Source: Pseudodesulfovibrio sp. 5S69
GTDB lineage: Bacteria; Desulfobacterota; Desulfovibrionia; Desulfovibrionales; Desulfovibrionaceae
Direction: 5' to 3'
Assembly: GCF_037094465.1 (NCBI RefSeq)
Contig: NZ_CP146609.1
Location: 2,475,501 to 2,539,500, forward strand
Length of the DNA: 64,000 bases
Shown here: positions 1-64,000 of the stretch, in pieces
Layout: every line of letters begins with the position of its first letter
Numbering within the stretch: the stretch's first letter is position 1
The notes under the pieces: model-generated
The model's database searches: none
What the model was told of the DNA's origin: nothing
The model's input: the letters and a program-made list of their open reading frames with translations, nothing else
Translations under genes and position numbers: made by a program

Positions 1-128
1 AAGGCCACTTCCTCGAATTCTGTTTGGGGCTCCTGTCCCTTGTGGAACAGGGCCACGTCGAAGCCGTTTACCTCGATGGCGAACTGCCAGTTCTGGTAAA
101 GGCTCTTGGGCATGTTTCCGCTTCTCAT
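1..128 (-). CDS. Phage tail tube protein, N-terminal part only
   Basis: The first 42 residues are present; the gene runs off the left edge. The start ATG (128-126) follows a GGGAG-type ribosome site. The N-terminus (MRSGNMPKSLYQNWQF, then AIEVNGFDVALFHKGQ) fits the tube proteins that directly follow the sheath gene in contractile phages: a small beta-rich protein that stacks into the inner tube. The position, 15 bp downstream of the sheath gene, is the main support. Too short for certainty about the family. Confidence 0.7.
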   Translation of the reverse strand, partial: MRSGNMPKSLYQNWQFAIEVNGFDVALFHKGQEPQTEFEEVA

Positions 129-143
129 AGCCGTGTTCTCCCG

Positions 144-1673
144 TTAGATGATTTCTTTGAAGTCCGCGCCGGTGCTGGTCAGGATGAAGTTCAGCTCGAT
201 AAACTCCGCCGTCTTGGTCGGCTTGACGAACACGCGGGCCACCATTTCGTTGCGGTCGATGACCGCCGGGGTGTTGGTCTCCTCGTCGCACTGAAAGGCG
301 AAGTCGTAGAGGCCGCCCTTGTCCTTGATGTCCTGCAGGAAGGGGTTGATCAGGCGGCCGAGGGCACGCCAGGTCTGGGGATGGTTCGGCTCGAACACCA
401 CGAAGCGGGAGGATTCCGAGATGGCTTCCTCCATGAACATCATCAGGCGGCGGACGTTGATGCGGTCCACGGCCGAGGGCTGGCTCTGCAGTGTCTTTTG
501 GCCCCAGATGTTGATGCCGGTGTCGGGGAACACGGCGATGACGTTGATCCCTTCCGGATAGAGCACATCGCGCTCGCCACGGCTGGTCTTGTAGGCCAGG
601 GAGAGCGTGTTGAAGATGCGGCCACGGTCGATACCGGCGGGCGCGTTCCAGACGTTGGTCTTCTGGTCGCTGCGGGCGATGCAGCCCGCCACCGCGCCGC
701 AGGGCGGCACCAGCTTCTTGCGCGAGTTGACCGGATCGCTGATCTCCAGCCAGGGGTAGTAGAGCGCCGCGTAGGAGGAGTTGAATGCCGCGTGGCTGTA
801 CATCCCTTGTCCCTTGCGGAAGTCGACCGCTTCGAGCGGCTCCAGATGCATGGGCGTGTCGGCGATGAACAGCAGATCCTTGCGCCCCTCGGCATAGGCG
901 ATTCCGGCGTTGATCACCGGCACCGTGGTGACGCCGGGGACCATCAGCAGGTTCAGGGCGTCGATCTCGTCAAAGCCATAGAGGCCGGTATGCTGCGAGG
1001 GATCGCCGATGAAGTCCGCATCGGCCAGATCGGTCAGCCCGTTGTCGCCGCCGCTGAGCGTGAACACCCCCAATGCCGGACGGTCGCCGGGCGTTCCCAT
1101 TACTGCGGCCAGATCCTGGACGAGGATGAAATCCGAGCGGTCGTTGATCGCCAGCTCCACATGGTTCGGCAGCGTCTCGTCCATGCTCAGATCCTTGAAC
1201 ACCTCGACCACATCGCCTTTGTGCCGGACCACCAGGTTGAAATGGTTGGCCGGGTCAAGGGAGCCATCCTCGATGGAGACGGAGAGCCGGTCGCCCCAGA
1301 CGCCTTCGTTCACGGACTCGATCCGCAGGGTATCGGCAGGCGTGGCCTCCCGGTTCTGCAGGACGACGGATGCCTTGAGCGCCGTCAGGGTGTCCCGGTC
1401 GGTGGGGTCGGTCAGATGGGCGATGCGGGTGACATAGAGGACCGAGCCGCCGTTGTCGAAAAATGCCCGGGCGGCGTAGGCCAGATAGCTCTCGTTGATA
1501 TAAGAGCCGAAACGGTTGATGAACTGTTCCCAGCTCGTCACCAGTACGGGCTTGTTGATCGGGCCTTTCTCGGCCACCCCGACCATGGCGGCCGACGAGG
1601 TCGAGATCTGCTTCACATAGAAACTGAAGTCCGTTTCCCGGGTGTAAATCCCGGGGGATAGATAGGTCGGCAT
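144..1673 (-). CDS. Phage tail sheath protein
   Basis: A 509-aa protein with the typical sheath N-terminus (a short arm, then YLSPGIYTRE, and STSSAAMVGVAEKGP with a helical/Rossmann-like region) and the C-terminal sheath domain (SESSRFVVFEPNHPQTWRALGRLINPFLQ, then DEETNTPAVIDRNEMVARVFVKP). The sheath surrounds the tail tube and contracts to drive the tube through the host envelope, so the phage has a myovirus-type tail. A GGAGG lies 8 nt before the ATG. It is followed closely by the tube gene, the usual order. Confidence 0.95.
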   Translation of the reverse strand: MPTYLSPGIYTRETDFSFYVKQISTSSAAMVGVAEKGPINKPVLVTSWEQFINRFGSYINESYLAYAARAFFDNGGSVLYVTRIAHLTDPTDRDTLTALKASVVLQNREATPADTLRIESVNEGVWGDRLSVSIEDGSLDPANHFNLVVRHKGDVVEVFKDLSMDETLPNHVELAINDRSDFILVQDLAAVMGTPGDRPALGVFTLSGGDNGLTDLADADFIGDPSQHTGLYGFDEIDALNLLMVPGVTTVPVINAGIAYAEGRKDLLFIADTPMHLEPLEAVDFRKGQGMYSHAAFNSSYAALYYPWLEISDPVNSRKKLVPPCGAVAGCIARSDQKTNVWNAPAGIDRGRIFNTLSLAYKTSRGERDVLYPEGINVIAVFPDTGINIWGQKTLQSQPSAVDRINVRRLMMFMEEAISESSRFVVFEPNHPQTWRALGRLINPFLQDIKDKGGLYDFAFQCDEETNTPAVIDRNEMVARVFVKPTKTAEFIELNFILTSTGADFKEII

Positions 1674-1675
1674 GG

Positions 1676-1933
1676 TTATTTCCTCCGCTTGCTGGTGGTC
1701 TTGGCCTCATCGGTTCCGGCGTCCTCGGTCACCGTGGGCTTTTCCGGCTCCGGTTCCGCGCCGCCGGTCAGGTCGGTGATGCGTACCAGTCCGCGTTTCC
1801 CGGCGGTCTTGATCTCGGCGGAGAGGTCCTTGCGGGCGATGCTCTTGCGCTCTCGCGGCCCGAGGTGGAGGGTTCCCTGGCCGGAGAGGTTGAACGTCAG
1901 GGGTTGGAACTGCAGGTTTCTGATCTCGATCAC
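1676..1933 (-). CDS. Small phage protein upstream of the sheath, unknown function
   Basis: An 85-aa protein that starts with GTG after GGAGAACAACC. The first half looks like a small beta-rich domain (MIEIRNLQFQPLTFNLSGQG); the last third is charged and probably disordered (Glu/Pro/Lys-rich, ending TSKRRK). It lies 2 bp before the sheath gene and 12 bp after the 182-aa gene, so it is translated within the tail operon. Small proteins at this place are often tail accessory factors, but I do not recognise a family. Confidence 0.65.
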   Translation of the reverse strand: MIEIRNLQFQPLTFNLSGQGTLHLGPRERKSIARKDLSAEIKTAGKRGLVRITDLTGGAEPEPEKPTVTEDAGTDEAKTTSKRRK

Positions 1934-1945
1934 GGTTGTTCTCCT

Positions 1946-2494
1946 TTACGGTTGAATGGTTCGTTGCTCTGTCACGTCGCCGTGAAACTGGAAGGTCCGG
2001 TCCCGGATCAGCCGACCGTCGCGCAGGTCGCCGTCGTACACCGGGCAGGATTCGATGCGGATGCGTCCGGAGCTTTGCCGGAGGTTGGAGAGGTTCACCC
2101 GGGCCAGGCCGCCCAGAGGAACCAGTTCGGTAAGGTTCAGGCTGCCCTGGTCGGTGATGGCGATCTCCGGGTGAAGCTGAAGGAACCGCGAAACCGATTC
2201 GTGAAAACCGAGCAGTTCGGCCTCCCGATCCACGGTCACCACCAGGTCGAAATCGAGGTGATAGAGCCGGGGAAACCGGCACTCCTCGAAACTCAGCTCC
2301 GCGACATTCTGTTCGAACAGGCGGCTCTGGCTGCGACGGAAGCGGTCTTCCGCCAGCTTCGGCCCCTGGAGGATGACGCTGGGGGTGCGCTGGACCTCGA
2401 ACAGGTCATCCGGGAACACCAGCACGGTGTCCGGGTGGATGGCCTGTTTGGCCAGGCGGATCAGGGTTTCTGTGACGGTCTGTATCGTGCTCAA
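1946..2494 (-). CDS. Phage tail-connector type protein (Gp37-like/tail terminator candidate)
   Basis: A 182-aa protein beginning at a TTG codon; a strong GGAGG 6 nt upstream decides this start. The sequence is mixed alpha/beta with a long beta part (FPRLYHLDFDLVVTVDREAELLG). Proteins of this size between the head-completion gene and the sheath gene are commonly tail terminators or neck proteins; the role is inferred from position. It is the first gene after a phage promoter-like element whose predicted start site would be only some 15 nt upstream. Confidence 0.6.
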   Translation of the reverse strand: MSTIQTVTETLIRLAKQAIHPDTVLVFPDDLFEVQRTPSVILQGPKLAEDRFRRSQSRLFEQNVAELSFEECRFPRLYHLDFDLVVTVDREAELLGFHESVSRFLQLHPEIAITDQGSLNLTELVPLGGLARVNLSNLRQSSGRIRIESCPVYDGDLRDGRLIRDRTFQFHGDVTEQRTIQP

Positions 2495-2517
2495 GGGACG
2501 CCTCCGTTTTCTGCCTG

Positions 2518-2549
2518 GTTACTTACCGGAAGCGCTGGGGATGTGTCGG
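2518..2549 (-). promoter_or_regulatory. Phage promoter-like element 1 (tail operon)
   Basis: Read on the minus strand: CCGAC (2549-2545), 17 bp, then GGTAAGTAAC (2527-2518). One of six copies in the phage with identical spacing and orientation. It lies in the short gap before the TTG start of the 182-aa tail gene. Probably a -35/-10 pair for the phage sigma-like factor at 31221-31805; this link is an inference. Confidence 0.75.
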
Positions 2550-2553
2550 AGGC

Positions 2554-3039
2554 TCAAAGCGCGGAGCGGATCGCCTCGCGATAGTTCTGGAGGATTTGCT
2601 CGCGGTACTTCTCCATCACCGGATGCAGAAAGGGTCTGGCGGGGATGACGATGGTCGCGCCGTTGGGATGTTTGATGGTGGCCCCGTACTCCATGACGGC
2701 ACCGATGTTCACCATGTCTTCACCGTCCTTGTTGACGGTGCCGCGCAGCAGTCCGACGAACGCCTTGTCGGCCATGATCTTCTGGGTGATAGCGTTGACG
2801 AGAAAGCCGGTGTCGATGAGCGCCTTGCTGGAACCTTTGCGCTCGATGGTGCTCTCGGCGAGCTTCACGAAGGCCTGTCCGCCCGGGGCCTGGGAGCGAA
2901 TCCCCCGCTGGATCTCGCGCACGAGAAAAAGGGCGTTGCGGATCGTGGCCTGACGCAGGGCCGTGGCCAGGCGCGGCCCCATGCCGGCGGTCAGCTTGGC
3001 GCGGGCCTTGTCCCAGTCACCGGTTCGCCTAACGCCCAT
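2554..3039 (-). CDS. Phage head-tail completion / virion morphogenesis protein
   Basis: A 161-aa protein with features of the HK97 gp10 / Mu gpG-like neck family: an N-terminal helical part (ATALRQATIRNALFLVREIQRGIRSQ), a central AESTIERKGSSKALIDTGFLVNAITQKI segment, and a C-terminal VMEYGATIKHPNGATIVIPARPFLHPVMEKY motif typical of these proteins. It helps join tail to head. It overlaps the previous gene by 11 bp (translational coupling). Promoter element 1 begins right behind its stop codon. Confidence 0.75.
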   Translation of the reverse strand: MGVRRTGDWDKARAKLTAGMGPRLATALRQATIRNALFLVREIQRGIRSQAPGGQAFVKLAESTIERKGSSKALIDTGFLVNAITQKIMADKAFVGLLRGTVNKDGEDMVNIGAVMEYGATIKHPNGATIVIPARPFLHPVMEKYREQILQNYREAIRSAL

Positions 3040-3388
3040 TGAGCTTCACCAGTTGCAGGTTCTTGTGGGTGACGGTGCCGAAGAAGTGTTCTTCCTCCAC
3101 ACTCTGTATGCGATAGGTTTCCCTGTCGGTGGCCAGGCGGTCTTCACCCCGGACATCGGCATCTGGAAGGACGCAGGCGAGCGCGTCGATCTTGCCGCTC
3201 AGCTCCTCCGGCGGGGTTTCGTTCAGTTCGAGGGGGATGACAGAGATCTCCGCGTATTCGGCATCGTCGGTGCCGTAGAGCCGCTCGCCGGGAACCACGC
3301 GCAGGACGCGTGCTGTCTGGCCGGAGGAGAGGATCAGCCGGGCGACGTCGGCCACGGCTTCGGCGCGTTCCCGGTCATTCAACAACAT
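3029..3388 (-). CDS. Phage head-tail joining protein candidate
   Basis: A 119-aa acidic protein, overlapping both neighbours (14 bp with the upstream connector gene, 11 bp with the downstream one). The C-terminal part is beta-rich with the line DRETYRIQSVEEEHFFGTVTHKNLQLVKLNGR, which is like small head-closure (gp16/gp9-like) stoppers. Function is inferred from place between the connector and the gp10-like protein. Confidence 0.55.
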   Translation of the reverse strand: MLLNDRERAEAVADVARLILSSGQTARVLRVVPGERLYGTDDAEYAEISVIPLELNETPPEELSGKIDALACVLPDADVRGEDRLATDRETYRIQSVEEEHFFGTVTHKNLQLVKLNGR

Positions 3389-3839
3389 CGAGATCGATCC
3401 CTTGTTCGTAGATGACCGGCGTAAGGCCGCTCGGGGTCAGGATGTAGGCTTCCTGATCGAGCTGGGTGTCCGGACGCAGCTCGGTGAGCCGCTGGCGGTA
3501 GTCGGCGAGCAGATCGGCCTCGAGCTTGGCCCAGTGGCCGGGCTGGCCGGTTTTGTCCACCCGCTTGTCGCCGCTGGAAAAGGAGAAGGCGTTGGCGGTG
3601 GCCGAACGCATGACCTGGCAGGCGTGGATCTGCGCCATGATCACCAAAAGCTCGCGGACCTCGCCGGTGGGATCGGGGGTAATCTCTCCGGCCGTGATCG
3701 TCAGCGATTGGTCGAGGTCACGGCCGACACGGAAAACGGCCTTCCGGACGCACCTCTCCAGAGTCTGATCCTCGAAGAGAGATGCGCCCGGATCGGACAG
3801 GTCGAGCCGCAGGTCGGCGATCAGGTCACTCAGCAGCAC
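3375..3839 (-). CDS. Phage head-tail connector/adaptor protein
   Basis: A 154-aa protein that begins at GTG. It is mainly helical, with the pattern of gp6/gp15-like adaptors: an N-terminal DLIADLRLDLSDPGASLFEDQTLERCVRKAV (sites where helices bind the portal ring) and later LLADYRQRLTEL. Adaptors of this type sit between portal and stopper. It overlaps the 119-aa gene upstream by 14 bp. Family assignment is by pattern and gene order, not by search. Confidence 0.65.
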   Translation of the reverse strand: MLLSDLIADLRLDLSDPGASLFEDQTLERCVRKAVFRVGRDLDQSLTITAGEITPDPTGEVRELLVIMAQIHACQVMRSATANAFSFSSGDKRVDKTGQPGHWAKLEADLLADYRQRLTELRPDTQLDQEAYILTPSGLTPVIYEQGIDLDVVE

Positions 3840-4185
3840 CTTGCAGACCCTCCAGACGGCTCTTGAGTGCGTCGATCACCGTGCGGCGTTTCTCGGTGTC
3901 CATGTAGCCTTTGAGGGTTTCCGGATTGGCTTCCTCGTTGACCCGGGAGATGGCGTCGGTGGCGGAGAGTTTGCTCAGGTCCACCGGTTCCGCGTCCTGA
4001 TCTGGCTCTGGAGAGGCGAGCGGTTCCTGCTTCGGTTTGTCGGTCATGGCCAGGCGGCCGTTCTTGAGCGCCGCCTGGATCTGCTTGGTGAGACGTTCCA
4101 CCTCGACCACCTGACCGGGTTTGAGCTTCAACCCGGCGTCGGGGATCACCAGAACGCCGGGACGGATGTTCTTGATTCGATTCAT
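3826..4185 (-). CDS. Phage protein of the head operon, unknown
   Basis: A 119-aa protein following the capsid gene. The N-terminus (GVLVIPDAGLKLKPGQVVEVERLTKQIQAALKNGRLAM) is a small beta-hairpin domain that occurs in phage head operons; the middle is Pro/Glu/Asp-rich; the C-terminus (ISRVNEEANPETLKGYMDTEKRRTVIDALKSRLEGL) is helical. Several head operons carry such a gene between capsid and connector, perhaps a head accessory or assembly factor. No enzymatic motif is seen. Confidence 0.6.
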   Translation of the reverse strand: MNRIKNIRPGVLVIPDAGLKLKPGQVVEVERLTKQIQAALKNGRLAMTDKPKQEPLASPEPDQDAEPVDLSKLSATDAISRVNEEANPETLKGYMDTEKRRTVIDALKSRLEGLQGAAE

Positions 4186-4203
4186 GTCACGTCACCTCCC
4201 GGA

Positions 4204-5067
4204 TTACGGAACCAGTTTGACCTTGGCCATGATGTCGGGGCGGGTAATGCCCTGACCGATCTCGGACCACACCAACCAGCCGGTCTTGAAGCGGGTCTTC
4301 TGATCGATGGACTCCGTCTTCAGGTTTTCGCGCACCGGCATCTTTCCGACCTCTTCATCCGGGACGATGATGATCTCGTCCAGCGGCATGGAGGCCGTCA
4401 ACAGAATGCCGCCGGTGCCGTAGTTCTTGATGACGCCCTTCTGACGCAGCTCGAGCTTGGTCTGGGGATCGAGGTTCCAGCCGCGCATGTCGTTGAAACG
4501 GCGGCCGCGCATGACGATGTACTTCACCGACAGCTCCAGATCCTCGATGATCGAGATGGCCTCGTTCAGTGCATCCTCGGTGAGCAGGTCGCCGGTGACC
4601 TCGATGGTGTTGGCCGCCGGGATGGCCGAGGACAGCACCGAAATGGTGCGGCGGTCCATCTCCTTGCGGATGGCGTCGGCGGCGCTGGTCTGAATGTCCA
4701 TCAGCGTGCCGATGTTGCCGTTTTTGAGGACGGAAACGTCCACCATCGGGTTGGAGTGGATGCGGTTGGTGGGGAACTCGACCTCGTCCTTGCCCACCTC
4801 CTGCTCCTGGGCGTCGCCGTCCTTGCTGATCCAGTGGGCCTTGACGGTCGGTTTCTTCTGGTAGACCGGACGTTCGCCCTTGGGCAACGTGTGCTTGGTG
4901 AGCAGCAGCGAGGAGATCTCCTTGCGCTTGATCTCCTGTTCGATGGGCGCGGCGATGGCGGCGGCAAGCGCCCGCATGCCTTCGGGCGACTCGAGAGCCT
5001 CGCTCATGAGCCGCGCCATGGTTTCCATGTATTCCTGGGAATGGATCTTCAACTGATTGGTTTTCAT
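4204..5067 (-). CDS. Major capsid protein
   Basis: A 287-aa protein located right after the decoration gene and before the connectors. The N-terminal 50 residues are helical (a likely delta-domain remnant), followed by alpha/beta sequence with the line NTIEVTGDLLTEDALNEAISIIEDLELSVKYIVMRGRRFNDMRGW and a C-terminal KTRFKTGWLVWSEIGQGITRPDIMAKVKL, which fits the late domain of HK97-fold capsids. It forms the shell around the scaffold and is matured by the protease encoded two genes upstream. A strong AAGGAG precedes the ATG. Confidence 0.85.
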   Translation of the reverse strand: MKTNQLKIHSQEYMETMARLMSEALESPEGMRALAAAIAAPIEQEIKRKEISSLLLTKHTLPKGERPVYQKKPTVKAHWISKDGDAQEQEVGKDEVEFPTNRIHSNPMVDVSVLKNGNIGTLMDIQTSAADAIRKEMDRRTISVLSSAIPAANTIEVTGDLLTEDALNEAISIIEDLELSVKYIVMRGRRFNDMRGWNLDPQTKLELRQKGVIKNYGTGGILLTASMPLDEIIIVPDEEVGKMPVRENLKTESIDQKTRFKTGWLVWSEIGQGITRPDIMAKVKLVP

Positions 5068-5085
5068 GTGCGTTGGCTCCTTGGG

Positions 5086-5448
5086 TTAGACGAGCAGGCG
5101 GAATTTGAGGACGCCGCTCTGTACGGAAATGGCGTGGGCGACGACGTGCTCTCCGGCCGCGACGCCGTTGGTCAGCCGACCGCTCGCCGAAACTTTCAGG
5201 TCGTCTCCGGCGACGACGGTCCCTTCGAAGGCGTCGGTCTCGTAAACGCCGCCGTCACAATAGATGCCGGGCATTTCGCCACCGGCGTAATCCTTGATCA
5301 GGATGCCGAAGGAGCGTTTGGTGGGATCGGTGTTGACGGCGAACAGGTCGTCGCCGACCACGCGGACCACCTGGCCGAGCTGGCCATCGCCCTGGATGTG
5401 ACCGTCGCCATAGGCGAGGCTGCGGTGACACGGATTGATGAATGACAT
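5086..5448 (-). CDS. Head decoration protein
   Basis: A 120-aa protein, almost all beta, Gly/Val/Asp-rich (GQVVRVVGDDLFAVNTD, then KVSASGRLTNGVAAGEHVVAHAISVQSG). This composition and the position between scaffold/protease and capsid are those of lambda gpD-like or DUF2190-like decoration proteins which cement the expanded shell. AAGGAGG lies 8 nt upstream of the ATG. Confidence 0.7.
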   Translation of the reverse strand: MSFINPCHRSLAYGDGHIQGDGQLGQVVRVVGDDLFAVNTDPTKRSFGILIKDYAGGEMPGIYCDGGVYETDAFEGTVVAGDDLKVSASGRLTNGVAAGEHVVAHAISVQSGVLKFRLLV

Positions 5449-5460
5449 GGTGTTTCCTCC

Positions 5461-6048
5461 TTATGCGTTGATTTGCGAGTGTTCGGGAGAGTCCTCGCCG
5501 ACACGGTTGCGGTAAGCGGCCATGAACCCGTCGCGCAGACGGTCCTCGAGCGACACCTTGCGGTCGTCCACATCGTGGGGCCTGACACCGGCGTCGCTGC
5601 GCAGCGGGGTTTCCGTCGATGCCTTGGCGGCGGGCTTGCCGCCCTGGTCGCTGTCAGCGGGTTTCTCTTCCTTGTCCTTGTCCGCCTTGGCCGACTTGGG
5701 CAGGCGCTCATAAGCGGCTTCGGTGGCGGCGAAGGCTTCGTCGGACAGTTCGGCCAGGCGTTTCAGCTCGGCTTCCCGGTCCTCATCGGACGCAAAGGAG
5801 AGCCCCTGCTTCTCCAGCCGGGTGAGCAGTTTTTTGGCCCGGGAGCGGCAAGCGGCCGCCTTTTGTTCGGCTTCCAATTCCTGGACGCGCTTCTGCAGCT
5901 CGGCGACCTGGGCCTTGAGCTGCCGGTTTTCCTTTTCCAGGTCGGAAACGCGGGCAGGATCGCCTTCCTGCTGGGCCGGTTTCTTCTTGGCCGCGTCAGA
6001 TTCAGTCTTGGCGGCCGGGTCTTCGGTAGGTTTGGTTTTGTCTTCCAT
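5461..6048 (-). CDS. Nested internal start: separate scaffold protein
   Basis: Within the polyprotein gene an ATG at 6048 is preceded by AAGGAG with 8-nt spacing, a strong ribosome site in mid-gene. It would give a 195-aa protein of only the acidic/coiled-coil scaffold region (MEDKTKPTEDPAAK and onward). Nested scaffold genes in the 3' part of protease genes are well known (lambda C/Nu3). Its use here is inferred from the ribosome site and the domain boundary. Confidence 0.65.
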   Translation of the reverse strand: MEDKTKPTEDPAAKTESDAAKKKPAQQEGDPARVSDLEKENRQLKAQVAELQKRVQELEAEQKAAACRSRAKKLLTRLEKQGLSFASDEDREAELKRLAELSDEAFAATEAAYERLPKSAKADKDKEEKPADSDQGGKPAAKASTETPLRSDAGVRPHDVDDRKVSLEDRLRDGFMAAYRNRVGEDSPEHSQINA

Positions 6049-7869
6049 CGTGGAATCTCCTTCGGGTTGGGATTGGTCGGGCTGGCTCTGAAGGGACGCC
6101 ACCTGCAGAATCCTGGCGTTCTCGTCCGCGCCTTTGCGGTCGAGCAGTCCCAGTCCGGTGAAAGTGACGCCGTGCAGAATCTCGAAAACGGGTTGGCCGT
6201 TGAAATCACGGCCCTTGAATTTGCGCAGGTGGGTGCAGTAGTCGGCCTTGTTCTGGAAGCGCTTGTGGCAGACCGAACATTCGCCTTCCTGGTAGTCGCA
6301 TTCCATGGAGACCTGGGAGATGATCCCGCGCTTCATCAGCTTGTAGGCCAGCCGGGCGGCCGGGGTGTCGTGGACGTACAGCTCACCGACGCATTCCACG
6401 CGGCCGCCGTTGTCGTCCTCCAGGTAGTCGGCGGCGACGATGCCGCCCACGATGTCGTTGAACTCCTGCGAATGTTGCAGATCGACCTTCTTGTTCACGG
6501 CCGTCATATGCCGACCGGACAACTCCTCGGCGGTGAAGTGGTCGCCGTTCTTGTTGGTGCCGGTGCGACAGAGCACGAAGCTGAATTGGGGGTCGCCCGC
6601 CGAGCCGACATCCATGGCCTCGGTCGTGAGGCGTTCGCCTTCGCCCAGCTGGATGTCCACGGGGATGCTGGTGTGGAAGTTCGCTGCGGCGGCCATCGGA
6701 ACGGGTTTTTCCTCCCGCTCGGCGCTGGCCTTGGCCCCGGGAGCGCAGACGAACAGACGCTCCTTGGCGTTGGAAGCCTCACCGAGCTTGGAGGTGATGG
6801 CGTAGTGGTGATCCTTGGACCTCATCCGGCTCTGCTTGCCGAAGGAGCCGATGATCCGCTTCATCTCCTGCTCGTTGGGATAGGCGTGATCGCGGTAGGA
6901 GATCAGCCAGTGCGGGATGTGCTTTGCATTACCGAGAAAGGTCTGGAAGAACTCGTTGGCGTTGGCCTTGGTGACGGTCTTGTGGTCGGTCTCGTAATAC
7001 TTGACCTTGGTGTCGGCCTTGATTTCGAGCCCTTCCCAATAGGTCATGAGCCCCTCCACGAAGTGGTAGGCCCGCTCGTAGTTGGTGGTCGAAAACTCGG
7101 TGGCGTAGGGCGGATCGAAGTAGGCCAGATCCGCCTTGGCTTTCGGCAGCAGGTCGTTGATGTCCTGCCGGTATGCCTTGTTCTCCTTGTCGTTGTCGAA
7201 AACCAGGGCGTTGATACGCTGCAGGTTCTTGCGCAAGCGATCCTTGAACTCGTCGGGGGTGTCCTGGCGGCGGCCATAATCGGTGGACGACGAGAAGTGG
7301 CCGAAGCCACCCTTGCCGCTCATGCAGGTCTTGCCGAGGCCGAACAGGGCGATGTCTTTCTTGAAGCCGGAGAGCTTGTCGCAGTTGGCGCGGATGGTGT
7401 CGATCAGCGCATGGACGCCCTTGGCGAAGAAAATGCCCTTGAAGTTGTCCTGAACGAAGCTGCCCGCCTTGGCGTTGTCGGCCAGGAGTGCCTCGATCTC
7501 GTCCTCGCTCAGGCGAACCGAGTTGTTCTCGATGATCGCCTTGGCCGCATGGTGGCAGTAGCGGAGCCGGTCGTTGGCGATGACCTGGAGGCCCTTGGTC
7601 TTGTACATGTAGGCCACGACCGCAGACCCCGAAAAGGCATCCAGCACCGTGCCAGTGCCCTCCGGGGTATGCTTCCAGATCCAGTCGACGAGCTTCTGCT
7701 TACTGCCGATGTAGTTGGTGATGTACTTGGGGCGCTTCTCGGGAGGGAGCTCTTCAGGAGCGGACTGTTCGGCGGCCTCGGACCCGAGCGTGTCGGGATC
7801 GAGAGTCAGCGCCGCATCGGCCTCCAGTAGAAACGCCAGCCTTTCCAGGTCTGTGGCGAACAGTTCCAT
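5461..7869 (-). CDS. Adenine DNA methyltransferase - prohead protease - scaffold polyprotein
   Basis: One uninterrupted frame of 802 aa with three parts. Residues about 48-385 are a Dam/D12-class N6-adenine methyltransferase: NYIGSKQKL near 52, VLDAFSGSA near 76 (AdoMet site), and catalytic DPPY near 252. Residues about 395-600 are a prohead maturation protease, with a conserved His in LQHSQEF (about 466), a candidate Ser in IISQVSMECDY, and an inserted C2-type finger (CSVCHKRF, then CTHL). The rest is a charged scaffold with a coiled coil (DLEKENRQLKAQVAELQKRVQELEAEQK). ATG 7869 is chosen over TTG 7872 because GGAG is 6 nt before it. The first gene after promoter element 2. Fusing a DNA methylase to the protease is unusual. 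Confidence 0.85.
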   Translation of the reverse strand: MELFATDLERLAFLLEADAALTLDPDTLGSEAAEQSAPEELPPEKRPKYITNYIGSKQKLVDWIWKHTPEGTGTVLDAFSGSAVVAYMYKTKGLQVIANDRLRYCHHAAKAIIENNSVRLSEDEIEALLADNAKAGSFVQDNFKGIFFAKGVHALIDTIRANCDKLSGFKKDIALFGLGKTCMSGKGGFGHFSSSTDYGRRQDTPDEFKDRLRKNLQRINALVFDNDKENKAYRQDINDLLPKAKADLAYFDPPYATEFSTTNYERAYHFVEGLMTYWEGLEIKADTKVKYYETDHKTVTKANANEFFQTFLGNAKHIPHWLISYRDHAYPNEQEMKRIIGSFGKQSRMRSKDHHYAITSKLGEASNAKERLFVCAPGAKASAEREEKPVPMAAAANFHTSIPVDIQLGEGERLTTEAMDVGSAGDPQFSFVLCRTGTNKNGDHFTAEELSGRHMTAVNKKVDLQHSQEFNDIVGGIVAADYLEDDNGGRVECVGELYVHDTPAARLAYKLMKRGIISQVSMECDYQEGECSVCHKRFQNKADYCTHLRKFKGRDFNGQPVFEILHGVTFTGLGLLDRKGADENARILQVASLQSQPDQSQPEGDSTMEDKTKPTEDPAAKTESDAAKKKPAQQEGDPARVSDLEKENRQLKAQVAELQKRVQELEAEQKAAACRSRAKKLLTRLEKQGLSFASDEDREAELKRLAELSDEAFAATEAAYERLPKSAKADKDKEEKPADSDQGGKPAAKASTETPLRSDAGVRPHDVDDRKVSLEDRLRDGFMAAYRNRVGEDSPEHSQINA

Positions 7870-7924
7870 CAACGTCTCCGGTCAGTTTGCTGTGCTCTCC
7901 GCGACCTGCGGGGAGCGTTCAGCG

Positions 7925-7956
7925 GTTACTTACCGGAAGCGTCGGCGATGTGTCGG
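7925..7956 (-). promoter_or_regulatory. Phage promoter-like element 2 (head operon)
   Basis: Minus strand: CCGAC (7956-7952), 17 bp, GGTAAGTAAC (7934-7925). It lies about 55 bp before the methyltransferase-protease-scaffold gene and restarts leftward late transcription after the inserted restriction-modification cassette. Confidence 0.75.
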
Positions 7957-8022
7957 AGGGTGACGGCGAATTTCAGCGGACGGGACTTGGGGGGAAATTT
8001 ATGGAAGTTGCCGAGATTTGGC

Positions 8023-8051
8023 TTGAAAATCGGCCTGGTATTCGTTATTTT
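8023..8051 (+). promoter_or_regulatory. Promoter of the restriction-modification cassette
   Basis: TTGAAA (8023-8028), 17 bp, TATTTT (8046-8051): a sigma70-type promoter facing right, about 45 bp before the HTH gene. It differs fully from the phage elements, so the cassette can be expressed in the lysogen. The surrounding DNA is visibly AT-richer. Confidence 0.55.
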
Positions 8052-8096
8052 CTATTATCATGTTTTATTACAGAATTCAGAAAAGCGGTGACTGAC

Positions 8097-8309
8097 ATGG
8101 AACCACAAGACAAATGGCTGACCATCGAGGAGCTTTCCGGTTATCTGAAGATGAGCCGCAGCAAGCTCTACCAGATGGCCCAGAAAGGCGAGCTGCCCGG
8201 TTCCAAGATCGGAACCCAGTGGCGGTTCGACCGGGACCGGATCGATGCGTGGATGAACGAAAAAATGAGCGCACCAAGCAAACGAAAAACGGGGGCTCAA
8301 CATGCCTGA
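8097..8309 (+). CDS. Helix-turn-helix (excisionase/MerR-like) regulator of the RM cassette
   Basis: A 70-aa protein (an in-frame GTG at 8088 is a possible earlier start). It is a single winged-helix of the excisionase/AlpA type: WLTIEELSGYLKMSRSKLYQMAQKGELPGSKIGTQWRFDRDRIDAWMNEKM, with the usual basic wing GTQWRF. Its stop overlaps the start of the methyltransferase gene by 8 bp, so it is cotranscribed. By place it may act as a control protein for the RM genes; a role in phage excision is less likely because it is far from any att site. Confidence 0.75.
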   Translation: MEPQDKWLTIEELSGYLKMSRSKLYQMAQKGELPGSKIGTQWRFDRDRIDAWMNEKMSAPSKRKTGAQHA

Positions 8310-9840
8310 AGCTTTATTGAAAGAACCTCTAAATCTTCTGTCTCGGGCGGATGCTTCGAGGAAAATTGCAAACGGCAAGCTCAAGGTGGAAACCAAAAGT
8401 GCTTTTGGCCAGTATATGACCCCGGCCACGGTTGCCTCGTTTATGGCTTCGTTGTTTCCCGCCCCATCAAGTCAGAATATCCGGCTGTTGGACCCCGGAG
8501 CAGGTGTCGGCAGTCTGACATCCGCTTTTGTCGAACATCTCTGCAAAGGTAAAAACGGCTATCGTATTGATTTGGACGCCTACGAAATAGACTCGGTAAT
8601 GCGTTCCTATCTGGAGAAGAATCTTGATCTGTGCGAAATAACCGCAGCGAAAAGCGGTGGTTCGGTGGCGTGGCGCATTATTGCTGAGGACTTCATAACC
8701 GAAGCATCAAAGAAGGCGGCTTCGCTTAATAGCCTGTGGCCTGAAAAGGTGGATAAGTACACGCACTGCATTATGAATCCTCCCTATAAAAAGATTTCCA
8801 GCGCATCACGCCACCGGGCATGTCTTCGCACCGCCGGAATTGAAACGGTTAACCTGTATTCAGCTTTCGTTGCCTTGTCCTTGCTGTTACTGGAAAAAGG
8901 CGGATATCTGGTTGCAATCATTCCCAGGAGTTTTTGCAATGGACCGTACTATCGTCCATTCCGGGAGTTCATGCTGAAACATGCCGCTGTGCGGCGCATT
9001 CATCTGTTTGGCTCCAGAAACAAGGCGTTTAGGGAAGATAAGGTTCTTCAGGAAAATATCATCGTGGCGCTTGAAAAAGGTGGTCTGCAAAAAGGTGTCA
9101 CTGTCTCGACTTCCACCGACGATACATTCTCCGACACATTCATTTCCGATTATCAATTCAGAGAAATTGTCCGCGAGGATGACAAAGAACTTTTTATTCA
9201 TATCCCGGCGACACCGGAAGCTGATTTTCTGGACGATGCGAAAGCATTTAACTACTCGCTTTCGCAACTTGGCATACAGGTTTCAACCGGTCCGGTTGTG
9301 GATTTTCGCATGAAGGATCACTTGAAAGCCATGCCTGAAGCCGGAACAGTGCCGTTGTTGTACCCATGTCATTTCAAGGGACAGTCCATGCAATGGCCGA
9401 TAGTAGGAGGGAAAAAGCCCAATGCGATTCTGTGCAATAAGGAAACGCAAAAATGGCTTTATCCGAATGGCTTTTATACTGTGGTGCGCCGTTTTTCATC
9501 AAAAGAAGAAAGGCGGAGAATTGTGGCGAGCGTTGTTGCCCCTGCGGTGTTTGGTGGAGTGGAGAAGCTTGGCTTGGAAAATCACCTCAATGTTTTCCAT
9601 AGCAATAAAGGGCCGCTAACAGAGGCCCTTGCAAGAGGGCTTTCCGTCTTTCTGAATTCAACGGCTGTTGATGACAACTTCCGGCGGTTCAGCGGCCACA
9701 CACAAGTCAATGCAACCGATCTTAAACTTATGAAGTACCCGAGCCGCAAGGCCCTCATTGAACTCGGACAATGGGCAATCAAGCAAGGGGAGTTGACTCA
9801 GGATATGATCGACGAAGAAATGGAGAGAATTGCGGAATGA
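8302..9840 (+). CDS. N6-adenine DNA methyltransferase of a BsuBI/PstI-type RM system
   Basis: A 512-aa class I MTase: FGQYMTPATVASFMASLF (the gamma-type entry motif), LLDPGAGVGSLTSAF (AdoMet-binding motif I), and catalytic NPPY in CIMNPPYKKISS. The C-terminal half is a target recognition region. It protects DNA by methylating adenine in the site cut by the neighbouring nuclease; PstI/BsuBI enzymes recognise CTGCAG, which would be the expected target. The stop overlaps the nuclease start (ATGA). Lower GC than the phage genes on either side suggests separate origin. Confidence 0.9.
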   Translation: MPEALLKEPLNLLSRADASRKIANGKLKVETKSAFGQYMTPATVASFMASLFPAPSSQNIRLLDPGAGVGSLTSAFVEHLCKGKNGYRIDLDAYEIDSVMRSYLEKNLDLCEITAAKSGGSVAWRIIAEDFITEASKKAASLNSLWPEKVDKYTHCIMNPPYKKISSASRHRACLRTAGIETVNLYSAFVALSLLLLEKGGYLVAIIPRSFCNGPYYRPFREFMLKHAAVRRIHLFGSRNKAFREDKVLQENIIVALEKGGLQKGVTVSTSTDDTFSDTFISDYQFREIVREDDKELFIHIPATPEADFLDDAKAFNYSLSQLGIQVSTGPVVDFRMKDHLKAMPEAGTVPLLYPCHFKGQSMQWPIVGGKKPNAILCNKETQKWLYPNGFYTVVRRFSSKEERRRIVASVVAPAVFGGVEKLGLENHLNVFHSNKGPLTEALARGLSVFLNSTAVDDNFRRFSGHTQVNATDLKLMKYPSRKALIELGQWAIKQGELTQDMIDEEMERIAE

Positions 9841-10793
9841 ACCAGACCAACAACCATAAGCAAATCAGTGACGCGATCAATATCCTGGTAGCTCTTGGAA
9901 TGCCGAGGGCGCAGCAGAACGAACGTTCCGCGCTCTGTCTTCTTGCCTTGTTGAATCTCACACCCGGCAAGAAGTGGAAGGAGTCTGAAAAACCGTTGAT
10001 GGGGATAACGCCCATCATGGATTGGGCGCGTGAGCACTATCAAAAAGAGTACGCCCCAAATACTCGGGAAACCGTCAGGCGGCAAACCATGCATCAGTTC
10101 GTGGATGCAGGAATCGCACTCTACAATCCAGACAAACCCAACCGGCCTGTAAACAGCCCCAAGGCCGTTTACCAGATCGAAGATACCGTTCTGGAGTTGC
10201 TACGTTCCTTCGGTACTTCGATGTGGCATGACAACCTGACGTCCTACCTTGCCGACCGCGAAACCCTTGCGGCGCGTTACGCAATGGAACGGGAGCAAAA
10301 TCGGGTTCCCGTGAAAATCGCCAAGGGCAAGGAGATCACCCTGAGTCCCGGCGAGCACAGCGAATTGATACGAGACATTATTGAGGAGTTCGGGCCTCGA
10401 TTCGTTCCCGGCGGCGTGCTGATCTATGCTGGCGATACCGGTGACAAATGGGGATATTTCGATGCGCCTTTGCTCTCCGATCTTGGCATCAGTGTCGATT
10501 CTCACGGGAAAATGCCCGATGTCGTTCTGTTCTGTCCGAAAAGAAACTGGCTGTTACTCGTTGAATCCGTTACCAGTCACGGCCCTGTGGACGGCAAAAG
10601 ACATGCGGAACTGTCACAGCTTTTCGCCAATTCCAAAGCGGGGCTTGTCTATGTCACCGCCTTTCCAAACCGTTCTCTCATGGGGCGGTATCTTGGAGAA
10701 ATCGCCTGGGAAACGGAAGTATGGGTGGCTGACGCCCCTTCCCATCTGATTCATTTCAACGGAGAGCGATTCCTCGGACCTTACAAGGACTGA
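9837..10793 (+). CDS. BsuBI/PstI-type type II restriction endonuclease
   Basis: A 318-aa protein starting at the ATGA overlap with the MTase gene. The N-terminal half is a helical/winged domain (NERSALCLLALLNLTPGKKW). The C-terminal domain is the BsuBI/PstI nuclease family: LSPGEHSELIRDIIEEFGPRFVPGG, GDTGDKWGYFD, LGISVDSHGKMPDVV, ESVTSHGPVDGKRHAEL, AFPNRSLMGRYLGEIAWETEVWVADAPSHLIHFNGERFLGPY. The D/E-x-K-like core lies in PDVV...LLLVES. It cuts unmodified DNA entering the lysogen. Complete and apparently intact. Confidence 0.92.
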   Translation: MNQTNNHKQISDAINILVALGMPRAQQNERSALCLLALLNLTPGKKWKESEKPLMGITPIMDWAREHYQKEYAPNTRETVRRQTMHQFVDAGIALYNPDKPNRPVNSPKAVYQIEDTVLELLRSFGTSMWHDNLTSYLADRETLAARYAMEREQNRVPVKIAKGKEITLSPGEHSELIRDIIEEFGPRFVPGGVLIYAGDTGDKWGYFDAPLLSDLGISVDSHGKMPDVVLFCPKRNWLLLVESVTSHGPVDGKRHAELSQLFANSKAGLVYVTAFPNRSLMGRYLGEIAWETEVWVADAPSHLIHFNGERFLGPYKD

Positions 10794-10850
10794 ACAACTA
10801 CTGCCTTCCCCGTCCATTCATGGTCCAAAGCCTCTTTCGGCAAGGTTTCA

Positions 10851-12410
10851 TTATCGGTCCCGGATCTGCCGGAGAATCCACTTTCTCAGCGTTTCCTCGG
10901 TCGCCAGCCGGATCAGCGCCTCGACAAGCTGCTGCTTGTTCTTGAGGATGCCGATGCCGTGCTTCTGTTTGGCCGCCGCGAGTTCCTTGCCCATCAGGCC
11001 GCTGTGATCCACGCCGGGCTCCAGCTTGTCCAGCAGCTCGATGGTCTCCTGCTTGGTCATGTTGAGGGAGATGCCGTTCTCCTTCGCCATCTCCTTGAGC
11101 TGCTGGGCGGTCATGCCCTCCAGCCCCTCGGCGGGCGGGATCTTCGCCATCTGGGCTGCGAGCAGCTTGGCCTGTTTGAGTTCCGCCTGTTTCAGTCCGA
11201 GCAGCTCGACCAGTTCTTCCTTGGTCCGCAGCAGGCCGATCTTGTGTTCCTTGAGCTTGGCGCTGAGCGCCGCTCCGGCCAGGTCACCGTGATCGATCCC
11301 CGGTTCGGCCAGGTCGAGCAGCTTGATGAAATCGGCCTTGGTCCGGGCAATGGCCACGCCGTTCTGTTTCGCCAGGGTCTGGAGCTGTTTAACCGTCAGC
11401 GAGCCGAGGTCGGCAATGTCGCCGTTTTCAAAGGCGCTCTTGAGCTTGGCGTTCTCCTTGGCCTGGGCGTCGGCCATGCCTTCCAGCACGTGGGGCGGGA
11501 GAATGCAGGCGTCCCCCTGCGATGCCTGTGCGGCGGCCTTCGCGGCCATCTCGCTGCCGCAGACGGTCATCGGCCACGCCACGATGTTGGTGCAGCGGCA
11601 GTGCGGATGCGCGGGTTGCTGGGGGAACTTGTCGATGGGAAAGGTCTTGCCGTCCAGGCCACCGCAGACCGGGCACATCCGTTCATCCTCCATGGCCAGC
11701 CATTCCAGCTTCTGGATGCCGACCCGCTCGTGGAACTTGAGCCTTCCCATGTTGTGGGCGCGGAGGACCTCGGTGCGGGCGATCATCTCCATGCGGTACT
11801 GCGCCTTGCTGAACACCCGGCTTCCGGCCTGACGAAAGGAGTCCTTGTCGATGATCACCTTGCCCATGTCCCGGACGATGTCGTCGGCTCCCTTGCCCGT
11901 GGCGACGCCGTTCAGGATGGTGCGCTTGATGCCGTCTGCGAGTTCGCGGTGAACGTCACCGGCGAGTGTGAGGTTGTACTGCGCCATGAAGTCGAGGGCA
12001 TTGGTGTCGACGATGGTGAACACCTTGGTGGCCAGCTTGTCGATGCCTTCGGCTTTGAGGTCGGCGTAGAACGGCAGCGCCGCGTCGGCGAGTTCGCCGA
12101 TTCCCTGCTGGATGCCGAGCTTGAAGGAGTCCTTGGTTGTCTTGCGAAAGACCAGGGTCTGCTCCCGCTTGAGCCGTTTCATGGTGTCGTCGAGTTCGAG
12201 CTGGAGCTTTTCCAGCCCTTTGAGGGCGGCGAGCTTGTTATCCGGCAGGGAGCCGAGGGAGCGGTACTGGAGGATGGCGCGGGCGACCTCGTCTTCGGCC
12301 TGTTTCAGCGCCTGGGTGAGCTGGGCCGTGACCTGGTCGTTGTAGCGGTTGCGGGCCGTCAGGCTTTTCAGGGTGGCCGCTTGGATGCGCTGCTTGAGGT
12401 CCGATGGCAT
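10851..12410 (-). CDS. Minor head (SPP1 gp7 / Mu gpF-like) protein with C-terminal SAP-like repeats
   Basis: A 519-aa protein. Residues about 200-285 carry the head morphogenesis signature: RTEVLRAHNMGRLKF, then MCPVCGGLDGKTFPIDKFPQQPAHPHCRC with metal-binding Cys/His. Minor head proteins of this type are in the procapsid at the portal. The last ~180 residues hold two repeats of a small helical module (LTVKQLQTLAKQNGVAIARTK...LLD-EPGIDHGDL and MTAQQLKEMAKENGISLNMTK...LLDKLEPGVDHSGL), each followed by a KLKEHKIGLLRTKEEL / KQKHGIGILKNKQQL unit. They resemble SAP or Rho-N nucleic-acid binding folds. Start overlaps the portal stop (TGATG). Confidence 0.85.
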   Translation of the reverse strand: MPSDLKQRIQAATLKSLTARNRYNDQVTAQLTQALKQAEDEVARAILQYRSLGSLPDNKLAALKGLEKLQLELDDTMKRLKREQTLVFRKTTKDSFKLGIQQGIGELADAALPFYADLKAEGIDKLATKVFTIVDTNALDFMAQYNLTLAGDVHRELADGIKRTILNGVATGKGADDIVRDMGKVIIDKDSFRQAGSRVFSKAQYRMEMIARTEVLRAHNMGRLKFHERVGIQKLEWLAMEDERMCPVCGGLDGKTFPIDKFPQQPAHPHCRCTNIVAWPMTVCGSEMAAKAAAQASQGDACILPPHVLEGMADAQAKENAKLKSAFENGDIADLGSLTVKQLQTLAKQNGVAIARTKADFIKLLDLAEPGIDHGDLAGAALSAKLKEHKIGLLRTKEELVELLGLKQAELKQAKLLAAQMAKIPPAEGLEGMTAQQLKEMAKENGISLNMTKQETIELLDKLEPGVDHSGLMGKELAAAKQKHGIGILKNKQQLVEALIRLATEETLRKWILRQIRDR

Positions 12411-13918
12411 CAGCGAGGCTCCCGGCGGTCGATGAAACGACAGGCCGGGGCGTCGAAGGTGCGCTCGCTGTTGTGGACCCGGCAGTGGTTGGTGTCAGCA
12501 ATGAAGTGGCTGCACTCGTCGCATACGGCAGCAATGCCGGTGGACTCCAGGTCGCCCGACCAGACCAATGCCGCCTCCGCCGTGGGTTCATTATCCTCGG
12601 CCGGAATCCCGAGCATCTTCCGGGCGCGAGGCACGCTGAGAATGCCGGAGACGACCATATCCACCACCGGCTTCACCTGTTTCTCGTCCATCAGGTCGAT
12701 CTGTTTGCGTTCGGTCTCGCGGTTGGCGGCCTCGATGTCCGGGTCCAGGTCCATCTTGAGCTGGAGGCTGGAGCGGCTGATGAGTTTGCGGTCGTAGAGT
12801 TCGATGAGGAGCTTCTTGAAATCGACCGCGTCGCTGGGGTCGAGGTCGTTGAAGATAAACTGGATGCTCTTGTCGCCGTGGCCGTTCAGTTCCATCCAGT
12901 CGTCGAACACCCAGTCGAGGAGCTTTCGAGCGGCCTGTTTGATCTCGCGGATCATGACCATCATCTTCTGCATGCTCACCGAGGCGGTGGCGAAGTTCGG
13001 ACCGTCGCCGGTCACCAGCGAGCGTGACAGCCCCAAGGCCACCACGATGTCTTCCTTCACCTCCTTGACCTTGTCCTCGACGTTGAGGACCTGGCCGTCG
13101 GTGCCGTGGGTTTCGACGTTGACGTAGAACGGGACCACCAGGCCGCTTTTCATGTCCATCTTGTTGACCATGTCGCGGACCTGTTCGAGCATCCGCTGGT
13201 CCGGCATCACCATCTTCTGGCCGAACGCGCCACCCACCTTGAGCAGGCGGAACGGCGTGGCCCAGCGCTTGGCGATGGCCTGTTCGGCCCGGCGGTAGTC
13301 GCGCAGCAGTTCGATGGCTTGAAAGGCGGGAAGCACGAGGGAGTTGCCTCGGGGCGAGAAGGCCGGTGCGTCCCATTTGAGGTGGACCACCTGCTCGACG
13401 GGCAGCGGAATGGATTCGCCGCCGCCGGGTGTGTCCTCGGGAAATTGCCGGGCCTCGATCAGCTCGCCCTGGGCGTATTTGACCTTGACCGAAACCGGGT
13501 TGACGCAGACCAGCTCCTCGATGTCCTGGCCGGACTTGGTGAAGCGTTTGAAGCCGATGGCGTCGCCTTTCACCAGGAGCTGAAGAACCATGTCTTTGAT
13601 GAACTGCGAGACGTTCAGCCGCCAGGCGGCCTCCAGGGCCTGCTCCTTGAGGGTCTCGTCATCGCTGGTGATTTTGATCTCGTCGCCCACGGCGAAGGTG
13701 CGCCAGGAGTTGACGCAGTTCTTCACCAGCGGCTCCTCGACGTAGTATTCCCAGGCCTTACGGGCGCGTTCTTCCCAGGTGGCCGGAATCGCTTCGGCGG
13801 CGTTCACCTTGGCGAAGGCGGCCGAGTCGAGCGCGGCCGCTGCTGCCATCGGCGCGATGACAAAGCCGGTGGTGTCCAGGCTTTCGGGTTGTTCGTCCTG
13901 ATGGGCGGTGCTTTCCAC
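12410..13918 (-). CDS. Portal protein
   Basis: About 502 aa from GTG 13918, chosen because GAGAGGAT precedes it by a few nt; an ATG at 13957 without a ribosome site would add 13 residues (MCGCHGRNYREDH). Portal hallmarks: ATPFRLLKVGG, KMDMKSGLVVPFYVNVETHGTDG, and DIVVALGLSRSLVTGDGPNFATASVSMQKMM, the long helix and beta wing of dodecameric portals through which DNA is packaged. A Cys/His-rich tail (CDECSHFIADTNHCRVHNSE) may bind metal. It follows promoter element 3 and precedes the minor head gene, the normal order. Confidence 0.9.
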   Translation of the reverse strand: MESTAHQDEQPESLDTTGFVIAPMAAAAALDSAAFAKVNAAEAIPATWEERARKAWEYYVEEPLVKNCVNSWRTFAVGDEIKITSDDETLKEQALEAAWRLNVSQFIKDMVLQLLVKGDAIGFKRFTKSGQDIEELVCVNPVSVKVKYAQGELIEARQFPEDTPGGGESIPLPVEQVVHLKWDAPAFSPRGNSLVLPAFQAIELLRDYRRAEQAIAKRWATPFRLLKVGGAFGQKMVMPDQRMLEQVRDMVNKMDMKSGLVVPFYVNVETHGTDGQVLNVEDKVKEVKEDIVVALGLSRSLVTGDGPNFATASVSMQKMMVMIREIKQAARKLLDWVFDDWMELNGHGDKSIQFIFNDLDPSDAVDFKKLLIELYDRKLISRSSLQLKMDLDPDIEAANRETERKQIDLMDEKQVKPVVDMVVSGILSVPRARKMLGIPAEDNEPTAEAALVWSGDLESTGIAAVCDECSHFIADTNHCRVHNSERTFDAPACRFIDRREPR

Positions 13919-13991
13919 GTGATCCTCTCGGTAGTTTCGGCCATGACAGCCGCACATCCGGCCCGTGTGGGCCGAATCCGGCTCGATGCCG

Positions 13992-14023
13992 GTTACTTAC
14001 CGGAGCGGGGTGGAAAGCGTCGG
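13992..14023 (-). promoter_or_regulatory. Phage promoter-like element 3 (portal operon)
   Basis: Minus strand: CCGAC (14023-14019), 17 bp, GGTAAGTAAC (14001-13992). It lies between the terminase stop (14033) and the portal start. Confidence 0.75.
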
Positions 14024-14032
14024 AGGATGCGA

Positions 14033-15556
14033 TCAGATGAAGACCGGATTGGTGAGCACCGGCTTGAGCGAGACCACCTCTTCACCGACCGGGTCGAGGT
14101 TGCCTTCCTCCCGGATCAGCATGGCGCAGCGCACCGCGTCGATGATGTGGTCGTTGCCCTTGGAATAGATGATCTTGCCGTCCCGCAGGGTGTAGGTGTG
14201 GGTGGTGAACTGGTCTTCCACCTCCAGGTCGTCCGAGGGGAAAATGACCTGCTTACGCTGCAGGGCTCCGTTGATGAGGCTGGTCATCAGCTCCTTGGTC
14301 CGTTTCTTGATTTCCTTGCCGTCTCGCACCGCCAGCCGGGTCATGCCGCCGAAGTCGTATCCCTTGAGCCTGCCTTCCAGCTCCAGCCCTTTGTACTTGT
14401 CCAGCGTGAGCAATTCCTGAACCACCGCCAGACCGTTCCCGCCGTTGTCCACGCCGATGCCAGCCGGGGTGTAGTAACGCTCCAGCAGCGCGATGATCTG
14501 GGCGATGTGCGGATAGGAAACGTGTTCAAGATGCACGCGCAGGATCATCTTCAGCAGCGTCCGCTCGCCGATCTCCATCTCCTGAAATACGACGATCTCG
14601 GTGGGGTCGTTGGTGTAGCCCAGGTCGCCGCCGACCCAGAACTGCCCGCTGCGGGGAGTGAGGTTGAGCAGCATCTCCAGCCGGTCGTGGGCCGCTTCCT
14701 CGGTGTCGCAATCGCGTAGCTCGGAATCGGTGATGACGATCTTCTGATACTCCAGCAGATCCTGCCGACAGAGGTTGAACTGCTCGACATTGAAGGCCCC
14801 GTAGGAGGGCTTGCCGTGTTCACCGGCCACCTCGTGCTGCCAGCCGGAGCTGTCGCGGCCGCCGTAGAACTCCAGCAGTTCGGCTTCGCGGTCTTCGGTC
14901 CACAGGGGATTGAGCCAGGACGGCCAGCGGAACACATGGAACTGATCCGACGAGGTGAGCCGGTAATAGGTGGTGTCGCGCAGGCCGTTGGGCGTGGAGT
15001 AGATGCGCAGGGTTCCCCCGGCCTTGAGGCACTGGCGCAGCGCCTTCCAGGCCCGTTCGGTCAGCCAGGCTCCTTCATCGACCCAGACGCGGCCGACATG
15101 CAAGGACCGGAAGGCGTCGCCATAGGCCCCGGCCGGGCGGAAATAGAGAACCGAACCGTTGGTGAACTCCAGCCTGAAGTAGGGTTTGCGGTGGATCTTG
15201 GGCTTGCCGTACTTGGTCAGGGCAATGCTGTTCATCAGATCCGGGTTGGTGTCGAGCTGGAACTCGATCTCCTCGATGATGGTATCGAGGTGCCCCTGGT
15301 GCGGAGCCGCGACGAGGCCCTGGCCGCCTCGGGTGGTGAAGGCGTAATGGAGCGCGTCGGTCGAGAGAACGATGGACTTGCCCACGTCCCGGCCGTCGAG
15401 GTGGATGATGTTCTTGGCCGGGCAGCGCAGGTCCTCCACCTGATGCGGCCAATAGTCGCGGCCTGAGCCATCCCGGTTGTAGAGGTAGGCTTGCCCCCAC
15501 AACACGGGATCGCTCAGGGTCGCCGCAAGTTTGCGCTCCTTGTCGGTTACCGCCAT
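14033..15556 (-). CDS. Terminase large subunit
   Basis: A 507-aa packaging motor. ATPase domain: HLDGRDVGKSIVLS as deviant Walker A (about residues 52-61), VGRVWVDEGAW as Walker B, and IYSTPNG as coupling motif. Nuclease domain: WVGGDLGYTNDPTEIVVF (first Asp), GIGVDNGGNG (second), and NDHIIDAVRCAML (third). It cuts the concatemer and pumps DNA into the prohead through the portal. Its ATG overlaps the stop of the 92-aa gene (TGATG). The presumed small subunit lies 2.8 kb away, beyond the recombinase cassette. Confidence 0.95.
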   Translation of the reverse strand: MAVTDKERKLAATLSDPVLWGQAYLYNRDGSGRDYWPHQVEDLRCPAKNIIHLDGRDVGKSIVLSTDALHYAFTTRGGQGLVAAPHQGHLDTIIEEIEFQLDTNPDLMNSIALTKYGKPKIHRKPYFRLEFTNGSVLYFRPAGAYGDAFRSLHVGRVWVDEGAWLTERAWKALRQCLKAGGTLRIYSTPNGLRDTTYYRLTSSDQFHVFRWPSWLNPLWTEDREAELLEFYGGRDSSGWQHEVAGEHGKPSYGAFNVEQFNLCRQDLLEYQKIVITDSELRDCDTEEAAHDRLEMLLNLTPRSGQFWVGGDLGYTNDPTEIVVFQEMEIGERTLLKMILRVHLEHVSYPHIAQIIALLERYYTPAGIGVDNGGNGLAVVQELLTLDKYKGLELEGRLKGYDFGGMTRLAVRDGKEIKKRTKELMTSLINGALQRKQVIFPSDDLEVEDQFTTHTYTLRDGKIIYSKGNDHIIDAVRCAMLIREEGNLDPVGEEVVSLKPVLTNPVFI

Positions 15557-15834
15557 CAGTGCATTCCCGTCCTCAAGGCGCTGCCGAGGATGGTGCCCAC
15601 CAGTTCCGTCAGGATCTGCTGCACAGCCAGAGTGTTCTTCCTGTCGTGGACAGCCTCCTGAATGTCGATGATGGCCTGGTCCAACTCCGCCCAGGCCCGG
15701 TACTGCTGCTGGGCCGCTTCCAGACGGCCGAGGGCGTTCTCGATCCGTCCCGCCGCCAGTTCGGTGCCGATTTCGACCAGGGCCTCACCGGCCTGGCGAA
15801 CGGCATCGCTGTTTTCCTGAAGGATCTCTTTCAT
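15556..15834 (-). CDS. Small helical phage protein, unknown
   Basis: A 92-aa protein, all helical, with the line EALVEIGTELAAGRIENALGRLEAAQQQYRAWAELDQAIIDIQEAVHDRKN. ATG 15834 is chosen since it overlaps the lipoprotein stop (ATGA). It sits between a lipoprotein and the terminase, where phages often have lysis or packaging accessory genes. No membrane segment, so not a holin. Function not recognised. Confidence 0.6.
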   Translation of the reverse strand: MKEILQENSDAVRQAGEALVEIGTELAAGRIENALGRLEAAQQQYRAWAELDQAIIDIQEAVHDRKNTLAVQQILTELVGTILGSALRTGMH

Positions 15835-16103
15835 TGGCCTGCCTCCCGGTTCGAGCCGTTGGCCCACTGGTCAAGGGCGTCCACGGCGGTCTGCAGGCGC
15901 AGACCGACTCCGGTCAGGCGCTCGGCGTCCGGGTGGCCGACCTCGCGCAGCGCCTTGTTGGCCTCGGTCACGTACTCGGGCGTGTGGCGGTTGACGGTGG
16001 CCACCGCCGACTGGATCTGGGCCGGAGGCCGGTAGGTGGCGCAGCCGGTCATGATCCCGGCCAGCGCCAGTGGGATGGTCCATTCGAGGGTCTTCTTCAA
16101 CAT
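15831..16103 (-). CDS. Small lipoprotein (outer spanin-like candidate)
   Basis: A 90-aa protein whose ATG (16103) is preceded by AAGGAG at 6 nt. Residues 1-20 are a lipoprotein signal peptide with lipobox (KKTLEWTIPLALAGIMTGC). The mature part is a short helical chain (QIQSAVATVNRHTPEYVTEANKALREVGH). Phage lipoproteins this small often serve as Rz1-type outer spanins in the last step of lysis, but there is no obvious partner or Pro-rich segment, so this is only a candidate. A superinfection-exclusion lipoprotein is another option. Confidence 0.6.
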   Translation of the reverse strand: MLKKTLEWTIPLALAGIMTGCATYRPPAQIQSAVATVNRHTPEYVTEANKALREVGHPDAERLTGVGLRLQTAVDALDQWANGSNREAGQ

Positions 16104-16137
16104 GTTGATCTCCTTTGGGTTATGGGTTTGGGGCACA

Positions 16138-16155
16138 TGCAGAAAGATCTCTGCA
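16138..16155. repeat. Inverted repeat in a divergent intergenic region
   Basis: TGCAGA, 6 bp, TCTGCA in the gap between the leftward lipoprotein/terminase operon and the rightward recombinase module. A second hairpin GCGGGA-TGG-TCCCGC lies at about 16199-16213. One or both could be operators for the divergent units. Confidence 0.35.
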
Positions 16156-16242
16156 AACACTTGATTTCCAACGAAATAGAAGCGTCATTGGATGTGACGC
16201 GGGATGGTCCCGCATCCACGAAAACGGAACCGGAGGCAGGCC

Positions 16243-16437
16243 ATGACCTACGACAGAAACCGCCAGCAGGCACTCAAGGCGTACCGAGAAAAGCAGGAGA
16301 ATATCGCCCGGCTGATCGAGGGCATTCGCGGCAAGCTCGAAGCAGACGCGAAGCAGCCGGACATCACCTGGGCGAGCGTCGGCTCCCTCGGTCACGTCGA
16401 GGAACTGCTGCGGGAGCTGGACGAGTTCCTGTCCTGA
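16243..16437 (+). CDS. Small protein of the recombinase module
   Basis: A 64-aa charged helical protein; GGAGG 6 nt before the ATG decides the start. Sequence: YDRNRQQALKAYREKQENIARLIEGIRGKLE, then ASVGSLGHVEELLRELDEFL. It is the first gene of the rightward recombinase operon. The size would fit a recombination directionality factor or accessory, but no HTH is evident. Confidence 0.6.
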   Translation: MTYDRNRQQALKAYREKQENIARLIEGIRGKLEADAKQPDITWASVGSLGHVEELLRELDEFLS

Positions 16438-16470
16438 ACACACCGGGCCACCGACAAAGGAGACATCGAC

Positions 16471-16845
16471 ATGACCGAATGCACCGTGCATCAAGCCGCC
16501 GAGGCTTTCATCGGCCACCTGCGGGAATCCGGAAAGAAAGAGCGGACCCTTTACACCTACCGGAAGGACCTCGATGTAGTGGAGGTCTTCTTTGGGGCGG
16601 ATCGCCAGCTCACCGAGATCCGGCTTCCCCAGGTCGGCAAGTTCTACAAGTCGGATCTGCTGCTCAAACTCCCCGACGGCAAGGAGCGGGCTGAACGCAC
16701 CGTCGCCAAGACCGTCCGGGTGTTCCGCATGATGATGGTATGGGCCAGGGAATCGGGGCGCATCGAGGAGCTGCCGCTGCCCAAGAGCACACCCATGGGT
16801 CACAGCAGGGTGAAGGAGTCCAGCGATGAGCAACCGAACGGCTGA
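16471..16845 (+). CDS. Stand-alone core-binding domain of a tyrosine recombinase
   Basis: A 124-aa protein made only of the SAM-like core-binding domain of phage integrases (VHQAAEAFIGHLRESGKKERTLYTYRKDLDVVEVFFG, then KTVRVFRMMMVWARESGRIEELPLPK). The catalytic Arg/His/Tyr domain is absent. It is not a 5' fragment of the next gene, which has its own core-binding domain; the two overlap by 20 bp in different frames. It could modulate the recombinase by sharing its DNA site or by mixed oligomers. AGGAG lies 8 nt before the start. Confidence 0.75.
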   Translation: MTECTVHQAAEAFIGHLRESGKKERTLYTYRKDLDVVEVFFGADRQLTEIRLPQVGKFYKSDLLLKLPDGKERAERTVAKTVRVFRMMMVWARESGRIEELPLPKSTPMGHSRVKESSDEQPNG

Positions 16846-17740
16846 CCTCGACCTGACGGGCGCGACAGAGGCGTTCTGTGCCCGCCTGTCGGCCGAAGGA
16901 CGCTCCCCGGCGACCATAGCCGCATACCGCCGGGACCTTGCCCTGGTGGCCCGCGTTGCCGATGAGCTGGCCCCGGGCATCATCTGCCGGGCGATCACGG
17001 CCGGGCTCCTCGACCGGGCGTTCTCCGCCGGGGCGGTCACCGAGAGCGGGCGCGGCCCACGCTCGGCGGCCTCGCTCCATCGGATGAAGGCGGCGGTGCG
17101 GGCCTTTTTCGCCTGGGCCTCCGAGGCTGGCGTGGTCGATGACAATCCGGCCCGGTCCATCCGCATGCATCGGCTGCCGAGAAAGCTGCCGGTGTTCCTG
17201 ACCACCGCCGAAAAGAAACGACTGCTCAAGGAACTCAAGGGACGGACCGACTTCTCCGCTCTGCGCGACCGCGCCATGATCGAGGTGCTGCTGGGCACCG
17301 GGATCAGGCTTGGCGAGCTGGCCGCGCTCGACATGGATGACATCGACCTCGACGCCAAACATCTGCGGGTGCGGGCCAAGGGGAATGTACCGCAGGTCAA
17401 GTTCATCAAGACCGACCTCCGCACATTGCTGCGCCGTTACCTGGCCGAGCGCCGCCGACATGGCCGTCCGGAAATGGAAGCCCTGTTCCTGTCGAACCGG
17501 GACGGCAGACTCTGCCAGCGGCAGATTGCCAACCGGCTCGCCCACTGGCTGCGGAAGGCCGGGATCGAAAAGGAACTGACGCCGCACGGGCTGCGGCATA
17601 CCTTCGCCACCCACCTCTACGGCGCGACCAATGACCTGCTCGTGGTGCAGCGGGCCTTGGGGCATCGGGACGTGTCCACCACCCAGATCTACACCCACCT
17701 CGTGGACGGCCAGCTCGAGGAAGCCCTCGAACGCCTCTGA
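16826..17740 (+). CDS. Tyrosine recombinase (XerC/D-like)
   Basis: A 304-aa complete recombinase. Core-binding domain about residues 10-105; catalytic domain with Arg in GTGIRLGELAAL, Lys in the beta-hairpin VRAKGNVPQVK, HGLRHTFATHLY (His-x-x-Arg), LGHRDVSTTQIYTHL with nucleophile Tyr near 291. It breaks and rejoins DNA at paired sites. AAGGAG precedes the ATG. Since a separate large serine recombinase lies beside ssrA, this enzyme may act elsewhere, for example on the repeats just downstream, or in resolving phage multimers. Confidence 0.92.
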   Translation: MSNRTADLDLTGATEAFCARLSAEGRSPATIAAYRRDLALVARVADELAPGIICRAITAGLLDRAFSAGAVTESGRGPRSAASLHRMKAAVRAFFAWASEAGVVDDNPARSIRMHRLPRKLPVFLTTAEKKRLLKELKGRTDFSALRDRAMIEVLLGTGIRLGELAALDMDDIDLDAKHLRVRAKGNVPQVKFIKTDLRTLLRRYLAERRRHGRPEMEALFLSNRDGRLCQRQIANRLAHWLRKAGIEKELTPHGLRHTFATHLYGATNDLLVVQRALGHRDVSTTQIYTHLVDGQLEEALERL

Positions 17741-18340
17741 TCCTTCCGGACCCGACGATGGGAGCGGCCTCGGCTGCTCCTGTTTTCGTTGGGGAAGACA
17801 GTATCGAAGACAGTGAATGACAGTGCCCGCAGAAGAACACATCCGCCGATGATGAATGATCATGACGATGGTTCTCGGCCTCCCGGGCGGAGCGGGAAAT
17901 ATCGATTGACCGGAATTTCTCCTTCGCTGTCTGTCGGCCGCACATCGCTATAACTGCTTGGCTTGTGCGCTCCTGGCGCGGAACACACATGGCAATATCT
18001 GCTTGGCATATGCGAGGGCCGTTGCCGAAGGAATGGCTGTTTGCGGGGCTTGTCCGGTTCGGCCTGGGGCACGATATGCCAATATTTACTTGGGTTGTGT
18101 GAGAGAGCTCCGGCGTGAACATGCCTATATCTACTTGGCTTATGCGGCTCGGCTTATGCGGACACATGCCAAGCGGATATCGAGAGCCGCAGGAAGAAAT
18201 CGAGGAATGAAAATGATGGTCGGCGGCCGAAGAATGCCGATTCCGAAAGTGCAAGGAACACGTCTTATCCGCAATTCCTGGTGAAGCTGTCTGCCGCAAG
18301 TCGCCGTGTGCCGGGGTCATCGGAAAAGCCCTCCATGGTG
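17741..18340. other. 600-bp region with no convincing gene
   Basis: No frame here has a ribosome site with a credible protein. The right part (17941-18185) is a degenerate repeat array listed separately. The repeat makes Cys/Tyr-rich open frames on both strands (for example 17958-18284 on the plus strand), which I regard as a consequence of the repeat rather than a coding gene. The leftward terminase-like gene ends at 18341. Confidence 0.5.
17941..18185. repeat. Degenerate repeats of about 45 bp next to the tyrosine recombinase
   Basis: The motif CAATATCTGCTTGGCATATG recurs in related form; the CTTGG core is near 17957, 18002, 18089 and 18134 (steps 45, 87 and 45 bp, with a weaker copy near 18035 filling the double step). 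An inverted copy, ATGCCAAGCGGATATCG, lies at about 18166-18182. The mixture of direct and inverted copies beside a site-specific recombinase suggests recombination sites; a degenerate 15-residue protein repeat is the alternative. Confidence 0.6.
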
Positions 18341-18841
18341 TTATCCGCAATTCTTTCCGCGTTTCTTGCGGCCGGAGGTTTTCGTGGCCGGAGCATTGGC
18401 GGCCTCGGCCACCTTCTCGAGCAGCGCCGCCGCCCATTCCGCCGGAGAGGTCTGCGGGCCTTTCGGCTCCTCACCCTCGCGGGCAATCTTGGTGGTCTTG
18501 AGATCCTTCATGTGGCAGCGGATCATCCGGTCGAGCTTCTCGGCGGCGTCCGTGTTCCCCTCGATCTGGGCGCGGACCAGCTTCACCGAATAGACGCCCA
18601 CCAGCTCCACCTGCAGGAAGTCGCTGGACTTGTTGAACTCGAAGTCCTGGTTGAGGCGGTCGATGATCGCGTCGAACATGACCTTCTCTTCCGGCGTCAG
18701 GCAGCGGTCGGCGAAGATGCCGTGACGCAGCCGGTTCTGGTTGCCCTCGGGCGCACCAGGCCCGCGCCGGGGCGGTTCGGTCTTGCCCTCGTTGCGATGC
18801 CAGCGGTCCAGCGTCTCTTTGTCCGGTTTGTTCAGTGCCAC
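18341..18841 (-). CDS. Terminase small subunit-like protein
   Basis: A 166-aa protein starting at GTG with AGGA upstream. The motif GAPEGNQNRLRHGIFADRCLTPEEKVMFD is the signature (G-A-P-x-G-N-x-N-x-x-x-H-G) that opens small terminase and related phage DNA-binding proteins; a helical region follows (AIIDRLNQDFEFNKSSDFLQVELVGVYSVKLVRAQ) and a basic tail SGRKKRGKNCG. It should bind the pac site and hand DNA to the large subunit. The two are split by the recombinase cassette, which probably inserted between them. Follows promoter element 4. Confidence 0.7.
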   Translation of the reverse strand: MALNKPDKETLDRWHRNEGKTEPPRRGPGAPEGNQNRLRHGIFADRCLTPEEKVMFDAIIDRLNQDFEFNKSSDFLQVELVGVYSVKLVRAQIEGNTDAAEKLDRMIRCHMKDLKTTKIAREGEEPKGPQTSPAEWAAALLEKVAEAANAPATKTSGRKKRGKNCG

Positions 18842-18931
18842 GTGGAAATCCTGCCGAATATTGTTTTCCCAAGCCGGGATGCGGGGCGGGAGGCCGATTT
18901 AGCCTCCAAACGCGCTCCCGCCGGTTCAGGG

Positions 18932-18963
18932 GTTACTTACCGGAAGCGGCGCTAAACTGTCGG
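18932..18963 (-). promoter_or_regulatory. Phage promoter-like element 4 (small terminase)
   Basis: Minus strand: CCGAC (18963-18959), 17 bp, GGTAAGTAAC (18941-18932). It overlaps the 3' end of the 92-aa HTH gene, whose last codons (SAASGK and stop) are spelled by the -10 part of the element. It drives the terminase-like gene starting at 18841. Confidence 0.75.
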
Positions 18964-19211
18964 TCCCGACCCTGTTTTCGTTCGGCGGCGATGATCTGGT
19001 TGACCCGGCGGGTGGTCACTCCGGCGAGGTTGGAGATCTCCTGGCTGCTGATCCCCTGCAGATGAAGGGCAAGCACCAGGTCGCGGCGCTCCTGGTAGAA
19101 GCGGCTCGGTGCCGGGACCCAGAGAATCCCGGTGTAGTGCTTCTGGATCTGCTCGAAAAGTTCCTCGGGCAGGACATCCTTGGCGTTGGCGTAGCGTTTC
19201 TTTTTCTTCAC
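18933..19211 (-). CDS. Small DNA-binding protein (CD3324-like HTH)
   Basis: A 92-aa protein from a GTG start with GGAGG 8 nt upstream. The N-terminus YANAKDVLPEELFEQIQKHYTGILWVP matches the CD3324-type family, and residues about 40-75 form an HTH (RDLVLALHLQGISSQEISNLAGVTTRRVNQIIAAERK). It probably binds DNA as a phage regulator or packaging accessory. It lies 3 bp after the 256-aa gene. Confidence 0.7.
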   Translation of the reverse strand: MKKKKRYANAKDVLPEELFEQIQKHYTGILWVPAPSRFYQERRDLVLALHLQGISSQEISNLAGVTTRRVNQIIAAERKQGRDRQFSAASGK

Positions 19212-19214
19212 GGC

Positions 19215-19985
19215 TCAATCCTCCACTTTCTTCATCCACGGCTGCGGTACGTCCGGGTTGTAGAACCGCAGCGTGCTGGGACGCCCGGACTTCGGCCCGT
19301 GGATAATTTCGATAGAACGCTCGGTGACCTCGCCAATCTCCTGATCGCCATCGACGAAGCAGACCAGACCGTAGTCCTCGCCGCAGGGAAACCGGAACCG
19401 GCCCTGGTTCTGATAGAGGCGTGCCTCGGACCAGCCCTTGGCCATGGCCTCCTCACGGATGGTGTCGACCTTGGCGACAGCCTGGGAAGTCACCGGCTGC
19501 TTACATTTCCAAGCTTGGTTCCCGGGATAAATCCAGTCCTTTCTGGGAACTTCGACGGGTTTATCCTGGGGCTCGGGACGAAGCGCGGGTGGCCGATAGT
19601 TCTTTGGGGAAAAGGACTGCAGGACCTCTTGTAGGCTTTTCTTGCCGAACTCCCGGATGGCCAGCTCCTGCAGGGCGTTGAATCGCTTCCGTAGCGTGTT
19701 CCAGGCATCCTCGGGGAGCTTTCCGGCCTTGTGCGCGGCTTGGGCGGTGACCATGCGGGAACGTAGCCAGGCAAAGTATTCAGGCGACAGACGGCGACAC
19801 AGCGTGCCGTTGATCTCCCTGTCTTCAGGCCAGTCGCGGGCGTCCTCGATCTCGTTGACATCGAGCCCGGTGGAGACATAGATGGCGGGCTGCGGTGGTT
19901 GCGGTGGTAATAATGGGGTTTCACATCCGGCCGAGGCTTCCTGCCCTCCGGCGGTGTGCTTGATCATGGTTTTCAGAAGGCTCAT
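19215..19985 (-). CDS. Phage protein of unknown function
   Basis: A 256-aa protein read from promoter element 5, with GGAG 9 nt before the ATG. The N-terminal part is Pro-rich (LLPPQPPQPAIY), and this stretch is encoded by two of the iteron-like TGCGGTGG repeats. Then DWPEDREINGTLCRRLSPEYFAWLRSRM, a helical part, and a C-terminal beta-rich part (YGLVCFVDGDQEIGEVTERSIEIIHGPKSGRPSTLRFYNPD). Not recognised; perhaps a replication or packaging regulator because of its place beside the presumed origin. Confidence 0.6.
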   Translation of the reverse strand: MSLLKTMIKHTAGGQEASAGCETPLLPPQPPQPAIYVSTGLDVNEIEDARDWPEDREINGTLCRRLSPEYFAWLRSRMVTAQAAHKAGKLPEDAWNTLRKRFNALQELAIREFGKKSLQEVLQSFSPKNYRPPALRPEPQDKPVEVPRKDWIYPGNQAWKCKQPVTSQAVAKVDTIREEAMAKGWSEARLYQNQGRFRFPCGEDYGLVCFVDGDQEIGEVTERSIEIIHGPKSGRPSTLRFYNPDVPQPWMKKVED

Positions 19986-20419
19986 GGCTTCGGGCTCCAG
20001 AAATACGGGTTAATCGCTTTTCCCGTTACTTACCGGAGCTGCCCTGAAACCGTCGGTGACCACCCGCTGCGGTGGATATGTGCGGTGGTTGCGGTGGTCG
20101 TGCGGTGGAAGGTTTTCTTGTCCCACCGCAGGGGGTAGTTCTTTGTTTGTTATTTGTTTTTAGATAGTTATGAAGAAAGAGAAGAGAGAGTGCGGTGGTT
20201 GCGGTGGTATTTGGGGAATGTCTCTCACGCTGGGCCGGAATTTGCCTGGCGTGGGATGTCGGGTTGGTAGGTAGAAAAAATATTTCAACCCATAGGGGGT
20301 GAGACCTCTGGATTTACCACCGCAACCACCGCAAAGGCCATGAAAGCCTTGTCTGGCAAGGGTTTGGCGTGCGGTGGTCATCCACCGCAAGGGACAACGG
20401 TGATCACCGCACCACCGCA
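19891..20419. repeat. Iteron array, candidate phage replication origin
   Basis: The octamer TGCGGTGG occurs nine times directly (19891, 19900, 20068, 20081, 20090, 20101, 20191, 20200, 20370) and five times inverted as CCACCGCA (20123, 20317, 20326, 20382, 20412), often as pairs 9 bp apart. An AT-rich stretch (about 20139-20182) lies between the groups. Iterons flanking an AT-rich segment, near the primase-helicase gene, are the layout of a replication origin. The segment 20057-20475 has no convincing gene. Confidence 0.6.
20025..20056 (-). promoter_or_regulatory. Phage promoter-like element 5
   Basis: Minus strand: CCGAC (20056-20052), 17 bp, GGTAAGTAAC (20034-20025). It is between the iteron region and the 256-aa gene, about 40 bp before its start. 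Confidence 0.75.
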
Positions 20420-20475
20420 ACAGAAAAGGACGCCCGAGAGCGTCCTGGATGATTGGGGATCGAATTGGTTGAGGT

Positions 20476-21072
20476 TCAGACCTGGAGAATGTTTTCGACC
20501 AGCTTGTAAACCGTGGTGCCGCCAAGGGCTCGTGGCCAGTCGGCACAGGGAGGATTGTCGCGCAGCCTGGCGCGGCGGATGGCCTCATCGATTCGGTCGC
20601 GGGTGATCTTGCGTGCGTCGATCCCCTTGTCGTAACCGGGAAGATGCCGCTTCAGCCGGTCGCTGCAATCCCGTGACGATGCGATGCCGGTGCCGTCCTC
20701 GAAATGAAGCAGCAACCAGTATTCGAACTTGGGGTTGCTGAGGGCGAAGCCGTAATTGTCGCGTGCCTGAGCCCAGGCATGAAGCTGGTCCAACTGTTCG
20801 TCGGTCCACTGATCCTTGTCCACCACGAGCCAGGCTTCGTCGGAGGATCTCAGTTCCTCCTGCCGGAGATGGTCCTCCATCCGCTTCAGTACCTGCGGAG
20901 GAGAACTATCATGACTGCCTTTGAGGCAGTTCACCCGGATCACCGACTGTTGGTCATTGAAGATGGCGAAATACTGCGGCTCGGTCTTCACGCCTTCCAC
21001 CGCGATCACGAACAGTTTGCGGTAGCGACGCTCGCCGAGGGGTCTCTGGAATCTGCGTCTCTTCGGTGGCAT
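20476..21072 (-). CDS. rloB: RloB-family protein (TOPRIM-like, partner of RloA)
   Basis: A 198-aa protein. RloB features: a basic start, [15 protein letters not shown] with Glu26, and [10 protein letters not shown] with Asp85 and Asp87, giving the E...DxD arrangement of TOPRIM-type metal sites; then [18 protein letters not shown] and a helical C-terminus. RloA/RloB pairs were named from Campylobacter restriction loci and belong to the ATPase plus nuclease class of antiphage systems; here RloB would be the effector. The start overlaps the ATPase stop (TGATG). Activity in this phage is inferred. Confidence 0.8.
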
Positions 21073-22418
21073 CAGTCATCCCCCTCACTTTCCTCGGTGA
21101 GGCAGGGATTGGTCAAAGCGCCTCCCAAGAGAATCCGGGGAATTCCACCCAGTCGCCCCTGCAGGTAGCTCTTGCGGATGTCCTTGTCGTATCGGACATC
21201 CTTGTACTCGCTGAAGGAGAGCAGGTTCGAAGCTCCGGTGGCATCTCTTTCGGCTACCCACATCTCGTCACGGCGCAGGAGTTGCTGATCCATGAGCAGC
21301 ACGTCATGGGTGGTCAACAGCAACTGCGTTCTGGTTTCCGTGGAGCAATTGGTGAGGTACGCTTCGAGCAATCTGCGTGTCAGCAGCGTGTGCAGGCTAC
21401 GGTCGACCTCGTCGATCACGTAGACCTTCTTCGAGACCTGGGCCGACAGCTCAAGAAACGCGGGCAGTAGATCGATCACCCGCTGTGAGCCGTCCGACTC
21501 CTGACGGATCTCGAACTTGGCTTCCGTGCCGTCCGCCTTCGGATGATAGGTCACCAGCTTCTTGGCGATCAGTTCACCACCTTTGCGGGTCACCACAAAT
21601 CGCTCGTTGATCGGCTCGGTCAGCAGACGAACGGTCATGCCTTCCTTCACGTCTTCCTGCAGCTTGGTCTTCAGTGGCTCGGGCAGCGGAATGTTCTCGA
21701 AAGGGATCTCCTCGCCGCCCAGATGCGCGATGCCGGTGTCGAGCTGCGGCAGCATCTCGTTCATGGTCGAGTAGAGCGGATGCCCCTCGTCGAGGAACTG
21801 CTCGAAAGGCTCGAAGCGGGAATCGGGCGCGACCAGCTCGAGCGTGTCCTTGAACCAGTCGTAGACCGGCCGGAAATTGTCGACCTTCTGGGAAACCGAG
21901 TTGGTCAGAAAGAGTTGGTTGTCCCGGGTCCCTTTGAAGGCGAACTGGAGGAACTGGTCCTTGGCCAGGGAATCATCGAAGTTGGGCTTTCCGTCCCGAC
22001 GGTGGTAGAGCACCTTTTCACTGGTGCTCGTAATGGCCACCAGCTTCTCTTCCAGAACCGCCTTGCGGGTCACCGCGAAGCTGAACTCGTAAATGATCTC
22101 GTCGATCAGCAACTCGAAGCCAAACCGTGACGGCTGATCGGCCACCTTGGCGTCCAGCCGGAACGGCTCGACAGGAATCAGGCTGTCGGGCTGGGTTCCT
22201 TTGACGACCAGCGCCTTGGCGAAACTCAGGGCCTTGAAAAAGTTGGTCTTGCCCGACGCGTTGCCACCATAAATTGCCGCAACCGGAAGAACTCTCGTCT
22301 GGTACTTGCCGAGCTTGGGAACCCTGTCTCCATGCTGGCGCTCCCTGCTGGCGACCATCGAAAATGTGACCTGGTTGCGGAAGGACATCCAGTTTTCGAG
22401 TGAGAAACTGACTATCAT
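21072..22418 (-). CDS. rloA: RloA-family AAA/ABC-type ATPase
   Basis: A 448-aa ATPase of the OLD/SMC-like group. N-terminus [20 protein letters not shown], Walker [10 protein letters not shown] near residue 50, a long middle domain, and near the C-terminus Walker [13 protein letters not shown] and a His loop TTHD. It should sense a trigger and control the RloB partner. It has its own sigma70-type promoter with a palindrome over the -10, and AGGAGG before the ATG, so it is likely expressed in the lysogen apart from the phage program. Confidence 0.85.
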
Positions 22419-22452
22419 CTTACCGCCTCCTAAAGTGAAATATTCGCTTTAT

Positions 22453-22490
22453 CATGCCTTTAATATAGGCATGGGCGGCCTGAAAGTCAA
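22453..22490 (-). promoter_or_regulatory. RloAB promoter with overlapping palindromic operator
   Basis: Minus strand: TTGACT (22490-22485), 17 bp, TATATT (22467-22462), a near-consensus sigma70 promoter. The palindrome CATGCC-9 bp-GGCATG (22453-22473) covers the -10, a typical place for a repressor to act. The promoter lies about 45 bp before the ATPase start. Confidence 0.7.
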
Positions 22491-22511
22491 TCTAAAAGAG
22501 ATAATATCTCG

Positions 22512-25500
22512 TTAAACACCCCTGCAACCAATCCGGTACTCGAAGTTCTTGGTGTGGGCGTTGCGCTGCCGGTCGATGTCGAACCCGGCGTCCCGGATGA
22601 CGTCCAGGTCGTTGCTGATGCGCCGACCGAGCTGGGCGGGCTTCTTGTATTCGAATTCGAGGTTGAATTCCCGGCCGACCCTGCGCAGCGCCGCGAGCAG
22701 CCGTCCCGCCGATACCGGCTCCATGGTGTTCTCGTTCTCGAACCGCACCTGGTAGCGTTCGATGAACCCCACGACATGGTTTGCCCGGTCGTCCTCGCCA
22801 TAGCGGGCCTTCTCGTCCAGCTCCACCGCGTTTCGGTAGGCGTGGAAGAGCGACGCAAGTGCCGTGGCAATGGGGTTCGACTCCCGCGCCATCTCCTGGC
22901 TGGTGTCGTTGATGGAATGGATCTGCTCGATGAACAGCGGGCTCAGTTCCTCGAGTCCGGTGGTCACCTCGTGTTCCTCGGAACCGGCCAGCATCATCAG
23001 GTACATCAGGCTCAGATAATCGTTGCAACGGCGCTTGCCATGGGTCGGCATGGTTCGGTGCAGCAGACGCATGACCTGTTTCTGGGCTCCGTCTCGGATC
23101 ATCGCCAGCACATGGCTGGTCCGCTTCATGATGGCCGAGATGATCAGATCCCGGTTCTGCTGGATGGCGGAGATGACCTCCGATTCCAGAAAACAGTCGC
23201 TGGCCTGGTTGGCGAGGTCGAAGTTGATGACGAAGGACCTCGACAGAATCTCCGATAGCTCCCCGCACAGCGGCTCGATGCCGGTGGTGTTCAGCAGGCA
23301 CTTGGTCCGCTCGGTGATGGTCTCGCTGTCGGTGCCGCTCTTGCGTTTCTCCTTGGCGATGCCGGTAATGCTGGTCAGCATGAAGGTGGTCAGATCCTCG
23401 GTCATCTGCTTGACCTCGATGTTGTCGAGGACGATGAGCGGATTCTGCGAGCCATCGGTGTAGTTCGCCGCGTCGGTGGCCTTCTTGTGCTGGGGCTCGC
23501 CGTAAAGCAGTGTCGACGTGATCTTGCTGGCGGTGGTCTTGCCCGATCCGGCCGAACCCTCGAAGCGGGTCATGGGCCGCGTTCCGGCAAAGTCGATCAG
23601 CAGAAAACAGGAGAGCCAGGAAAGGATGAGAAATCGATCCCCCTGCGGACAGGTCATATTGCCCACCAGCAGATCGACCAGGAGCCGGTCCGCCTCTTCG
23701 AGGTCGGCGTCGGGCAGGAATTTCAGCGGCTTCATCTTGTGCGAGCCGTCCAGGATGATGCCGTCCTCGTTGCCGCCGTTCTTCATGATCTGAATCTCGT
23801 CCGGGGTGATCTTGGCGATCTCGTGCTCCGGATTGTTCAGGTTGAAATAGACGGTGTAGGAGGCCACATCGGTGTGCAGCCAGGAAAAATGGTCGCGCAC
23901 CTGGCCACGGATCATCGCCAGGCTTGGCAACACCTCGAAAAATGTCCGTCCGCCGTTGGAGGTCGGCACCATGCCCGTGTGCTTGTAGAGCATGGCCGCG
24001 TAATGGCGCTTGCGGCCCCGGTCCGGCGAATCCATCCAGTAGATGGCGTTGTCGAAATACATGAACGGCTCGCCCTGCAGGGTGTGAAAGAACTGGGCAC
24101 CGTTGGCGGTGAACCAGTCGTAGGCAGCCTCGGCGGCCAGGGTGTAGTCGGGAGCGCCGTTCTCCAGTTCCGTGTCGATCAGCACCTCGTCGACCCGGGC
24201 GCGGCACGATCCGGGCATCGCGCCGGACATCCGCTTGGCCTTCTTCTTTTCGTTACGGAACTCGACCTTGCGGTCCTTCTGGATGGCGCGGATCTGCTCT
24301 TTGAGGGTGGCCATCGATACGCCACCGCCGATGCGCTCCTGCACCAGCTTCAGCAGGCGGGCCTGTTCCAGCGGCGACTGCTCGGAGATCTCCCCCAGGA
24401 TCGGTTCGAGCAGGCGGTTGCGTTCCTCCTCTTCAGCGCCCTCGGGCAGCGAGCGCACGCCGAACTCGATGGGCGTGCTGGCTTCAGCGAGCAGACGTTC
24501 GAAATCCTCCCGGGTATGCCCGGCGGCAATGTAATCGTTGACGTCGATCTTGGCGGTGGCGAGAAGCGCCTCGGCCGCCTGGATTTCCTCGGCTGGACGT
24601 CCCGCCAGCAGCTTGGCCAGCTCCTTCGGCCCCACGCTCGCCGTCAGGCCGAAGCGTTCGGTCAGCTCCTGCCGGGCCGAGATCTGTGTTTCCGACAAGG
24701 GCAGCGTCACCAGGCGGGTGTCGATCTTGTGTTCGGCCAGGGTGCGGGCGGTTTGCAGCGCCCCCTTGAGACCGGCCTGGGAGAGTTCGTTGTCCTGGCA
24801 GATGTAGACGGTTTCGACGCCGCGCAGCTTGGGGATCAGGCGCTCCCAATCGGCGGCCCGGATGCGGACGGTGACCGGCGATACGGTGGGCAGGCCCAGT
24901 TGCATCAGCGCCAAGCAATCGGTCACCCCCTCGGTGATGATCACCTTGCCGGGCCGGGCCAGCAGACAGTCCTCGTTGAACAGCAGCGCGTTGTTGATGA
25001 AGTCGGCGACGTAGGGCCGCTGGTGCTCGTCATGAACCGGCAGCTTCTTGTATTTCCCTTGCTCCCAGCCCACGTCCGGTGTCCACGGCGTCTTGCGGCC
25101 GATCATGAACACCACCCGGCCACGGCTCCAGTACGGAAAGACGATGCGGCGCTCGAAAAATGGCGTCAGGCCGTCCTGGCTCGTTGGCCGGAAAGCGCCG
25201 GTCGCGGCGAGCTCTCGCTTGGAGAAGCCGTCTTCACCCCCGGTCAGTTGGGCGACCGCGCCGGACGCGTTGTCCGCGTAGCCGATCAGGAGATCGTCGA
25301 TGGTCTCCTCGCTCAGGGCGTATTTGGATTTCAGCCAGTCGAGGACCTCCGGCGACTGCTTGAGCCTGGCGTGGTAAAGCCTGGCCAGCGAGGTCAGCGC
25401 GTCCTTGACCCGCAGTTCGAAGGCGCGGTCGGCTTCCGTCTGGGCCAGACGCTCTTGGCTGAGGCCATAGCGCGACAGCGGCGGCAAACCCGCCTTCTTG

Positions 25501-25823
25501 GCGAGATAGTCCCGGGCCTGGCGGTGGCTGTCCGGCATCGGACCGGATTGCCCGGCGGTGACCGAGCCCGTCTGAATGAACTCCACGAGCTGCAGCACGT
25601 CACCGCCGACTCCGCAGCCGAAGCAGTACCAGCCCTGCTTGTCGAGCATCACGTGCAGCGACAGGCGCGACTGGCTCTGATGGTTGGGGCAGTCGCACAT
25701 CAAGCGCTGGCCGGTCTCCTGGGTGATCCGTCCAGGCAGGAGTTCCCGGGCCACGTCACCGATGTCCATCTCGGTGACGAGCCGGTAATACTCCCTGACG
25801 TTATCCGTTCCGCCCATACTCAT
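22512..25823 (-). CDS. Phage primase-helicase (CHC2 zinc finger, TOPRIM, AAA+)
   Basis: A 1103-aa replication protein. Residues about 38-85 are a CHC2 zinc-binding primase domain (LMCDCPNHQSQSRLSLHV, then WYCFGCGVGGDVLQLVEF). TOPRIM region: KVIITEGVTDCLALMQLG and YICQDNELSQAG near 300-350. C-terminal half: a P-loop NTPase with FEGSAGSGKTTASK near 765 and LIVLDNIEVKQ as Walker B, of the type fused to primases in phages and integrative elements. It primes and unwinds DNA, probably at the iteron region 2 kb downstream. Start overlaps the helicase stop (ATGA). Confidence 0.88.
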   Translation of the reverse strand: MSMGGTDNVREYYRLVTEMDIGDVARELLPGRITQETGQRLMCDCPNHQSQSRLSLHVMLDKQGWYCFGCGVGGDVLQLVEFIQTGSVTAGQSGPMPDSHRQARDYLAKKAGLPPLSRYGLSQERLAQTEADRAFELRVKDALTSLARLYHARLKQSPEVLDWLKSKYALSEETIDDLLIGYADNASGAVAQLTGGEDGFSKRELAATGAFRPTSQDGLTPFFERRIVFPYWSRGRVVFMIGRKTPWTPDVGWEQGKYKKLPVHDEHQRPYVADFINNALLFNEDCLLARPGKVIITEGVTDCLALMQLGLPTVSPVTVRIRAADWERLIPKLRGVETVYICQDNELSQAGLKGALQTARTLAEHKIDTRLVTLPLSETQISARQELTERFGLTASVGPKELAKLLAGRPAEEIQAAEALLATAKIDVNDYIAAGHTREDFERLLAEASTPIEFGVRSLPEGAEEEERNRLLEPILGEISEQSPLEQARLLKLVQERIGGGVSMATLKEQIRAIQKDRKVEFRNEKKKAKRMSGAMPGSCRARVDEVLIDTELENGAPDYTLAAEAAYDWFTANGAQFFHTLQGEPFMYFDNAIYWMDSPDRGRKRHYAAMLYKHTGMVPTSNGGRTFFEVLPSLAMIRGQVRDHFSWLHTDVASYTVYFNLNNPEHEIAKITPDEIQIMKNGGNEDGIILDGSHKMKPLKFLPDADLEEADRLLVDLLVGNMTCPQGDRFLILSWLSCFLLIDFAGTRPMTRFEGSAGSGKTTASKITSTLLYGEPQHKKATDAANYTDGSQNPLIVLDNIEVKQMTEDLTTFMLTSITGIAKEKRKSGTDSETITERTKCLLNTTGIEPLCGELSEILSRSFVINFDLANQASDCFLESEVISAIQQNRDLIISAIMKRTSHVLAMIRDGAQKQVMRLLHRTMPTHGKRRCNDYLSLMYLMMLAGSEEHEVTTGLEELSPLFIEQIHSINDTSQEMARESNPIATALASLFHAYRNAVELDEKARYGEDDRANHVVGFIERYQVRFENENTMEPVSAGRLLAALRRVGREFNLEFEYKKPAQLGRRISNDLDVIRDAGFDIDRQRNAHTKNFEYRIGCRGV

Positions 25824-28048
25824 TCGGCCTCCGCGACACGGGCGAAATCGGCTTCCGCGTGCTGGGCGGCGTCCAGATACAAGGGCAGGAAGGTCCGGCG
25901 GTCATCCACTTGACACCGCTTGGCGCAGTTCTGGATGCCCCAGTGATCACCCAGAACAATGGCGGTGCGCCGGGCGCGGGTCACCCCGGTGTAGAGCAGA
26001 TTGCGGTGGTGCATGAAGGAATGCGCCTTGTGGACCACCACCACGGCGCAGGGGAACTCGGAACCCTGGGTTTTGTGGATAGTGAGCGCATAGGCGAGCT
26101 GCAGATCCTGCAGGTCGGGCGACCCCTTTTCCATCTCCACGGGCATGCCGTCGAAGTCGATGACCAGGGTGCCGTTCGCGAGGACATCGACCACATAGCC
26201 GATGGCACCGTTCATCACATTCAGGTCGTAATTGTTCCGGGTCTGGATGACCTTGTCGTGCTTGAGAAACGGAGCGCGGCGGCCCATGGCGACCGGCGGT
26301 ACCTCGGCGTTCCAGAGCTTGCGCTGGATGAGCCGCTGCAGTTCCTCGTTCAGTTCCTTGGTGCCGAGCGGCCCCTTGTGGGTCGGCGTCAGCACCTGCA
26401 CGTCCTTGATGATGTCGAAACCCAGGGCGTCGAGCCGCTCCTGAAACAGCTCCAGCAGGAACGAGCGTGCCGCCATCGGGTCGGTGAACTGATCCACCAG
26501 ATACCAATCCCGGCATCCGGCCACCGACGCCTCGCTGGTCTTGCACACCTCGCCCTTGAGAACGGCGGTGCAGTTCTCCTTGAGGACGCCAGCCTGGCGC
26601 ACGACCTTGTCGAGGATGACCGTGGGGATGGCGCGTGTCTGGATCAGATCGCGCAGTATGTTTCCGGGTCCCACCGGCGGAAGCTGGTTGTGGTCCCCGA
26701 CCAGCAGCACCGTGGTCCGCGACAAATCGACCGCCTCGAACAGGTGCCAGGCCAGCGGCACGTCGACCATCGAAAACTCGTCGACCACCAGGACGTCGGC
26801 ATCGATGGGGTTCTCCTTGCTGCGCGAGAAACCCTTGCCGTCATAGCCGAGCAGGCGGTGGATGGTGGTGCCGCTACGGCCGCTGACTTCCTCCAGGCGT
26901 TTGGCGGCCTTGCCGGTCGGCGCGGCGAGCACGACCTCCAGATCGCTCTCCTCGCAGATGGTGTTGATGACTGAAATGGTGTAGCTCTTCCCCGAACCGG
27001 CTCCACCCGAAATCAGGCTGATGCTGTATTGGAGGGCCGAGCGCACCGCTTCAAGCTGCTTCTCGTTCAGCGTCGCCGCGCAGCGCCGAATCAGGGCATC
27101 GAGTTTCTTGACGGACTGGAAATGCAGGTTGGGTGTTTCGGCCTGGCCGAACAGCGAGGCCAACTCCCGCTCCATGCGGACGATCTCCGGCAGAGCGACC
27201 ACGAAACGACCGCCGTGGGAATCGCAGGCAAGCGCCTGTTCTTCGATGAGCGCGTCGAGGGCGCTCTCGATACGAACCCGGCTGTCCAGGGCATCCATGA
27301 CCAACAGCAGATTGGCCTGGTCGACCAGATCCTCGTATTCGATCCAGCAGTGGCCATTGTCCAGAGCTTCACGGACGCAGAAATTCAACCCGGCCCGGAT
27401 ACGGGGAACGTGGTCCTTGGGTGTGCCCAGCTTGCGGGCAATCTTGTCGACCTTCTTGAAGCCGAATCCCCGGATCTCCCGAATGAGGATGTACGGGTCT
27501 TCCTTCAGGATATCGAGGCAGTTGCCGCCAAGCCTTTCGACCAGGGTGGTGACCTGATGATGGGTCAGGCCGAATGCCGACAGCCAGGCCATGACGGTGT
27601 TGACGCTACGGTTCTTCAACCATTCGTCACGCAGCCGCCGGGCCGCGTCCATGGGTAGCCGGGCTTTGAGCGCAATGCGCTCGGGGTCATTCAGAAGGGT
27701 TTCTTCAAAAGCGTCGCCGAAACTCTCGACGATCAATCTGGCCTTGGTCGGACCAATGCCCTTGATCTCCGGATGGTTGGCCAGATAGTGGATCAGCCCC
27801 TCCGGATCGAGTTCGAGGTCGTGCTCCATCCCGTCGACCTTGAACTGACGGCCGTATTTGGGATGGGTGGCCCACGACCCGAGCAGGACCACAGGCTGAT
27901 TTTCCCGGGCGAACAAATTGCCCGCGAACTGGACTTCCTCACCGGTCGGGGTGAGCAGTCGGCCTGCGGAGAACTTGGGTCCGGCATAGTAAACGCGCTC
28001 TATTCTTCCCCGGAGTCGCGCCGGGTTACTCTCATTTCTTTTTGGCAT
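25820..28048 (-). CDS. RecD2-like DNA helicase
   Basis: A 742-aa superfamily 1B helicase. N-terminal OB-like and helix-hairpin-helix region (LANHPEIKGIGPTKARLIVESFG), Walker A SGGAGSGKSYT near 355, VLVVDEFSMVD (motif II), LVGDHNQLPPVGPGN (motif III), and SH3-like/late motifs LAYALTIHKTQGSEFP and HHRNLLYTGVTRARR. RecD2 proteins unwind 5' to 3' and act in recombination. ATG 28048 lies inside the previous gene; more upstream starts would overlap it further and give no homologous sequence. Confidence 0.9.
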   Translation of the reverse strand: MPKRNESNPARLRGRIERVYYAGPKFSAGRLLTPTGEEVQFAGNLFARENQPVVLLGSWATHPKYGRQFKVDGMEHDLELDPEGLIHYLANHPEIKGIGPTKARLIVESFGDAFEETLLNDPERIALKARLPMDAARRLRDEWLKNRSVNTVMAWLSAFGLTHHQVTTLVERLGGNCLDILKEDPYILIREIRGFGFKKVDKIARKLGTPKDHVPRIRAGLNFCVREALDNGHCWIEYEDLVDQANLLLVMDALDSRVRIESALDALIEEQALACDSHGGRFVVALPEIVRMERELASLFGQAETPNLHFQSVKKLDALIRRCAATLNEKQLEAVRSALQYSISLISGGAGSGKSYTISVINTICEESDLEVVLAAPTGKAAKRLEEVSGRSGTTIHRLLGYDGKGFSRSKENPIDADVLVVDEFSMVDVPLAWHLFEAVDLSRTTVLLVGDHNQLPPVGPGNILRDLIQTRAIPTVILDKVVRQAGVLKENCTAVLKGEVCKTSEASVAGCRDWYLVDQFTDPMAARSFLLELFQERLDALGFDIIKDVQVLTPTHKGPLGTKELNEELQRLIQRKLWNAEVPPVAMGRRAPFLKHDKVIQTRNNYDLNVMNGAIGYVVDVLANGTLVIDFDGMPVEMEKGSPDLQDLQLAYALTIHKTQGSEFPCAVVVVHKAHSFMHHRNLLYTGVTRARRTAIVLGDHWGIQNCAKRCQVDDRRTFLPLYLDAAQHAEADFARVAEAE

Positions 28049-28482
28049 CTCGCGATCCTCCGGTGAAAACGTGTCAGGTACTCCTCGACAAAACGGCAGG
28101 CGGCCTGCCGGTCCGAGCAGAAGTAGACGGGGACACCGAAGTCGACGACGATGGAGGCGACCGTTCCAATCAGCGCATGCGGGTGGGCATCGCTGCGGTA
28201 GCGGCCATCGACCAGATCGCGAAAGTTGCACTCGACAACCACGCAGGCGGATTCGTAGGCGGAGAGCTTTTCTAGCTCGCGGTGAAACCGCTTTCGCCCC
28301 CGGATGACGGTGGAGACGAAATCCGTCAGGGATTTGCGCTCCACCGCCACCCGTTCCTCAAGGCCGACCAGTGAGTAATCACCGGCGGGCAGCGCCTTGC
28401 GAACCGCCGAAACCTTGTCACTATCGAAGCTGTAGGGCTCCTGTTCGCGGGTGTCGACGACAACGGTGATCCGGTCCATCAT
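28000..28482 (-). CDS. ERCC4-type nuclease
   Basis: A 160-aa protein with the XPF/ERCC4 nuclease core: VVVDTREQEPYSF, LPAGDYSLVGLEERVAVERKSLTDFVSTV (the G-D...E-R-K motif), and FHRELEKLSAYESACVVVECNF. It cuts branched or flapped DNA. It overlaps the helicase gene by 49 bp and the DUF669 gene stop by a TGATG junction, so the three are tightly coupled. Confidence 0.88.
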   Translation of the reverse strand: MMDRITVVVDTREQEPYSFDSDKVSAVRKALPAGDYSLVGLEERVAVERKSLTDFVSTVIRGRKRFHRELEKLSAYESACVVVECNFRDLVDGRYRSDAHPHALIGTVASIVVDFGVPVYFCSDRQAACRFVEEYLTRFHRRIARCQKEMRVTRRDSGEE

Positions 28483-28955
28483 CAGAACGGGATCATGTCG
28501 TCCATCGCCGCGCCGGGAGCTCCGGCATCGTCGGCCATGACAATGCGACGGTTGAAGTAGATATTCTCGTTTTCACCGCGAGTGCGTTTGGTCACCTCCA
28601 GCTTGATGTTGAGAAGCTGCTCGAGGTGGCCCGGGAGGTCGGAGAGCTTCTGAAGCTGTAGCCCGCAGGTGTAGAGGTCCTGCTTGAGCCACTTGATGTT
28701 CTCGTTGCTGGCCATGACGTTGTTGCGCCAGAGCAGACGGCCCTTGTGGGTCGGCGCGAGAATGCGCAGGGTCCACTTGAGCATGGGGTTGCCCGAGGTC
28801 TGGGCGCGGGTCAGTTCGACCCGGTCGACGTTGACCTGGTACTTGCCGTCGGGGACGGCCTCGAACTCGCGTTCCTCGACTTCGGCGGTTTCAAAGGCGT
28901 CGTCGAACTGCGCCAGGTCGAGGTTGCTGCTGGATTGGTTTTCGTAGTGTTCCAT
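28482..28955 (-). CDS. DUF669-type phage single-strand DNA-binding protein
   Basis: A 157-aa protein with FEAVPDGKYQVNVDRVELTRAQTSGNPMLKWTLRILAPTHKGRLLWRNNVMASNENIKWLKQDLYTCGL, the DUF669 pattern (an OB-like beta barrel), and an acidic C-terminal tip (MDDMIPF) like the tail of SSBs that binds partner proteins. It should coat ssDNA for the RecA-like ATPase and nucleases. Strong ribosome site AAGGAG before the ATG. Confidence 0.85.
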   Translation of the reverse strand: MEHYENQSSSNLDLAQFDDAFETAEVEEREFEAVPDGKYQVNVDRVELTRAQTSGNPMLKWTLRILAPTHKGRLLWRNNVMASNENIKWLKQDLYTCGLQLQKLSDLPGHLEQLLNIKLEVTKRTRGENENIYFNRRIVMADDAGAPGAAMDDMIPF

Positions 28956-28967
28956 GATCGGATCTCC

Positions 28968-29738
28968 TTACTGTTGGGGTTTCGCCGCCGCACTCGCGGT
29001 CGGCTCCGGCTTCGGCCGGGCGGCACTCGCCGCAGCTCCGGCTGCCGTGTTGTTGAACGCTTTCATGAAGCTCGAAAAATCGAGGGGGATGACTTCGGGG
29101 AGTCGGCCGGTGCGGTCACCGGCGTCGTAGTTGGGACTGGGCTTGGTGCGCATCACGCGCTGCCAGACCGGCTTGCCGTCCTCGCCGGTTTTCATGTCCA
29201 GGTCGCAGAACAGGATCAGGTCCACCAGACCGGTGACCAGCTTCCGCGCCTTTTCCGGCAGCGTCGGCACGATGCGGGTGTGTTTGCCGGTCCGGGTCTC
29301 GATGTCCCGCTCCTGGGAGTGGGAGATCAGGATCAACCCATAGGGCAGGAAGGCGAGCTTGTTGATGACGCGCTGGAACTCGTTGTTGATCAGCGCGTAG
29401 CCCTTGCCGTAGCCCAGGTCGGATTCGTGCTCGATCTTGAATTTCTTGCAGACGTAGTCCGAGCACATCTTGTAGGCGTTATCCACCGTGTCGACGACGA
29501 TGGTCTTGAACTCGTGCTTGCCCTCGGCGATTTCCGCGCAGGCCTGCAGAAGATCGTCCCAGCAGGTGATCGGGGTCTGAAACACCTCCAGGGCGTTCAG
29601 GCCCGGCTCGGTCGCCAGGAACAGTGCATCATCGGCCTTGGAGCACCAGGTGCTCTTGCCGATCTTGCTCGGGCCGTACACCAGAGCGGTGAGGTCCGAG
29701 AGCGTGTGTTTGGGTTTGCTTTTGGTCTTGGGAAGCAT
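28968..29738 (-). CDS. RecA-like recombinase/ATPase (Sak4/AAA_24-like)
   Basis: A 256-aa protein with a RecA-type core: ALVYGPSKIGKSTWCSK (Walker A), TIVVDTVDNAYKM (Walker B), ILISHSQERDIETRTGKHTRIVPTLPEKARKLVTGLVDLILF. This is the small phage single-strand annealing/recombinase ATPase that works with the DUF669 SSB encoded just downstream. A disordered Ala/Pro tail follows. The pairing supports recombination-dependent replication. Confidence 0.85.
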   Translation of the reverse strand: MLPKTKSKPKHTLSDLTALVYGPSKIGKSTWCSKADDALFLATEPGLNALEVFQTPITCWDDLLQACAEIAEGKHEFKTIVVDTVDNAYKMCSDYVCKKFKIEHESDLGYGKGYALINNEFQRVINKLAFLPYGLILISHSQERDIETRTGKHTRIVPTLPEKARKLVTGLVDLILFCDLDMKTGEDGKPVWQRVMRTKPSPNYDAGDRTGRLPEVIPLDFSSFMKAFNNTAAGAAASAARPKPEPTASAAAKPQQ

Positions 29739-29764
29739 GGCTTCGTCTCCTTATGGTTGGGATT

Positions 29765-30781
29765 TCAAAACACCGGAGCGGCGTCTTCACCGGCTCCGTC
29801 CCGCAGCTCTTCGTGCGGGGCGATCCGTTGGAAATGGTTTTCGATGACGTTGGGGTTGCCGCCCGAGCGGCAGAGCTGGAAGTAGGCGCAGGGCCTTCCG
29901 TACTGGAAGCAGTAGCTGGTGTTGCGGTAGAAGGTGTCGCGCCGACGGGCGTCGAGCATGGCCTTGGAGAGTTCCCACAGCTCCGCCCGCAGTTCCTCGA
30001 ACTGGTCGCGGGAGATGTAGAGCACCTCGCGGTGGAACATGCCCGTCTCGAGGTACTTCTCCTGGAGCCGCTGCTGGAAGGTGTCGTCGTCCTCCGGCAG
30101 CTTGCGCTTGGCACTGCTTTTGCCGGTTTTCGACTTGGCGATCAGCTCCGCCCGGCGGGCCTCGAATTCGGCCTCGGTCTCACCCTTGCCCTGGCGCAGC
30201 TTGGCCTTGACCAGGACGTTGTAGATGATGCCGCTGACCGTGATGCCGAGGGTCTGCTCCAGGTACCAGGCATAGAGGATGATCTGGAAATCGGTCCACA
30301 GCCGCTCCAGGTAGCTGGCGTCGATCTGCGAGGCGGTTTTGTGTTCCAGCAGGAAATACTGGCCATCCTGACGGACGATGCCGTCCACCTTCCCGGCGAG
30401 AATGAAACTGCGCGAAGTCGCGCCGGTCGCCGGGTTGACGATGGGGCCTTCGAAGGTCTTTTCGAGCGCGACGACCTCGAAGTCTTCGGCCGGGTAGTGT
30501 TCCGCATAGGCACTCATCATGGCCCTGGCGAGATGCCAGTCGGCCTGTTGATGGTCGTCCTGCGCCCGGTTCGGATAGGTCCGGTCGATGTGGTCGAGGA
30601 CCTTGGCCAGATCCCGCTCGCCGTGCCAACATTCCAGACAGTCGTGGATGACCGAGCCGAAGGCCAGATTGGGGTCGCGCTCGAGTGGCACCAGCTCGTC
30701 GATATAGCGCCATTTGCAGGCCATGCGGCAGTTGCGGAACAGCCGCCACATGGAATAGGTGGTGGTCATCAGCTCGCTCAT
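29765..30781 (-). CDS. PD-(D/E)XK exonuclease, Cas4/RecB-like
   Basis: A 338-aa protein. The start ATG 30781 overlaps the previous stop (ATGA). RecB-family motifs: WRLFRNCRMACKWRYIDELVP at the N-terminus, AFGSVIHDCLECW (His motif), ILAGKVDGIVRQDGQYFLLEHKTAS (D...E-x-K catalytic core), and a C-terminal Cys cluster CFQYGRPCAYFQLC, likely an iron-sulfur site as in Cas4/AddB. It probably makes ssDNA for the annealing/recombinase proteins encoded next. Confidence 0.87.
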   Translation of the reverse strand: MSELMTTTYSMWRLFRNCRMACKWRYIDELVPLERDPNLAFGSVIHDCLECWHGERDLAKVLDHIDRTYPNRAQDDHQQADWHLARAMMSAYAEHYPAEDFEVVALEKTFEGPIVNPATGATSRSFILAGKVDGIVRQDGQYFLLEHKTASQIDASYLERLWTDFQIILYAWYLEQTLGITVSGIIYNVLVKAKLRQGKGETEAEFEARRAELIAKSKTGKSSAKRKLPEDDDTFQQRLQEKYLETGMFHREVLYISRDQFEELRAELWELSKAMLDARRRDTFYRNTSYCFQYGRPCAYFQLCRSGGNPNVIENHFQRIAPHEELRDGAGEDAAPVF

Positions 30782-31116
30782 ACCGCCACCCCCGCTTCGG
30801 CGGCGGCTGGCGCTGCGCGATGCTTGGAGGCGCAGGCGCAACCCGACGGTTGGGTTCGTTCGATCAGGACCGAGCGTTCGCCGTATTCCTTGGTGGCGAA
30901 GCCGGTGAAGATGCGGGCGAGGTCGCTGCCGACATCGGTGGAGGCGTCGATCACGCAGGTACGGCGGGCCTTGTCCAGATTGAACCGGCTCTCCATCCGC
31001 ACACGGGAACGGCCATGCAGGCTTTCGACGGCCAGCATCGCCAGCATGAAAGTGTCTTCCAGTTCCTGGGCCGGGACCGACTCGTCAAAACGGTACTTGT
31101 AGGTGTCTTGAGTCAT
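30778..31116 (-). CDS. Small phage protein, first gene of the recombination operon
   Basis: A 112-aa protein from ATG 31116, with AGGAG 7 nt upstream. Core DESVPAQELEDTFMLAMLAVESLHGRSRVRMESRFNLDKARRTCVIDASTDVGSDLARIFTGFATKEYGERSVLIER looks like a compact alpha/beta fold. The tail is Ala/Pro-rich with CACASK. It is the first gene behind promoter element 6. No known family recognised. Confidence 0.65.
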   Translation of the reverse strand: MTQDTYKYRFDESVPAQELEDTFMLAMLAVESLHGRSRVRMESRFNLDKARRTCVIDASTDVGSDLARIFTGFATKEYGERSVLIERTQPSGCACASKHRAAPAAAEAGVAV

Positions 31117-31185
31117 GGTTGAACTCCTCTTTTGTTCAGGTTCTGATTTCCGAGGCCCCGGATAGCCGCACCATGCGGCACGGTG

Positions 31186-31217
31186 CTTACTTACCGGAGC
31201 CGGAGTCGATGCGTCGG
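31186..31217 (-). promoter_or_regulatory. Phage promoter-like element 6 (recombination/replication operon)
   Basis: Minus strand: CCGAC (31217-31213), 17 bp, GGTAAGTAAG (31195-31186); the last base differs from the other five copies. It lies 3 bp behind the stop of the sigma-like gene and 70 bp before the 112-aa gene. Confidence 0.75.
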
Positions 31218-31220
31218 AGA

Positions 31221-31805
31221 TCACAGGTAGTCGGTAAGGCCAGCCTCGCTGAACGCGTCCCGCAGCTTGCTCAGCCGGTCGTAGAGGGTGGTTCTGGGAA
31301 TGCCCATCTCGCGAGCGATTTCGGCCATAGTGCTGTCGTGCAGGCGTACGCACAGATCCCGGAGTTCTTCCGGCAGCGAGGCGATGGCCCGGTCGAGGTC
31401 CATGCGGATCTCATGGGCGAGGCGCTCCCTTGTCTCACGGGTGCCGCTTCCCAGAGAGCCCTCGCTGTCCAGGAAGTCGATTCGCTCGGTGGTGTCGCCT
31501 TCGCCGTTGTCGAGGGGTTCGTTGAGTGAGGTTTGGCAGAGCCGCCAGTCCCGACATTGGGCGAACCGGGCCTCCAGGATGGTGGAGATGTGACGTTCGA
31601 CGATCCGGGCCATGAAGGTGGTCTTCTTGGCCTTGGCGGGATTGAAATGCCGCATCCGCTGCAGCAGATCGATCATCAGTTCCTGTTCGAGGTCGGGTCT
31701 GTCGTCCTCGGTGAATCCGGCCTTGCCTACGAGTTGACGTGCTTTGTGCCGAATGAGGTCGGCGGCATACTTGTCGATGCCGTCGTAAGAATTCTGAGAA
31801 ACCAT
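31221..31805 (-). CDS. Phage-encoded sigma-70-like factor
   Basis: A 194-aa protein with both ends of an ECF-like sigma factor. Region 2: DDRPDLEQELMIDLLQRMRHFNPAKAKKTTFMARIVERHISTIL (the usual D-x-x-Q-E...F-D-P...F-x-x-W/I pattern). Region 4: LDRAIASLPEELRDLCVRLHDSTMAEIAREMGIPRTTLYDRLSKLRDAF, an HTH. It would guide host RNA polymerase to phage promoters. Six identical-spacing elements in the phage are the obvious candidates. Translation may be blocked by a hairpin that covers its ribosome site (see leader). Confidence 0.85.
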   Translation of the reverse strand: MVSQNSYDGIDKYAADLIRHKARQLVGKAGFTEDDRPDLEQELMIDLLQRMRHFNPAKAKKTTFMARIVERHISTILEARFAQCRDWRLCQTSLNEPLDNGEGDTTERIDFLDSEGSLGSGTRETRERLAHEIRMDLDRAIASLPEELRDLCVRLHDSTMAEIAREMGIPRTTLYDRLSKLRDAFSEAGLTDYL

Positions 31806-31938
31806 CGGGGCCTCCTCGGAGCGAGGAGGAGTTCCGCGTGGGTGTCAGCACGGGCCAGATCACAGGACAAAGCTGTCGCGTGGGCGAAGGGGTCGCAGGT
31901 ACGCCGCCAATTGCCGTATTCGGCTCGGCGACACCCAC
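31806..31938 (-). promoter_or_regulatory. Structured leader of the sigma gene, ribosome site in a hairpin
   Basis: Minus strand 5' to 3': a 9-bp perfect stem GTGGGTGTC (31938-31930) / GACACCCAC (31846-31838) closes an ~80-nt loop with smaller hairpins (GCCG-AATA-CGGC, GCGA-CCCCT-TCGC, GACA-GCTT-TGTC). Then CCTCCTC-GCTCC-GAGGAGG (31829-31811), a perfect 7-bp hairpin in which the GAGGAGG is the Shine-Dalgarno 5 nt before the ATG. The design is that of an RNA switch at translation. No known riboswitch class is recognised. Confidence 0.55.
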
Positions 31939-32000
31939 AACAGCCTCCGCCATGCGTCCAGCTTGTTGTCCAGTGTCTAAGGGTTCAGGTCGTTACGTGT

Positions 32001-32327
32001 TCAGGCTGCCCGTTCCTCGATGCGCATCAGGAACGGCAGACCGTGCTTGATCTCGAGCAGGCAGACTTTTCCGCTGCCCATCTGCGCGAGGTGCTCCAGC
32101 AGCGTCACGACCTCTTGCTTGAGGATGAAGTCATCTTGGTCGCGCTCAGGCCTGGGACCGCTCTGTCCGCCCAGCTTGATCTCGCGCTCGATGACCGTGT
32201 CAGGGGTGAGTTCCGGCTCGCCGTCGCGGACCGGAATGTTGGTGATGCGGCCGAAGTTGATGTCCTGCATCAACTCGATGAGTCGCCGCTTCGGTGGGGT
32301 GAGATGTGCTTTACTTGTCTGGTTCAT
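32001..32327 (-). CDS. Phage protein upstream of sigma, unknown
   Basis: A 108-aa protein with AAGGAGG 6 nt before the ATG. Pattern: PPKRRLIELMQDINFGRITNIPVRDGEPELTPDTVIEREIKLGGQSGPRPERDQDDFILKQEVVTLLEHLAQMGSGKVCLLEIKHGLPFLMRIEE. I believe related proteins occur in other prophages, but know no function. The place at the head of the sigma gene, with a structured leader, suggests early expression and maybe regulation. Confidence 0.65.
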   Translation of the reverse strand: MNQTSKAHLTPPKRRLIELMQDINFGRITNIPVRDGEPELTPDTVIEREIKLGGQSGPRPERDQDDFILKQEVVTLLEHLAQMGSGKVCLLEIKHGLPFLMRIEERAA

Positions 32328-32360
32328 GCCGAACCTCCTTCATTTCTGGACCGACCGGGA

Positions 32361-32423
32361 GACAGGTCCGGCATGAATTTCCCGGGTGGCGGTCGTGAAC
32401 TCTTTGTGTTCACCAGACCTGTC
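32361..32423 (-). promoter_or_regulatory. Nested inverted repeats in the leader of the 108-aa gene
   Basis: Outer arms GACAGGTC (32361-32368) and GACCTGTC (32416-32423), which in RNA extend to 11 bp with one G-U pair; inner arms GTGAAC (32395-32400) and GTTCAC (32408-32413). The inner repeat could be a 19-bp operator, or all could be one RNA fold ending 34 nt before the start codon. Confidence 0.45.
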
Positions 32424-32587
32424 ACCCTGCTTTGGCGAATTTTCGTTACGACCCCGAAAAACGCCCTGGCTCAAGGAGGAGGAAAGCCCGTAAGGCTCTG
32501 ATTGGTGGTGGGTTTACAGAGGAAAATTTTTTTAACTTTTTTTGCCCGGCCCCAGTGAAATTTCACCGGGCGGGCCTCCAAGACGCA
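32424..32587. other. Intergenic region with palindrome and A/T tracts
   Basis: No gene. It has a perfect 12-bp palindrome GTGAAATTTCAC (32555-32566) within a larger GC-rich inverted repeat, next to a T-rich stretch (32524-32543) whose A-tracts on the minus strand may lift a leftward promoter. The half site GTGAA recurs in the inner repeat at 32395. Probably the early control region; -10/-35 boxes are not clear. Confidence 0.35.
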
Positions 32588-32622
32588 AAAAGCCCCGATC
32601 CAGAATCCTGAATCGGGGCTTT
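32588..32622 (-). terminator. Terminator behind the unknown two-gene cassette
   Basis: Arms AAAGCCCCGAT (32589-32599) and ATCGGGGCTTT (32612-32622), 12-nt loop; on the minus strand it is followed by a T run. It lies 26 bp behind the 354-aa gene. Confidence 0.85.
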
Positions 32623-32647
32623 AATTTCGCTTGGATATTAAGGGTGG

Positions 32648-33712
32648 TCAGTAGACCTCGGCACCTTCCGGGAGGATGCGGAACTTGCATCGGTAGGTCT
32701 TTGTATCCTTGACCCATTCGATGGGATCATCATCGAGCCGGAAGAATTCACGCAGGTGCTTCGACAACTCTTGCTTTTGTTTCTTCAGTTTGTCCGAGGC
32801 GTATCGGCTGTGCCAGTCGATCTCGCCACTGGAGTTGGCAAACCCCTCAAGCAATTTCCATTGCTCGGTTGGATTGCCATTCTTCCTGCTCGCCATTCCC
32901 ATTTGCGTATAGGTGTATCGACCGCTCTGGTCTCCCGCCCATATTGTGACGGTATGGCCATCGCGGAACTGAATCTTGATTTGTGGCCATGTGGTGCCCG
33001 GCGGTGTCATGAAAAACACTGTGCCGCCTGAATCCGGCCCAGGCACCTGATCGATAAGGGGAGCGAATATCTCAGTCTTGTCCCGACAGGTCAGGAGTCG
33101 TGGCGCATCACCCAGGTACAGATCTTCGTTCAGCGCGACGAAAAGGCTGTCTTTCTGCGCCAGCAGTGTTTCAACTGCAGGACTCAGATGAAGGCGCGTG
33201 GGCGCTATTACAACAAAGGGTTTGGGGGTCGAAAGGCATAATGATCGGACGACCTCTACCAGCGCGTCCTTGCTGTCCTGCATTGTCAGCACAACGGGGA
33301 AGTCCATCCCAGCCGTGGGTATGAAATCGCCCAGTCTCCATGTGTGGGGCAGGCCATCGAGTTTTGCCTCTCGGTGTTCAATTCCCATGGCCGTGCAGAT
33401 AGCGCCATTGATGGCTGACTGCTTGAGCCGGTAGATCAGCGTCTGCCGTGGAGAGAGTTGGATGGCCGCGTGTTCTTTTTCGATGCAGACGGCTCGGATG
33501 TCGGTCTTCGCATGGGTGATCACACTACGTGGGCATCCCAGGCCACATTCCGTCGGGCAATCCACAGCGGTCGCGTGATTCTTGGTCAGTTGAAGAAAAT
33601 TGTCCCGAAACAATGGATACCGGTCCCAACCGGAGAGCGCCTTATCCCAATCGAACAGCGCCGCCGACTTTCCAGGCAATGTCTCCAGGTATGCCCAGAA
33701 GGGGTCACTCAT
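32648..33712 (-). CDS. Unknown protein B of a two-gene cassette
   Basis: A 354-aa protein; ATG 33712 overlaps the stop of protein A by 8 bp, so the pair is translationally coupled. A Cys cluster C52, C56, C60, C76 (CPTECGLGC, then RAVC) could bind zinc and is followed by a helical part (SPRQTLIYRLKQSAINGAICTAMGI). The middle is alpha/beta with FVVIAPTRLHLSP, the C-terminus (KLKKQKQELSKHLREFFRLDDDPIEWVKDTKTYRCKFRILPEG) mixed. I do not recognise a family. It is closed by its own terminator and is not conserved phage machinery, so a cargo role, perhaps defence, is inferred. Confidence 0.7.
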   Translation of the reverse strand: MSDPFWAYLETLPGKSAALFDWDKALSGWDRYPLFRDNFLQLTKNHATAVDCPTECGLGCPRSVITHAKTDIRAVCIEKEHAAIQLSPRQTLIYRLKQSAINGAICTAMGIEHREAKLDGLPHTWRLGDFIPTAGMDFPVVLTMQDSKDALVEVVRSLCLSTPKPFVVIAPTRLHLSPAVETLLAQKDSLFVALNEDLYLGDAPRLLTCRDKTEIFAPLIDQVPGPDSGGTVFFMTPPGTTWPQIKIQFRDGHTVTIWAGDQSGRYTYTQMGMASRKNGNPTEQWKLLEGFANSSGEIDWHSRYASDKLKKQKQELSKHLREFFRLDDDPIEWVKDTKTYRCKFRILPEGAEVY

Positions 33713-34871
33713 CCGAGGCCCCTCCGGCTCCGACAATAAAGCCCCTGAGTCCGAGCCAGCGCTCGATAACCTCGGCATCACCATCCCGCTTGAATTGCGC
33801 TCGGTTACCTGAACTCAAGGTGACCGACCTGGGCGTCTTGGAACCGTCGAATTTGATCTGGAAGCTCGCCTTGACGATCTTGCCTCCAGCGGGAAGGGTC
33901 TTATCCCGATCTCGGAGAGAAGCGAACATGTCCTCGGATCGCCGGATTTCTATATCCTTGTGTGCGCCACCCCAAAAAAACTGAACCTCTTTCAGTCTGA
34001 CGTATTCAATGCCTTCCACGTCGTCACAAAGAAGCGCTTCTTCCCCGATCTGCCGTAGTGGCTCGAGGTCGAATCGGCTGCGCTCGCTAAAGAACTCTTC
34101 GTTGCCGAACAGATGCAGCCCGAATTTCTTCCGGTAGAGCTCCTTCTCGCCCTTGGTTTCGGCGTTCATGCGGATCTCCCCAATGACGGGGTTGTAGGTA
34201 AGCACGTCGAATTTTTCAGGGCGGAAGTACTGACTGGTGGACTCACCGGCCTCAATGACCGCCTCACGAGCATAGGGCTTCCCGTGGCGCACGAGGAACC
34301 ATGTGTGGCCTTCTTTCGGATAAACGAACACCTTGGAATACTTGCCCCGACGCTTCTTAGAAAACCATTCGTCAAGATCGGCTTCAAGGGCCGCGAGGGT
34401 TTCCTCCGATGGCAGCACGAAATCTGGCAGCGGGTTTTTCTTGGTCTTGAAATACTCGAAGGACCTGACGTTCATGAAGAACTGTTCGGCGTGTACCTTC
34501 TCGATGATTTCCCGATCAGCCATCCAGACCTGTATAGCCAAGTCTGCCGGTGCGGCGTTCTCCCCAATTTCCACGTCGATGTCCGTTCCAGCGATCTCAT
34601 CCTGAATGGAGTCGAATCCTTCAGGAGTCGAAACTTCATTTACATAGAACAACGCCTCTGCAAGGTCGTCTGGAGTTGAGCCGTCCGGGGTCAGCAAAAT
34701 GTGACTGAGCGCGTTGTAGTCCAGGCCATCTTCCTGCTGGACTGGTGGCAACTCTACGCCGCGAGCTGAAAAATAGGCGGCATGAGGCTCCAGAAAGGCA
34801 ATGAGATGCTTCCTGTCGATTCGCCGGAGCATTTCCGGCTTCGAAAAGCGGCGTAGGTTGAAAGTTGCCAT
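33705..34871 (-). CDS. Unknown protein A of a two-gene cassette
   Basis: A 388-aa acidic protein; ATG 34871 has AGGAG 6 nt upstream. N-terminal helices (LRRFSKPEMLRRIDRKHLIAFLEPHAAYFSARGVELP), an acidic middle, then KVFVYPKEGHTWFLVRHGKPYAREAVIEAGESTSQYFRPEKFDVLTYNPVIGEIRMNAETKGEKELYRKKFGLHLFG, and a C-terminal beta-rich portion ending with a small helical unit (DAEVIERWLGLRGFIVG). The E...K spacing in IGEIRMNAETKGEK is nuclease-like but not convincing. Not recognised. It pairs with protein B; both are full-length and well spaced, hence functional. Confidence 0.7.
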   Translation of the reverse strand: MATFNLRRFSKPEMLRRIDRKHLIAFLEPHAAYFSARGVELPPVQQEDGLDYNALSHILLTPDGSTPDDLAEALFYVNEVSTPEGFDSIQDEIAGTDIDVEIGENAAPADLAIQVWMADREIIEKVHAEQFFMNVRSFEYFKTKKNPLPDFVLPSEETLAALEADLDEWFSKKRRGKYSKVFVYPKEGHTWFLVRHGKPYAREAVIEAGESTSQYFRPEKFDVLTYNPVIGEIRMNAETKGEKELYRKKFGLHLFGNEEFFSERSRFDLEPLRQIGEEALLCDDVEGIEYVRLKEVQFFWGGAHKDIEIRRSEDMFASLRDRDKTLPAGGKIVKASFQIKFDGSKTPRSVTLSSGNRAQFKRDGDAEVIERWLGLRGFIVGAGGASDE

Positions 34872-34894
34872 CAAATACTCCTGTCGTTTTATCG

Positions 34895-35086
34895 TTACTC
34901 CTTGTTGTCTTTATCCTTTTTTACATCAATATCCGTCGGTGAACAACAACAGCAATTCGCCGCAGTTTTTTTTGGAGGCGAAATTTTATCTTCATTTGAA
35001 TCGACTTCTTCAAGCTCCAGAGAGCAACAAGAGGATTTTTGTCCGAAGATTTTTTTGAAAAAGCTGGTCTTTTTTTCGTCTTGCAT
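34895..35086 (-). CDS. Small Cys-rich protein of the permease operon
   Basis: A 63-aa protein with vicinal cysteines: KSSCCSLELEEV and AANCCCCSPTD, in a Lys/Glu/Asp-rich chain that starts DEKKTSFFKKIFGQ. It follows the permease gene by 17 bp. Short proteins with a CCS-x-E-x-E-E segment often accompany SO_0444/ArsP-type permeases; the cysteines probably bind the metal or metalloid and may pass it to the pump. Confidence 0.75.
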   Translation of the reverse strand: MQDEKKTSFFKKIFGQKSSCCSLELEEVDSNEDKISPPKKTAANCCCCSPTDIDVKKDKDNKE

Positions 35087-35103
35087 GGTTTTCTCCTTAA
35101 AAA

Positions 35104-36003
35104 TTAGAGGATTGTGTTGAATACGTATCCGCCCACAACTGCTGTTGTCCAGATGACAATGACGATTGCGCCAACCAAACGTTTTCTAAAAATACTTGCC
35201 AGCATAGCCATTTCGGGTATCGCCATGCCTGCGCCGCCGATAATTAGAGCGATAACCGCTCCCATGCTCATGCCTTTTTGCGACAAGGCCAACCCAATCG
35301 GGATGGCTGTTTCGGCCCTGATGTAAAGCGGGACGCCAATACTGGCCGCGATAGGAATAGCAAATGGGTTGTCTGGACCGGCTATGTTTGTCACGAAGTC
35401 TTGAGGAATGTATCCGTAAATCCCAGCACCGATTGCGACACCGACAAGAAGATAAATGAGGACCGCTCTAAAATCGCCCCAGGCGGAGATAAATGACGCT
35501 TTTAACTTAGCCGAAAAGTTTAAGGGGTTTTCGGATTCACCGGGTGCGCCACAACAACTCGGTTTGACCCTGACCTTTTTAACGTAGTTCGCCCCACCGA
35601 TTTTTTCGAGAATAACGCCGAATAGCATCGACCCCCCAAAAGTGACTCCGAAATAGAGTAAGCACGCTTTTATCCCCATCAGTGCCCAGACCATACTGAT
35701 AATGATGGGGTTGAGCAGAGGTGAAGCGATGACAAATGACATAACCGGCCCAAATGGTGCCCCGGCATTCAGCATGCCAAGCGTCATTGGTATAGTTGAG
35801 CATGCGCAAAAGGGGGTGAGCGATCCAACCACGGCACCCAAAAAGTTGCCCCATATCCCCCGACGCGAGAGCCACTGTCTGAGTTTTTCTTGCGGTATAT
35901 ACGTTAATACCAAAGCAACAATCGTGCTGATGCCCAAAAAAAGCACCGTCAATTCTGCGGTGATGATCAAAAAATATTGAATGGTACTGATCAGGTTGTT
36001 CAT
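35104..36003 (-). CDS. Permease of the DUF318 / ArsP / SO_0444 family
   Basis: A 299-aa inner membrane protein with about eight hydrophobic helices in two halves and a Cys-containing loop (RVKPSCCGAPGESENP). It holds the family motif TPFCACSTIPMTLGMLNAGAPFGPVMSFVIASPLLNP; in ArsP the matching cysteines bind trivalent organoarsenicals. It probably exports a metal or metalloid. ATG 36003 is chosen for GGAG 9 nt upstream; an earlier start would lie inside the operator. GC is clearly below that of phage genes. Confidence 0.85.
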   Translation of the reverse strand: MNNLISTIQYFLIITAELTVLFLGISTIVALVLTYIPQEKLRQWLSRRGIWGNFLGAVVGSLTPFCACSTIPMTLGMLNAGAPFGPVMSFVIASPLLNPIIISMVWALMGIKACLLYFGVTFGGSMLFGVILEKIGGANYVKKVRVKPSCCGAPGESENPLNFSAKLKASFISAWGDFRAVLIYLLVGVAIGAGIYGYIPQDFVTNIAGPDNPFAIPIAASIGVPLYIRAETAIPIGLALSQKGMSMGAVIALIIGGAGMAIPEMAMLASIFRKRLVGAIVIVIWTTAVVGGYVFNTIL

Positions 36004-36021
36004 TCCAAAATTCTCCATTAT

Positions 36022-36038
36022 GGTTGACATCGTCAACT
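36022..36038. promoter_or_regulatory. Operator 2, before the permease gene
   Basis: GTTGAC-ATC-GTCAAC (36023-36037), the same half sites as operator 1, between marR and the permease start. Probably bound by the MarR protein and allows separate control of the permease. Confidence 0.7.
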
Positions 36039-36053
36039 TTAAGCGCAAAAAAA

Positions 36054-36482
36054 TCAGCCCTTCAGGGCAGTTGCCATTGCCTTGAGCATATTAACGGTGT
36101 CTGCCACTGAGTGCTCCGGCATCTTTGCGGCAATGGTATGAAATTGCTCCATGTAACGTGTATTCGCGGACGACAGGACACGTTCTCCGGACTTTGTTAT
36201 TTCCACGCAGCAGATCCTTGCATCTTCATGGGATTTAATCTTCTGGACATATCCTTTCTTTTCAAGCCGGTTAACAATTCTGGTTGCACCGCTTTTTGTA
36301 AAGCCAAGCGAATAACCGACATCTTGTACGGCGCATTGAGATGTGGTGGAGATTTTGTCCAGTGCTATGAATTCCGGCATGGTAAGGTTTTCGCAGCATT
36401 CGCCATTCAAACCCTTGGGGCCAAAATGCCAAGCAATCTCGATTAATGCTCTGCTTATATCCGAAATCGTGCTTTGCGTCAT
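36054..36482 (-). CDS. MarR-family regulator with vicinal cysteines
   Basis: A 142-aa winged-helix regulator. MarR pattern: AVQDVGYSLGFTKSGATRIVNRLEKKGYVQKIKSHEDARICCVEITKSGERVL. Two Cys pairs, C29-C30 (GECCEN) and C91-C92 in the wing (RICCVE), fit sensing of a thiol-binding metal or oxidant. It heads the operon with permease and Cys-rich protein and lies between two copies of a GTTGAC-3-GTCAAC operator, so it likely represses itself and the pump. GGAGG just before the ATG. Confidence 0.88.
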   Translation of the reverse strand: MTQSTISDISRALIEIAWHFGPKGLNGECCENLTMPEFIALDKISTTSQCAVQDVGYSLGFTKSGATRIVNRLEKKGYVQKIKSHEDARICCVEITKSGERVLSSANTRYMEQFHTIAAKMPEHSVADTVNMLKAMATALKG

Positions 36483-36560
36483 GTAACCTCCATTTGAGTG
36501 AATCGCCTTAAGGCCCTTGTCGAACCTTTATGCAATGTCGAACGGTAATATAGCTCTATT

Positions 36561-36577
36561 GGTTGACGATGTCAACC
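36561..36577. promoter_or_regulatory. Operator 1, before marR
   Basis: GGTTGAC-GAT-GTCAACC, a perfect palindrome with 7-bp arms, about 80 bp upstream of the MarR start. The operon's promoter is likely in this AT-rich gap. Confidence 0.7.
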
Positions 36578-36802
36578 ACTTTTGAGAAATAATCTCACAC
36601 CTGATTTCCGACACTTCCATGAGCCCCTCGGTAGGTAATGCCTGAAGAAAGCCGGTTTGAAGCCGGACGAACAGTTAGAAACCAGATAACCGACCAGAGG
36701 CGGAGCTGAGGCGGTTGTGGGTGCCATCGAACGCGCATCCCGACCGCCACCGTTTTCTGGCATCCACACCATCCAGTCCCCCGGTCCCACCGGAGGTGTT
36801 CG

Positions 36803-37045
36803 ATGTTGGATGTCCAGGAAATGAATGATGGGCCGGGGACGGATGACCTTGGCGAAAACGGCAAACCCGGCCGCTTGTCGGGTGAGGCGAGGCTCCAGTC
36901 AGCCGCCTCCATTCTGGCCACGGCGATCCTGCGCCGAAAGGCAAAAAATGCATGTGTGGGCAATGAGTTAGAGGTTTTCGAAGATTCTTCCCCTGTGCTC
37001 GGAGAAGGACTTGATTCATTGCCGGAACAGAGCATTCATTCATGA
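36803..37045 (+). CDS. Small protein at the head of the integration module
   Basis: An 80-aa protein with GGAGG 6 nt before the ATG. N-terminus acidic (LDVQEMNDGPGTDDLGENG), middle helical (ARLQSAASILATAILRRKAKNA), end acidic. Same direction and 34 bp from the DUF2924 gene, so likely cotranscribed with the recombinase. Function unknown; could be a small accessory of the recombinase. Confidence 0.6.
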   Translation: MLDVQEMNDGPGTDDLGENGKPGRLSGEARLQSAASILATAILRRKAKNACVGNELEVFEDSSPVLGEGLDSLPEQSIHS

Positions 37046-37079
37046 CAACTCGTCCGGAAACCAAAATAAGGAGTTGAAA

Positions 37080-37604
37080 ATGAATGAGTTACAGAACGCC
37101 GCCACCGGCGGCAAGAATCAGGACCGAACCCGAAACTCAGTCCTTCGGCAGATGGCCCTGCTGCAATCCATGTCCCTGGAACAGCTCCGGGAAAAATGGC
37201 TCGACCTCTACGGAGAAGAGCCACCCCAGTACAAGAAACAATTCCTCATCAAGCGGCTGGCCTATCGCATCCAGGAGCTTTTCTACGGCGGGCTGTCCGA
37301 ACAGGCCAAGGTCCATCTCCAGCAGGCCGCCAAGGAGGACCCGGTCGCCACTGTCAATCGACGCATCCCAGAAGAGCGGAAATCGAACGAAGCGATCCTG
37401 CCCGGGACCAGACTGGTGCGGGTCTGGAACGACCGGCGCTATGAGGTGATCGTCCTTGCCGATGGCTACGAGTTCGAAGGCCGCACCTTCCGGTCGCTCA
37501 GCGCGGTGGCCAGGGAGATCACCGGGACCAGGTGGAACGGCAAGGTCTTTTTCGGACTGAAGAAGGTTTACGGCAGAAAAGCCGAGGGAGGTTCGGATGC
37601 TTGA
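37080..37604 (+). CDS. DUF2924 protein, recombinase-associated
   Basis: A 174-aa protein with AAGGAG 6 nt before the ATG. DUF2924 features: LLQSMSLEQLREKWLDLYGEEPPQYKKQFLIKRLAYRIQELFYGGLS and the C-terminal RYEVIVLADGYEFEGRTFRSLSAVAREITGTRWNGKVFFGL. This family almost always precedes a large serine recombinase gene in mobile elements; the C-terminal part resembles small DNA-binding modules. It overlaps the recombinase start by 8 bp. Confidence 0.85.
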   Translation: MNELQNAATGGKNQDRTRNSVLRQMALLQSMSLEQLREKWLDLYGEEPPQYKKQFLIKRLAYRIQELFYGGLSEQAKVHLQQAAKEDPVATVNRRIPEERKSNEAILPGTRLVRVWNDRRYEVIVLADGYEFEGRTFRSLSAVAREITGTRWNGKVFFGLKKVYGRKAEGGSDA

Positions 37605-39183
37605 TAACAGCAATGTCGCGCCGGGCAAAAACAAGACCCTGCGCTGTGCCATCTACACCCGCAAGAGCCACGAGGAAGGTCTCGAACAGGAGTTCAACTC
37701 GTTGGATGCGCAACGGGAATCGGCGGAACACTATATCGAAGCCCAGAGGATGCGTGGCTGGACGGCTCTGCCGGATCGCTACGACGATGGTGGATTCTCG
37801 GGTGGAAACATGGAGCGCCCGGGGCTGCGTCGCCTGCTGGCGGACATCGATGCCGGGAAGATTGACGTGATCGTGGTCTACAAGGTCGACCGGCTGTCCC
37901 GCTCGCTGCTGGACTTCATGAAGATGATCGACCTCTTCAACGAGAAGGGTGTCAGCTTCGTCTCGGTCACCCAGCACTTCAGCACCACCGACCCCACCGG
38001 CCGAATGTTTCTCGGCATCCTGATCACCTTCGCCCAGTACGAGCGGGAGGTCATTGCCGAACGCATCCGGGACAAGGTGGCGGCCGCCAAGCGCCGGGGG
38101 AAATACTGCGGCGGCGTACCCATTCTTGGATACGACGTCGACCGGAACAACAAGAAGCTGCTGGTCAACCCGGATGAAGCCAGGACGGTGCAGTACATCT
38201 TCCGCCGATTCATCCAGATCGGCTCGGCCAAGAAGCTGGGCCAGGAATTGAACGAACAGGGATACCGCACAAAAGCCTGGACCACCAAGAAAGGCAAGGT
38301 TCGCGAGGGCTCAGAATGGAATACAGGCCACATCTACCGGCTGCTGAACAACCGGGTCTATATCGGCGAGATTGCCCACAAGGATCGCAGCTACCCCGGT
38401 GAGCACGAAGGGATCATCGACCGGGCGACCTGGGACAAGGTGCAGGCCATCCTGGAGGACAACAAACCGGTCAAGGTTTCCATGGCAAGAACCAAAATGG
38501 TCGCCCCGCTGAAAGGCGTCATCCGCTGCGGCCACTGCGGATGCTCGATGGGACCGACCTACGCCCGCAAGAACGGCCGCCACTACACCTATTACATCTG
38601 TCAGAAGGACAGCAAGCGGACCGTGAGCCGGTGCCCCCTCAAACGGATTCCCGCCGGGGACATCGAGCAGGCGGTAATCGAGCAATTGAGCGCGGTGTTC
38701 CGCACGCCGACACTGGTAGCCAAGACCTACTTCGCGGCCCGGGACATAGAGCAGGCGGAGCGGGAGCGGCTGTTCAAGCAGAAAGCCCAACTCGAGATGG
38801 AGCTGTCGCAGGCGCGGGAGCAGGCACTCGAACTGATGAAACCTGGCAGCGATCATCCGGGCAAGGCCGAGATGCTGACGACGGTCAACCGCCAGGCAGT
38901 CGAGCTCTCGAAACAACTGACCCATGTGAGCGAGCGCTGCAGAGCTTACCAGGGGAACAGCATCACGGAACAGGATGTGTCGGAGGCCTTCCAGAATGTC
39001 GAGGGCTTCTGGGAAGACCTTTTCCCGGTGGAGCGGAATCGCCTCATCCGCCTCCTGGTGGACAAGGTGGAGATCCGCGAGACCGGAATCGACATGGAGC
39101 TGCGCACCAACGGATTGACAACGCTCATCGCCGAACTGGCCGGTCTGGCATGCGAAGTCACTGAACGGAGGGCAAGCCGATGA
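37597..39183 (+). CDS. Large serine recombinase
   Basis: A 528-aa site-specific recombinase. Resolvase domain residues 15-170: CAIYTRKSHEEGLEQEFNSLDAQ with the catalytic Ser of YTRKS, DRYDDGGFSGGNMERPGL, VIVVYKVDRLSRS, and FAQYEREVIAERI. Then the recombinase domain (GGVPILGYDVD, HIYRLLNNRVYIGEI), a zinc ribbon (GVIRCGHCGCSMGP ... YYICQKDSKRTVSRCPLKR), and a C-terminal coiled coil. Such enzymes integrate phages and islands by att recombination; being 0.8 kb from ssrA, it is the probable integrase of this element. Confidence 0.93.
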   Translation: MLDNSNVAPGKNKTLRCAIYTRKSHEEGLEQEFNSLDAQRESAEHYIEAQRMRGWTALPDRYDDGGFSGGNMERPGLRRLLADIDAGKIDVIVVYKVDRLSRSLLDFMKMIDLFNEKGVSFVSVTQHFSTTDPTGRMFLGILITFAQYEREVIAERIRDKVAAAKRRGKYCGGVPILGYDVDRNNKKLLVNPDEARTVQYIFRRFIQIGSAKKLGQELNEQGYRTKAWTTKKGKVREGSEWNTGHIYRLLNNRVYIGEIAHKDRSYPGEHEGIIDRATWDKVQAILEDNKPVKVSMARTKMVAPLKGVIRCGHCGCSMGPTYARKNGRHYTYYICQKDSKRTVSRCPLKRIPAGDIEQAVIEQLSAVFRTPTLVAKTYFAARDIEQAERERLFKQKAQLEMELSQAREQALELMKPGSDHPGKAEMLTTVNRQAVELSKQLTHVSERCRAYQGNSITEQDVSEAFQNVEGFWEDLFPVERNRLIRLLVDKVEIRETGIDMELRTNGLTTLIAELAGLACEVTERRASR

Positions 39184-39602
39184 AAATGAAGCCGACCATT
39201 ACCGTAGCCGACAACGGCAACCTGCAGATCCACATCCCGATGCTGATCCGGCGCATGCGCGGCCGCAAGACGGTCATCGCTCCCCAGGCCCTGGATGGGG
39301 ATATCCCCGGGGCGCAGGAGCCGGTGCAGTCCGCCGTCCTCCAGGCGCTGGGAAGGGCCTTTTCCTGGGCCGACATCCTCGAATCCGGGCAGATCAAGTC
39401 CATCAGCGAGCTTGCCCGTACCCTCGACGTCGATGGCTCGTATGTGGCCCGCATTCTCAAGCTGACGACCCTGGCCCCCGACATCGTCGAAGCCCTGATC
39501 AACGGCGAGGAACCAAACGGGTTATCGCTGGCCAAGCTGACCCAGACCTTTCCCGAGGACTGGGCCGAGCAGCGCCGCCAGTTCGGCTTCGCCACCGACT
39601 GA
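39180..39602 (+). CDS. HTH protein of the recombinase module
   Basis: A 140-aa protein overlapping the recombinase stop (ATGA). The middle has a ParB/KorB-like HTH: ALGRAFSWADILESGQIKSISELARTLDVDGSYVARILKLTTLAPDIVEALINGEEPNGLSLAKL. It is a regular third gene after DUF2924 and recombinase; possibly a directionality factor or regulator. A rho-independent terminator follows 27 bp later. Confidence 0.8.
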   Translation: MKMKPTITVADNGNLQIHIPMLIRRMRGRKTVIAPQALDGDIPGAQEPVQSAVLQALGRAFSWADILESGQIKSISELARTLDVDGSYVARILKLTTLAPDIVEALINGEEPNGLSLAKLTQTFPEDWAEQRRQFGFATD

Positions 39603-39628
39603 CGACCGGACCGGAGACCGCCCCAGAG

Positions 39629-39658
39629 AGCCGACCATCAGCGTCGGCTTTTCTTCTT
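39629..39658 (+). terminator. Terminator of the serine recombinase operon
   Basis: AGCCGAC (39629-39635), 7-nt loop, GTCGGCT (39643-39649), followed by a T-rich run. Confidence 0.8.
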
Positions 39659-39782
39659 TAGGGGGCAGGAAGCCGGAGTTGACCGCGCTTCTTTTCATGG
39701 CCGAGGCGGGCGATTTCGAAAAAAACGTCCGGTTGCGGCATCGAACGATGACCTAAGACAACCGCCCAAAATGGCAATCAGC

Positions 39783-39960
39783 CGCAAACCCTTATCAATC
39801 AGGGATGTAGCTTTCCGGACGAGCTTCGGACTTGGTCCGGAGAAAACAGAGAATCAGGGGCCAAACAGAGAAAGAAAGGCTGGAAGATGGGGAGAATCGA
39901 TGGTGCGGAGAGGTGCTTCGGAAAGATGTGAAACAGGCGCAAACCCTTTAGAAACAAGGG
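39783..39960. repeat. Two imperfect 22-bp direct repeats between recombinase and ssrA
   Basis: CGCAAACCCTTATCAATCAG (39783-39802, then GG) and CGCAAACCCTTTAGAAACAA (39938-39957, then GGG), 155 bp apart. Sequences of this type are frequent near tRNA/tmRNA attachment sites, so one copy may belong to an att region or be left by an earlier element. The whole stretch 39659-39961 holds no convincing gene. Confidence 0.4.
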
Positions 39961-39961
39961 G

Positions 39962-40016
39962 AAAAAGAAAACCCGTCACCCCGGAGAATGACCCCAGAGA
40001 GACGGGTTTGTCTTTT
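39962..40016 (-). terminator. Terminator of ssrA
   Basis: Arms AAACCCGTC (39969-39977) and GACGGGTTT (40001-40009); T run on the minus strand beyond 39969. The plus strand also ends in T's, so it can work both ways. Confidence 0.8.
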
Positions 40017-40021
40017 CTAAA

Positions 40022-40407
40022 TGGTGGAGGCGGGGAGAGTCGAACTCCCGTCCGAGAACGATCCGCGAAAGCGTCTACAGGTTTAGGTCCGGATTAAGAT
40101 TTCGTACGATGGCTTGCTCCGGGCCGGACGGCCATCGAACTAGATCCTTTGAGTGTTTCGCAGCTCCGGCAAGGAACGAACCTCGGCTTGCTAGCCCTAT
40201 GATTTGACGATCCATCCCGCTTATAAGGCGTCGGCGGGTGAATCGTGACAAGCTGTGTTGTCAGGTGCAACTCTGCAATTAAGCAGCCATTGCGTAGTCG
40301 TAATTGTCGTTGGCAATTATTTTTGTGGTCGATTTTTACGAGGCCATCGACCAACCTCGACCTGCGGCTTCGGCTTCAACTATCCCCGTCGAAACCAGTG
40401 CGCCCCC
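40022..40407 (-). ncRNA. ssrA: tmRNA (transfer-messenger RNA)
   Basis: The 3' end (minus strand) reads GACTCTCCCCGCCTCCACCA, a T-loop/acceptor with encoded CCA; the 5' end GGGGGCG pairs with CGCCTCC as the acceptor stem and is followed by CACTGGTTTCGACGGGGAT, the tmRNA hallmark. The tag frame reads (A)NDNYDYAMAA and stop, a typical Desulfovibrio-like degradation tag. tmRNA frees stalled ribosomes with SmpB. Its 3' end is a well-known integration site; the phage lies directly beyond it. Confidence 0.95.
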
Positions 40408-40435
40408 ATGTCAAAGAACCGTTCGAGACATGTCC

Positions 40436-40463
40436 TATATAAGTTCTGGTGACCGTTTGGCAA
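40436..40463 (-). promoter_or_regulatory. Promoter of ssrA
   Basis: Minus strand TTGCCA (40463-40458), 16 bp, TATATA (40441-40436), about 29 nt before the mature 5' end, leaving a short leader for RNase P. Confidence 0.6.
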
Positions 40464-40842
40464 CCAAAACCGGTGTTTTTTCCGAAAAGGGCATTCGAGC
40501 AACATTGTTTGAAAAAAGTTAATTTTATCGGATGAATGTATATAGTATAGAGAAAATCTAGATATACTCTAGAAAAAAACAGGCCGGTCTACGCATCCTT
40601 TGGGGTGGGGAAAAGGATCGTTTGTGAGTCCGGTGGGTTGGAATCCGGGGGGCAACCTGAGGAGTCTAGACTCCACCGGAGCAGAGAGGCGCGGGGCGCG
40701 GAGGGGGCTGCTTGACGGTTTCGGCTCAGTGGCTACTTCTCGGGTATTCCGGCCTCGATTCGCGGGCGCAAGGCAACTGCGCAATTTTGTCCAAGCCATG
40801 GGCGCGGGAGTGGGGTATCACGGATGGAACAGAGGGCAAGGG
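40464..40842. other. Intergenic region between ssrA and the AraC gene
   Basis: No convincing gene. It contains TCTAGA-TATAC-TCTAGA (40557-40573) in an AT-rich segment and a perfect 14-bp palindrome GGAGTCTAGACTCC (40661-40674). Both hold the core TCTAGA and may be binding sites for the AraC-type regulator or traces of a promoter with an operator. Confidence 0.4.
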
Positions 40843-41676
40843 ATGTCGACAGCCAAAGACAATACGTTTCAATTCGTCAACAGCGGGCGGGACCTGGGCG
40901 TGACCGTGCTCAACGCGGTCATGTGGGATTTCGCCTACGGCCGGCACGCCCATGAGGAAGTGGCCATGGGCGTGACCCTTGATGGTGTGCAGGAGTTCTC
41001 CTGCAAGGGGAAACGGTTCAGCAGCGTCCCCGGCGACATCATTCTGTTCAATCCCGGTGAGGCGCACAACGGCAACCCAGGCGGCGGGAACGCCCTGAAA
41101 TACACTATGCTGTATCTCGACCCGGCCGTGTTCAACGGGCTCGCCCGGAGTGCGGCCGACAGCGACCAGGCGGAGCATCGCGCCGGGGAAGTCCATTTCT
41201 CGGACCCGGTCCTGCGCACCCTGATTTTGCGCACGGCACGGCTGGTGGCGGCCCCGAGGCGCAGCGGGCTTGAGATCGAGTCCTGCCTGTATGGCCTGGC
41301 CCGGCGGGTGACGAGCCGTATGGGCGTATACCGCCCGGACGGTTGGACCGACTCAAAGGATACGCTTTTGCTGCGAGCCCGGGACTATGTCCACGACAAC
41401 ATCGAGGACGACATCTCCATCGAGGATCTGAGCCGCGCCGTGCATCTGTCGAAATATCATTTCATCCGCCTGTTCCGGAGTCAGTTCGGGCTCACTCCGC
41501 ACCAGTACATCATCAATTACCGCATCAACAGGGTTCGGGAGGAGCTCGCCGCCGGCGCGCCGTCCACGGACGTGGCCCAGCGGTTCGGCTTTTTCGACGT
41601 CAGCCACATGAACCGGCATTTCAAGCGCGCCTACGGCCTTACGCCCCGGCAGTACCAGATTCAACTTACCAAGTAG
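40843..41676 (+). CDS. AraC-family transcription regulator
   Basis: A 277-aa protein from ATG 40843 (a longer open frame upstream lacks homology). N-terminal cupin-type sensor: AYGRHAHEEVAMGVTLDGVQEFSCKGKRFSSVPGDIILFNPGEAHNG. C-terminal two-HTH AraC domain: ISIEDLSRAVHLSKYHFIRLFRSQFGLTPHQYIINYRINRVREELAAGAPSTDVAQRFGFFDVSHMNRHFKRAYGLTPRQYQ. It likely senses an amino acid or similar and controls the exporter gene that starts 7 bp later. Confidence 0.9.
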   Translation: MSTAKDNTFQFVNSGRDLGVTVLNAVMWDFAYGRHAHEEVAMGVTLDGVQEFSCKGKRFSSVPGDIILFNPGEAHNGNPGGGNALKYTMLYLDPAVFNGLARSAADSDQAEHRAGEVHFSDPVLRTLILRTARLVAAPRRSGLEIESCLYGLARRVTSRMGVYRPDGWTDSKDTLLLRARDYVHDNIEDDISIEDLSRAVHLSKYHFIRLFRSQFGLTPHQYIINYRINRVREELAAGAPSTDVAQRFGFFDVSHMNRHFKRAYGLTPRQYQIQLTK

Positions 41677-41683
41677 GGTTTCC

Positions 41684-42289
41684 ATGCTCGGCATTATTCT
41701 GTTTTGCATCGGGGTCATGTATACCCCCGGTCCGGTGAATATACTCAGCCTGAACTGCGGTATGCAGCGCGGACCGGCCACGCACGTTCCGTTCTGTCTC
41801 GGCGTCGGAGCGGCGCTGGCCTTTTGGTTCACCCTGGTGGGCTACGCCGGGACTGCCGTGGTCGGCGGCGGCATGCTTCCGGTCATCGCCGGACTCGGAA
41901 CGTGCTTCATCCTCTACCTCGGCTGGAAGGTGGTGACCTCTGACGTGAACCTGGTTCAGACCGAGGAACCCATGGCAGCCCTGGATTTCAAGGACGGTCT
42001 GCTTATGCAGTTGCTCAACCCCAAGGCGTTCATGGTGGTCCTGCCCGTGGCCACAATTCAGTTCCCGGCCGTCGGGATCGGGGGCGCGGCGGTGGCAGGG
42101 TGGTCCCTGGCCCTCGGCACTCTGAGCGTGGGCGCGCCCCTGTCCTATGCCGCCATCGGGGCGCTGGTCTCCAGGCGCATTGATAATGCGCGTTATTTCA
42201 AATGGCTGAACTACGCCATGGGAGCCATGCTTTTCCTCGTGGCCGGGGATATGGCCTACGAGCACGTCTATCTAGCACTTTTCGGCTGA
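41684..42289 (+). CDS. LysE-family amino acid exporter
   Basis: A 201-aa membrane protein with six hydrophobic segments and the LysE/RhtB signatures: TPGPVNILSLNCGMQRG near the N-terminus and GLLMQLLNPKAFMVVLP. These efflux proteins export amino acids such as lysine, arginine or threonine from the cytoplasm. The gene pairs with the AraC regulator just upstream; such pairs are common. Confidence 0.88.
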   Translation: MLGIILFCIGVMYTPGPVNILSLNCGMQRGPATHVPFCLGVGAALAFWFTLVGYAGTAVVGGGMLPVIAGLGTCFILYLGWKVVTSDVNLVQTEEPMAALDFKDGLLMQLLNPKAFMVVLPVATIQFPAVGIGGAAVAGWSLALGTLSVGAPLSYAAIGALVSRRIDNARYFKWLNYAMGAMLFLVAGDMAYEHVYLALFG

Positions 42290-42529
42290 TGGCCTGCCGG
42301 GAAGGTCCGGTGTCTTGCGTAGCCGCCTGGCGCATCTGTTTTGGCCATCAAGGGAGCGCCCCTGGAGCCTTGCACGGTTTCAAGGGCTTTTTCCGTGGTG
42401 CGGGAGCAAGGAGGATTGGTCGCTAGCTCGCAAAACAGGAAGAAGGGCCATTTTTGTTCAGATAATTGGTTGCATGTCGGCCGGATGCTGTTAAGGTGGG
42501 GACAATAATCATTTCCACATGGAGGCATC

Positions 42530-42928
42530 ATGAGCAACAGACGTGTTTTCCTTAAATCTGCCCTGGCCCTAGCTGCCGGGTTGTCCCTCGGTGTCCACAA
42601 GGCTTCGGCTGAAACCGGCCCGTTCCCTTCGAACATCGTCTACACTGCCGATGATCCAGGCATCTGGGCGAAAAAGGCCCCAATCCACCTGCCCCAGGTG
42701 AGCATGGAGGGCGGCAAGCTCACCGTGCAGACCAAGCACCCCATGAGCGAGGCCCATTTTATCGTCCGCCACACCGTGGTCGGCGCGGACGGCAAGGTCA
42801 TCGGCGCCCAGGTCTTCACGCCCAAGGACAAGCCGATTTCCACTTACGATCTCCCGCCTAAGGGTGAATACTACGCCACGAGCTTCTGTAATCTGCACGA
42901 TTTTTGGGTAACGAAGTTCACGGTCTAG
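42530..42928 (+). CDS. Tat-exported superoxide reductase (neelaredoxin/desulfoferrodoxin type)
   Basis: A 132-aa protein with a Tat signal (SNRRVFLKSALALAAGLSLG, cut after ASA) and the iron domain of superoxide reductase: APIHLPQVSM, HPMSEAHFIVRHTVVGADGKVIGAQVF, and ATSFCNLHDFWVTKF, giving four His and one Cys for the Fe site. It reduces superoxide to peroxide outside the cytoplasm. No N-terminal desulforedoxin domain, so not classic Dfx; periplasmic form is notable. GGAGG precedes the ATG, terminator follows. Confidence 0.87.
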   Translation: MSNRRVFLKSALALAAGLSLGVHKASAETGPFPSNIVYTADDPGIWAKKAPIHLPQVSMEGGKLTVQTKHPMSEAHFIVRHTVVGADGKVIGAQVFTPKDKPISTYDLPPKGEYYATSFCNLHDFWVTKFTV

Positions 42929-42943
42929 TTCTGCATCAATGAC

Positions 42944-42979
42944 AAAAAAGCCCGCACGCCTTGCCGTGCGGGCTTTTTT
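42944..42979 (+). terminator. Terminator behind the superoxide reductase gene
   Basis: GCCCGCACG and CGTGCGGGC arms with A's before and T's after; works in both directions. Confidence 0.88.
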
Positions 42980-43026
42980 GTCCAGGGGAGGGGGGGGGCG
43001 GTCTTGGACGTCGTTGCCGCTCACGT

Positions 43027-43057
43027 AAAAAGCCCATGCATCGCTGCATGGGCTTTT
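43027..43057 (-). terminator. Terminator behind the PEP-CTERM gene
   Basis: AAAAGCCCATGCA (43028-43040), TCGC, TGCATGGGCTTTT (43045-43057), 13-bp arms; T run on either side. Confidence 0.88.
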
Positions 43058-43079
43058 GCGTTGTTCGGCGGTGTTGCGG

Positions 43080-43949
43080 CTACTGTCTGCGCATCCTTCT
43101 GCCGACAAAGGCCAGCGCCGTGAGGCCAAGGCCGAGGAAGGCGAACGTGGACGGTTCGGGGACGGGAGACGGGGTGCCGGTAATCGTCAGTTCCGAGCTG
43201 ATGTAGGTATCTTCGTTTTCGGGAGTCGTCCAGCCGTACAAGGTCCCGGGGGAAGCGCTGTCCACAACATACCAGGTGTAGAACCAAAACGATTCCAAAT
43301 GTCCTTCCGTGGAGACCACGCTTCCCGGCAGGTTTGCAAGATATCGCAGGACGGTGGTGGATCTATAGTCGTAATCGTCCAGGGACATGGTATCCAATTC
43401 TCCGAATCCGCTCAGGAAAGAGAAGGTGTAGTCATATCCTTCGTAGGAAAAAACCCCCGAAGCGGCGCTGGGATTCGTCAGGATGAATACGTCATTGTTG
43501 CGTTCATCCCCATTACTATAATTATTGCTCGTCTCAAAGAAAAGGAAATCAAGGTTCGTATTGAAGGTCATCACCGTGTCGGAAGTGGTGCCCTTGAGAG
43601 TCAGGGTTGCGGCCAATGTCCCGCCTTGAAGAAACGTGCTGTCGCCGTCAATAGGTTGGTTGTTGTGGTATAAATGATCCTGGATATCCGCAGTAGTATT
43701 GGTCGCCATGGTACCGGTTTTGTTTACGAAACCAATTGAGCTTGTCCCGTTGCGTCCCCAACCCAATTCGGTTCCGTCCGTGCTGAGCGTCAGGCCCGAG
43801 TCGCTCTCGGTGCTATATTGGTTCCAGTAATCGGCGAAGCTGTAGGAGAGGGAATAGGACCATTCGTTGACGAAGGCCGCGAATGCGGGCTGTGCAAGGA
43901 GAATGGTAAGACTGAGTGCTGCGAGCAGCTTGGTCGTTAACTTCCTCAT
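43080..43949 (-). CDS. PEP-CTERM sorting-domain secreted protein
   Basis: A 289-aa protein: signal peptide (RKLTTKLLAALSLTILLAQPAFA), a beta-rich body of Ser/Thr/Asn/Tyr-rich sequence, and at the C-terminus VPEPSTFAFLGLGLTALAFVGRRMRRQ, i.e. PEP motif, membrane helix and basic tail recognised by an exosortase. It is thus placed on the cell surface or in an exopolymer matrix. ATG 43949 with GAGG 6 nt upstream is preferred over GTG 43961. Function of the body unknown. Confidence 0.85.
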   Translation of the reverse strand: MRKLTTKLLAALSLTILLAQPAFAAFVNEWSYSLSYSFADYWNQYSTESDSGLTLSTDGTELGWGRNGTSSIGFVNKTGTMATNTTADIQDHLYHNNQPIDGDSTFLQGGTLAATLTLKGTTSDTVMTFNTNLDFLFFETSNNYSNGDERNNDVFILTNPSAASGVFSYEGYDYTFSFLSGFGELDTMSLDDYDYRSTTVLRYLANLPGSVVSTEGHLESFWFYTWYVVDSASPGTLYGWTTPENEDTYISSELTITGTPSPVPEPSTFAFLGLGLTALAFVGRRMRRQ

Positions 43950-44076
43950 CGTAATCCTCACGGTGTTATTGTGCAGTCATATTAAATGTAGCGATCAAGC
44001 AAATTATATTCCAATTCATATCGTAGGAGTTTTGTTTATGTTTCTTGAGGCGCAATCGTTGGCTGACGCGTCATTG

Positions 44077-44115
44077 TGTAAATCCTGCCGACAGTTTTGT
44101 CAGGTATAATTTACA
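44077..44115. repeat. Long imperfect hairpin with TATAAT in one arm
   Basis: TGTAAAT...ATTTACA outer arms, CCTG/CAGG and GACA/TGTC inner arms. The right arm carries TATAAT (44105-44110), so it could be a promoter with an operator facing right. Intergenic between the PEP-CTERM gene and the chemoreceptor gene. Confidence 0.35.
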
Positions 44116-44157
44116 GCGTTCGGGACTGGAGATCACTGTCGGAAGGCGGCCTGTCCC

Positions 44158-44310
44158 ATGCTCCATGCCAATTTCAGCACACTTACTGAGGCCGAATCCG
44201 AGCGGGCCTTATTGAAGGCCGGAGGCAACTCGTCGACACGGATGGAGCCGAATGTGTCCAGGAACAGTACGAACAGAGCCCCCCTGAGACGATCAACTGA
44301 AGACCCATAG
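44158..44310 (+). pseudogene. Possible remnant of a Fis-type HTH C-terminus
   Basis: A 50-codon frame reading LHANFSTLTEAESERALLKAGGNSSTRMEPN. The part ALLKAGGNSS is like the Fis domain of sigma54-dependent regulators (ALEKAGGN-x-x-x-AA), but the recognition helix is missing. No ribosome site. Probably a decayed end of a regulator gene; could also be noncoding. Confidence 0.25.
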
Positions 44311-44486
44311 AGTCCCTCACAATTTTTCTCCCGTCAGGAAGGGGGGCGTCTGATCCCGGAAGTCGAGGTCTTCGCAGGAGGATTCCACGGTTCCGTCGAA
44401 GATTGTGTGCAAAAGGAAAATATAATTGCTTGCCGGACGTTGTGGGCTATTATTCAATCAACTATCCTGTAGGGGGAGGCATTGTC

Positions 44487-46418
44487 ATGAAAATTCGGGC
44501 CAAGTTTATTTTATCGATCATCATTCCCGTTTTTGTGTCCGTAGTCGTCATTTCCAGTGTGGTTTCCCTGCAGGTGAGCGGCACCGTCACGGAACAGTTC
44601 AAGATGTCCTCGCAGGAGGAACTGCGCGTTGTGGATGGCTTTGTCTCGCAGTTGCTGAAGGGACCGGCCGAGGTCGCGAAATACGTCGCCTCACTGCCCG
44701 CCCTGACCGGGGGAATGGGGGAATGGACCCGTTATTTCGACCTTCCGGCCGGGGACAATCCCGTCCTGCATGACGGCATGAGCGCCAAGGAACGTTCTGC
44801 GTTCGACACCTTTGAGCGGCTGATGAAATCCCACCCTGATTTTGCCTATGTCTATGCCGGACTCGAGGACGGCGGCTATACCCAGTCCCCCAGCGAGAAC
44901 ATGGGCAACAAGTTCGATCCCAGAAAGCGGCCGTGGTATATCCAGGGCAAGCAGTCGCCCACGGAGGTGACGCTGCTCAGCGCCTACATTACCACTCAGG
45001 GCGTGCCGAACATCGGCGTCGTCGCCAAGGTCCACGACAGCTCTGGAAAGCTCGTGGGCATCGGGGCCGTGGACATGTCGCTGGCCAAGCTCACGGAAAT
45101 TGCGGCCAACATCAACATCGGCAAGACCGGTTACATGATGATCGTCCAAAACGACGGAACCGTTCTGGCCGACCCCAGGCACAAGGACTTCGTTTTCAAG
45201 AAGATGGGCGAACTGGCCGGGGCCTATTCGACGTTGAACGAAACAAAGGGCGGCCTGGTCGAAGACCTCGACATCGACGGGGTGCCCATGTTCGGCAGCG
45301 TCTACGTCTCTCCGGACTCCGGCTGGAAGTACGTGGCGCTCATTGAACGTAAGGAGATCATGAGTGCATCCAACGCGGCCGTCCTCAACACCGCCGTCAT
45401 CGGATTGGTCATCGCGGTCCTGTTCGCTCTGGGCGGCTGGCGGATCGCCAAGTCCATGACCGATCCCATCATCCGAAGCGGCAGCTTCACACGTCAGGTC
45501 GCCGGTGGTGACCTGACGGCTTCCATCTCCGTGTCCGGCAAGGATGAAGTGGCCGTTCTCGCCAAGGATCTTTCGGAAATGGGCACGGCCCTCCGGGGGG
45601 TGGTCGGCGATGTCCGATCGACGGTCGATGGCGTTGCCTCCGGCGCCGTGGAGCTGTCGGCCACGGCCGAAAGCCTGTCCCAGGCGGCCACCGAGCAGGC
45701 GGCCAACGTCGAGGAGATCGCTTCGTCCATGGAGCAGATGGTCAGCAACATCAGCCAGAACGCGGAGAATGCTCGCGAAACCGAGCACATTGCCCAGCGT
45801 TCTGCGACCGATGCGGAACGGGGTGGACAGTCGGTCGCCCAGACCGTGGAGGCCATGCGCGAGATCGCCGACAGAATCTCGGTCATCGAGGAGATCGCGC
45901 GGCAGACCAACCTCCTGGCCCTGAACGCGGCCATCGAGGCGGCCAGGGCGGGCGAGCACGGCAAGGGCTTCGCCGTTGTCGCGGCGGAGGTCAGAAAGCT
46001 GGCGGAACGCTCCGGCGTCGCTGCCGCGGAAATCAGCGACCTGTCCGCCACGAGCGTCCAGGTGGCCGAGGAGGCGGGCGAGATGCTGGGCAAGATGGTC
46101 CCGGACATCAAGCACACCGCGGAACTCATCCAGGAGATCACGGCCGCGAGCAACGAGCAGCAGTCCGGAGCGGAGGGCGTCAACACCGCCATTCATCAAC
46201 TGGATCAGGTCATCCAGCAGATCGCCTCGGCCTCGGAGGAGATGTCGTCCACTTCGGAGGAATTGGCCAGTCAGGCCGAGCACCTCAAGAGCACGGTGGC
46301 CTACTTCAAGATCGACGGCGGCGGTTCTGGCCCGGCCTCCCGGGTAACCGTGCGCAAGACGACCCCCGCCCTCAATGCCGGGAGCGCGGGCGACGGCGAC
46401 GGGTTCGACAGGTTTTGA
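44487..46418 (+). CDS. Methyl-accepting chemotaxis protein with dCache sensor
   Basis: A 643-aa chemoreceptor; GGGGGAGG 7 nt before the ATG decides the start. TM1 ([22 protein letters not shown]), a periplasmic dCache_1 domain to about residue 285 ([62 protein letters not shown]), TM2 ([21 protein letters not shown]), HAMP, and the signalling hairpin tip [42 protein letters not shown] that docks CheA/CheW. No obvious CheR-binding pentapeptide at the C-terminus. The DxxR...W...Y pattern is of amino-acid or carboxylate sensing type. Confidence 0.93.
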
Positions 46419-46552
46419 TTCATCCGACGCATACATGGCAGGTCGTCCTCGGCGTCGTGGACGGCCTGCCTTTTCGTTTGGGTGAGGAGCCAGCCTGGCG
46501 AGAACAAGCGACAAATGGCGAAGTGAGCGCCGCCCAGAAAAACGGAAAGAAG

Positions 46553-46587
46553 AAAGCCCGTAAAATCAAGCTGATTTTACGGGCTTT
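46553..46587 (-). terminator. Terminator behind tRNA-Met
   Basis: 15-bp perfect arms AAAGCCCGTAAAATC and GATTTTACGGGCTTT with a 5-nt loop, 12 bp behind the tRNA 3' end. Confidence 0.85.
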
Positions 46588-46598
46588 CGTTTCATTCG

Positions 46599-46675
46599 TG
46601 GTAGCGAGGAGAGGACTTGAACCTCCGACTCTGCGGATATGAGCCGCATGCTCTAACCAACTGAGCTACCTCGCC
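46599..46675 (-). tRNA. tRNA-Met (CAT), elongator type
   Basis: Minus strand starts GGCGAGGTAGCTCAGTTGG, anticodon loop CTCATAT, T-loop GGTTCAAGTCC, end with encoded CCA. Acceptor GGCGAGG/CCTCGCT has a G-U at 1-72. Lacks the unpaired first base and GGG stem of initiator tRNA. A lysidine-modified Ile2 tRNA cannot be wholly excluded. Confidence 0.9.
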
Positions 46676-46768
46676 ACGTTTGTTCCGCCGAAGCGGTCAC
46701 AGTCTATAGACCGTCTTTCCGGGCTTGGCAAGTGTAAATTTCCGGTTCGGGCCAAAAAGAGGAACACA

Positions 46769-47560
46769 TTACAAAAACAGGAGAATCAGTGCAGCCAGGA
46801 GAATGCGGTATACGGCGAAGGGGCGCAGGGTCAGGCGTCCGAGCAGGACGATGAACCCTTTGACCGCCAGCCAGGCCGCGATGAAGGAGACCACGAAGCC
46901 GATGAGCAGGAAGATCAGATCGCCGGTTTCGAACAGCGCGTAGTTCTTAAGGAAGTCGTAGCCGGTGGCGGCGAACATGATGGGCACGGCCGCGATGAAG
47001 GAGTATTCGGCGGCCACGGTTCGCTTGGCGCCCAGGAGCATGCCGCCCATAATGGTGGAGGCGGACCGGGAAAAGCCCGGCCACAGGGCCAGGCACTGAA
47101 ACAGGCCGATGCCGAACGCCGTCTTCGGGGTGATCTCGTCCAAGGTCAGGGTGGTCTTCTCGAAATCCTTGGCCTCGACCACGAAGATGAGCACCGCGCC
47201 CACGGCCAGGGCCACGGCCACGGTGAAGGGTGAGAAGAGGTATTCCTTGATGTAGTGATGGGTCAGCAGGCCGAGCACGGACGCGGGCAGGGAGGTCAGG
47301 AACAGGAGCCACAGGCCGTACACGCCCGAGAACTTGCGCTCCTTGTCCGGGAAAACCAGGCCAACGAAGCGATCCCAATACAGGACCACCACGGCCAGGA
47401 TGGCCCCGAGCTGGATGACGATCTCGAAGGTGTCGGCCTTGGGGCCGGTGAAGTCCAGGAGATGTCCGGCGATGATCAGGTGGCCGGTGCTCGAGATGGG
47501 CAGGAACTCGGTCAGGCCTTCGACAATGCCGAGAATGATCGCAACATACCAGGGTGCCAT
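46769..47560 (-). CDS. uppP: Undecaprenyl-diphosphatase
   Basis: A 263-aa polytopic protein of the BacA/UppP family: ILGIVEGLTEFLPISSTGHLII (the E-x-x-x-E/S-T-G-H active site) and the second half motif WPGFSRSASTIMGGMLLGA. It dephosphorylates undecaprenyl pyrophosphate so that the lipid carrier can be reused in peptidoglycan and O-antigen synthesis; gives bacitracin resistance. Usual length. Confidence 0.95.
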   Translation of the reverse strand: MAPWYVAIILGIVEGLTEFLPISSTGHLIIAGHLLDFTGPKADTFEIVIQLGAILAVVVLYWDRFVGLVFPDKERKFSGVYGLWLLFLTSLPASVLGLLTHHYIKEYLFSPFTVAVALAVGAVLIFVVEAKDFEKTTLTLDEITPKTAFGIGLFQCLALWPGFSRSASTIMGGMLLGAKRTVAAEYSFIAAVPIMFAATGYDFLKNYALFETGDLIFLLIGFVVSFIAAWLAVKGFIVLLGRLTLRPFAVYRILLAALILLFL

Positions 47561-47694
47561 GTGATCCTCATGAACGGAATAGGGTTCGGACGCGCATTGT
47601 GCTAGGGTTTAGACCAACTAATGCCGTCTTGCAACCCCACGGAAGCTGGTGTATCTCCTTTCGCTGGAACCATGTTCAACCCCGGGAGCGATCC

Positions 47695-47877
47695 ATGACA
47701 ACCATAATGCCCCAGAGCGAATTGACCCGTAAGGCCGTGGCCTGGATCTGCGAATTGCGTGACAACGGAGACGGGAGAGGGCTCCCCGCGCTCATCGAAG
47801 AGGCCGGCGTGCGCTTCAATCTCGGCCCCAAAGACATGGAGTTTCTCCTGCGGTTCTTCAAGGAAAACAAGGGCTGA
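47695..47877 (+). CDS. Small conserved-looking protein before lptF
   Basis: A 60-aa helical protein (SELTRKAVAWICELRDNGDGRGLPALIEEAGVRFNLGPKDMEFLLRFFKEN) with GGGAG upstream, ending 10 bp before lptF. It has the amphipathic look of a small regulatory protein; no family recognised. Confidence 0.6.
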   Translation: MTTIMPQSELTRKAVAWICELRDNGDGRGLPALIEEAGVRFNLGPKDMEFLLRFFKENKG

Positions 47878-47886
47878 TTCCATCCG

Positions 47887-49062
47887 GTGAAACTGCTTCA
47901 ACGTCAGATTTTTCTGGAACTGCTCAAGCTGTTCGGCTTGACCGTGTCCTGCCTCCTGGGCCTTATCCTGGTGGGCAGAATGCTTCAGTTGCGTTCCCTG
48001 TTCCTCTCCCAGAACATCGGCATCTTGAACATCCTTCAGCTATTCTTCTTCCTGACGCCTTTTTTCCTGCTCCTGATCACGCCCATCGCGACCATGCTCA
48101 GCGTCTTCCTGACCTTCCTGCGCATGAGCACGGACAACGAACTGGTGGCCCTCAAGGCAAACGGGGTCAGCTTGTACCGCATGCTCCCCGCGCCCGTGCT
48201 CTTTTGCAGCCTGTGTACGCTGTTCGCCTTCTTCATCTCCTTCTGGGGGCTGGCCTGGGGCATGGACATGTTCAAGACCAAACTCTATTATTTTGCCAAG
48301 ACCCATTCGAAGTTCGCCTTGCAACCGGGTGTGTTCAATAAGGAATTTCCTGGGATCACCTTCTACGCTCACCAGGTGGACAACGAGAAGGGCGAATTGA
48401 AGTTCGCCTTTGTCCGCGACGATTCCATCAAGGGCACCTCGGTGGTCGTGGTCGCCCCGGAGGCCGAGGTGGTCTCCAAGCCGCAGCAGGCAGAAATCCA
48501 CGTGGTCTTCCACAACGGCCGCATCTTCCGGCAGAGCGGCGACGAACTGAATATCCTCAAGTTTGGCACGTATTCCATCAAGCTCGACCTGGGCAAGCTG
48601 TTGACCGGCTTCAATTTCGTGGAGCAAAAGGCTAAGGACATGCCGTTTTTCCGGCTCAGAGACATCCGCAAGGACCACGGCCTGATGCCGCATGAAGACG
48701 ACCGCTTCTTCCGCAAGGTGGACACCGAGTTCTACAAGCGGCTGACCCTGCCGCTGGGCTGTTTCATCCTGGGCATGTTCGCCATCCCCATCGCTTCGGT
48801 CTTCCGCGGACTGAAGCAGCAGTACGGCCTGCTCCTGGCCATGGGCTTGTTCATGGTCTACTACACAATGTTCTCCATCGGCGTGAGTATGGGCGAATCG
48901 GGTACGATTCCGCCTGAATACGGCATGTGGGCTCCGGACATCCTGTTCGTGTTCGTGGCCCTGTTCGGCATGCGCTACGCCAACCTTGAGCGGACGCCCA
49001 CGGTGGTCCACTGGCTGCTGCACCTGCGTTTGCCGGGACGAAAAGAGGAGGCCGGGGCGTGA
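47887..49062 (+). CDS. lptF: LPS export permease LptF
   Basis: A 391-aa YjgP/YjgQ-family permease starting at GTG. Three N-terminal membrane helices (LFGLTVSCLLGLILVG; LFFFLTPFFLLLITPIATMLSVFLTFLRM), a periplasmic beta-jellyroll, and three C-terminal helices. Motif FLRMSTDNELVALKANGVSLYRM is the coupling helix contacting the LptB ATPase. It extracts lipopolysaccharide from the inner membrane together with LptG, the overlapping next gene (GTGA). Confidence 0.93.
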   Translation: MKLLQRQIFLELLKLFGLTVSCLLGLILVGRMLQLRSLFLSQNIGILNILQLFFFLTPFFLLLITPIATMLSVFLTFLRMSTDNELVALKANGVSLYRMLPAPVLFCSLCTLFAFFISFWGLAWGMDMFKTKLYYFAKTHSKFALQPGVFNKEFPGITFYAHQVDNEKGELKFAFVRDDSIKGTSVVVVAPEAEVVSKPQQAEIHVVFHNGRIFRQSGDELNILKFGTYSIKLDLGKLLTGFNFVEQKAKDMPFFRLRDIRKDHGLMPHEDDRFFRKVDTEFYKRLTLPLGCFILGMFAIPIASVFRGLKQQYGLLLAMGLFMVYYTMFSIGVSMGESGTIPPEYGMWAPDILFVFVALFGMRYANLERTPTVVHWLLHLRLPGRKEEAGA

Positions 49063-50192
49063 AGGTCATCGGCGTCTTGAACCGGTACCTCATCCGGCAG
49101 AATCTCTATCTCATGGCCATCTGCCTGGCCGTGGGCACCAGCCTCTATTTGTTGTCCGACATCTTCGACCGGCTGGACGACTTCATCCGGGCCGGGTTGG
49201 GGGCGCAGACCATCCTGTTCTATTTCATTGTCAAGATCCCGCTCATCGTCTCGCAGCTCATGCCCGCGGTCTTTCTCCTGGCCATGGTCGTCCAGCTCGG
49301 CGTGCTCTCCCGATCCAGGGAGATGCTTGCCCTGCGCGCCGGGGGCGTGTCTTTTGCGTGGTTCATCCGCTTCTTCGTCGTCTATGCCTTGATCTGGAGT
49401 GCGGGGCAGCTGGTTTTTTCACAGTTTCTCGGGGTGTTCGGCGAGCAGGAGGCCAATCGCATTTGGAAGGAAGACGTCCGCAAGAAGCAACTGGACGAGT
49501 TGACCATCCACGACCTGTGGTTCCGGGACGGGCCGTTCATCGTCCTGGCCAAGGAGGCCCAGCCGAGCAAGAGCAGGGCGAGCGACATCACCGTCTACGA
49601 GTTCACCACGGACAATCAGGAGCTTATCCGCATCCTGACCGCCAAGAAGGCGCTCATCGACGACCACGGTTGGGGGCTTCTGGACGTGCATGAATTGGAC
49701 ACCCGGACATTCATCACCGTGGACCGGCCGTCCCAGTTTCTGTCGGTGCGCCAGAACCTCAGCGCCTACGCCGCCGTGGAACTCAAGGGCGACACCGCCC
49801 AACTGCCGCTACTCGAATTGTCCAAGGCCATAAAAAGGCTGCAGGAATCGGGCTCCAACGTGGAGATATTGCAGACCATCTGGCACAGCAAGCTGGCCTA
49901 TGCCTTCTCCATGGTGGTCATGGCCCTGCTGGCCCTGATGTTGGTAACATTTTCGGAGAACGTCTACGCCAACATCGGCCTGTCGCTCATCCTCATATTT
50001 ATTCAGTACGGGATGCACGTGGTCGGAGAGACCGCCGGGGAAAAGGGCGTGCTGCCGCCCATCATCGCGGCCTGGCTCGGCAACGGGATTGTGGGCTCGG
50101 TGGCCTGTCTGCGCCTGGCCTGGGTGGCCATGCCGGGGTTCAAGGCCGCGATCCGGACCGCGGTCCACGGTTTGATTCCAGGTCGGGCGTGA
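49059..50192 (+). CDS. lptG: LPS export permease LptG
   Basis: A 377-aa partner of LptF with the same build: helix 1 near 16-36, coupling motif LGVLSRSREMLALRAGGVSFAWFIR, periplasmic domain, C-terminal helices (YAFSMVVMALLALMLVTFSENVYANIGLSLILIFIQYGMHVVG). GTG start overlaps the lptF stop; AGAGGAGG upstream. Convergent with engB, whose stop lies right against it. Confidence 0.93.
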   Translation: MKVIGVLNRYLIRQNLYLMAICLAVGTSLYLLSDIFDRLDDFIRAGLGAQTILFYFIVKIPLIVSQLMPAVFLLAMVVQLGVLSRSREMLALRAGGVSFAWFIRFFVVYALIWSAGQLVFSQFLGVFGEQEANRIWKEDVRKKQLDELTIHDLWFRDGPFIVLAKEAQPSKSRASDITVYEFTTDNQELIRILTAKKALIDDHGWGLLDVHELDTRTFITVDRPSQFLSVRQNLSAYAAVELKGDTAQLPLLELSKAIKRLQESGSNVEILQTIWHSKLAYAFSMVVMALLALMLVTFSENVYANIGLSLILIFIQYGMHVVGETAGEKGVLPPIIAAWLGNGIVGSVACLRLAWVAMPGFKAAIRTAVHGLIPGRA

Positions 50193-50774
50193 TCACTGCC
50201 CTGCGTATTCGCCGAGCCTGTCCCACAGTTTCTCCTCGCCCTTGCCGGTTTTGCTTGAAAAGAGCACCGGCGCGCGATCCTGCTGGAGGATGTCCTGCCA
50301 CTGCTTCTGGAGTTTGGCCAGCTCGCGTTGCTTGGGCTTGTCCGCCTTGGTCAGGATGGGAATGACCGGGATGCCGAGGCCGCGCACGTAACTGGTCAGC
50401 TCCAGGTCGATCTTCTGCGGGGAGAGCCGCGAGTCCAGGAGCACGGCCACGGCCTTGAGGCGCTGGTTGTCCTTCATGTAGGCCTCGATGAGCTTGGCCC
50501 ACTTGAGCCGTTCCTGCTTGGAGCACTTGGCGTAACCGTAGCCGGGCAGGTCCACCAGGAAGTAGCCGTCCGGCTGCACGCGGTAGTAGTTGAGGCTGCG
50601 CGTCTTGCCGGGCTTGGAGCTGATCTTGGCCAGGGACTTGCGTCCGGCCAGCCGGTTGACCAGCGAGGACTTGCCCACGTTGGACCGGCCCGCCAGGGCG
50701 ATCTGGGGCTCGTCAACATCCTCAAGCTGCTTGATTTCGTATATTGTTTTGACTAACTCGATGGTTCGGTTCAT
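50193..50774 (-). CDS. engB: Ribosome-biogenesis GTPase EngB/YsxC
   Basis: A 193-aa TRAFAC GTPase: G1 AGRSNVGKSSLVN, switch region SSKPGKTRSLNYY, G3 VDLPGYGYAK, G4 ILTKADK, G5 FSSKTGKGE. Needed for large ribosomal subunit assembly. ATG 50774 gives the normal length; the longer frame upstream has no homology. Confidence 0.95.
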   Translation of the reverse strand: MNRTIELVKTIYEIKQLEDVDEPQIALAGRSNVGKSSLVNRLAGRKSLAKISSKPGKTRSLNYYRVQPDGYFLVDLPGYGYAKCSKQERLKWAKLIEAYMKDNQRLKAVAVLLDSRLSPQKIDLELTSYVRGLGIPVIPILTKADKPKQRELAKLQKQWQDILQQDRAPVLFSSKTGKGEEKLWDRLGEYAGQ

Positions 50775-50886
50775 AAAGAGGTACCGTTTCGGCAATTGGT
50801 TTTCGAACGCCCCTAATGTTCTTTTTTTCGCGGGGCGCGTCAAGGAGAGCGGGGAATACACCATACCGCCGCACAAGGGAAGACGC

Positions 50887-51345
50887 ATGGACAAGCTCAA
50901 AATTCTGATCATGAACGGCCCCAATCTCGGTCATATCGGTACCCGCCAGCCCGAGATCTACGGATCAAAGACCATGGACGACATGCCCGTGCTCCTTGCC
51001 CAGGTCATGGGCGGCAAGGGCGCGGAGGTCACGCTGGAGCATTTCCAGTCCAACTCCGAGGGCGCGCTCATCGACCGGCTGGAACAGGCCCGCGAACAGG
51101 GCGTGGACGGCGTGGTCTTCAATGCCGGTGCCTACACCCACACCTCGCTCGCCCTGGCCGACTGCCTGGCCTGGATCGGCATCCCCTGCGTGGAGGTGCA
51201 CATCAGCAACATCTGGGCGCGCACGGACCAACCTCTGCGCCAGCAGTCCCTTATGGGCGAGAGGTGCGTCGGCGTGATTGCCGGATTCGGGATTCTGGGT
51301 TATGCCCTCGGTGTCCAGGCGCTGTACCAGCGGCTCCGGGGCTGA
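50887..51345 (+). CDS. aroQ: Type II 3-dehydroquinate dehydratase
   Basis: A 152-aa small dodecameric dehydroquinase: ILIMNGPNLGHIGTRQPEIYGSKTMDD (loop with catalytic Arg and Tyr), SNSEGALIDRLEQAREQGVDGVVFNAGAYTHTSLALADCL, VEVHISNIWARTD and AGFGILGYALGVQAL. It catalyses the third step of the shikimate pathway. Followed after 52 bp by efp, a frequent order in this lineage. Confidence 0.95.
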   Translation: MDKLKILIMNGPNLGHIGTRQPEIYGSKTMDDMPVLLAQVMGGKGAEVTLEHFQSNSEGALIDRLEQAREQGVDGVVFNAGAYTHTSLALADCLAWIGIPCVEVHISNIWARTDQPLRQQSLMGERCVGVIAGFGILGYALGVQALYQRLRG

Positions 51346-51397
51346 TTCCACCTGAAAAATACCCGGGGAAATCCCGGAAACCATTTGGAGACAATAT

Positions 51398-51955
51398 ATG
51401 ATTTCAACCAAGGATTTCAGGACCGGCCTGAAGATCGAGATTGACGGAAAGCCCTTCGAGATTATCGAGTTCCAGCACTTCAAGCCCGGCAAGGGCGGGG
51501 CCATGGTGCGCACCAAGCTGCGCCAGATGATGACCGGCCAGGTGCTGGACAAGACCTTCCGCTCCGGCGAAAAGGTCGACAAGCCGGACATGTCCGTGAC
51601 CGAGATGCAGTACATCTTCCGGGACGGCGAAAATTTCGTGTTCATGGATCTCGAGACCTATGAGCAGATGCACGTGCCCGGCGACAATGTGGGCCCGCAG
51701 GGCGGCTTCATCAAAGAAGGCGACACCGTGAAGGTCCTCCTGTACAACGGCGAACTCATCGGCGTGGACCTGCCCGCCAACGTCAGCCTCAAGGTGGCCC
51801 AGACCGATCCCGGCATCCAGGGCGACCGCGTGTCCAATGCCACCAAGCCCGCCACCATGGAGACGGGCTTGAAGGTCAACGTCCCGCTGTTCATCAACGA
51901 GGGCGACGTCATCAAGGTCGACACCCGGAGCGGAGAGTACCTTGGTCGCGAATAA
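51398..51955 (+). CDS. efp: Elongation factor P
   Basis: A 185-aa protein of three beta-barrels. Domain I holds the loop [15 protein letters not shown], whose Lys at the tip (PGKGG) enters the peptidyl-transferase centre; domains II/III end in [24 protein letters not shown]. It relieves stalling at polyproline. Normal length; GGAG before the ATG. Confidence 0.96.
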
Positions 51956-52042
51956 AGCGGACTTGCAACACCTTGTGTAAATTGCGTAAAAAAGGTCGTG
52001 GGCGGGTTGCCGTCCAGGACCTTTTTTATCAAGTGAGGCTCA

Positions 52043-54274
52043 ATGGCGAGACGACGGAAAACCACGGTCAAGACGGAGAAAAGGAAAGGGCGCGGCAACG
52101 AGTTCATCGGGCTGTTCTTTCTCTTTCTTTCCGCTTTCCTTTTCTTAAGCATCCTTTCCTTCAGCCCCGGTGACCCGAGCTTCAACCAGGCCGTCACCGC
52201 CGGGCGGAAGGTCCAGAACGTGGTTGGCTACGCGGGGTCCTATTGTGCCGGCTTCCTGGTGGAAATGTTCGGCATGGGGGCCGTGTTCTGGCCCCTGTAC
52301 TTTCTCTACCTCGGCCTGACCCGGTTCGTGGCCCGGCTGAAGCTCTCGCCCATACGCTGGCTGGGCATCATCGGCCTGGTCGTCGCCTTCGAGGCCTGGG
52401 CCATGCACCCGTGGTTCTTCACCGTGCCCGAGGACGCTTACGGCCTCATAGGTTCCGGCTTCTTCGGCCGGTCCATCATCACTAAATATACCATGCCGTA
52501 TCTGCGGCCCGTGGGCACGTTCCTGCTCTGGCTGTTCGTGACCATCATCTCCCTGCAGGCCGTGGTCGGCTTCACTTGGGCCTCGGTCTGGGCCTTGCTG
52601 GTCCGTTGGTGGGGAATCTACAGAGAAGGTGCGATTTTGCGGGCTGAAAAGCGGGCCGAGCGCCGCGCTGCCAAGACCCTGGCCAAGGAACAGGAGCCGG
52701 AACCGGCCGAAGAGGACATGGGCCTCCAGTTCGTGGACCTCGATGCCGGTGAGGAAAACCGTCCGTCCAAGGCCCCCAAACCCAAGCCCGCCAAGCCCAA
52801 GCCCGCACCGGCCAAACCGGCCGCGGCCAAGGCCCCTGCGGGGCCGGGCGGGTTGCCCAGCACGGAGCTGCTCACCGCGCCGCCTGCCCAGAAGACCTCT
52901 CAGACACCGGCCGTGTTGCAGCCTCTGGCCGACCGGTTAAAGGAATGTCTGAATGATTTTAATGTCCAGGGTGAGATGCAGCGGGTGATTCCAGGTCCGG
53001 TGGTGACCATGTTTGAGTTCAAGCCCGCGCCCGGCATCAAGGTCTCCAAGATCGAGGGGCTGACCGACAACATCGCCTTGGCTCTGCGCGCGGAGTCCGT
53101 GCGCATCGAGGCCCCCATTCCGGGCAAGGACAGCGTGGGCGTCGAGATACCGAACATCGACCGGGAGATGGTCTATCTGCGCGAGATCCTGGAATCCAAG
53201 GAGTTCACCGGTTCCAAGTCTCCGTTGACCCTGGCGCTGGGCAAGGACATCCAGGGGGGCACCAAGGTGGCCGACCTGGCGCGTATGCCGCACCTGCTGG
53301 TGGCGGGCGCCACCGGCGCGGGCAAGTCCGTGGGCATCAACGGGTTCCTGCTCTCCCTGCTGTACAAGGCCGGGCCCGAGGACGTGAAGCTCCTCCTGGT
53401 GGACCCCAAGCGCATCGAGCTGGCCCCCTACGCGGACCTGCCGCATCTGGTTCATCCTGTGGTCACGGACATGAACATGGCCAAAAGCGCGCTGGAATGG
53501 GCGGTCTTCGAGATGGACTGCCGATACGAGAAGATGGCCCAGCTCGGCGTACGCAACATCGAGGGATACAATAAGAAGCTCGAAGAATTGGGCGACAATC
53601 TGCCCGAGGAATTCGAGCACATGAAGCACATGCCGTACCTGGTCATCATCATTGATGAGCTCGCCGACCTGATGATGACCGCGGCCAAGGAAGTAGAGCA
53701 GTGCATCGTGCGTCTGGCCCAGCTGGCCCGGGCCGCAGGCATTCACCTGATCCTGGCCACCCAGCGGCCGAGCGTGGACGTGGTCACCGGCCTGATCAAG
53801 GCCAACTTCCCCACCCGCATCTCCTTTTTCGTGACCTCCAAGTTCGATTCCCGAACCATCCTCGACGCCGTTGGCGCGGAGCGGCTGCTGGGCAAGGGCG
53901 ACATGCTCTTCAAGCCGAGCGGCGGCAAGCTCAAGCGGATGCACGGTGCGTACGTGGACGAGACGGAAATTGCGCATGTGGTCGATTTCTGGAAGAACGC
54001 CGTGCCCCAGGAGTTCGACCTCGATTTCAGCGAATGGAGCCCCAACGCGGGCAACGACGCGGGCCCCGGCGGGGTCGGCAACTCGGGCGATCCGGTTTAC
54101 GACGAAGCGGTACAGTTCGTGCTTTCCCAGGGCAAAGCGTCCATATCCCTGTTGCAGCGCAGGCTGCGCATCGGGTTCAATCGCGCGGCCCGGTTCATCG
54201 AACAGATGGAAATGGACGGCATCCTCGGCCCCCAGGAGGGGAGCAAGCCGCGCAAGGTCATCAAGCCGGAATAA
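52043..54274 (+). CDS. ftsK: DNA translocase FtsK
   Basis: A 743-aa protein. N-terminus: four membrane segments (from IGLFFLFLSAFLFLSILSF to about residue 190). Linker of Pro/Lys/Ala repeats (KAPKPKPAKPKPAPAKPAAAKAP). Motor from about 290: VAGATGAGKSVGING (Walker A), LVIIIDELADLMM (Walker B), ATQRPSVDVVTGLIKANFPTRI. C-terminal gamma winged helix (YDEAVQFVLSQGKASISLLQRRLRIGFNRAARFIEQME) reads KOPS and activates XerCD. It pumps chromosome termini at the septum. Confidence 0.95.
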   Translation: MARRRKTTVKTEKRKGRGNEFIGLFFLFLSAFLFLSILSFSPGDPSFNQAVTAGRKVQNVVGYAGSYCAGFLVEMFGMGAVFWPLYFLYLGLTRFVARLKLSPIRWLGIIGLVVAFEAWAMHPWFFTVPEDAYGLIGSGFFGRSIITKYTMPYLRPVGTFLLWLFVTIISLQAVVGFTWASVWALLVRWWGIYREGAILRAEKRAERRAAKTLAKEQEPEPAEEDMGLQFVDLDAGEENRPSKAPKPKPAKPKPAPAKPAAAKAPAGPGGLPSTELLTAPPAQKTSQTPAVLQPLADRLKECLNDFNVQGEMQRVIPGPVVTMFEFKPAPGIKVSKIEGLTDNIALALRAESVRIEAPIPGKDSVGVEIPNIDREMVYLREILESKEFTGSKSPLTLALGKDIQGGTKVADLARMPHLLVAGATGAGKSVGINGFLLSLLYKAGPEDVKLLLVDPKRIELAPYADLPHLVHPVVTDMNMAKSALEWAVFEMDCRYEKMAQLGVRNIEGYNKKLEELGDNLPEEFEHMKHMPYLVIIIDELADLMMTAAKEVEQCIVRLAQLARAAGIHLILATQRPSVDVVTGLIKANFPTRISFFVTSKFDSRTILDAVGAERLLGKGDMLFKPSGGKLKRMHGAYVDETEIAHVVDFWKNAVPQEFDLDFSEWSPNAGNDAGPGGVGNSGDPVYDEAVQFVLSQGKASISLLQRRLRIGFNRAARFIEQMEMDGILGPQEGSKPRKVIKPE

Positions 54275-54288
54275 TTGGAGTAAGCAAT

Positions 54289-54981
54289 ATGTCTAGATTT
54301 TTTGTTGCCGTTTTCGTCATCGTTTCCCTGCTGTTGTTCCCAGTCTTTGCAGGAGCGGTCGAGCCCGTCCCGGCGCAGGATCTGCCGGACCTGATTCAGA
54401 AGCGATATGAGTCTATTAAAACATTTCGGGCCGACTTCACCCAGGAGTTGACCAATGTGGCCAGCGGCGAAGTGGAGAAGCGCGAGGGCAAGATCTGGTT
54501 TCGGCAGCCTTCCCAGGTTCGCTGGGAGACTTCGGCCCCGGAAAAGGAGTTGCTCGTGGTCGGGCCCAAGTTCGCCTGGGACTATATCCCGGACGAGGAA
54601 CTGGCCATCAAATACGGGGTAAGCGCGCTGCTTGATTCCAAGACGATCCTGCGGTTTCTTTCGGGCCGGGCCAACATCAAGGAGGATTTCGTGGTCAAGA
54701 CCGAGTGGCCTGGCGCGGACGAGGTTCGCGCCAAGTGGGGCAAGGAGCTGACGGTTTTGCAGCTGGTGCCCAAGGAGGCCGAACCGGGGATGGTCCTGGC
54801 CTTTGTCGGCGTGGAGCCGGGCACCGGCCTGCTCAGGCAGGTCATGATCGTGGATTTTTACGGCAACGGCAATGAGGTCAAGTTGTCCAATGTCGAGACC
54901 GACGTGGACCTTGCCCCGGACATGTTCACCTTCACCCCGCCCAAGGGCACGCAGGTGGAGGACAACACCCAGGGGTTCTAG
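54289..54981 (+). CDS. lolA: Outer-membrane lipoprotein carrier LolA
   Basis: A 230-aa periplasmic protein: signal peptide (FFVAVFVIVSLLLFPVFAGA), then the LolA pattern YESIKTFRADFTQELTNVASGEVEKREGKIWFRQPSQVRWE and late NEVKLSNVETDVDLAPDMFTFTPPKGTQV. It carries lipoproteins from LolCDE across the periplasm. GGAG 8 nt before the ATG; 14 bp after ftsK. The stop overlaps the convergent pseudouridine synthase stop. Confidence 0.92.
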   Translation: MSRFFVAVFVIVSLLLFPVFAGAVEPVPAQDLPDLIQKRYESIKTFRADFTQELTNVASGEVEKREGKIWFRQPSQVRWETSAPEKELLVVGPKFAWDYIPDEELAIKYGVSALLDSKTILRFLSGRANIKEDFVVKTEWPGADEVRAKWGKELTVLQLVPKEAEPGMVLAFVGVEPGTGLLRQVMIVDFYGNGNEVKLSNVETDVDLAPDMFTFTPPKGTQVEDNTQGF

Positions 54982-55733
54982 AGGCCGACCTCTTTCTTCA
55001 GAGCCGCCGTCTCCCCGGCGGTCAGTTCGCGCCACGCGCCGGGCTTGAGGTCGCCCAGGGCCACCGGGCCCTGCTGTACGCGTTTGAGGCGCAGGATGGT
55101 CAGCCCGAACTCGTCGCACATCCGGCGAATCTGCCGGTTCACTCCCTGAATGAGCGTGATTTCAAGCTGTTGCGTTCCAGCTATCGGTTTTTTCAGACGT
55201 ACCTTGGCCGGGGCGAGCTTCTCCCCTTCTTTGAGGGTCATGCCGGTACGCATGGCCTGCACCGCCTTTTGCGGCACCGAGCCCCGTATGGTCACGACGT
55301 AGACCTTGGGCAGGTGGTATTTGGGGTGGGTCAGCCGGTAGCAGAGGTCGCCGTCCGTGGTCAGCAGGAGCAGTCCTTCTGAAAAGAAGTCGAGCCTGCC
55401 GACGGGGAAGGGGCGTTTTTTACGAATTTCGGGCGGCAGGAGGTCGAGGACGGTCTTGCGGCCCTGGGGGTCGCTGGCCGTGGTCACGGTCTCCACCGGC
55501 TTGTGCAGCATGAGGGTCAGGTCGCCTGCGCTCGCCTTCAGGCCGATGGCCTTCCCGTCAACCGCCACTTCATCCTTGGCCGGATTGACCTGGACGCCGG
55601 GGGAGTCGGCGGTCTTGCCGTTGACGGTCACCCGTCCGGCAAAGACCATGTCGTCGGCGCCGCGCCGGGACGCGACGCCGCATTGGGCGATGAATTTGTT
55701 CAGCCGTATGGTATCGGAAGGGGCGTTGGGCAT
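54978..55733 (-). CDS. Ribosomal pseudouridine synthase (RluB/RsuA family)
   Basis: A 251-aa enzyme: S4 RNA-binding domain residues 8-65 (IRLNKFIAQCGVASRRGADDMVFAGRVTVNG), catalytic domain with GRLDFFSEGLLLLTTDGDLCYRLTHPKY (Asp nucleophile) and QLEITLIQGVNRQIRRMCDEFG. It converts U to pseudouridine in rRNA; RluB (23S) is most likely by sequence style, RluE/F or RsuA possible. ATG 55733 chosen as it directly precedes homologous sequence. Confidence 0.92.
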   Translation of the reverse strand: MPNAPSDTIRLNKFIAQCGVASRRGADDMVFAGRVTVNGKTADSPGVQVNPAKDEVAVDGKAIGLKASAGDLTLMLHKPVETVTTASDPQGRKTVLDLLPPEIRKKRPFPVGRLDFFSEGLLLLTTDGDLCYRLTHPKYHLPKVYVVTIRGSVPQKAVQAMRTGMTLKEGEKLAPAKVRLKKPIAGTQQLEITLIQGVNRQIRRMCDEFGLTILRLKRVQQGPVALGDLKPGAWRELTAGETAALKKEVGL

Positions 55734-55743
55734 GCCCCGTCTT

Positions 55744-56358
55744 CTAGACCTGAATGGACTTGGTGGCAAGCTGGAAGCTGGTGACCACGTCGAGCATGTT
55801 GGTCACGTCGCCCACGGCCCGCTTGTCGGTCAGGCCGAAGAACTCCAGACAGGTGCCGCAGACCAGGATGGACACGCCGCTCTTTTCGAGCTTCTGCAGC
55901 TCTTCCAGGCATCGGCTGCCGGGCACGGCCAGCTTCACGCCTCCGTTGACCAGGATGATGCGCCACAGCTCGTCGCCCAATTCCTTGAGGGTGACCATGA
56001 AATTGTACATCAGGTTGCCGCCGAGCGTGTCGTCGCCCGAGCCGATGACGTCCGTGGGCACGAAGACCAGGATCTTGTCTTTGTCCGCGTTTTGCAACTC
56101 GGCCTCGCTCATGACCGCGCATTCCGGGCACTCGGCCCCGTTCTCGCGCAGGCCGGTGACGATGAAATCCGGACCGGACTTTTCCGCGTGCACGGCGTAT
56201 CCCTGCATGGTCAGGAAACGGGAGACGTTCTCCTTGGCCGCTTCGTTGTCCACGATGACCACCAGTTGGGCCGGGCCATCCTTTTCCACGGCTTCCTTGC
56301 AGCGCAGTACGGGCTGGGGGCAGGGGAGTCCTTTGCAATCGAGGGAAATGTCAGTCAT
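55744..56358 (-). CDS. yedF: YedF-type sulfurtransferase-like protein (TusA + DsrE-like)
   Basis: A 204-aa protein of two domains: TusA-like with SLDCKGLPCPQPVLRCKEAV (CPxP, active Cys about residue 13), then a DsrE/DsrF-like fold (ILVFVPTDVIGSGDDTLGGNLMYNFMVTLKEL ... SGVSILVCGTCLEFFG) with a CGTC near 165. This selenium-metabolism family (YedF) co-occurs with selenophosphate synthetase in many anaerobes, though no sel genes are seen nearby here. Confidence 0.9.
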   Translation of the reverse strand: MTDISLDCKGLPCPQPVLRCKEAVEKDGPAQLVVIVDNEAAKENVSRFLTMQGYAVHAEKSGPDFIVTGLRENGAECPECAVMSEAELQNADKDKILVFVPTDVIGSGDDTLGGNLMYNFMVTLKELGDELWRIILVNGGVKLAVPGSRCLEELQKLEKSGVSILVCGTCLEFFGLTDKRAVGDVTNMLDVVTSFQLATKSIQV

Positions 56359-56523
56359 ATCTACTCCTTGATTCTGAAATGCTGCCCAGAATACGTTCGT
56401 TGGTCAAATTGATATGCTGCATTGAAAGCAAATGATAGAAAGATCGTCTCAATACTCATCGGCACTTGCCCTTCGGCCCGCGAGCCGGTAGAGAAATAGA
56501 AATCTGAAATCGAGCGTCTCAAC

Positions 56524-57171
56524 ATGAAAATACCGATTGATCCCGCCGCATTCGCGCCCGTCCTCGCCTGGCTGTTCAAGCTGTGGGTGCGGACCATCCG
56601 ATTCGAGCCTGCCCGAGACAACACCGATTTTGTTGCCCGGAACGAGCGCGGCGAACCCACGATCCTCGCCTTGTGGCATGGCGAAATATTTCCGGCGACC
56701 GCCTTCGGCCATACCTTGACCTCTCAGGTGGTGACCTTCGTCAGCCAGTCCAAGGACGGCGAGGTGATCGCCCGGGTGTTGGAGCGCATCGGCCACACCA
56801 CGGTGCGCGGCTCAAGCACCAGGGGCGGGGTCCGGGCCCTGCTCCAGGCCAAGCGCATCATGGAAAGGGAGAACCGCATGGCCGTCTTCACCGTTGACGG
56901 CCCCAAGGGGCCTCGCCACAAGCCCAAGGAAGGGATCATCTTTCTCGCCCAGCGGGCCGGGGCCAAGATCGTTCCCATCCGGGCCTATCCCGTGCGCAAG
57001 AAAGTCTTCGACAAGTCCTGGGACCATTTCGTCCTGCCGTTCCCGTTCACCCGCTGCCCGGTCTACGTCGGCGAGCCCATGGCCGTGACGACCGAAAAGT
57101 TGACCAAAGAGGTCCTCGAACGCGAAACCGCCCGCCTCGAAGCCCGCATGCTCGCCCTCGGGCCGAAGTAG
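56524..57171 (+). CDS. DUF374-family lysophospholipid acyltransferase-like protein
   Basis: A 215-aa protein with TILALWHGEIFPATAFGHT, VSQSKDGEVIARVLERIGHTTVRGSSTRGGVRALLQAKRIM, TVDGPKGPRHKPKEGIIFLAQRAGAKIVPIRAYP, the DUF374 pattern near lipid A acyltransferases and PlsC. It likely transfers an acyl chain in lipid A or lipid synthesis at the inner membrane. A bidirectional terminator follows. Confidence 0.85.
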   Translation: MKIPIDPAAFAPVLAWLFKLWVRTIRFEPARDNTDFVARNERGEPTILALWHGEIFPATAFGHTLTSQVVTFVSQSKDGEVIARVLERIGHTTVRGSSTRGGVRALLQAKRIMERENRMAVFTVDGPKGPRHKPKEGIIFLAQRAGAKIVPIRAYPVRKKVFDKSWDHFVLPFPFTRCPVYVGEPMAVTTEKLTKEVLERETARLEARMLALGPK

Positions 57172-57259
57172 GGCGGTGGGGCCCCCTTCCCCCGGCCCCC
57201 CACCCCCCTTTCCTTCCTAAATTTCTTGGTGCCGCTTCGCGGGGTTCAAGCGCGAAGAA

Positions 57260-57297
57260 AAGCCCCCGGCTCGGTGAGTCGGGGGCTTGCGTTTTTT
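57260..57297. terminator. Bidirectional terminator
   Basis: AAGCCCCC ... GGGGGCTT arms (57260-57287) with inner pairing, T run to the right; placed between the convergent acyltransferase and gcvT genes. Confidence 0.8.
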
Positions 57298-57315
57298 CGT
57301 CAGTCTGGCGGAAGG

Positions 57316-58401
57316 TTACTCGGTCTTCATGCGGGCCGTGCCTTCCTTGTAGAAGGGCAGGCTCGTCTTTTTCGCTTCCAGTTCGGCGCGGGCGGTCTTG
57401 ATGATGAAGGTGTCCTTGTCCGCGTCCTCGGCCCGGACGTAAGCCAGGGCGATGCAGTGGCCCAGGCTCGGAGCGAAGGAGCCGCTGGTGATGATGCCGG
57501 TCTTCTCGCCGCCGGGCAGGCAGACCTCGTCGTTGTGCCGGGCCGTGCGGCGGCCTTCGATGGTCAGGGGGATCAGGGATTCGTCCACCCGGCCCAGGCC
57601 GGACTTGCCGATGTACTCGGACTCCTTCTTGAGGAAGAAGCCGGAACCGGCTTCCACCGGAGTGCGCTGTTCGTCCAGGTCCTGGCCGTAGAGCGGATAG
57701 CCGATTTCCAGGCGGAGGGTGTCGCGCGCGCCCAGGCCGACCGGTTCCACGCGTTGGTCGGCGGCCAGCTTTTCCCAGACCTCCAGGGCTTTGTCGGCGG
57801 GCAGGTAGAGCTCGTAGCCCAGCTCGCCCGTGTAGCCGGTGCGGCTGACGATCATGGGGAAGCCGAGCGCCTCGGTCTGCTCGAAATTAAAATATTTCAG
57901 GTGATTCCACTTGGAACCGAAGAGATCGTTGAGCACGTCCAGGCTCTCGGGACCCTGCACGTCGATCTTGCCGGTCTCGTCGCTGATGTCCGTGAAGGAC
58001 AGGCCCCCGGGCAGGTTGGCCGCGATGTGGTCGAAGTCCTTTTGGCGGCAAGCGCCGTTGACCACGAGCATATATTCGTCCTCGGCCAAGCAATAGATGA
58101 TCAGATCGTCGTTGATGCCGCCCGATGCGTTGAGCAGGAAGCCGTAGCGGCATTTTCCGGAGCCCAGCGTGTCCAGGTCGTGGCTGACGATCTTGTTCAA
58201 GCCGTCCTTGGCGCCCTGCCCGGAGAGCCTGAACTCGCCCATGTGGCATATGTCGAAAATGCCCGCCTTTTCGCGAGTGTGCTTGTGTTCGATGATGATG
58301 CCCTTGTACTGCACCGGCATGTCGAAGCCTGCGAACGGGGCCATCTTGGCGCCGTTTTCCCGGTGCCACTGGGTGAGCGGGGTGGTTTCAAGGTTTTCCA
58401 A
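57316..58401 (-). CDS. gcvT: Aminomethyltransferase (glycine cleavage T protein)
   Basis: A 361-aa folate enzyme: LTQWHRENGAKMAPFAGFDMPVQYKGI, GIFDICHMGEFRLSGQGA, GGINDDLIIYCLAEDEYMLVVN, SRTGYTGELGYELYLP and the C-terminal barrel. It moves the methylene group from aminomethylated H protein to tetrahydrofolate. The other glycine cleavage genes are not in this window; usual length. Confidence 0.95.
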   Translation of the reverse strand: MENLETTPLTQWHRENGAKMAPFAGFDMPVQYKGIIIEHKHTREKAGIFDICHMGEFRLSGQGAKDGLNKIVSHDLDTLGSGKCRYGFLLNASGGINDDLIIYCLAEDEYMLVVNGACRQKDFDHIAANLPGGLSFTDISDETGKIDVQGPESLDVLNDLFGSKWNHLKYFNFEQTEALGFPMIVSRTGYTGELGYELYLPADKALEVWEKLAADQRVEPVGLGARDTLRLEIGYPLYGQDLDEQRTPVEAGSGFFLKKESEYIGKSGLGRVDESLIPLTIEGRRTARHNDEVCLPGGEKTGIITSGSFAPSLGHCIALAYVRAEDADKDTFIIKTARAELEAKKTSLPFYKEGTARMKTE

Positions 58402-58423
58402 TGTATGCTCCTTGCGGTAGTTG

Positions 58424-60160
58424 CTATTGTCCTGAACCGGCCTGGCTCGACACGCGGGATTTCCGGATGGACCGGAACTCGTCGAGCAGCATGACCAGTT
58501 GTTGGTACAGTTTCTTGATGTCCCGCCCGTAGGGCGAGAGGTCCTTGTCGTCCTGCTGCACGTACTTGCGCAGCAGATAGGCGTCGGACACCACGTCGTT
58601 GCCGATGATCAGGATTTTGACCACGAGCTTGTCGAAATAGTTGACGATCTCGAATTTGAGATCGTTCAAAATCTCGGTCATCAGCTCCAGCATGCGCTTG
58701 TACGAAATGGCCTCGCCTTTGTACTTGCGATAGCGCAAATCTTCAAGCACCCGGATCTTCCTCGCCTGCTGAATCTGTCCGTACCGGGACCAGACCTCCT
58801 GGTGCAGGTCGTGCAGCTCGTTGAAAATCTTGTAGTTGTCCGGGGCCAGGAGATAGGCGTCAAGGACGCGGACCAGTTGGGCATAGTAGTCGTCCGAGTA
58901 GTCCACGATGCGGTGCATATGTTTGGAAAGCCAGACGTAGAGCACCTTGAGCCGATTTTCGTGGGTCTCGGTGTTGTCGATCAACTCCTGGCGTTTGTAG
59001 TTCACCGGGATGCGGTACTCGCCGCGCACGATGTCGTTCAGGCGCAGGAGCATGTTGCGCACGTTCTGGATGATGTTCATGCTCTCGATGATTCGCCCGG
59101 TGATGGGGTGGATGATCTCCTGCTTGAGCACGGACAGGGCGCGGTCCTCGCGAACGTTACGGGGATTGTAGTCGTGCTGCTGGTAGGAGACTCGGAGGAT
59201 GACCACGCGCTTTTTGCGGTCGATGAAGAACCCCTGGTCCTTGAGGACCTCGCAGAGTTCCTTCTGGTTCTCGTTGACCTGGGTGAGGGCGATCTTCTCC
59301 ACCTTGGGGTATTTGATGGACCGCCTGGGGGTGCCCTTGGGCGGCGACATCAGGGTGGTGATGGTCCGGTCGCTCTGGCCGAGCACGCGGACGATGAACC
59401 GTTCGTGCTGGCGCAGCAGGCGGATGGCGAACATGGCCGAGGAGGTGCGCCGCTCGGACACGATGGGGAAGCCGTACAACTCCATCATGAACTGGTACAC
59501 GAACAGGCGGTTGCATTCGTAGAGCAGGTTGTTGCCCGGTTTGAATTTGCCGATCTTGAGCCCGAACTGCTTGAGTTCGCTGTCCAGGTTGGAGGGCAGG
59601 GAGGCGTATACGCCCTGAAGCGTGAACTCGCCGGCCGAGTTCAGGGCCAGGACGTGCGCCCGCTCAAGTTGCAGCAGAAAGGGGAGTATCCGGTCGTAGT
59701 CCTGGATGGTGCAGATGTCGCAGGACCCGAATTGGTTCAGGAATTCCTGATGGTATCGTTTGGGAAGACGGCTCAGAAAGGTACGGATGTTGGTGCCCCG
59801 GACGTTGTCCTCCACCGTGCAGGAGTCCTGAACCTGCATCTCCTCCCAGTCCGAGGGCGAATGCAGGGCGTCGAACTGGAATATCTCCTGAAAGGAGTTG
59901 AGCTGCCGTTCGAAGGCGACCATGGAGAAACCAGGCAGGTTCTTGTGCTCGTAGAGATCGACCTCGAAGGAGGGGAGCAACTCCCGCGCTTCCACCAGGG
60001 GGTATTCCTGTTCCTCGAAATAGGGCCTCAGCAGGCAATGCTTGATGTGCTCATAGTCGATGAACTCCTTGAATTCCTCAAGGGTTTCGAGCCTGATGCG
60101 GGATTTATTTTTCCCTTTTCTCTTGTAGCCAGGAGCCTGGCTGAATGCTTTTTTCCACAT
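58424..60160 (-). CDS. Conserved-looking protein of unknown function, 578 aa
   Basis: A soluble, helical, charged protein without signal or membrane segment. Notable parts: DSCTVEDNVRGTNIRTFLSRLPKRYHQEFLNQFGSCDICTIQDYDRILPFLLQLERAHVLALN, YECNRLFVYQFMMELYGFPI, and a long helical C-terminus. It has the look of a lineage-specific protein; no enzymatic motif found. It lies 22 bp upstream of gcvT in the same direction and may share its transcript. Confidence 0.75.
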   Translation of the reverse strand: MWKKAFSQAPGYKRKGKNKSRIRLETLEEFKEFIDYEHIKHCLLRPYFEEQEYPLVEARELLPSFEVDLYEHKNLPGFSMVAFERQLNSFQEIFQFDALHSPSDWEEMQVQDSCTVEDNVRGTNIRTFLSRLPKRYHQEFLNQFGSCDICTIQDYDRILPFLLQLERAHVLALNSAGEFTLQGVYASLPSNLDSELKQFGLKIGKFKPGNNLLYECNRLFVYQFMMELYGFPIVSERRTSSAMFAIRLLRQHERFIVRVLGQSDRTITTLMSPPKGTPRRSIKYPKVEKIALTQVNENQKELCEVLKDQGFFIDRKKRVVILRVSYQQHDYNPRNVREDRALSVLKQEIIHPITGRIIESMNIIQNVRNMLLRLNDIVRGEYRIPVNYKRQELIDNTETHENRLKVLYVWLSKHMHRIVDYSDDYYAQLVRVLDAYLLAPDNYKIFNELHDLHQEVWSRYGQIQQARKIRVLEDLRYRKYKGEAISYKRMLELMTEILNDLKFEIVNYFDKLVVKILIIGNDVVSDAYLLRKYVQQDDKDLSPYGRDIKKLYQQLVMLLDEFRSIRKSRVSSQAGSGQ

Positions 60161-60436
60161 TGGGAGCGGTTCCGGGTCGAGTCAAAGGAGGAGAGGCGTT
60201 GGGCCTCATGTGATCATCATATATCTCTATACCCATCTGCCATGAAATACAATGATTAGCGTATTATAATCACATTAAACGCGTTTTGGCGGTCCATGGG
60301 CTGATCAAGGGAGTCAAGGAGGGCCCGTCGCGAAACAATGGGCCTGAATTATTGACTCTCTGCCCGCTGTTGGCTACTGTACGCAGGCTTTTGAGGCACA
60401 ATCGAACCGCACGTTTCCGTGACCAGAGGGGTCGTC
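60161..60436. other. Divergent intergenic region
   Basis: AT-rich around 60215-60275, where promoters for both sides are expected (for example TATTATAATCA at about 60262). No gene visible. Confidence 0.35.
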
Positions 60437-60640
60437 ATGAAAAAGAAGGATCAATGCCCGCGATCGAAAATAAACGAGCAATATTGTACCTGCACCCATA
60501 ATTGCGACAAGCACGGTATCTGTTGCGAATGCCTGCACTACCACCGACAGCGGGGTGAATTGCCTGCTTGCTATTTCACCAAGGAAGAGGAAAAGACCTT
60601 TAACCGGTCCGTGGAATTCTTCATCCAGCGCAGGTCCTGA
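60437..60640 (+). CDS. Small Cys-rich DUF6485-type protein
   Basis: A 67-aa protein with a Cys cluster [31 protein letters not shown], the pattern of a small metal-binding family (DUF6485) frequent in anaerobes. Seven Cys and several His fit zinc or Fe-S. It is followed by the inositol phosphatase gene. Function unknown. Confidence 0.8.
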
Positions 60641-60705
60641 GCCCGCGCACCGGGACATCCAGGAGGGCGGTTGCGACCGCCCTTTTTCTTTGAGGAGCAA
60701 CGCAT

Positions 60706-61500
60706 ATGAGTGGTGATTTCGATTCCGCCCGTATCATGGACGGTTTGGCCGCCATCGCAGACAAGGCCGGGGACATCGTCCGGGAGGGCGCGAGCCGAGG
60801 GCGGAAGATCCGGCACAAGGGGCGCATAGACCTGGTCACCGAGACCGATGTGGCCGTGGAGACCATGCTCAAGGGCGAGCTGGCCGCGCTCCTGCCGGGA
60901 TCGGATTTTTTGGCCGAAGAGACAGCCAAGGACACGGAACCCGGTGAGCTGACCTGGATCATCGACCCGGTGGACGGGACCACGAATTTCGCCCACGGCC
61001 TGCCCTACGTGGCCAATTCCATCGCCCTGTGGCGCCGCGACCGTGTCGTCCTGGGGATGGTCAACATGCCGCTGCTGGGCGAGCGGTTCACCGCCGTGGA
61101 AGGGGTGGGGGCGTTCCTGAACGGCAAGCCCATCCGCGTGACCGGCGAGGCGGACCTGGAACAGTGCGTGCTGGCCACAGGCTTTCCCTACGACATCGAC
61201 GCCCATCTGGAGGATATCCTGAAAAATCTCCGGACACTGCTGCCTGTGGCCCAGGGCATCCGGCGGGGCGGGGCCGCGGCCGTGGACCTGGCGTTCGTCG
61301 CCTGCGGACGGCTGGACGGTTTCTACGAGCGTGCTCTGAACCCCTGGGACACGGCGGCCGGGCTGCTGCTTGTCAATGAGGCGGGGGGCCACGTGACCGA
61401 ATACGACGCGGCCGCGCCGTACACCTTCAAGTCGCGCAGCATTCTGGCCAGCAATGGCCGAATTCACGGGGAACTGAGCGGATTGCTGATGTGGGACTAG
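60706..61500 (+). CDS. suhB: Inositol monophosphatase family protein
   Basis: A 264-aa Mg-dependent phosphatase: DLVTETDVAVETML, DFLAEET, WIIDPVDGTTNFAHGLPY (motif 1), and NPWDTAAGLLLVNEAGGHVTEYD (motif 2). All metal ligands are present. It acts on inositol-1-phosphate or a similar small substrate; SuhB also takes part in rRNA antitermination in other bacteria. AGGAG before the ATG. Confidence 0.9.
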   Translation: MSGDFDSARIMDGLAAIADKAGDIVREGASRGRKIRHKGRIDLVTETDVAVETMLKGELAALLPGSDFLAEETAKDTEPGELTWIIDPVDGTTNFAHGLPYVANSIALWRRDRVVLGMVNMPLLGERFTAVEGVGAFLNGKPIRVTGEADLEQCVLATGFPYDIDAHLEDILKNLRTLLPVAQGIRRGGAAAVDLAFVACGRLDGFYERALNPWDTAAGLLLVNEAGGHVTEYDAAAPYTFKSRSILASNGRIHGELSGLLMWD

Positions 61501-62033
61501 GCCGGGACCAGGAGGCCGGATTCCCAGAGAATGACGAGGTTGGGCGTGAGCAACTCCCGGAATTCCTTGATCAGACAGGTCAGTTCTTCCCGCGAATAGT
61601 AGAATCCCTCGGAGGCCGCATCGCTGTTGGGCATCACAGGCAGGGTGTTTTTGGTCACTTCGAACAGGGAGACGTGTTCGAAGCCGGTCTCGGGCCCGGC
61701 GGGCAGCTCCCGGACGAGTTGGGGATGGTCGATCTCCAGGTTCAGTTCATCCTTGAGAGCGCGCGTCGCCGCATCGAAGGCGGATTCGCCGGCCCGGGGG
61801 TGTGTGCGGGCGGAAATGTCCCAGCGGCCGGGGAAGAACTGTTTGTTCGGGTTGCGTTTTTGCAGGAAGATCTTTTTTTCGGGGTTGAAGACGAGCACCT
61901 GGACCGAGCGGTGCATCAGCAATTGGCGGTGCACGCTCCGCTTGGAGAGTACGGCCAGCGGGCGATTGTTCCGGTCTATGACTTCGACCAGGTGATCCGT
62001 GTCGCGTTCGAGGGCTTCTTGATGAGAGTTCAT
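61497..62033 (-). CDS. Nudix hydrolase
   Basis: A 178-aa protein of the isopentenyl-diphosphate isomerase-like Nudix group: EVIDRNNRPLAVLSKRSVHRQLLMHRSVQVLVFNPEKKIFLQKRNPNKQFFPGRWDISARTHPRAGESAFDAATRALKDELNL. The Nudix box is degenerate: R-A-L-K-D-E-L replaces R-E-x-x-E-E, so metal binding may differ. ATG 62033 gives the normal length; GTG 62075 would add 14 residues. Convergent with the phosphatase gene (4-bp overlap). Confidence 0.82.
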   Translation of the reverse strand: MNSHQEALERDTDHLVEVIDRNNRPLAVLSKRSVHRQLLMHRSVQVLVFNPEKKIFLQKRNPNKQFFPGRWDISARTHPRAGESAFDAATRALKDELNLEIDHPQLVRELPAGPETGFEHVSLFEVTKNTLPVMPNSDAASEGFYYSREELTCLIKEFRELLTPNLVILWESGLLVPA

Positions 62034-62119
62034 AAACGCAGGCTCTTTTGTTTGTCTTGCAAACTCTGTATACACGTAATGTTACTACATATCCAGCCCC
62101 ATGTGGCTGCGGAGGCGCG

Positions 62120-62575
62120 ATGAAGGACGAGGTGGTCGAGTTGGGGGAACCGGATGTCCGGGAGCTCATGGAACTCGAAGCGCTGTGCTTTGCCTACCAC
62201 TGGACCAGAGAGCAGTTCCTGCTCGGGCTGGAAGGGGAGGTGTTCAAAGTGATCGGCGTACGTCGTGACGACATCCTCGTGGGATACATGGCGTTTTCTC
62301 TCATCGCGGATGAGATGGAGGTTCTCAACCTGGCCGTGCACCCCGAGTACAGGCGGCAGGGGGTGGGAGAGGCGCTGTTATCCAGGAGCTTCGAGATGTG
62401 CGTGGCGAACGGCACCACTAAAAGTTTTCTGGATGTAAAGGTCTCCAATGATCCGGCCTTGGCTTTGTATCGCAAGTTCGGGTACAAGAAGATTGGCGTG
62501 AGGAAGAAATATTACCCGGACACCAGGGAAGACGCACTGTTGCTCCGGTACGATTTTAAACAATACGAAGGGTGA
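62120..62575 (+). CDS. rimI: GNAT N-acetyltransferase, RimI-like
   Basis: A 151-aa GNAT enzyme: VRELMELEALCFAYHWTREQFLLGL, MEVLNLAVHPEYRRQGVGEALLSRSFEMC (acetyl-CoA binding R-R-x-G-x-G/A) and SFLDVKVSNDPALALYRKFGYKKIGVRKKYYPDTREDALLLRYDF. RimI acetylates the N-terminus of ribosomal protein S18. GGAGG just before the ATG; followed by pgk after 11 bp. Confidence 0.88.
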   Translation: MKDEVVELGEPDVRELMELEALCFAYHWTREQFLLGLEGEVFKVIGVRRDDILVGYMAFSLIADEMEVLNLAVHPEYRRQGVGEALLSRSFEMCVANGTTKSFLDVKVSNDPALALYRKFGYKKIGVRKKYYPDTREDALLLRYDFKQYEG

Positions 62576-62586
62576 GGTTCTGCCGT

Positions 62587-63789
62587 ATGCTGTTTATCGA
62601 TCAGGTTGATATCGCAGGGAAAAAAATGCTGTTCAGGGTGGACTTCAACGTTCCCATCGAGGACGGCGTCATCACCGACGACAACCGTATTCGCGCGGCG
62701 CTGCCGACCATCCAATACGCCCTGGACAAAGGGGCCTCGGTCATCCTCTGTGCGCATCTGGGCAAGCCCAAGGGCAAGGTCGTGCCCGAGCTTTCCCTGG
62801 GGCCGGTGGCCAACCGCACCGGCGAACTGCTCGGCAAGGGCGTGGCCCTGGTGCCGGGCCGCATCGGCGACCAGGCCGTGAAGATGGCCGCCGACTTGGC
62901 GCCGGGCCAGGTGATCATGCTCGACAACCTGCGTTTCAACCCCGAGGAGACCGGCAAGACGCCGGAGGAACGGGGCGATTTCGGCAAGCTGCTGGCCTCC
63001 CTGGCCGACGTCTACGTCAATGACGCCTTCGGCGTGGCCCACCGCGAAAACGCCTCGGTGGTGGACGTACCCAAGTTCGCCAAGGTCTGCTGTGCCGGGT
63101 TCCTGCTCAAACGCGAATACGAATATCTCGGCGAGGCCCTGAAGAATCCCAAGCGGCCCTACGTCTGCGTCTCCGGCGGCGCAAAAGTTTCCACCAAGTT
63201 GGGAATATTGAACAATCTTCTCGGCAAGGTGGACGACATCATCATCGGCGGGGCCATGGCCAACACTTTCCTGCTGGCCCAGGGCTACGACGTGGGCCTG
63301 TCCCTGGTGGAACCTGACCTTGTCGACGCGGCGGCCGATATCATGGCCAAGGCCAAGTCCAAGGGCTCGGTGCTGCATCTGCCCGTGGATTTCCGCTACG
63401 CTAAGACCCCCAAGGCCAAGCAGGCCGAAGGGGTGTGCACGGCCAAGACCATCCCGTCGGACGCCCTAGTCCTGGACATCGGCCCCGAGACCATCACCAA
63501 TTTCGTGGCCATCCTCAAGCGGGCCAAGACCGTTGTCTGGAACGGGCCCATGGGACTGTTCGAGACCACGGCCTTTGCCAAGGGCTCGCTGGCGGTCTGC
63601 AAGGCCATCGCCGATCTGGACAATGCCCTGACCATTGTGGGCGGCGGTGACACGGATGCGGTGGTACATATGATGCAACTTGATGAAAAATTTAGCTTTA
63701 TTTCGACGGGTGGCGGTTCTTTCCTGGAATTCCTCGAAGGCAAGGAGCTTCCGGCCTTCAAAGCCCTAAAGGAGTGCATGAACAAATGA
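62587..63789 (+). CDS. pgk: Phosphoglycerate kinase
   Basis: A 400-aa glycolytic enzyme: FRVDFNVPIEDGVITDDNRIRAALPTI, HLGKPKGKVVPELSLGPV, MLDNLRFNPEETG, VSGGAKVSTKLGILNNL, VWNGPMGLFETTAFAKGS and VGGGDTDAVV. It makes ATP from 1,3-bisphosphoglycerate. Its stop overlaps the tpiA start (ATGA), so the two are coupled. Confidence 0.96.
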   Translation: MLFIDQVDIAGKKMLFRVDFNVPIEDGVITDDNRIRAALPTIQYALDKGASVILCAHLGKPKGKVVPELSLGPVANRTGELLGKGVALVPGRIGDQAVKMAADLAPGQVIMLDNLRFNPEETGKTPEERGDFGKLLASLADVYVNDAFGVAHRENASVVDVPKFAKVCCAGFLLKREYEYLGEALKNPKRPYVCVSGGAKVSTKLGILNNLLGKVDDIIIGGAMANTFLLAQGYDVGLSLVEPDLVDAAADIMAKAKSKGSVLHLPVDFRYAKTPKAKQAEGVCTAKTIPSDALVLDIGPETITNFVAILKRAKTVVWNGPMGLFETTAFAKGSLAVCKAIADLDNALTIVGGGDTDAVVHMMQLDEKFSFISTGGGSFLEFLEGKELPAFKALKECMNK

Positions 63790-64000
63790 AAAAGTTGATG
63801 GCAGCCAACTGGAAGATGTACAAGACCTGGGACGAGGCCGAGTCCACGGCGGAAGAACTGGTCGGCCTAGCCGCGGACAAGCTCCCGGCGGACCGCGAAG
63901 TGCTGATCTTCCCGCCTTTCACTGCACTCAAGGCAGTGGGCGACGTCTTTGGCCCGGTGGCCGGCTTCTCGGTCGGCGGCCAGGACTATTATATAAAAGA
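63786..64000 (+). CDS. tpiA: Triosephosphate isomerase, N-terminal part
   Basis: The first 71 codons up to the window edge: KKLMAANWKMYKTWDEAESTAEELVGLAA (the A-N-W-K-M motif with catalytic Lys), then VLIFPPFTALKAVGDVF and VGGQDYYI. Interconverts dihydroxyacetone phosphate and glyceraldehyde 3-phosphate. Truncated only by the end of the window. Confidence 0.95.
   Translation, partial: MKKLMAANWKMYKTWDEAESTAEELVGLAADKLPADREVLIFPPFTALKAVGDVFGPVAGFSVGGQDYYIK

Follow-up and report, generated by a model that had tools for sequence, protein, structure and literature searches.

A predicted phage sigma factor with a private promoter class and a structured RNA leader in a Pseudodesulfovibrio prophage

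We analysed a stretch of 64,000 nt, hereafter the window, from Pseudodesulfovibrio sp. 5S69 (NZ_CP146609.1, positions 2,475,501-2,539,500; host genome 4.16 Mb). Judged from sequence, a 194-aa protein encoded by its prophage is very probably a phage sigma factor that brings the core polymerase of the host to a promoter class of its own, in front of phage gene blocks and the integrase operon. These promoters would consist of a -35 box CCGAC(R) and a -10 box GGTAAGTAA, 17 bp apart, placed before the prophage blocks. As to timing, an early promoter would transcribe the sigma gene, and a structured RNA leader, in which a hairpin covers the Shine-Dalgarno sequence, may gate translation of the sigma; the sigma factor would then turn on the replication, packaging, head and tail blocks together with the integrase operon, the transcript of which would carry a second copy of the leader RNA. 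The features on the sigma side are the following.

144-1673, tail sheath gene (phrog_23), behind the element at 2519..2549
2519..2549, minus strand, putative promoter element, exact, before the tail block (uncharacterised ORF, then tail sheath)
7926..7956, minus strand, putative promoter element, exact, before an 802-aa methyltransferase-containing gene that is followed by the major head protein
12410-13957, portal gene (phrog_2739), behind the element at 13993..14023
13993..14023, minus strand, putative promoter element, exact, before the portal and minor head block
18933..18963, minus strand, putative promoter element, exact, before small uncharacterised ORFs, with the terminase further on
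20026..20056, minus strand, putative promoter element, exact, before a 256-aa gene of no assigned function (19215-19985)
28482..30841, minus strand, recombination genes (PD-(D/E)XK nuclease, Sak4-like AAA_24, SSB-like DUF669), behind the sigma-adjacent element
31187..31217, minus strand, putative promoter element, exact, 3 nt past the stop codon of the sigma gene, ahead of the recombination/replication block
31221..31805, minus strand, gene of the predicted phage sigma factor (194 aa), with sigma regions 2 and 4 (PHROG, Pfam and PDB matches)
31803..31982, minus strand, structured RNA leader that runs up to the start codon of the sigma gene, hairpin over the Shine-Dalgarno sequence (covariance-model match, 103.6 bits)

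The six minus-strand copies of CCGAC-N17-GGTAAGTAA in the window, all exact and with a spacer of 17, had been recorded in the initial annotation at the right sites with starts one base too low. The whole 4.16 Mb genome holds eight exact copies, all inside one prophage, so that two further ones lie left of the window (genome 2462603 and 2469578). The six same-strand copies had also been taken as the full set, and a one-mismatch copy on the plus strand (36608-36638) had been missed. Both one-mismatch copies of the genome are in the prophage, one of them within the tape-measure ORF (genome 2471071, left of the window). Scattering of the element over many host loci, which would speak against a phage-specific set, was not seen: no exact or one-mismatch copy lies outside the prophage, and the initial annotation likewise saw no copy outside the phage. 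Whole-genome search gave five two-mismatch sites outside it, which are background since the real pattern with up to two mismatches (15 matches) did not exceed the reversed one (21 matches). With up to three mismatches allowed the window contains 8 matches, a number reached by 0 of 100 dinucleotide shuffles (mean 2.4, largest 6); these shuffles and the whole-genome search rule out a chance origin.

Thus a repeated element stands before phage operons and is absent from host genes (8/8 exact copies in the prophage). Its copies keep one orientation relative to the genes behind them, and tail, head, portal, terminase, 256-aa and recombination genes were found behind the copies, both in agreement with the initial annotation. 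The opposite-strand reading TTACTTACC-N17-GTCGG was rejected because the orientation of the element agrees with the downstream genes. A candidate start codon lies 24-91 nt downstream of each of the eight exact copies. A GTG 5 nt downstream of one exact copy is a possible alternative start of one ORF. The 5' part of the element at 18933..18963 overlaps the end of ORF 18952-19239, and behind the one at 31187 come a 112-aa ORF and PD-(D/E)XK nuclease, Sak4-like, SSB-like, helicase and primase genes. Conserved bases run beyond both boxes; those preceding the -10 box, already described as conserved, end in CTCC or TTCC in 6/6 window elements. Both boxes differ from the sigma70 promoter TTGACA-17-TATAAT, as had been remarked.

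The gene at 31221-31805, earlier called sigma-like and placed directly before one element copy, encodes a two-domain sigma factor by its PHROG and Pfam matches, and the element indeed follows its stop codon. The 194-aa product matched phrog_1740 (E 1.5e-25) and phrog_351 (E 9.9e-9), both annotated as RNA polymerase sigma factor, as well as Sigma70_r2 (residues 15-72, E 7.8e-5) and Sigma70_r4_2 (residues 134-179, E 1.5e-5), each about 1 bit below the curated Pfam cut-off. ECF sigma factors have an adjacent anti-sigma gene; of the two neighbours here, the 108-aa upstream gene had no PHROG match and the 112-aa downstream gene no Pfam or PHROG match.

Among 114 relatives of the sigma protein (30-100% identity), 93 have the element, with up to three mismatches, at the stop codon of the sigma gene or immediately after it, while reversed and reverse-complement control patterns were found there in 0/114 each. 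With at most one mismatch, spacer 17 occurs at 64/114 sigma loci and spacers 14-16 or 18-20 at 0/114; with up to three mismatches the wrong spacers reach 52/114 loci because the -10 box alone scores. At 21/114 loci there is no element near the stop codon at up to three mismatches, and some of them, not all, carry variant or displaced copies. The pattern search proposed earlier for related genomes showed that exact elements co-occur with the sigma gene: the 8 of 98 genomes encoding it hold 4-14 exact elements each, and 88 of the 90 genomes without it have none, the exceptions being G007, with one exact element identical to a phage copy, and G041, with two chance-like ones. The sigma gene is also present in many viral contigs. 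A degenerate pattern gave 186 matches versus 2 for its reversed control in 118 loci (1.66 Mb), and a slightly looser one 104 versus 1 in 75 loci, both sets including near-identical loci and sharing some contigs. In the reverse test, 11 of 50 virus records with the exact pattern encode the sigma. G108 and G130 each have eight sites of the form GGTANGTRA, six of them exact, and no sigma gene, apparently because these contigs stop before it. Our conclusions rest on the sigma-centred sets and the whole genomes, not on a pattern scan of the viral collection, where by our estimate 14 fixed bases would give many chance matches. In G009 the sigma is 50% identical and its own element reads GGTAGGTAT, and five unchanged GGTAAGTAA copies lie at least 15 kb away on the same strand; either this sigma reads both element types or the prophage is a mosaic, and the matching of sigma and element is therefore not strict.

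Non-homologous, unlinked element copies within one phage tend to carry the same variant bases (34 sigma clusters, to which all the following permutations refer). Agreement was 0.85 versus 0.51 permuted at -10 position 8 (0/2000 permutations), 0.87 versus 0.59 at -10 position 9 (0/2000) and 0.93 versus 0.80 at -35 position 4 (2/2000); -35 position 1 is weakly shared (40/2000) and sharing at -10 position 5 was not significant (147/2000). Among 43 conserved sigma columns, Tyr175, in the predicted recognition helix that would read the -35 box, is the one most associated with that box. It is replaced in 5/59 clusters, 5/5 of them with a non-CCGAC box, compared with 6/54 of the clusters retaining Tyr, a statistic that ignores phylogeny and in which three of the five exceptions form one clade. 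In L223 the -35 box is TCGTC though Tyr175 is retained. Alternatively, a different phage regulator, e.g. an activator acting with the host main sigma factor, might use the element as its operator, the sigma-like protein being a bystander in the block. The conservation beyond both boxes would suit such an operator, and so would the several phage proteins without assigned function, the Sak4-like genes behind the sigma both here and in Wolbachia phage WO, and the elements that G009, if a mosaic, has kept despite its diverged sigma. We regard this as improbable, however, since two boxes at a fixed 17-bp spacing fit a sigma factor, the -35 changes associate with a residue of its predicted -35-reading helix, and distant sigma relatives retain the adjoining element. 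A phage sigma factor with its own promoter set, as initially proposed, is thus the reading favoured by the phage-only elements, the co-occurrence, the conserved layout, the shared variants and the -35 helix association.

The covariance model of the RNA was built from the relatives' copies, and many sigma relatives in phages carry such a structured RNA ahead of the sigma gene. The leader itself has a fold z of -5.19, and Rfam 15 gave no match covering it, up to E 1, in window positions 31000-32700 or in five relatives' loci. In P1 and the long-range helix, whose pairs were picked from the same alignment used to score covariation, 94.7% of cells are paired and 32 two-sided changes were counted versus at most 3 in slid controls. 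RNAalifold gave a small covariation term for the first RNA alignment. An alternative stem B, formed with the Shine-Dalgarno sequence and inner hairpins, was weaker (23 two-sided cells versus up to 18 in slid controls). A start codon is thus preceded by a conserved fold that shows compensatory changes, as in riboswitch-like cis-regulatory RNAs, and the leader may act as a switch on sigma translation. Autoregulation of the sigma through an element just before its own leader was considered and rejected: no element was found within 120 nt upstream of the sigma-side RNA copies (0/87), so direct activation from there is unsupported.

On the opposite strand, the integrase operon shows a related arrangement.

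36608..36638, plus strand, divergent putative promoter element CCGAC-N17-GGTAGGTAA, one mismatch, facing the integrase operon (pattern search)
36673..36805, plus strand, second copy of the structured RNA (covariance model, 45 bits, E 6e-9)
36803..37045, plus strand, 80-aa ORF, first gene before the integrase, behind the second RNA (no Pfam match)
37011..37604, plus strand, DUF2924 gene, start codon uncertain (PF11149 E 1.3e-52; phrog_11806)
37597..39183, plus strand, large serine recombinase, integrase (PF00239, PF07508, PF13408; phrog_95)

The second RNA copy starts 34 nt past the divergent element and ends at the start codon of the 80-aa ORF. In 33/36 cases (window copy included) such second copies start 22-40 nt behind an element, which fits a 5' leader inside the transcript predicted from a start site at the element. 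This also bears on the idea that the element works in RNA or DNA processing (as a processing, antitermination, packaging or recombination site) and is not a promoter, which its position just before genes and its single orientation relative to them would allow; with the RNA inside the predicted transcript, a pair of short boxes a constant distance apart whose spacer sequence is free, an arrangement that neither RNA hairpins nor recombination sites resemble, and shared box variants that suit a single protein reader, we give it very little weight.

With sigma2 and sigma4 alone in 194 aa, the protein has the domain content of ECF (group 4) sigma factors of about 20 kDa. ECF promoters have GGAAC-like -35 and CGTC-like -10 boxes, which CCGAC/GGTAAGTAA does not resemble, and ECF-type boxes were rejected. 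Recent capture by the phage of a host ECF system that still has host targets would agree with this two-domain size, with the best PDB sequence match (RpoE/SigE, region 4) and with the 'ECF subfamily' source labels on several relatives, but is highly unlikely given those boxes, the lack of exact or one-mismatch elements outside the prophage and a gene that is rare in related genomes yet found in many viral contigs.

Phage or plasmid-prophage sigma factors with their own promoters are a known kind (SigN, Xpf). Xpf controls the late operon of prophage PBSX, and the sigma factors of lytic and Bacillota phages (T4 gp55, SPO1 gp28 and the sporulation-type sigmas) belong to other sigma families with other promoters. 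The initial remark that a dedicated sigma with its own promoters is not described in this kind of phage needs this correction, the kind of system being known in Bacillus; this sigma family, the CCGAC/GGTAAGTAA promoter and the RNA we did not find in the literature searched. SigN (ZpdN), encoded by plasmid pBS32 of B. subtilis, is likewise a weakly ECF-like sigma of a mobile element; its private promoter has two boxes and precedes many operons, and no SigN promoters were found in the chromosome (PMC6751061). Its promoters, however, read like ATTTACGTTT / AGATATAA as opposed to CCGAC / GGTAAGTAA and are for the most part absent from the structural region of the phage, whereas structural blocks are included here; SigN is LexA-repressed and self-activating, in contrast to the sigma described here, whose own leader has no adjoining element. 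Xpf, a protein of 19.95 kDa and of the sigma2-sigma4 type, is also the positive control factor of a prophage (PMC10141391), likened here by protein type, not by promoters, and differing in its host, Bacillus. T4 gp55, SPO1 gp28 and the sporulation-type sigmas similarly involve a phage protein that redirects host polymerase to phage promoters (PMC9429907, in part).

The sigma-70 protein of Wolbachia phage WO is a distant homologue (24-27% by tblastn; phrog_1740 E 7.5e-27). In two WO phages an element of fixed spacing, with boxes (C/T)GGAC and T(A/G)(A/C/T)ATATAT, precedes the blocks for replication, tail and packaging, and in L263 the three elements lie at 20535, 26153 and 19466; block layout is similar to that of our prophage, but the boxes differ. 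No structured RNA copy was found in four WO loci (L263-L266) with the covariance model. A first, over-specified WO consensus matched the sigma-adjacent copies alone, and the 20 families listed by general repeat finding at one WO locus did not include the element. The other WO sites came from inspecting intergenic regions and the patterns were written afterwards, their independent support being shuffles and reversed controls only; the WO pattern had 0 matches in the viral collection. We hold it evenly balanced whether these proteins form a previously undescribed family of temperate-phage sigmas in several bacterial phyla, WO included, with co-changing private promoters and many members RNA-gated at the sigma and at a second operon (here the integrase), which would make one switch tying late genes to integration or excision. 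The sequence rule would predict promoters across a large group of temperate phages, most of them unstudied, and the sigma-promoter pairs that have diverged in nature, together with a candidate residue for specificity, offer a natural experiment on a sigma and its promoter set changing together. It also makes testable what the conserved RNA ahead of the sigma senses and what the WO sigma controls, a review calling it undetermined what Wolbachia's additional sigma factors target (PMC7397232). A looser WO match in W04 (WOSoc) falls within an annotated ORF, in its 5' end.

A whole-genome pattern search of the 4.16 Mb single-contig genome, of which the window covers 2475501-2539500, yielded eight exact copies of the element (-35 box CCGAC, 17-nt spacer and -10 box), all on the minus strand between genome positions 2462603 and 2506717 and all carried by a single prophage that extends leftward beyond the window. 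The six elements of the initial annotation were recovered, all exact and each in its place bar a one-base shift. Its statement that no copy lies outside the phage held for all exact and one-mismatch copies, the latter being:

Prophage copies of the element with one mismatch
Within the tape-measure ORF
36608-36638, plus strand, facing the integrase operon

At two mismatches, five sites lie outside the prophage; allowing up to two mismatches, the whole genome contains 15 real-pattern against 21 reversed-pattern sites. The distance from an exact element downstream to a candidate start codon is 24-91 nt, with one ORF having a possible alternative start 5 nt downstream.

The sigma-like gene proposed alongside these elements (31221-31805, minus strand) was borne out by sequence matches to sigma factors in PHROG, Pfam and PDB. 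Its 194-aa product has matches to two PHROGs annotated as RNA polymerase sigma factor, phrog_1740 and phrog_351, and to Pfam sigma region 2 (E 7.8e-5) and region 4 (E 1.5e-5), each about 1 bit under the curated cut-off; SigE/RpoE proteins are its top PDB sequence matches. A protein search yielded 172 relatives at E <= 0.001, and several among the best 120 of them carry the source label sigma-70 ECF subfamily. The 37 sigma loci in named genomes are chiefly from Desulfobacterota (Desulfobulbus, Desulfocarbo, Desulfosarcina and others), together with Ectothiorhodospira (98% identity) and MAGs labelled, as binned, Kiritimatiellales, Planctomycetota, Acidobacteria and others. Loci L161-L165 hold 98-100% identical sigma genes in Desulfobulbus, Desulfocarbo, Desulforhopalus and Ectothiorhodospira, which suggests recent spread across classes. 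Seven of 50,697 phage records matched the sigma, every one a Wolbachia phage, and none of 72,556 plasmid records did.

The sigma is encoded in eight of 98 genomes, our own included, and these contain 8, 9, 12, 14, 4, 8, 4 and 7 exact elements; 88 of the 90 genomes without it have none. The fragmented genome G007, without sigma, has one exact element, with the sequence of a phage copy; in G041, likewise without sigma, there are two, both lacking the flanking CC, and the reversed pattern occurs a single time in all 98 genomes. From viral and genome collections 118 sigma loci were gathered and, minus four too short, 114 were tested: the element located at the sigma stop or immediately behind it had no mismatch in 39, one in 25, two in 27, three in 2 and at least four in 21, and reversed and reverse-complement controls at the stop gave 0/114 at up to three mismatches. 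With spacer 17, 64/114 loci matched at one mismatch or fewer, against 0/114 for other spacers, which reached 52/114 at up to three mismatches because the -10 box alone scores. A degenerate element pattern gave 186 matches against 2 for the reversed control in 1.66 Mb, and a slightly looser one 104 against 1 in a later set of 75 loci (one further locus, without sigma, lies outside the 75), both locus sets including near-identical loci and sharing some contigs. In one sigma clade (many of L248-L261 and L281-L330) the sigma stop codon comes 24 nt after the start of the element and therefore falls inside the -10 box.

The reverse test, from element to sigma, gave a weaker association than the sigma-centred one. 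Among the matches listed, 11 of 50 viral records that have the exact pattern and were searched whole also encode the sigma; many of those without it are short or have a single site. Two records, G108 and G130, each contain eight GGTANGTRA-type sites, six of which are exact, and a search of both in whole found no sigma gene; by comparison with complete prophages, we infer that it would lie past the contig end.

Co-variation of sigma and element was analysed in 193 sigma loci, of which 161 with a readable protein formed 83 clusters at 90% identity; 59 clusters have an element behind sigma and 34 a further element too. Among these 34, the sigma-adjacent copy shares bases with the other, non-homologous copies more often than under permutation, at -10 position 8 (0.85 vs 0.51 permuted, 0/2000), -10 position 9 (0.87 vs 0.59, 0/2000) and -35 position 4 (0.93 vs 0.80, 2/2000), more weakly at -35 position 1 (40/2000 permutations) and without clear sharing at -10 position 5 (147/2000). 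Locus L234 has TCGTC in all three element copies, and GGTANGTGA is kept at both sites in most loci of one clade. Genomes G009 and G011 have two sigma loci apiece; in G009 the second sigma, 50% identical, has its own element GGTAGGTAT; that sigma shares its strand with five exact GGTAAGTAA copies, all at least 15 kb off, an arrangement that counts against strict sigma-element matching. Of 43 well-conserved columns of the sigma, the one most strongly associated with the -35 box is Tyr175, within the predicted recognition helix of region 4: it is replaced in 5/59 clusters, all five with a non-CCGAC box, against 6/54 non-CCGAC among Tyr-bearing clusters (Fisher p 9e-5, a statistic that ignores phylogeny; three of the five form one clade). 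L223 retains Tyr175 with a TCGTC box. The columns most associated with -10 position 8, Tyr13 and Arg85, are region-2-side residues and are likewise confounded with clade.

A conserved non-coding stretch of ~180 nt, a leader with a fold z of -5.19, separates the sigma start from the 108-aa gene. Its core, GGAGGTCGTTGTGGGTGTCGCC, is present with at most two mismatches in 69/115 and at most six in 89/115 sigma loci with enough upstream sequence, where some matches at six mismatches may be chance. One locus per cluster at up to six core mismatches was aligned, leaving out L195, L241 and L247 by script and L172, L196, L197 and L239 by hand, which gave 42 rows, 41 distinct. The P1 hairpin and a long-range helix, picked by eye from such alignments, have 94.7% of cells paired and 32 two-sided changes, where slid controls reach no more than 3; the Shine-Dalgarno hairpin has 76.6% of cells paired and an alternative stem B 92%, the latter with few two-sided changes. 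Rfam at E<=1 gave no match to the RNA and one weak match elsewhere on the opposite strand, and it is by this absence from Rfam that the RNA would count as a new family. A covariance model built from the 42 rows, scoring at most 30 first-look candidates per genome, found the RNA in the same 8/98 genomes as the sigma, and in the window at two places:

RNA copies found by the covariance model
31803-31982, minus strand, before sigma
36673-36805, plus strand, second copy

Across sigma loci it gave 123 matches in 100 loci, and no copy in ten GTGA-clade loci, four loci of Wolbachia phage WO, L175, L198, L240 and L271.

Script scoring, with the window's two copies included, returned 87 sigma-side RNA copies and 38 others, two of which (one in L171, one in L232) are sigma-side by position, leaving 36 second copies. 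An element lies 22-40 nt upstream of 33/36, the exceptions being L192, L232 and L019 (hardly any upstream sequence), and within 120 nt upstream of 0/87 sigma-side copies. The second RNA thus starts a short distance behind the element, which supports a role of the latter in setting the transcript start. A start codon stands at the end of 33/36 second copies, opening ORFs of 73-93 aa; in the window, a DUF2924 gene and then a large serine recombinase gene come after this ORF. In relatives, second copies occur in both orientations, some facing away from sigma as in the window and some running in its direction. Translation of both sigma and the second operon would be gated by the RNA through Shine-Dalgarno exposure. 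Taken together, these sequence features fit a putative phage sigma that reads promoters of its own. A low-GC cargo block (35104-36482, minus strand) separates the sigma block from the divergent element and encodes an ArsP-type permease (PF03773) along with a small gene resembling a regulator, and just past the integrase operon is a one-piece tmRNA gene (40022-40407, minus strand), a plausible attachment site.

The sigma of Wolbachia phage WO is 24-27% identical to ours (best tblastn E 3e-11) and matches phrog_1740 at E 7.5e-27; an AAA_24 (Sak4-like) gene follows it, and here likewise one lies in the block behind sigma. In WOVitA1 (L264), GGACGAATT-N8/9-ACCGTGTATATAT occurs three times:

Copies in WOVitA1
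Behind sigma
Before the VrlC/tail operon
Before the resolvase-methylase-terminase operon

The wMel_KL phage (L263) has GGACGAATT-N8/9-AYCGTACATATAT at corresponding places, so each phage has one variant throughout, and the two phages have different ones. A search of seven WO records with the joint pattern gave three matches each in W01, W02 and W03 (W01 and W03 both being WOVitA1), two in W07 and zero in W04-W06, and 0/100 shuffles of L263 and of L264 contained it. When set in the family frame, the copies before the tail and terminase operons follow (C/T)GGAC-N17-TRHATATAT, with a spacer longer by one in the sigma-adjacent copies; this looser pattern gave 12 matches in 7/7 records and 0 when reversed, one match (W04) lying within the 5' end of an annotated ORF. 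The WO sigma has been suggested to steer polymerase to the replication module (excerpts of PMC3173496), the targets of extra Wolbachia sigmas are called undetermined in passages of a review (PMC7397232), and parts of a TSS study describe a TAAAAT motif along with sigma70-like ones (PMC12558409).

The initial annotation had also regarded a dedicated phage sigma with its own promoter set as undescribed in this kind of phage. Mobile-element sigmas with private promoters are already known, SigN of pBS32 (PMC6751061, in part) and Xpf of PBSX (sections of PMC10141391); for this sigma family and promoter, a literature search covering few subscription papers found no describing title or abstract.

Furthermore, the head region holds, on the opposite strand and adjoining the 7926 element, a DNA methyltransferase/restriction endonuclease pair (8302-10793, plus strand; phrog_1600, phrog_1639) within a stretch of low GC (0.49). 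A phrog_5836 gene followed by an RloB-like gene (PF13707) at 20476-22418 (minus strand) is possibly a phage-carried defence pair.
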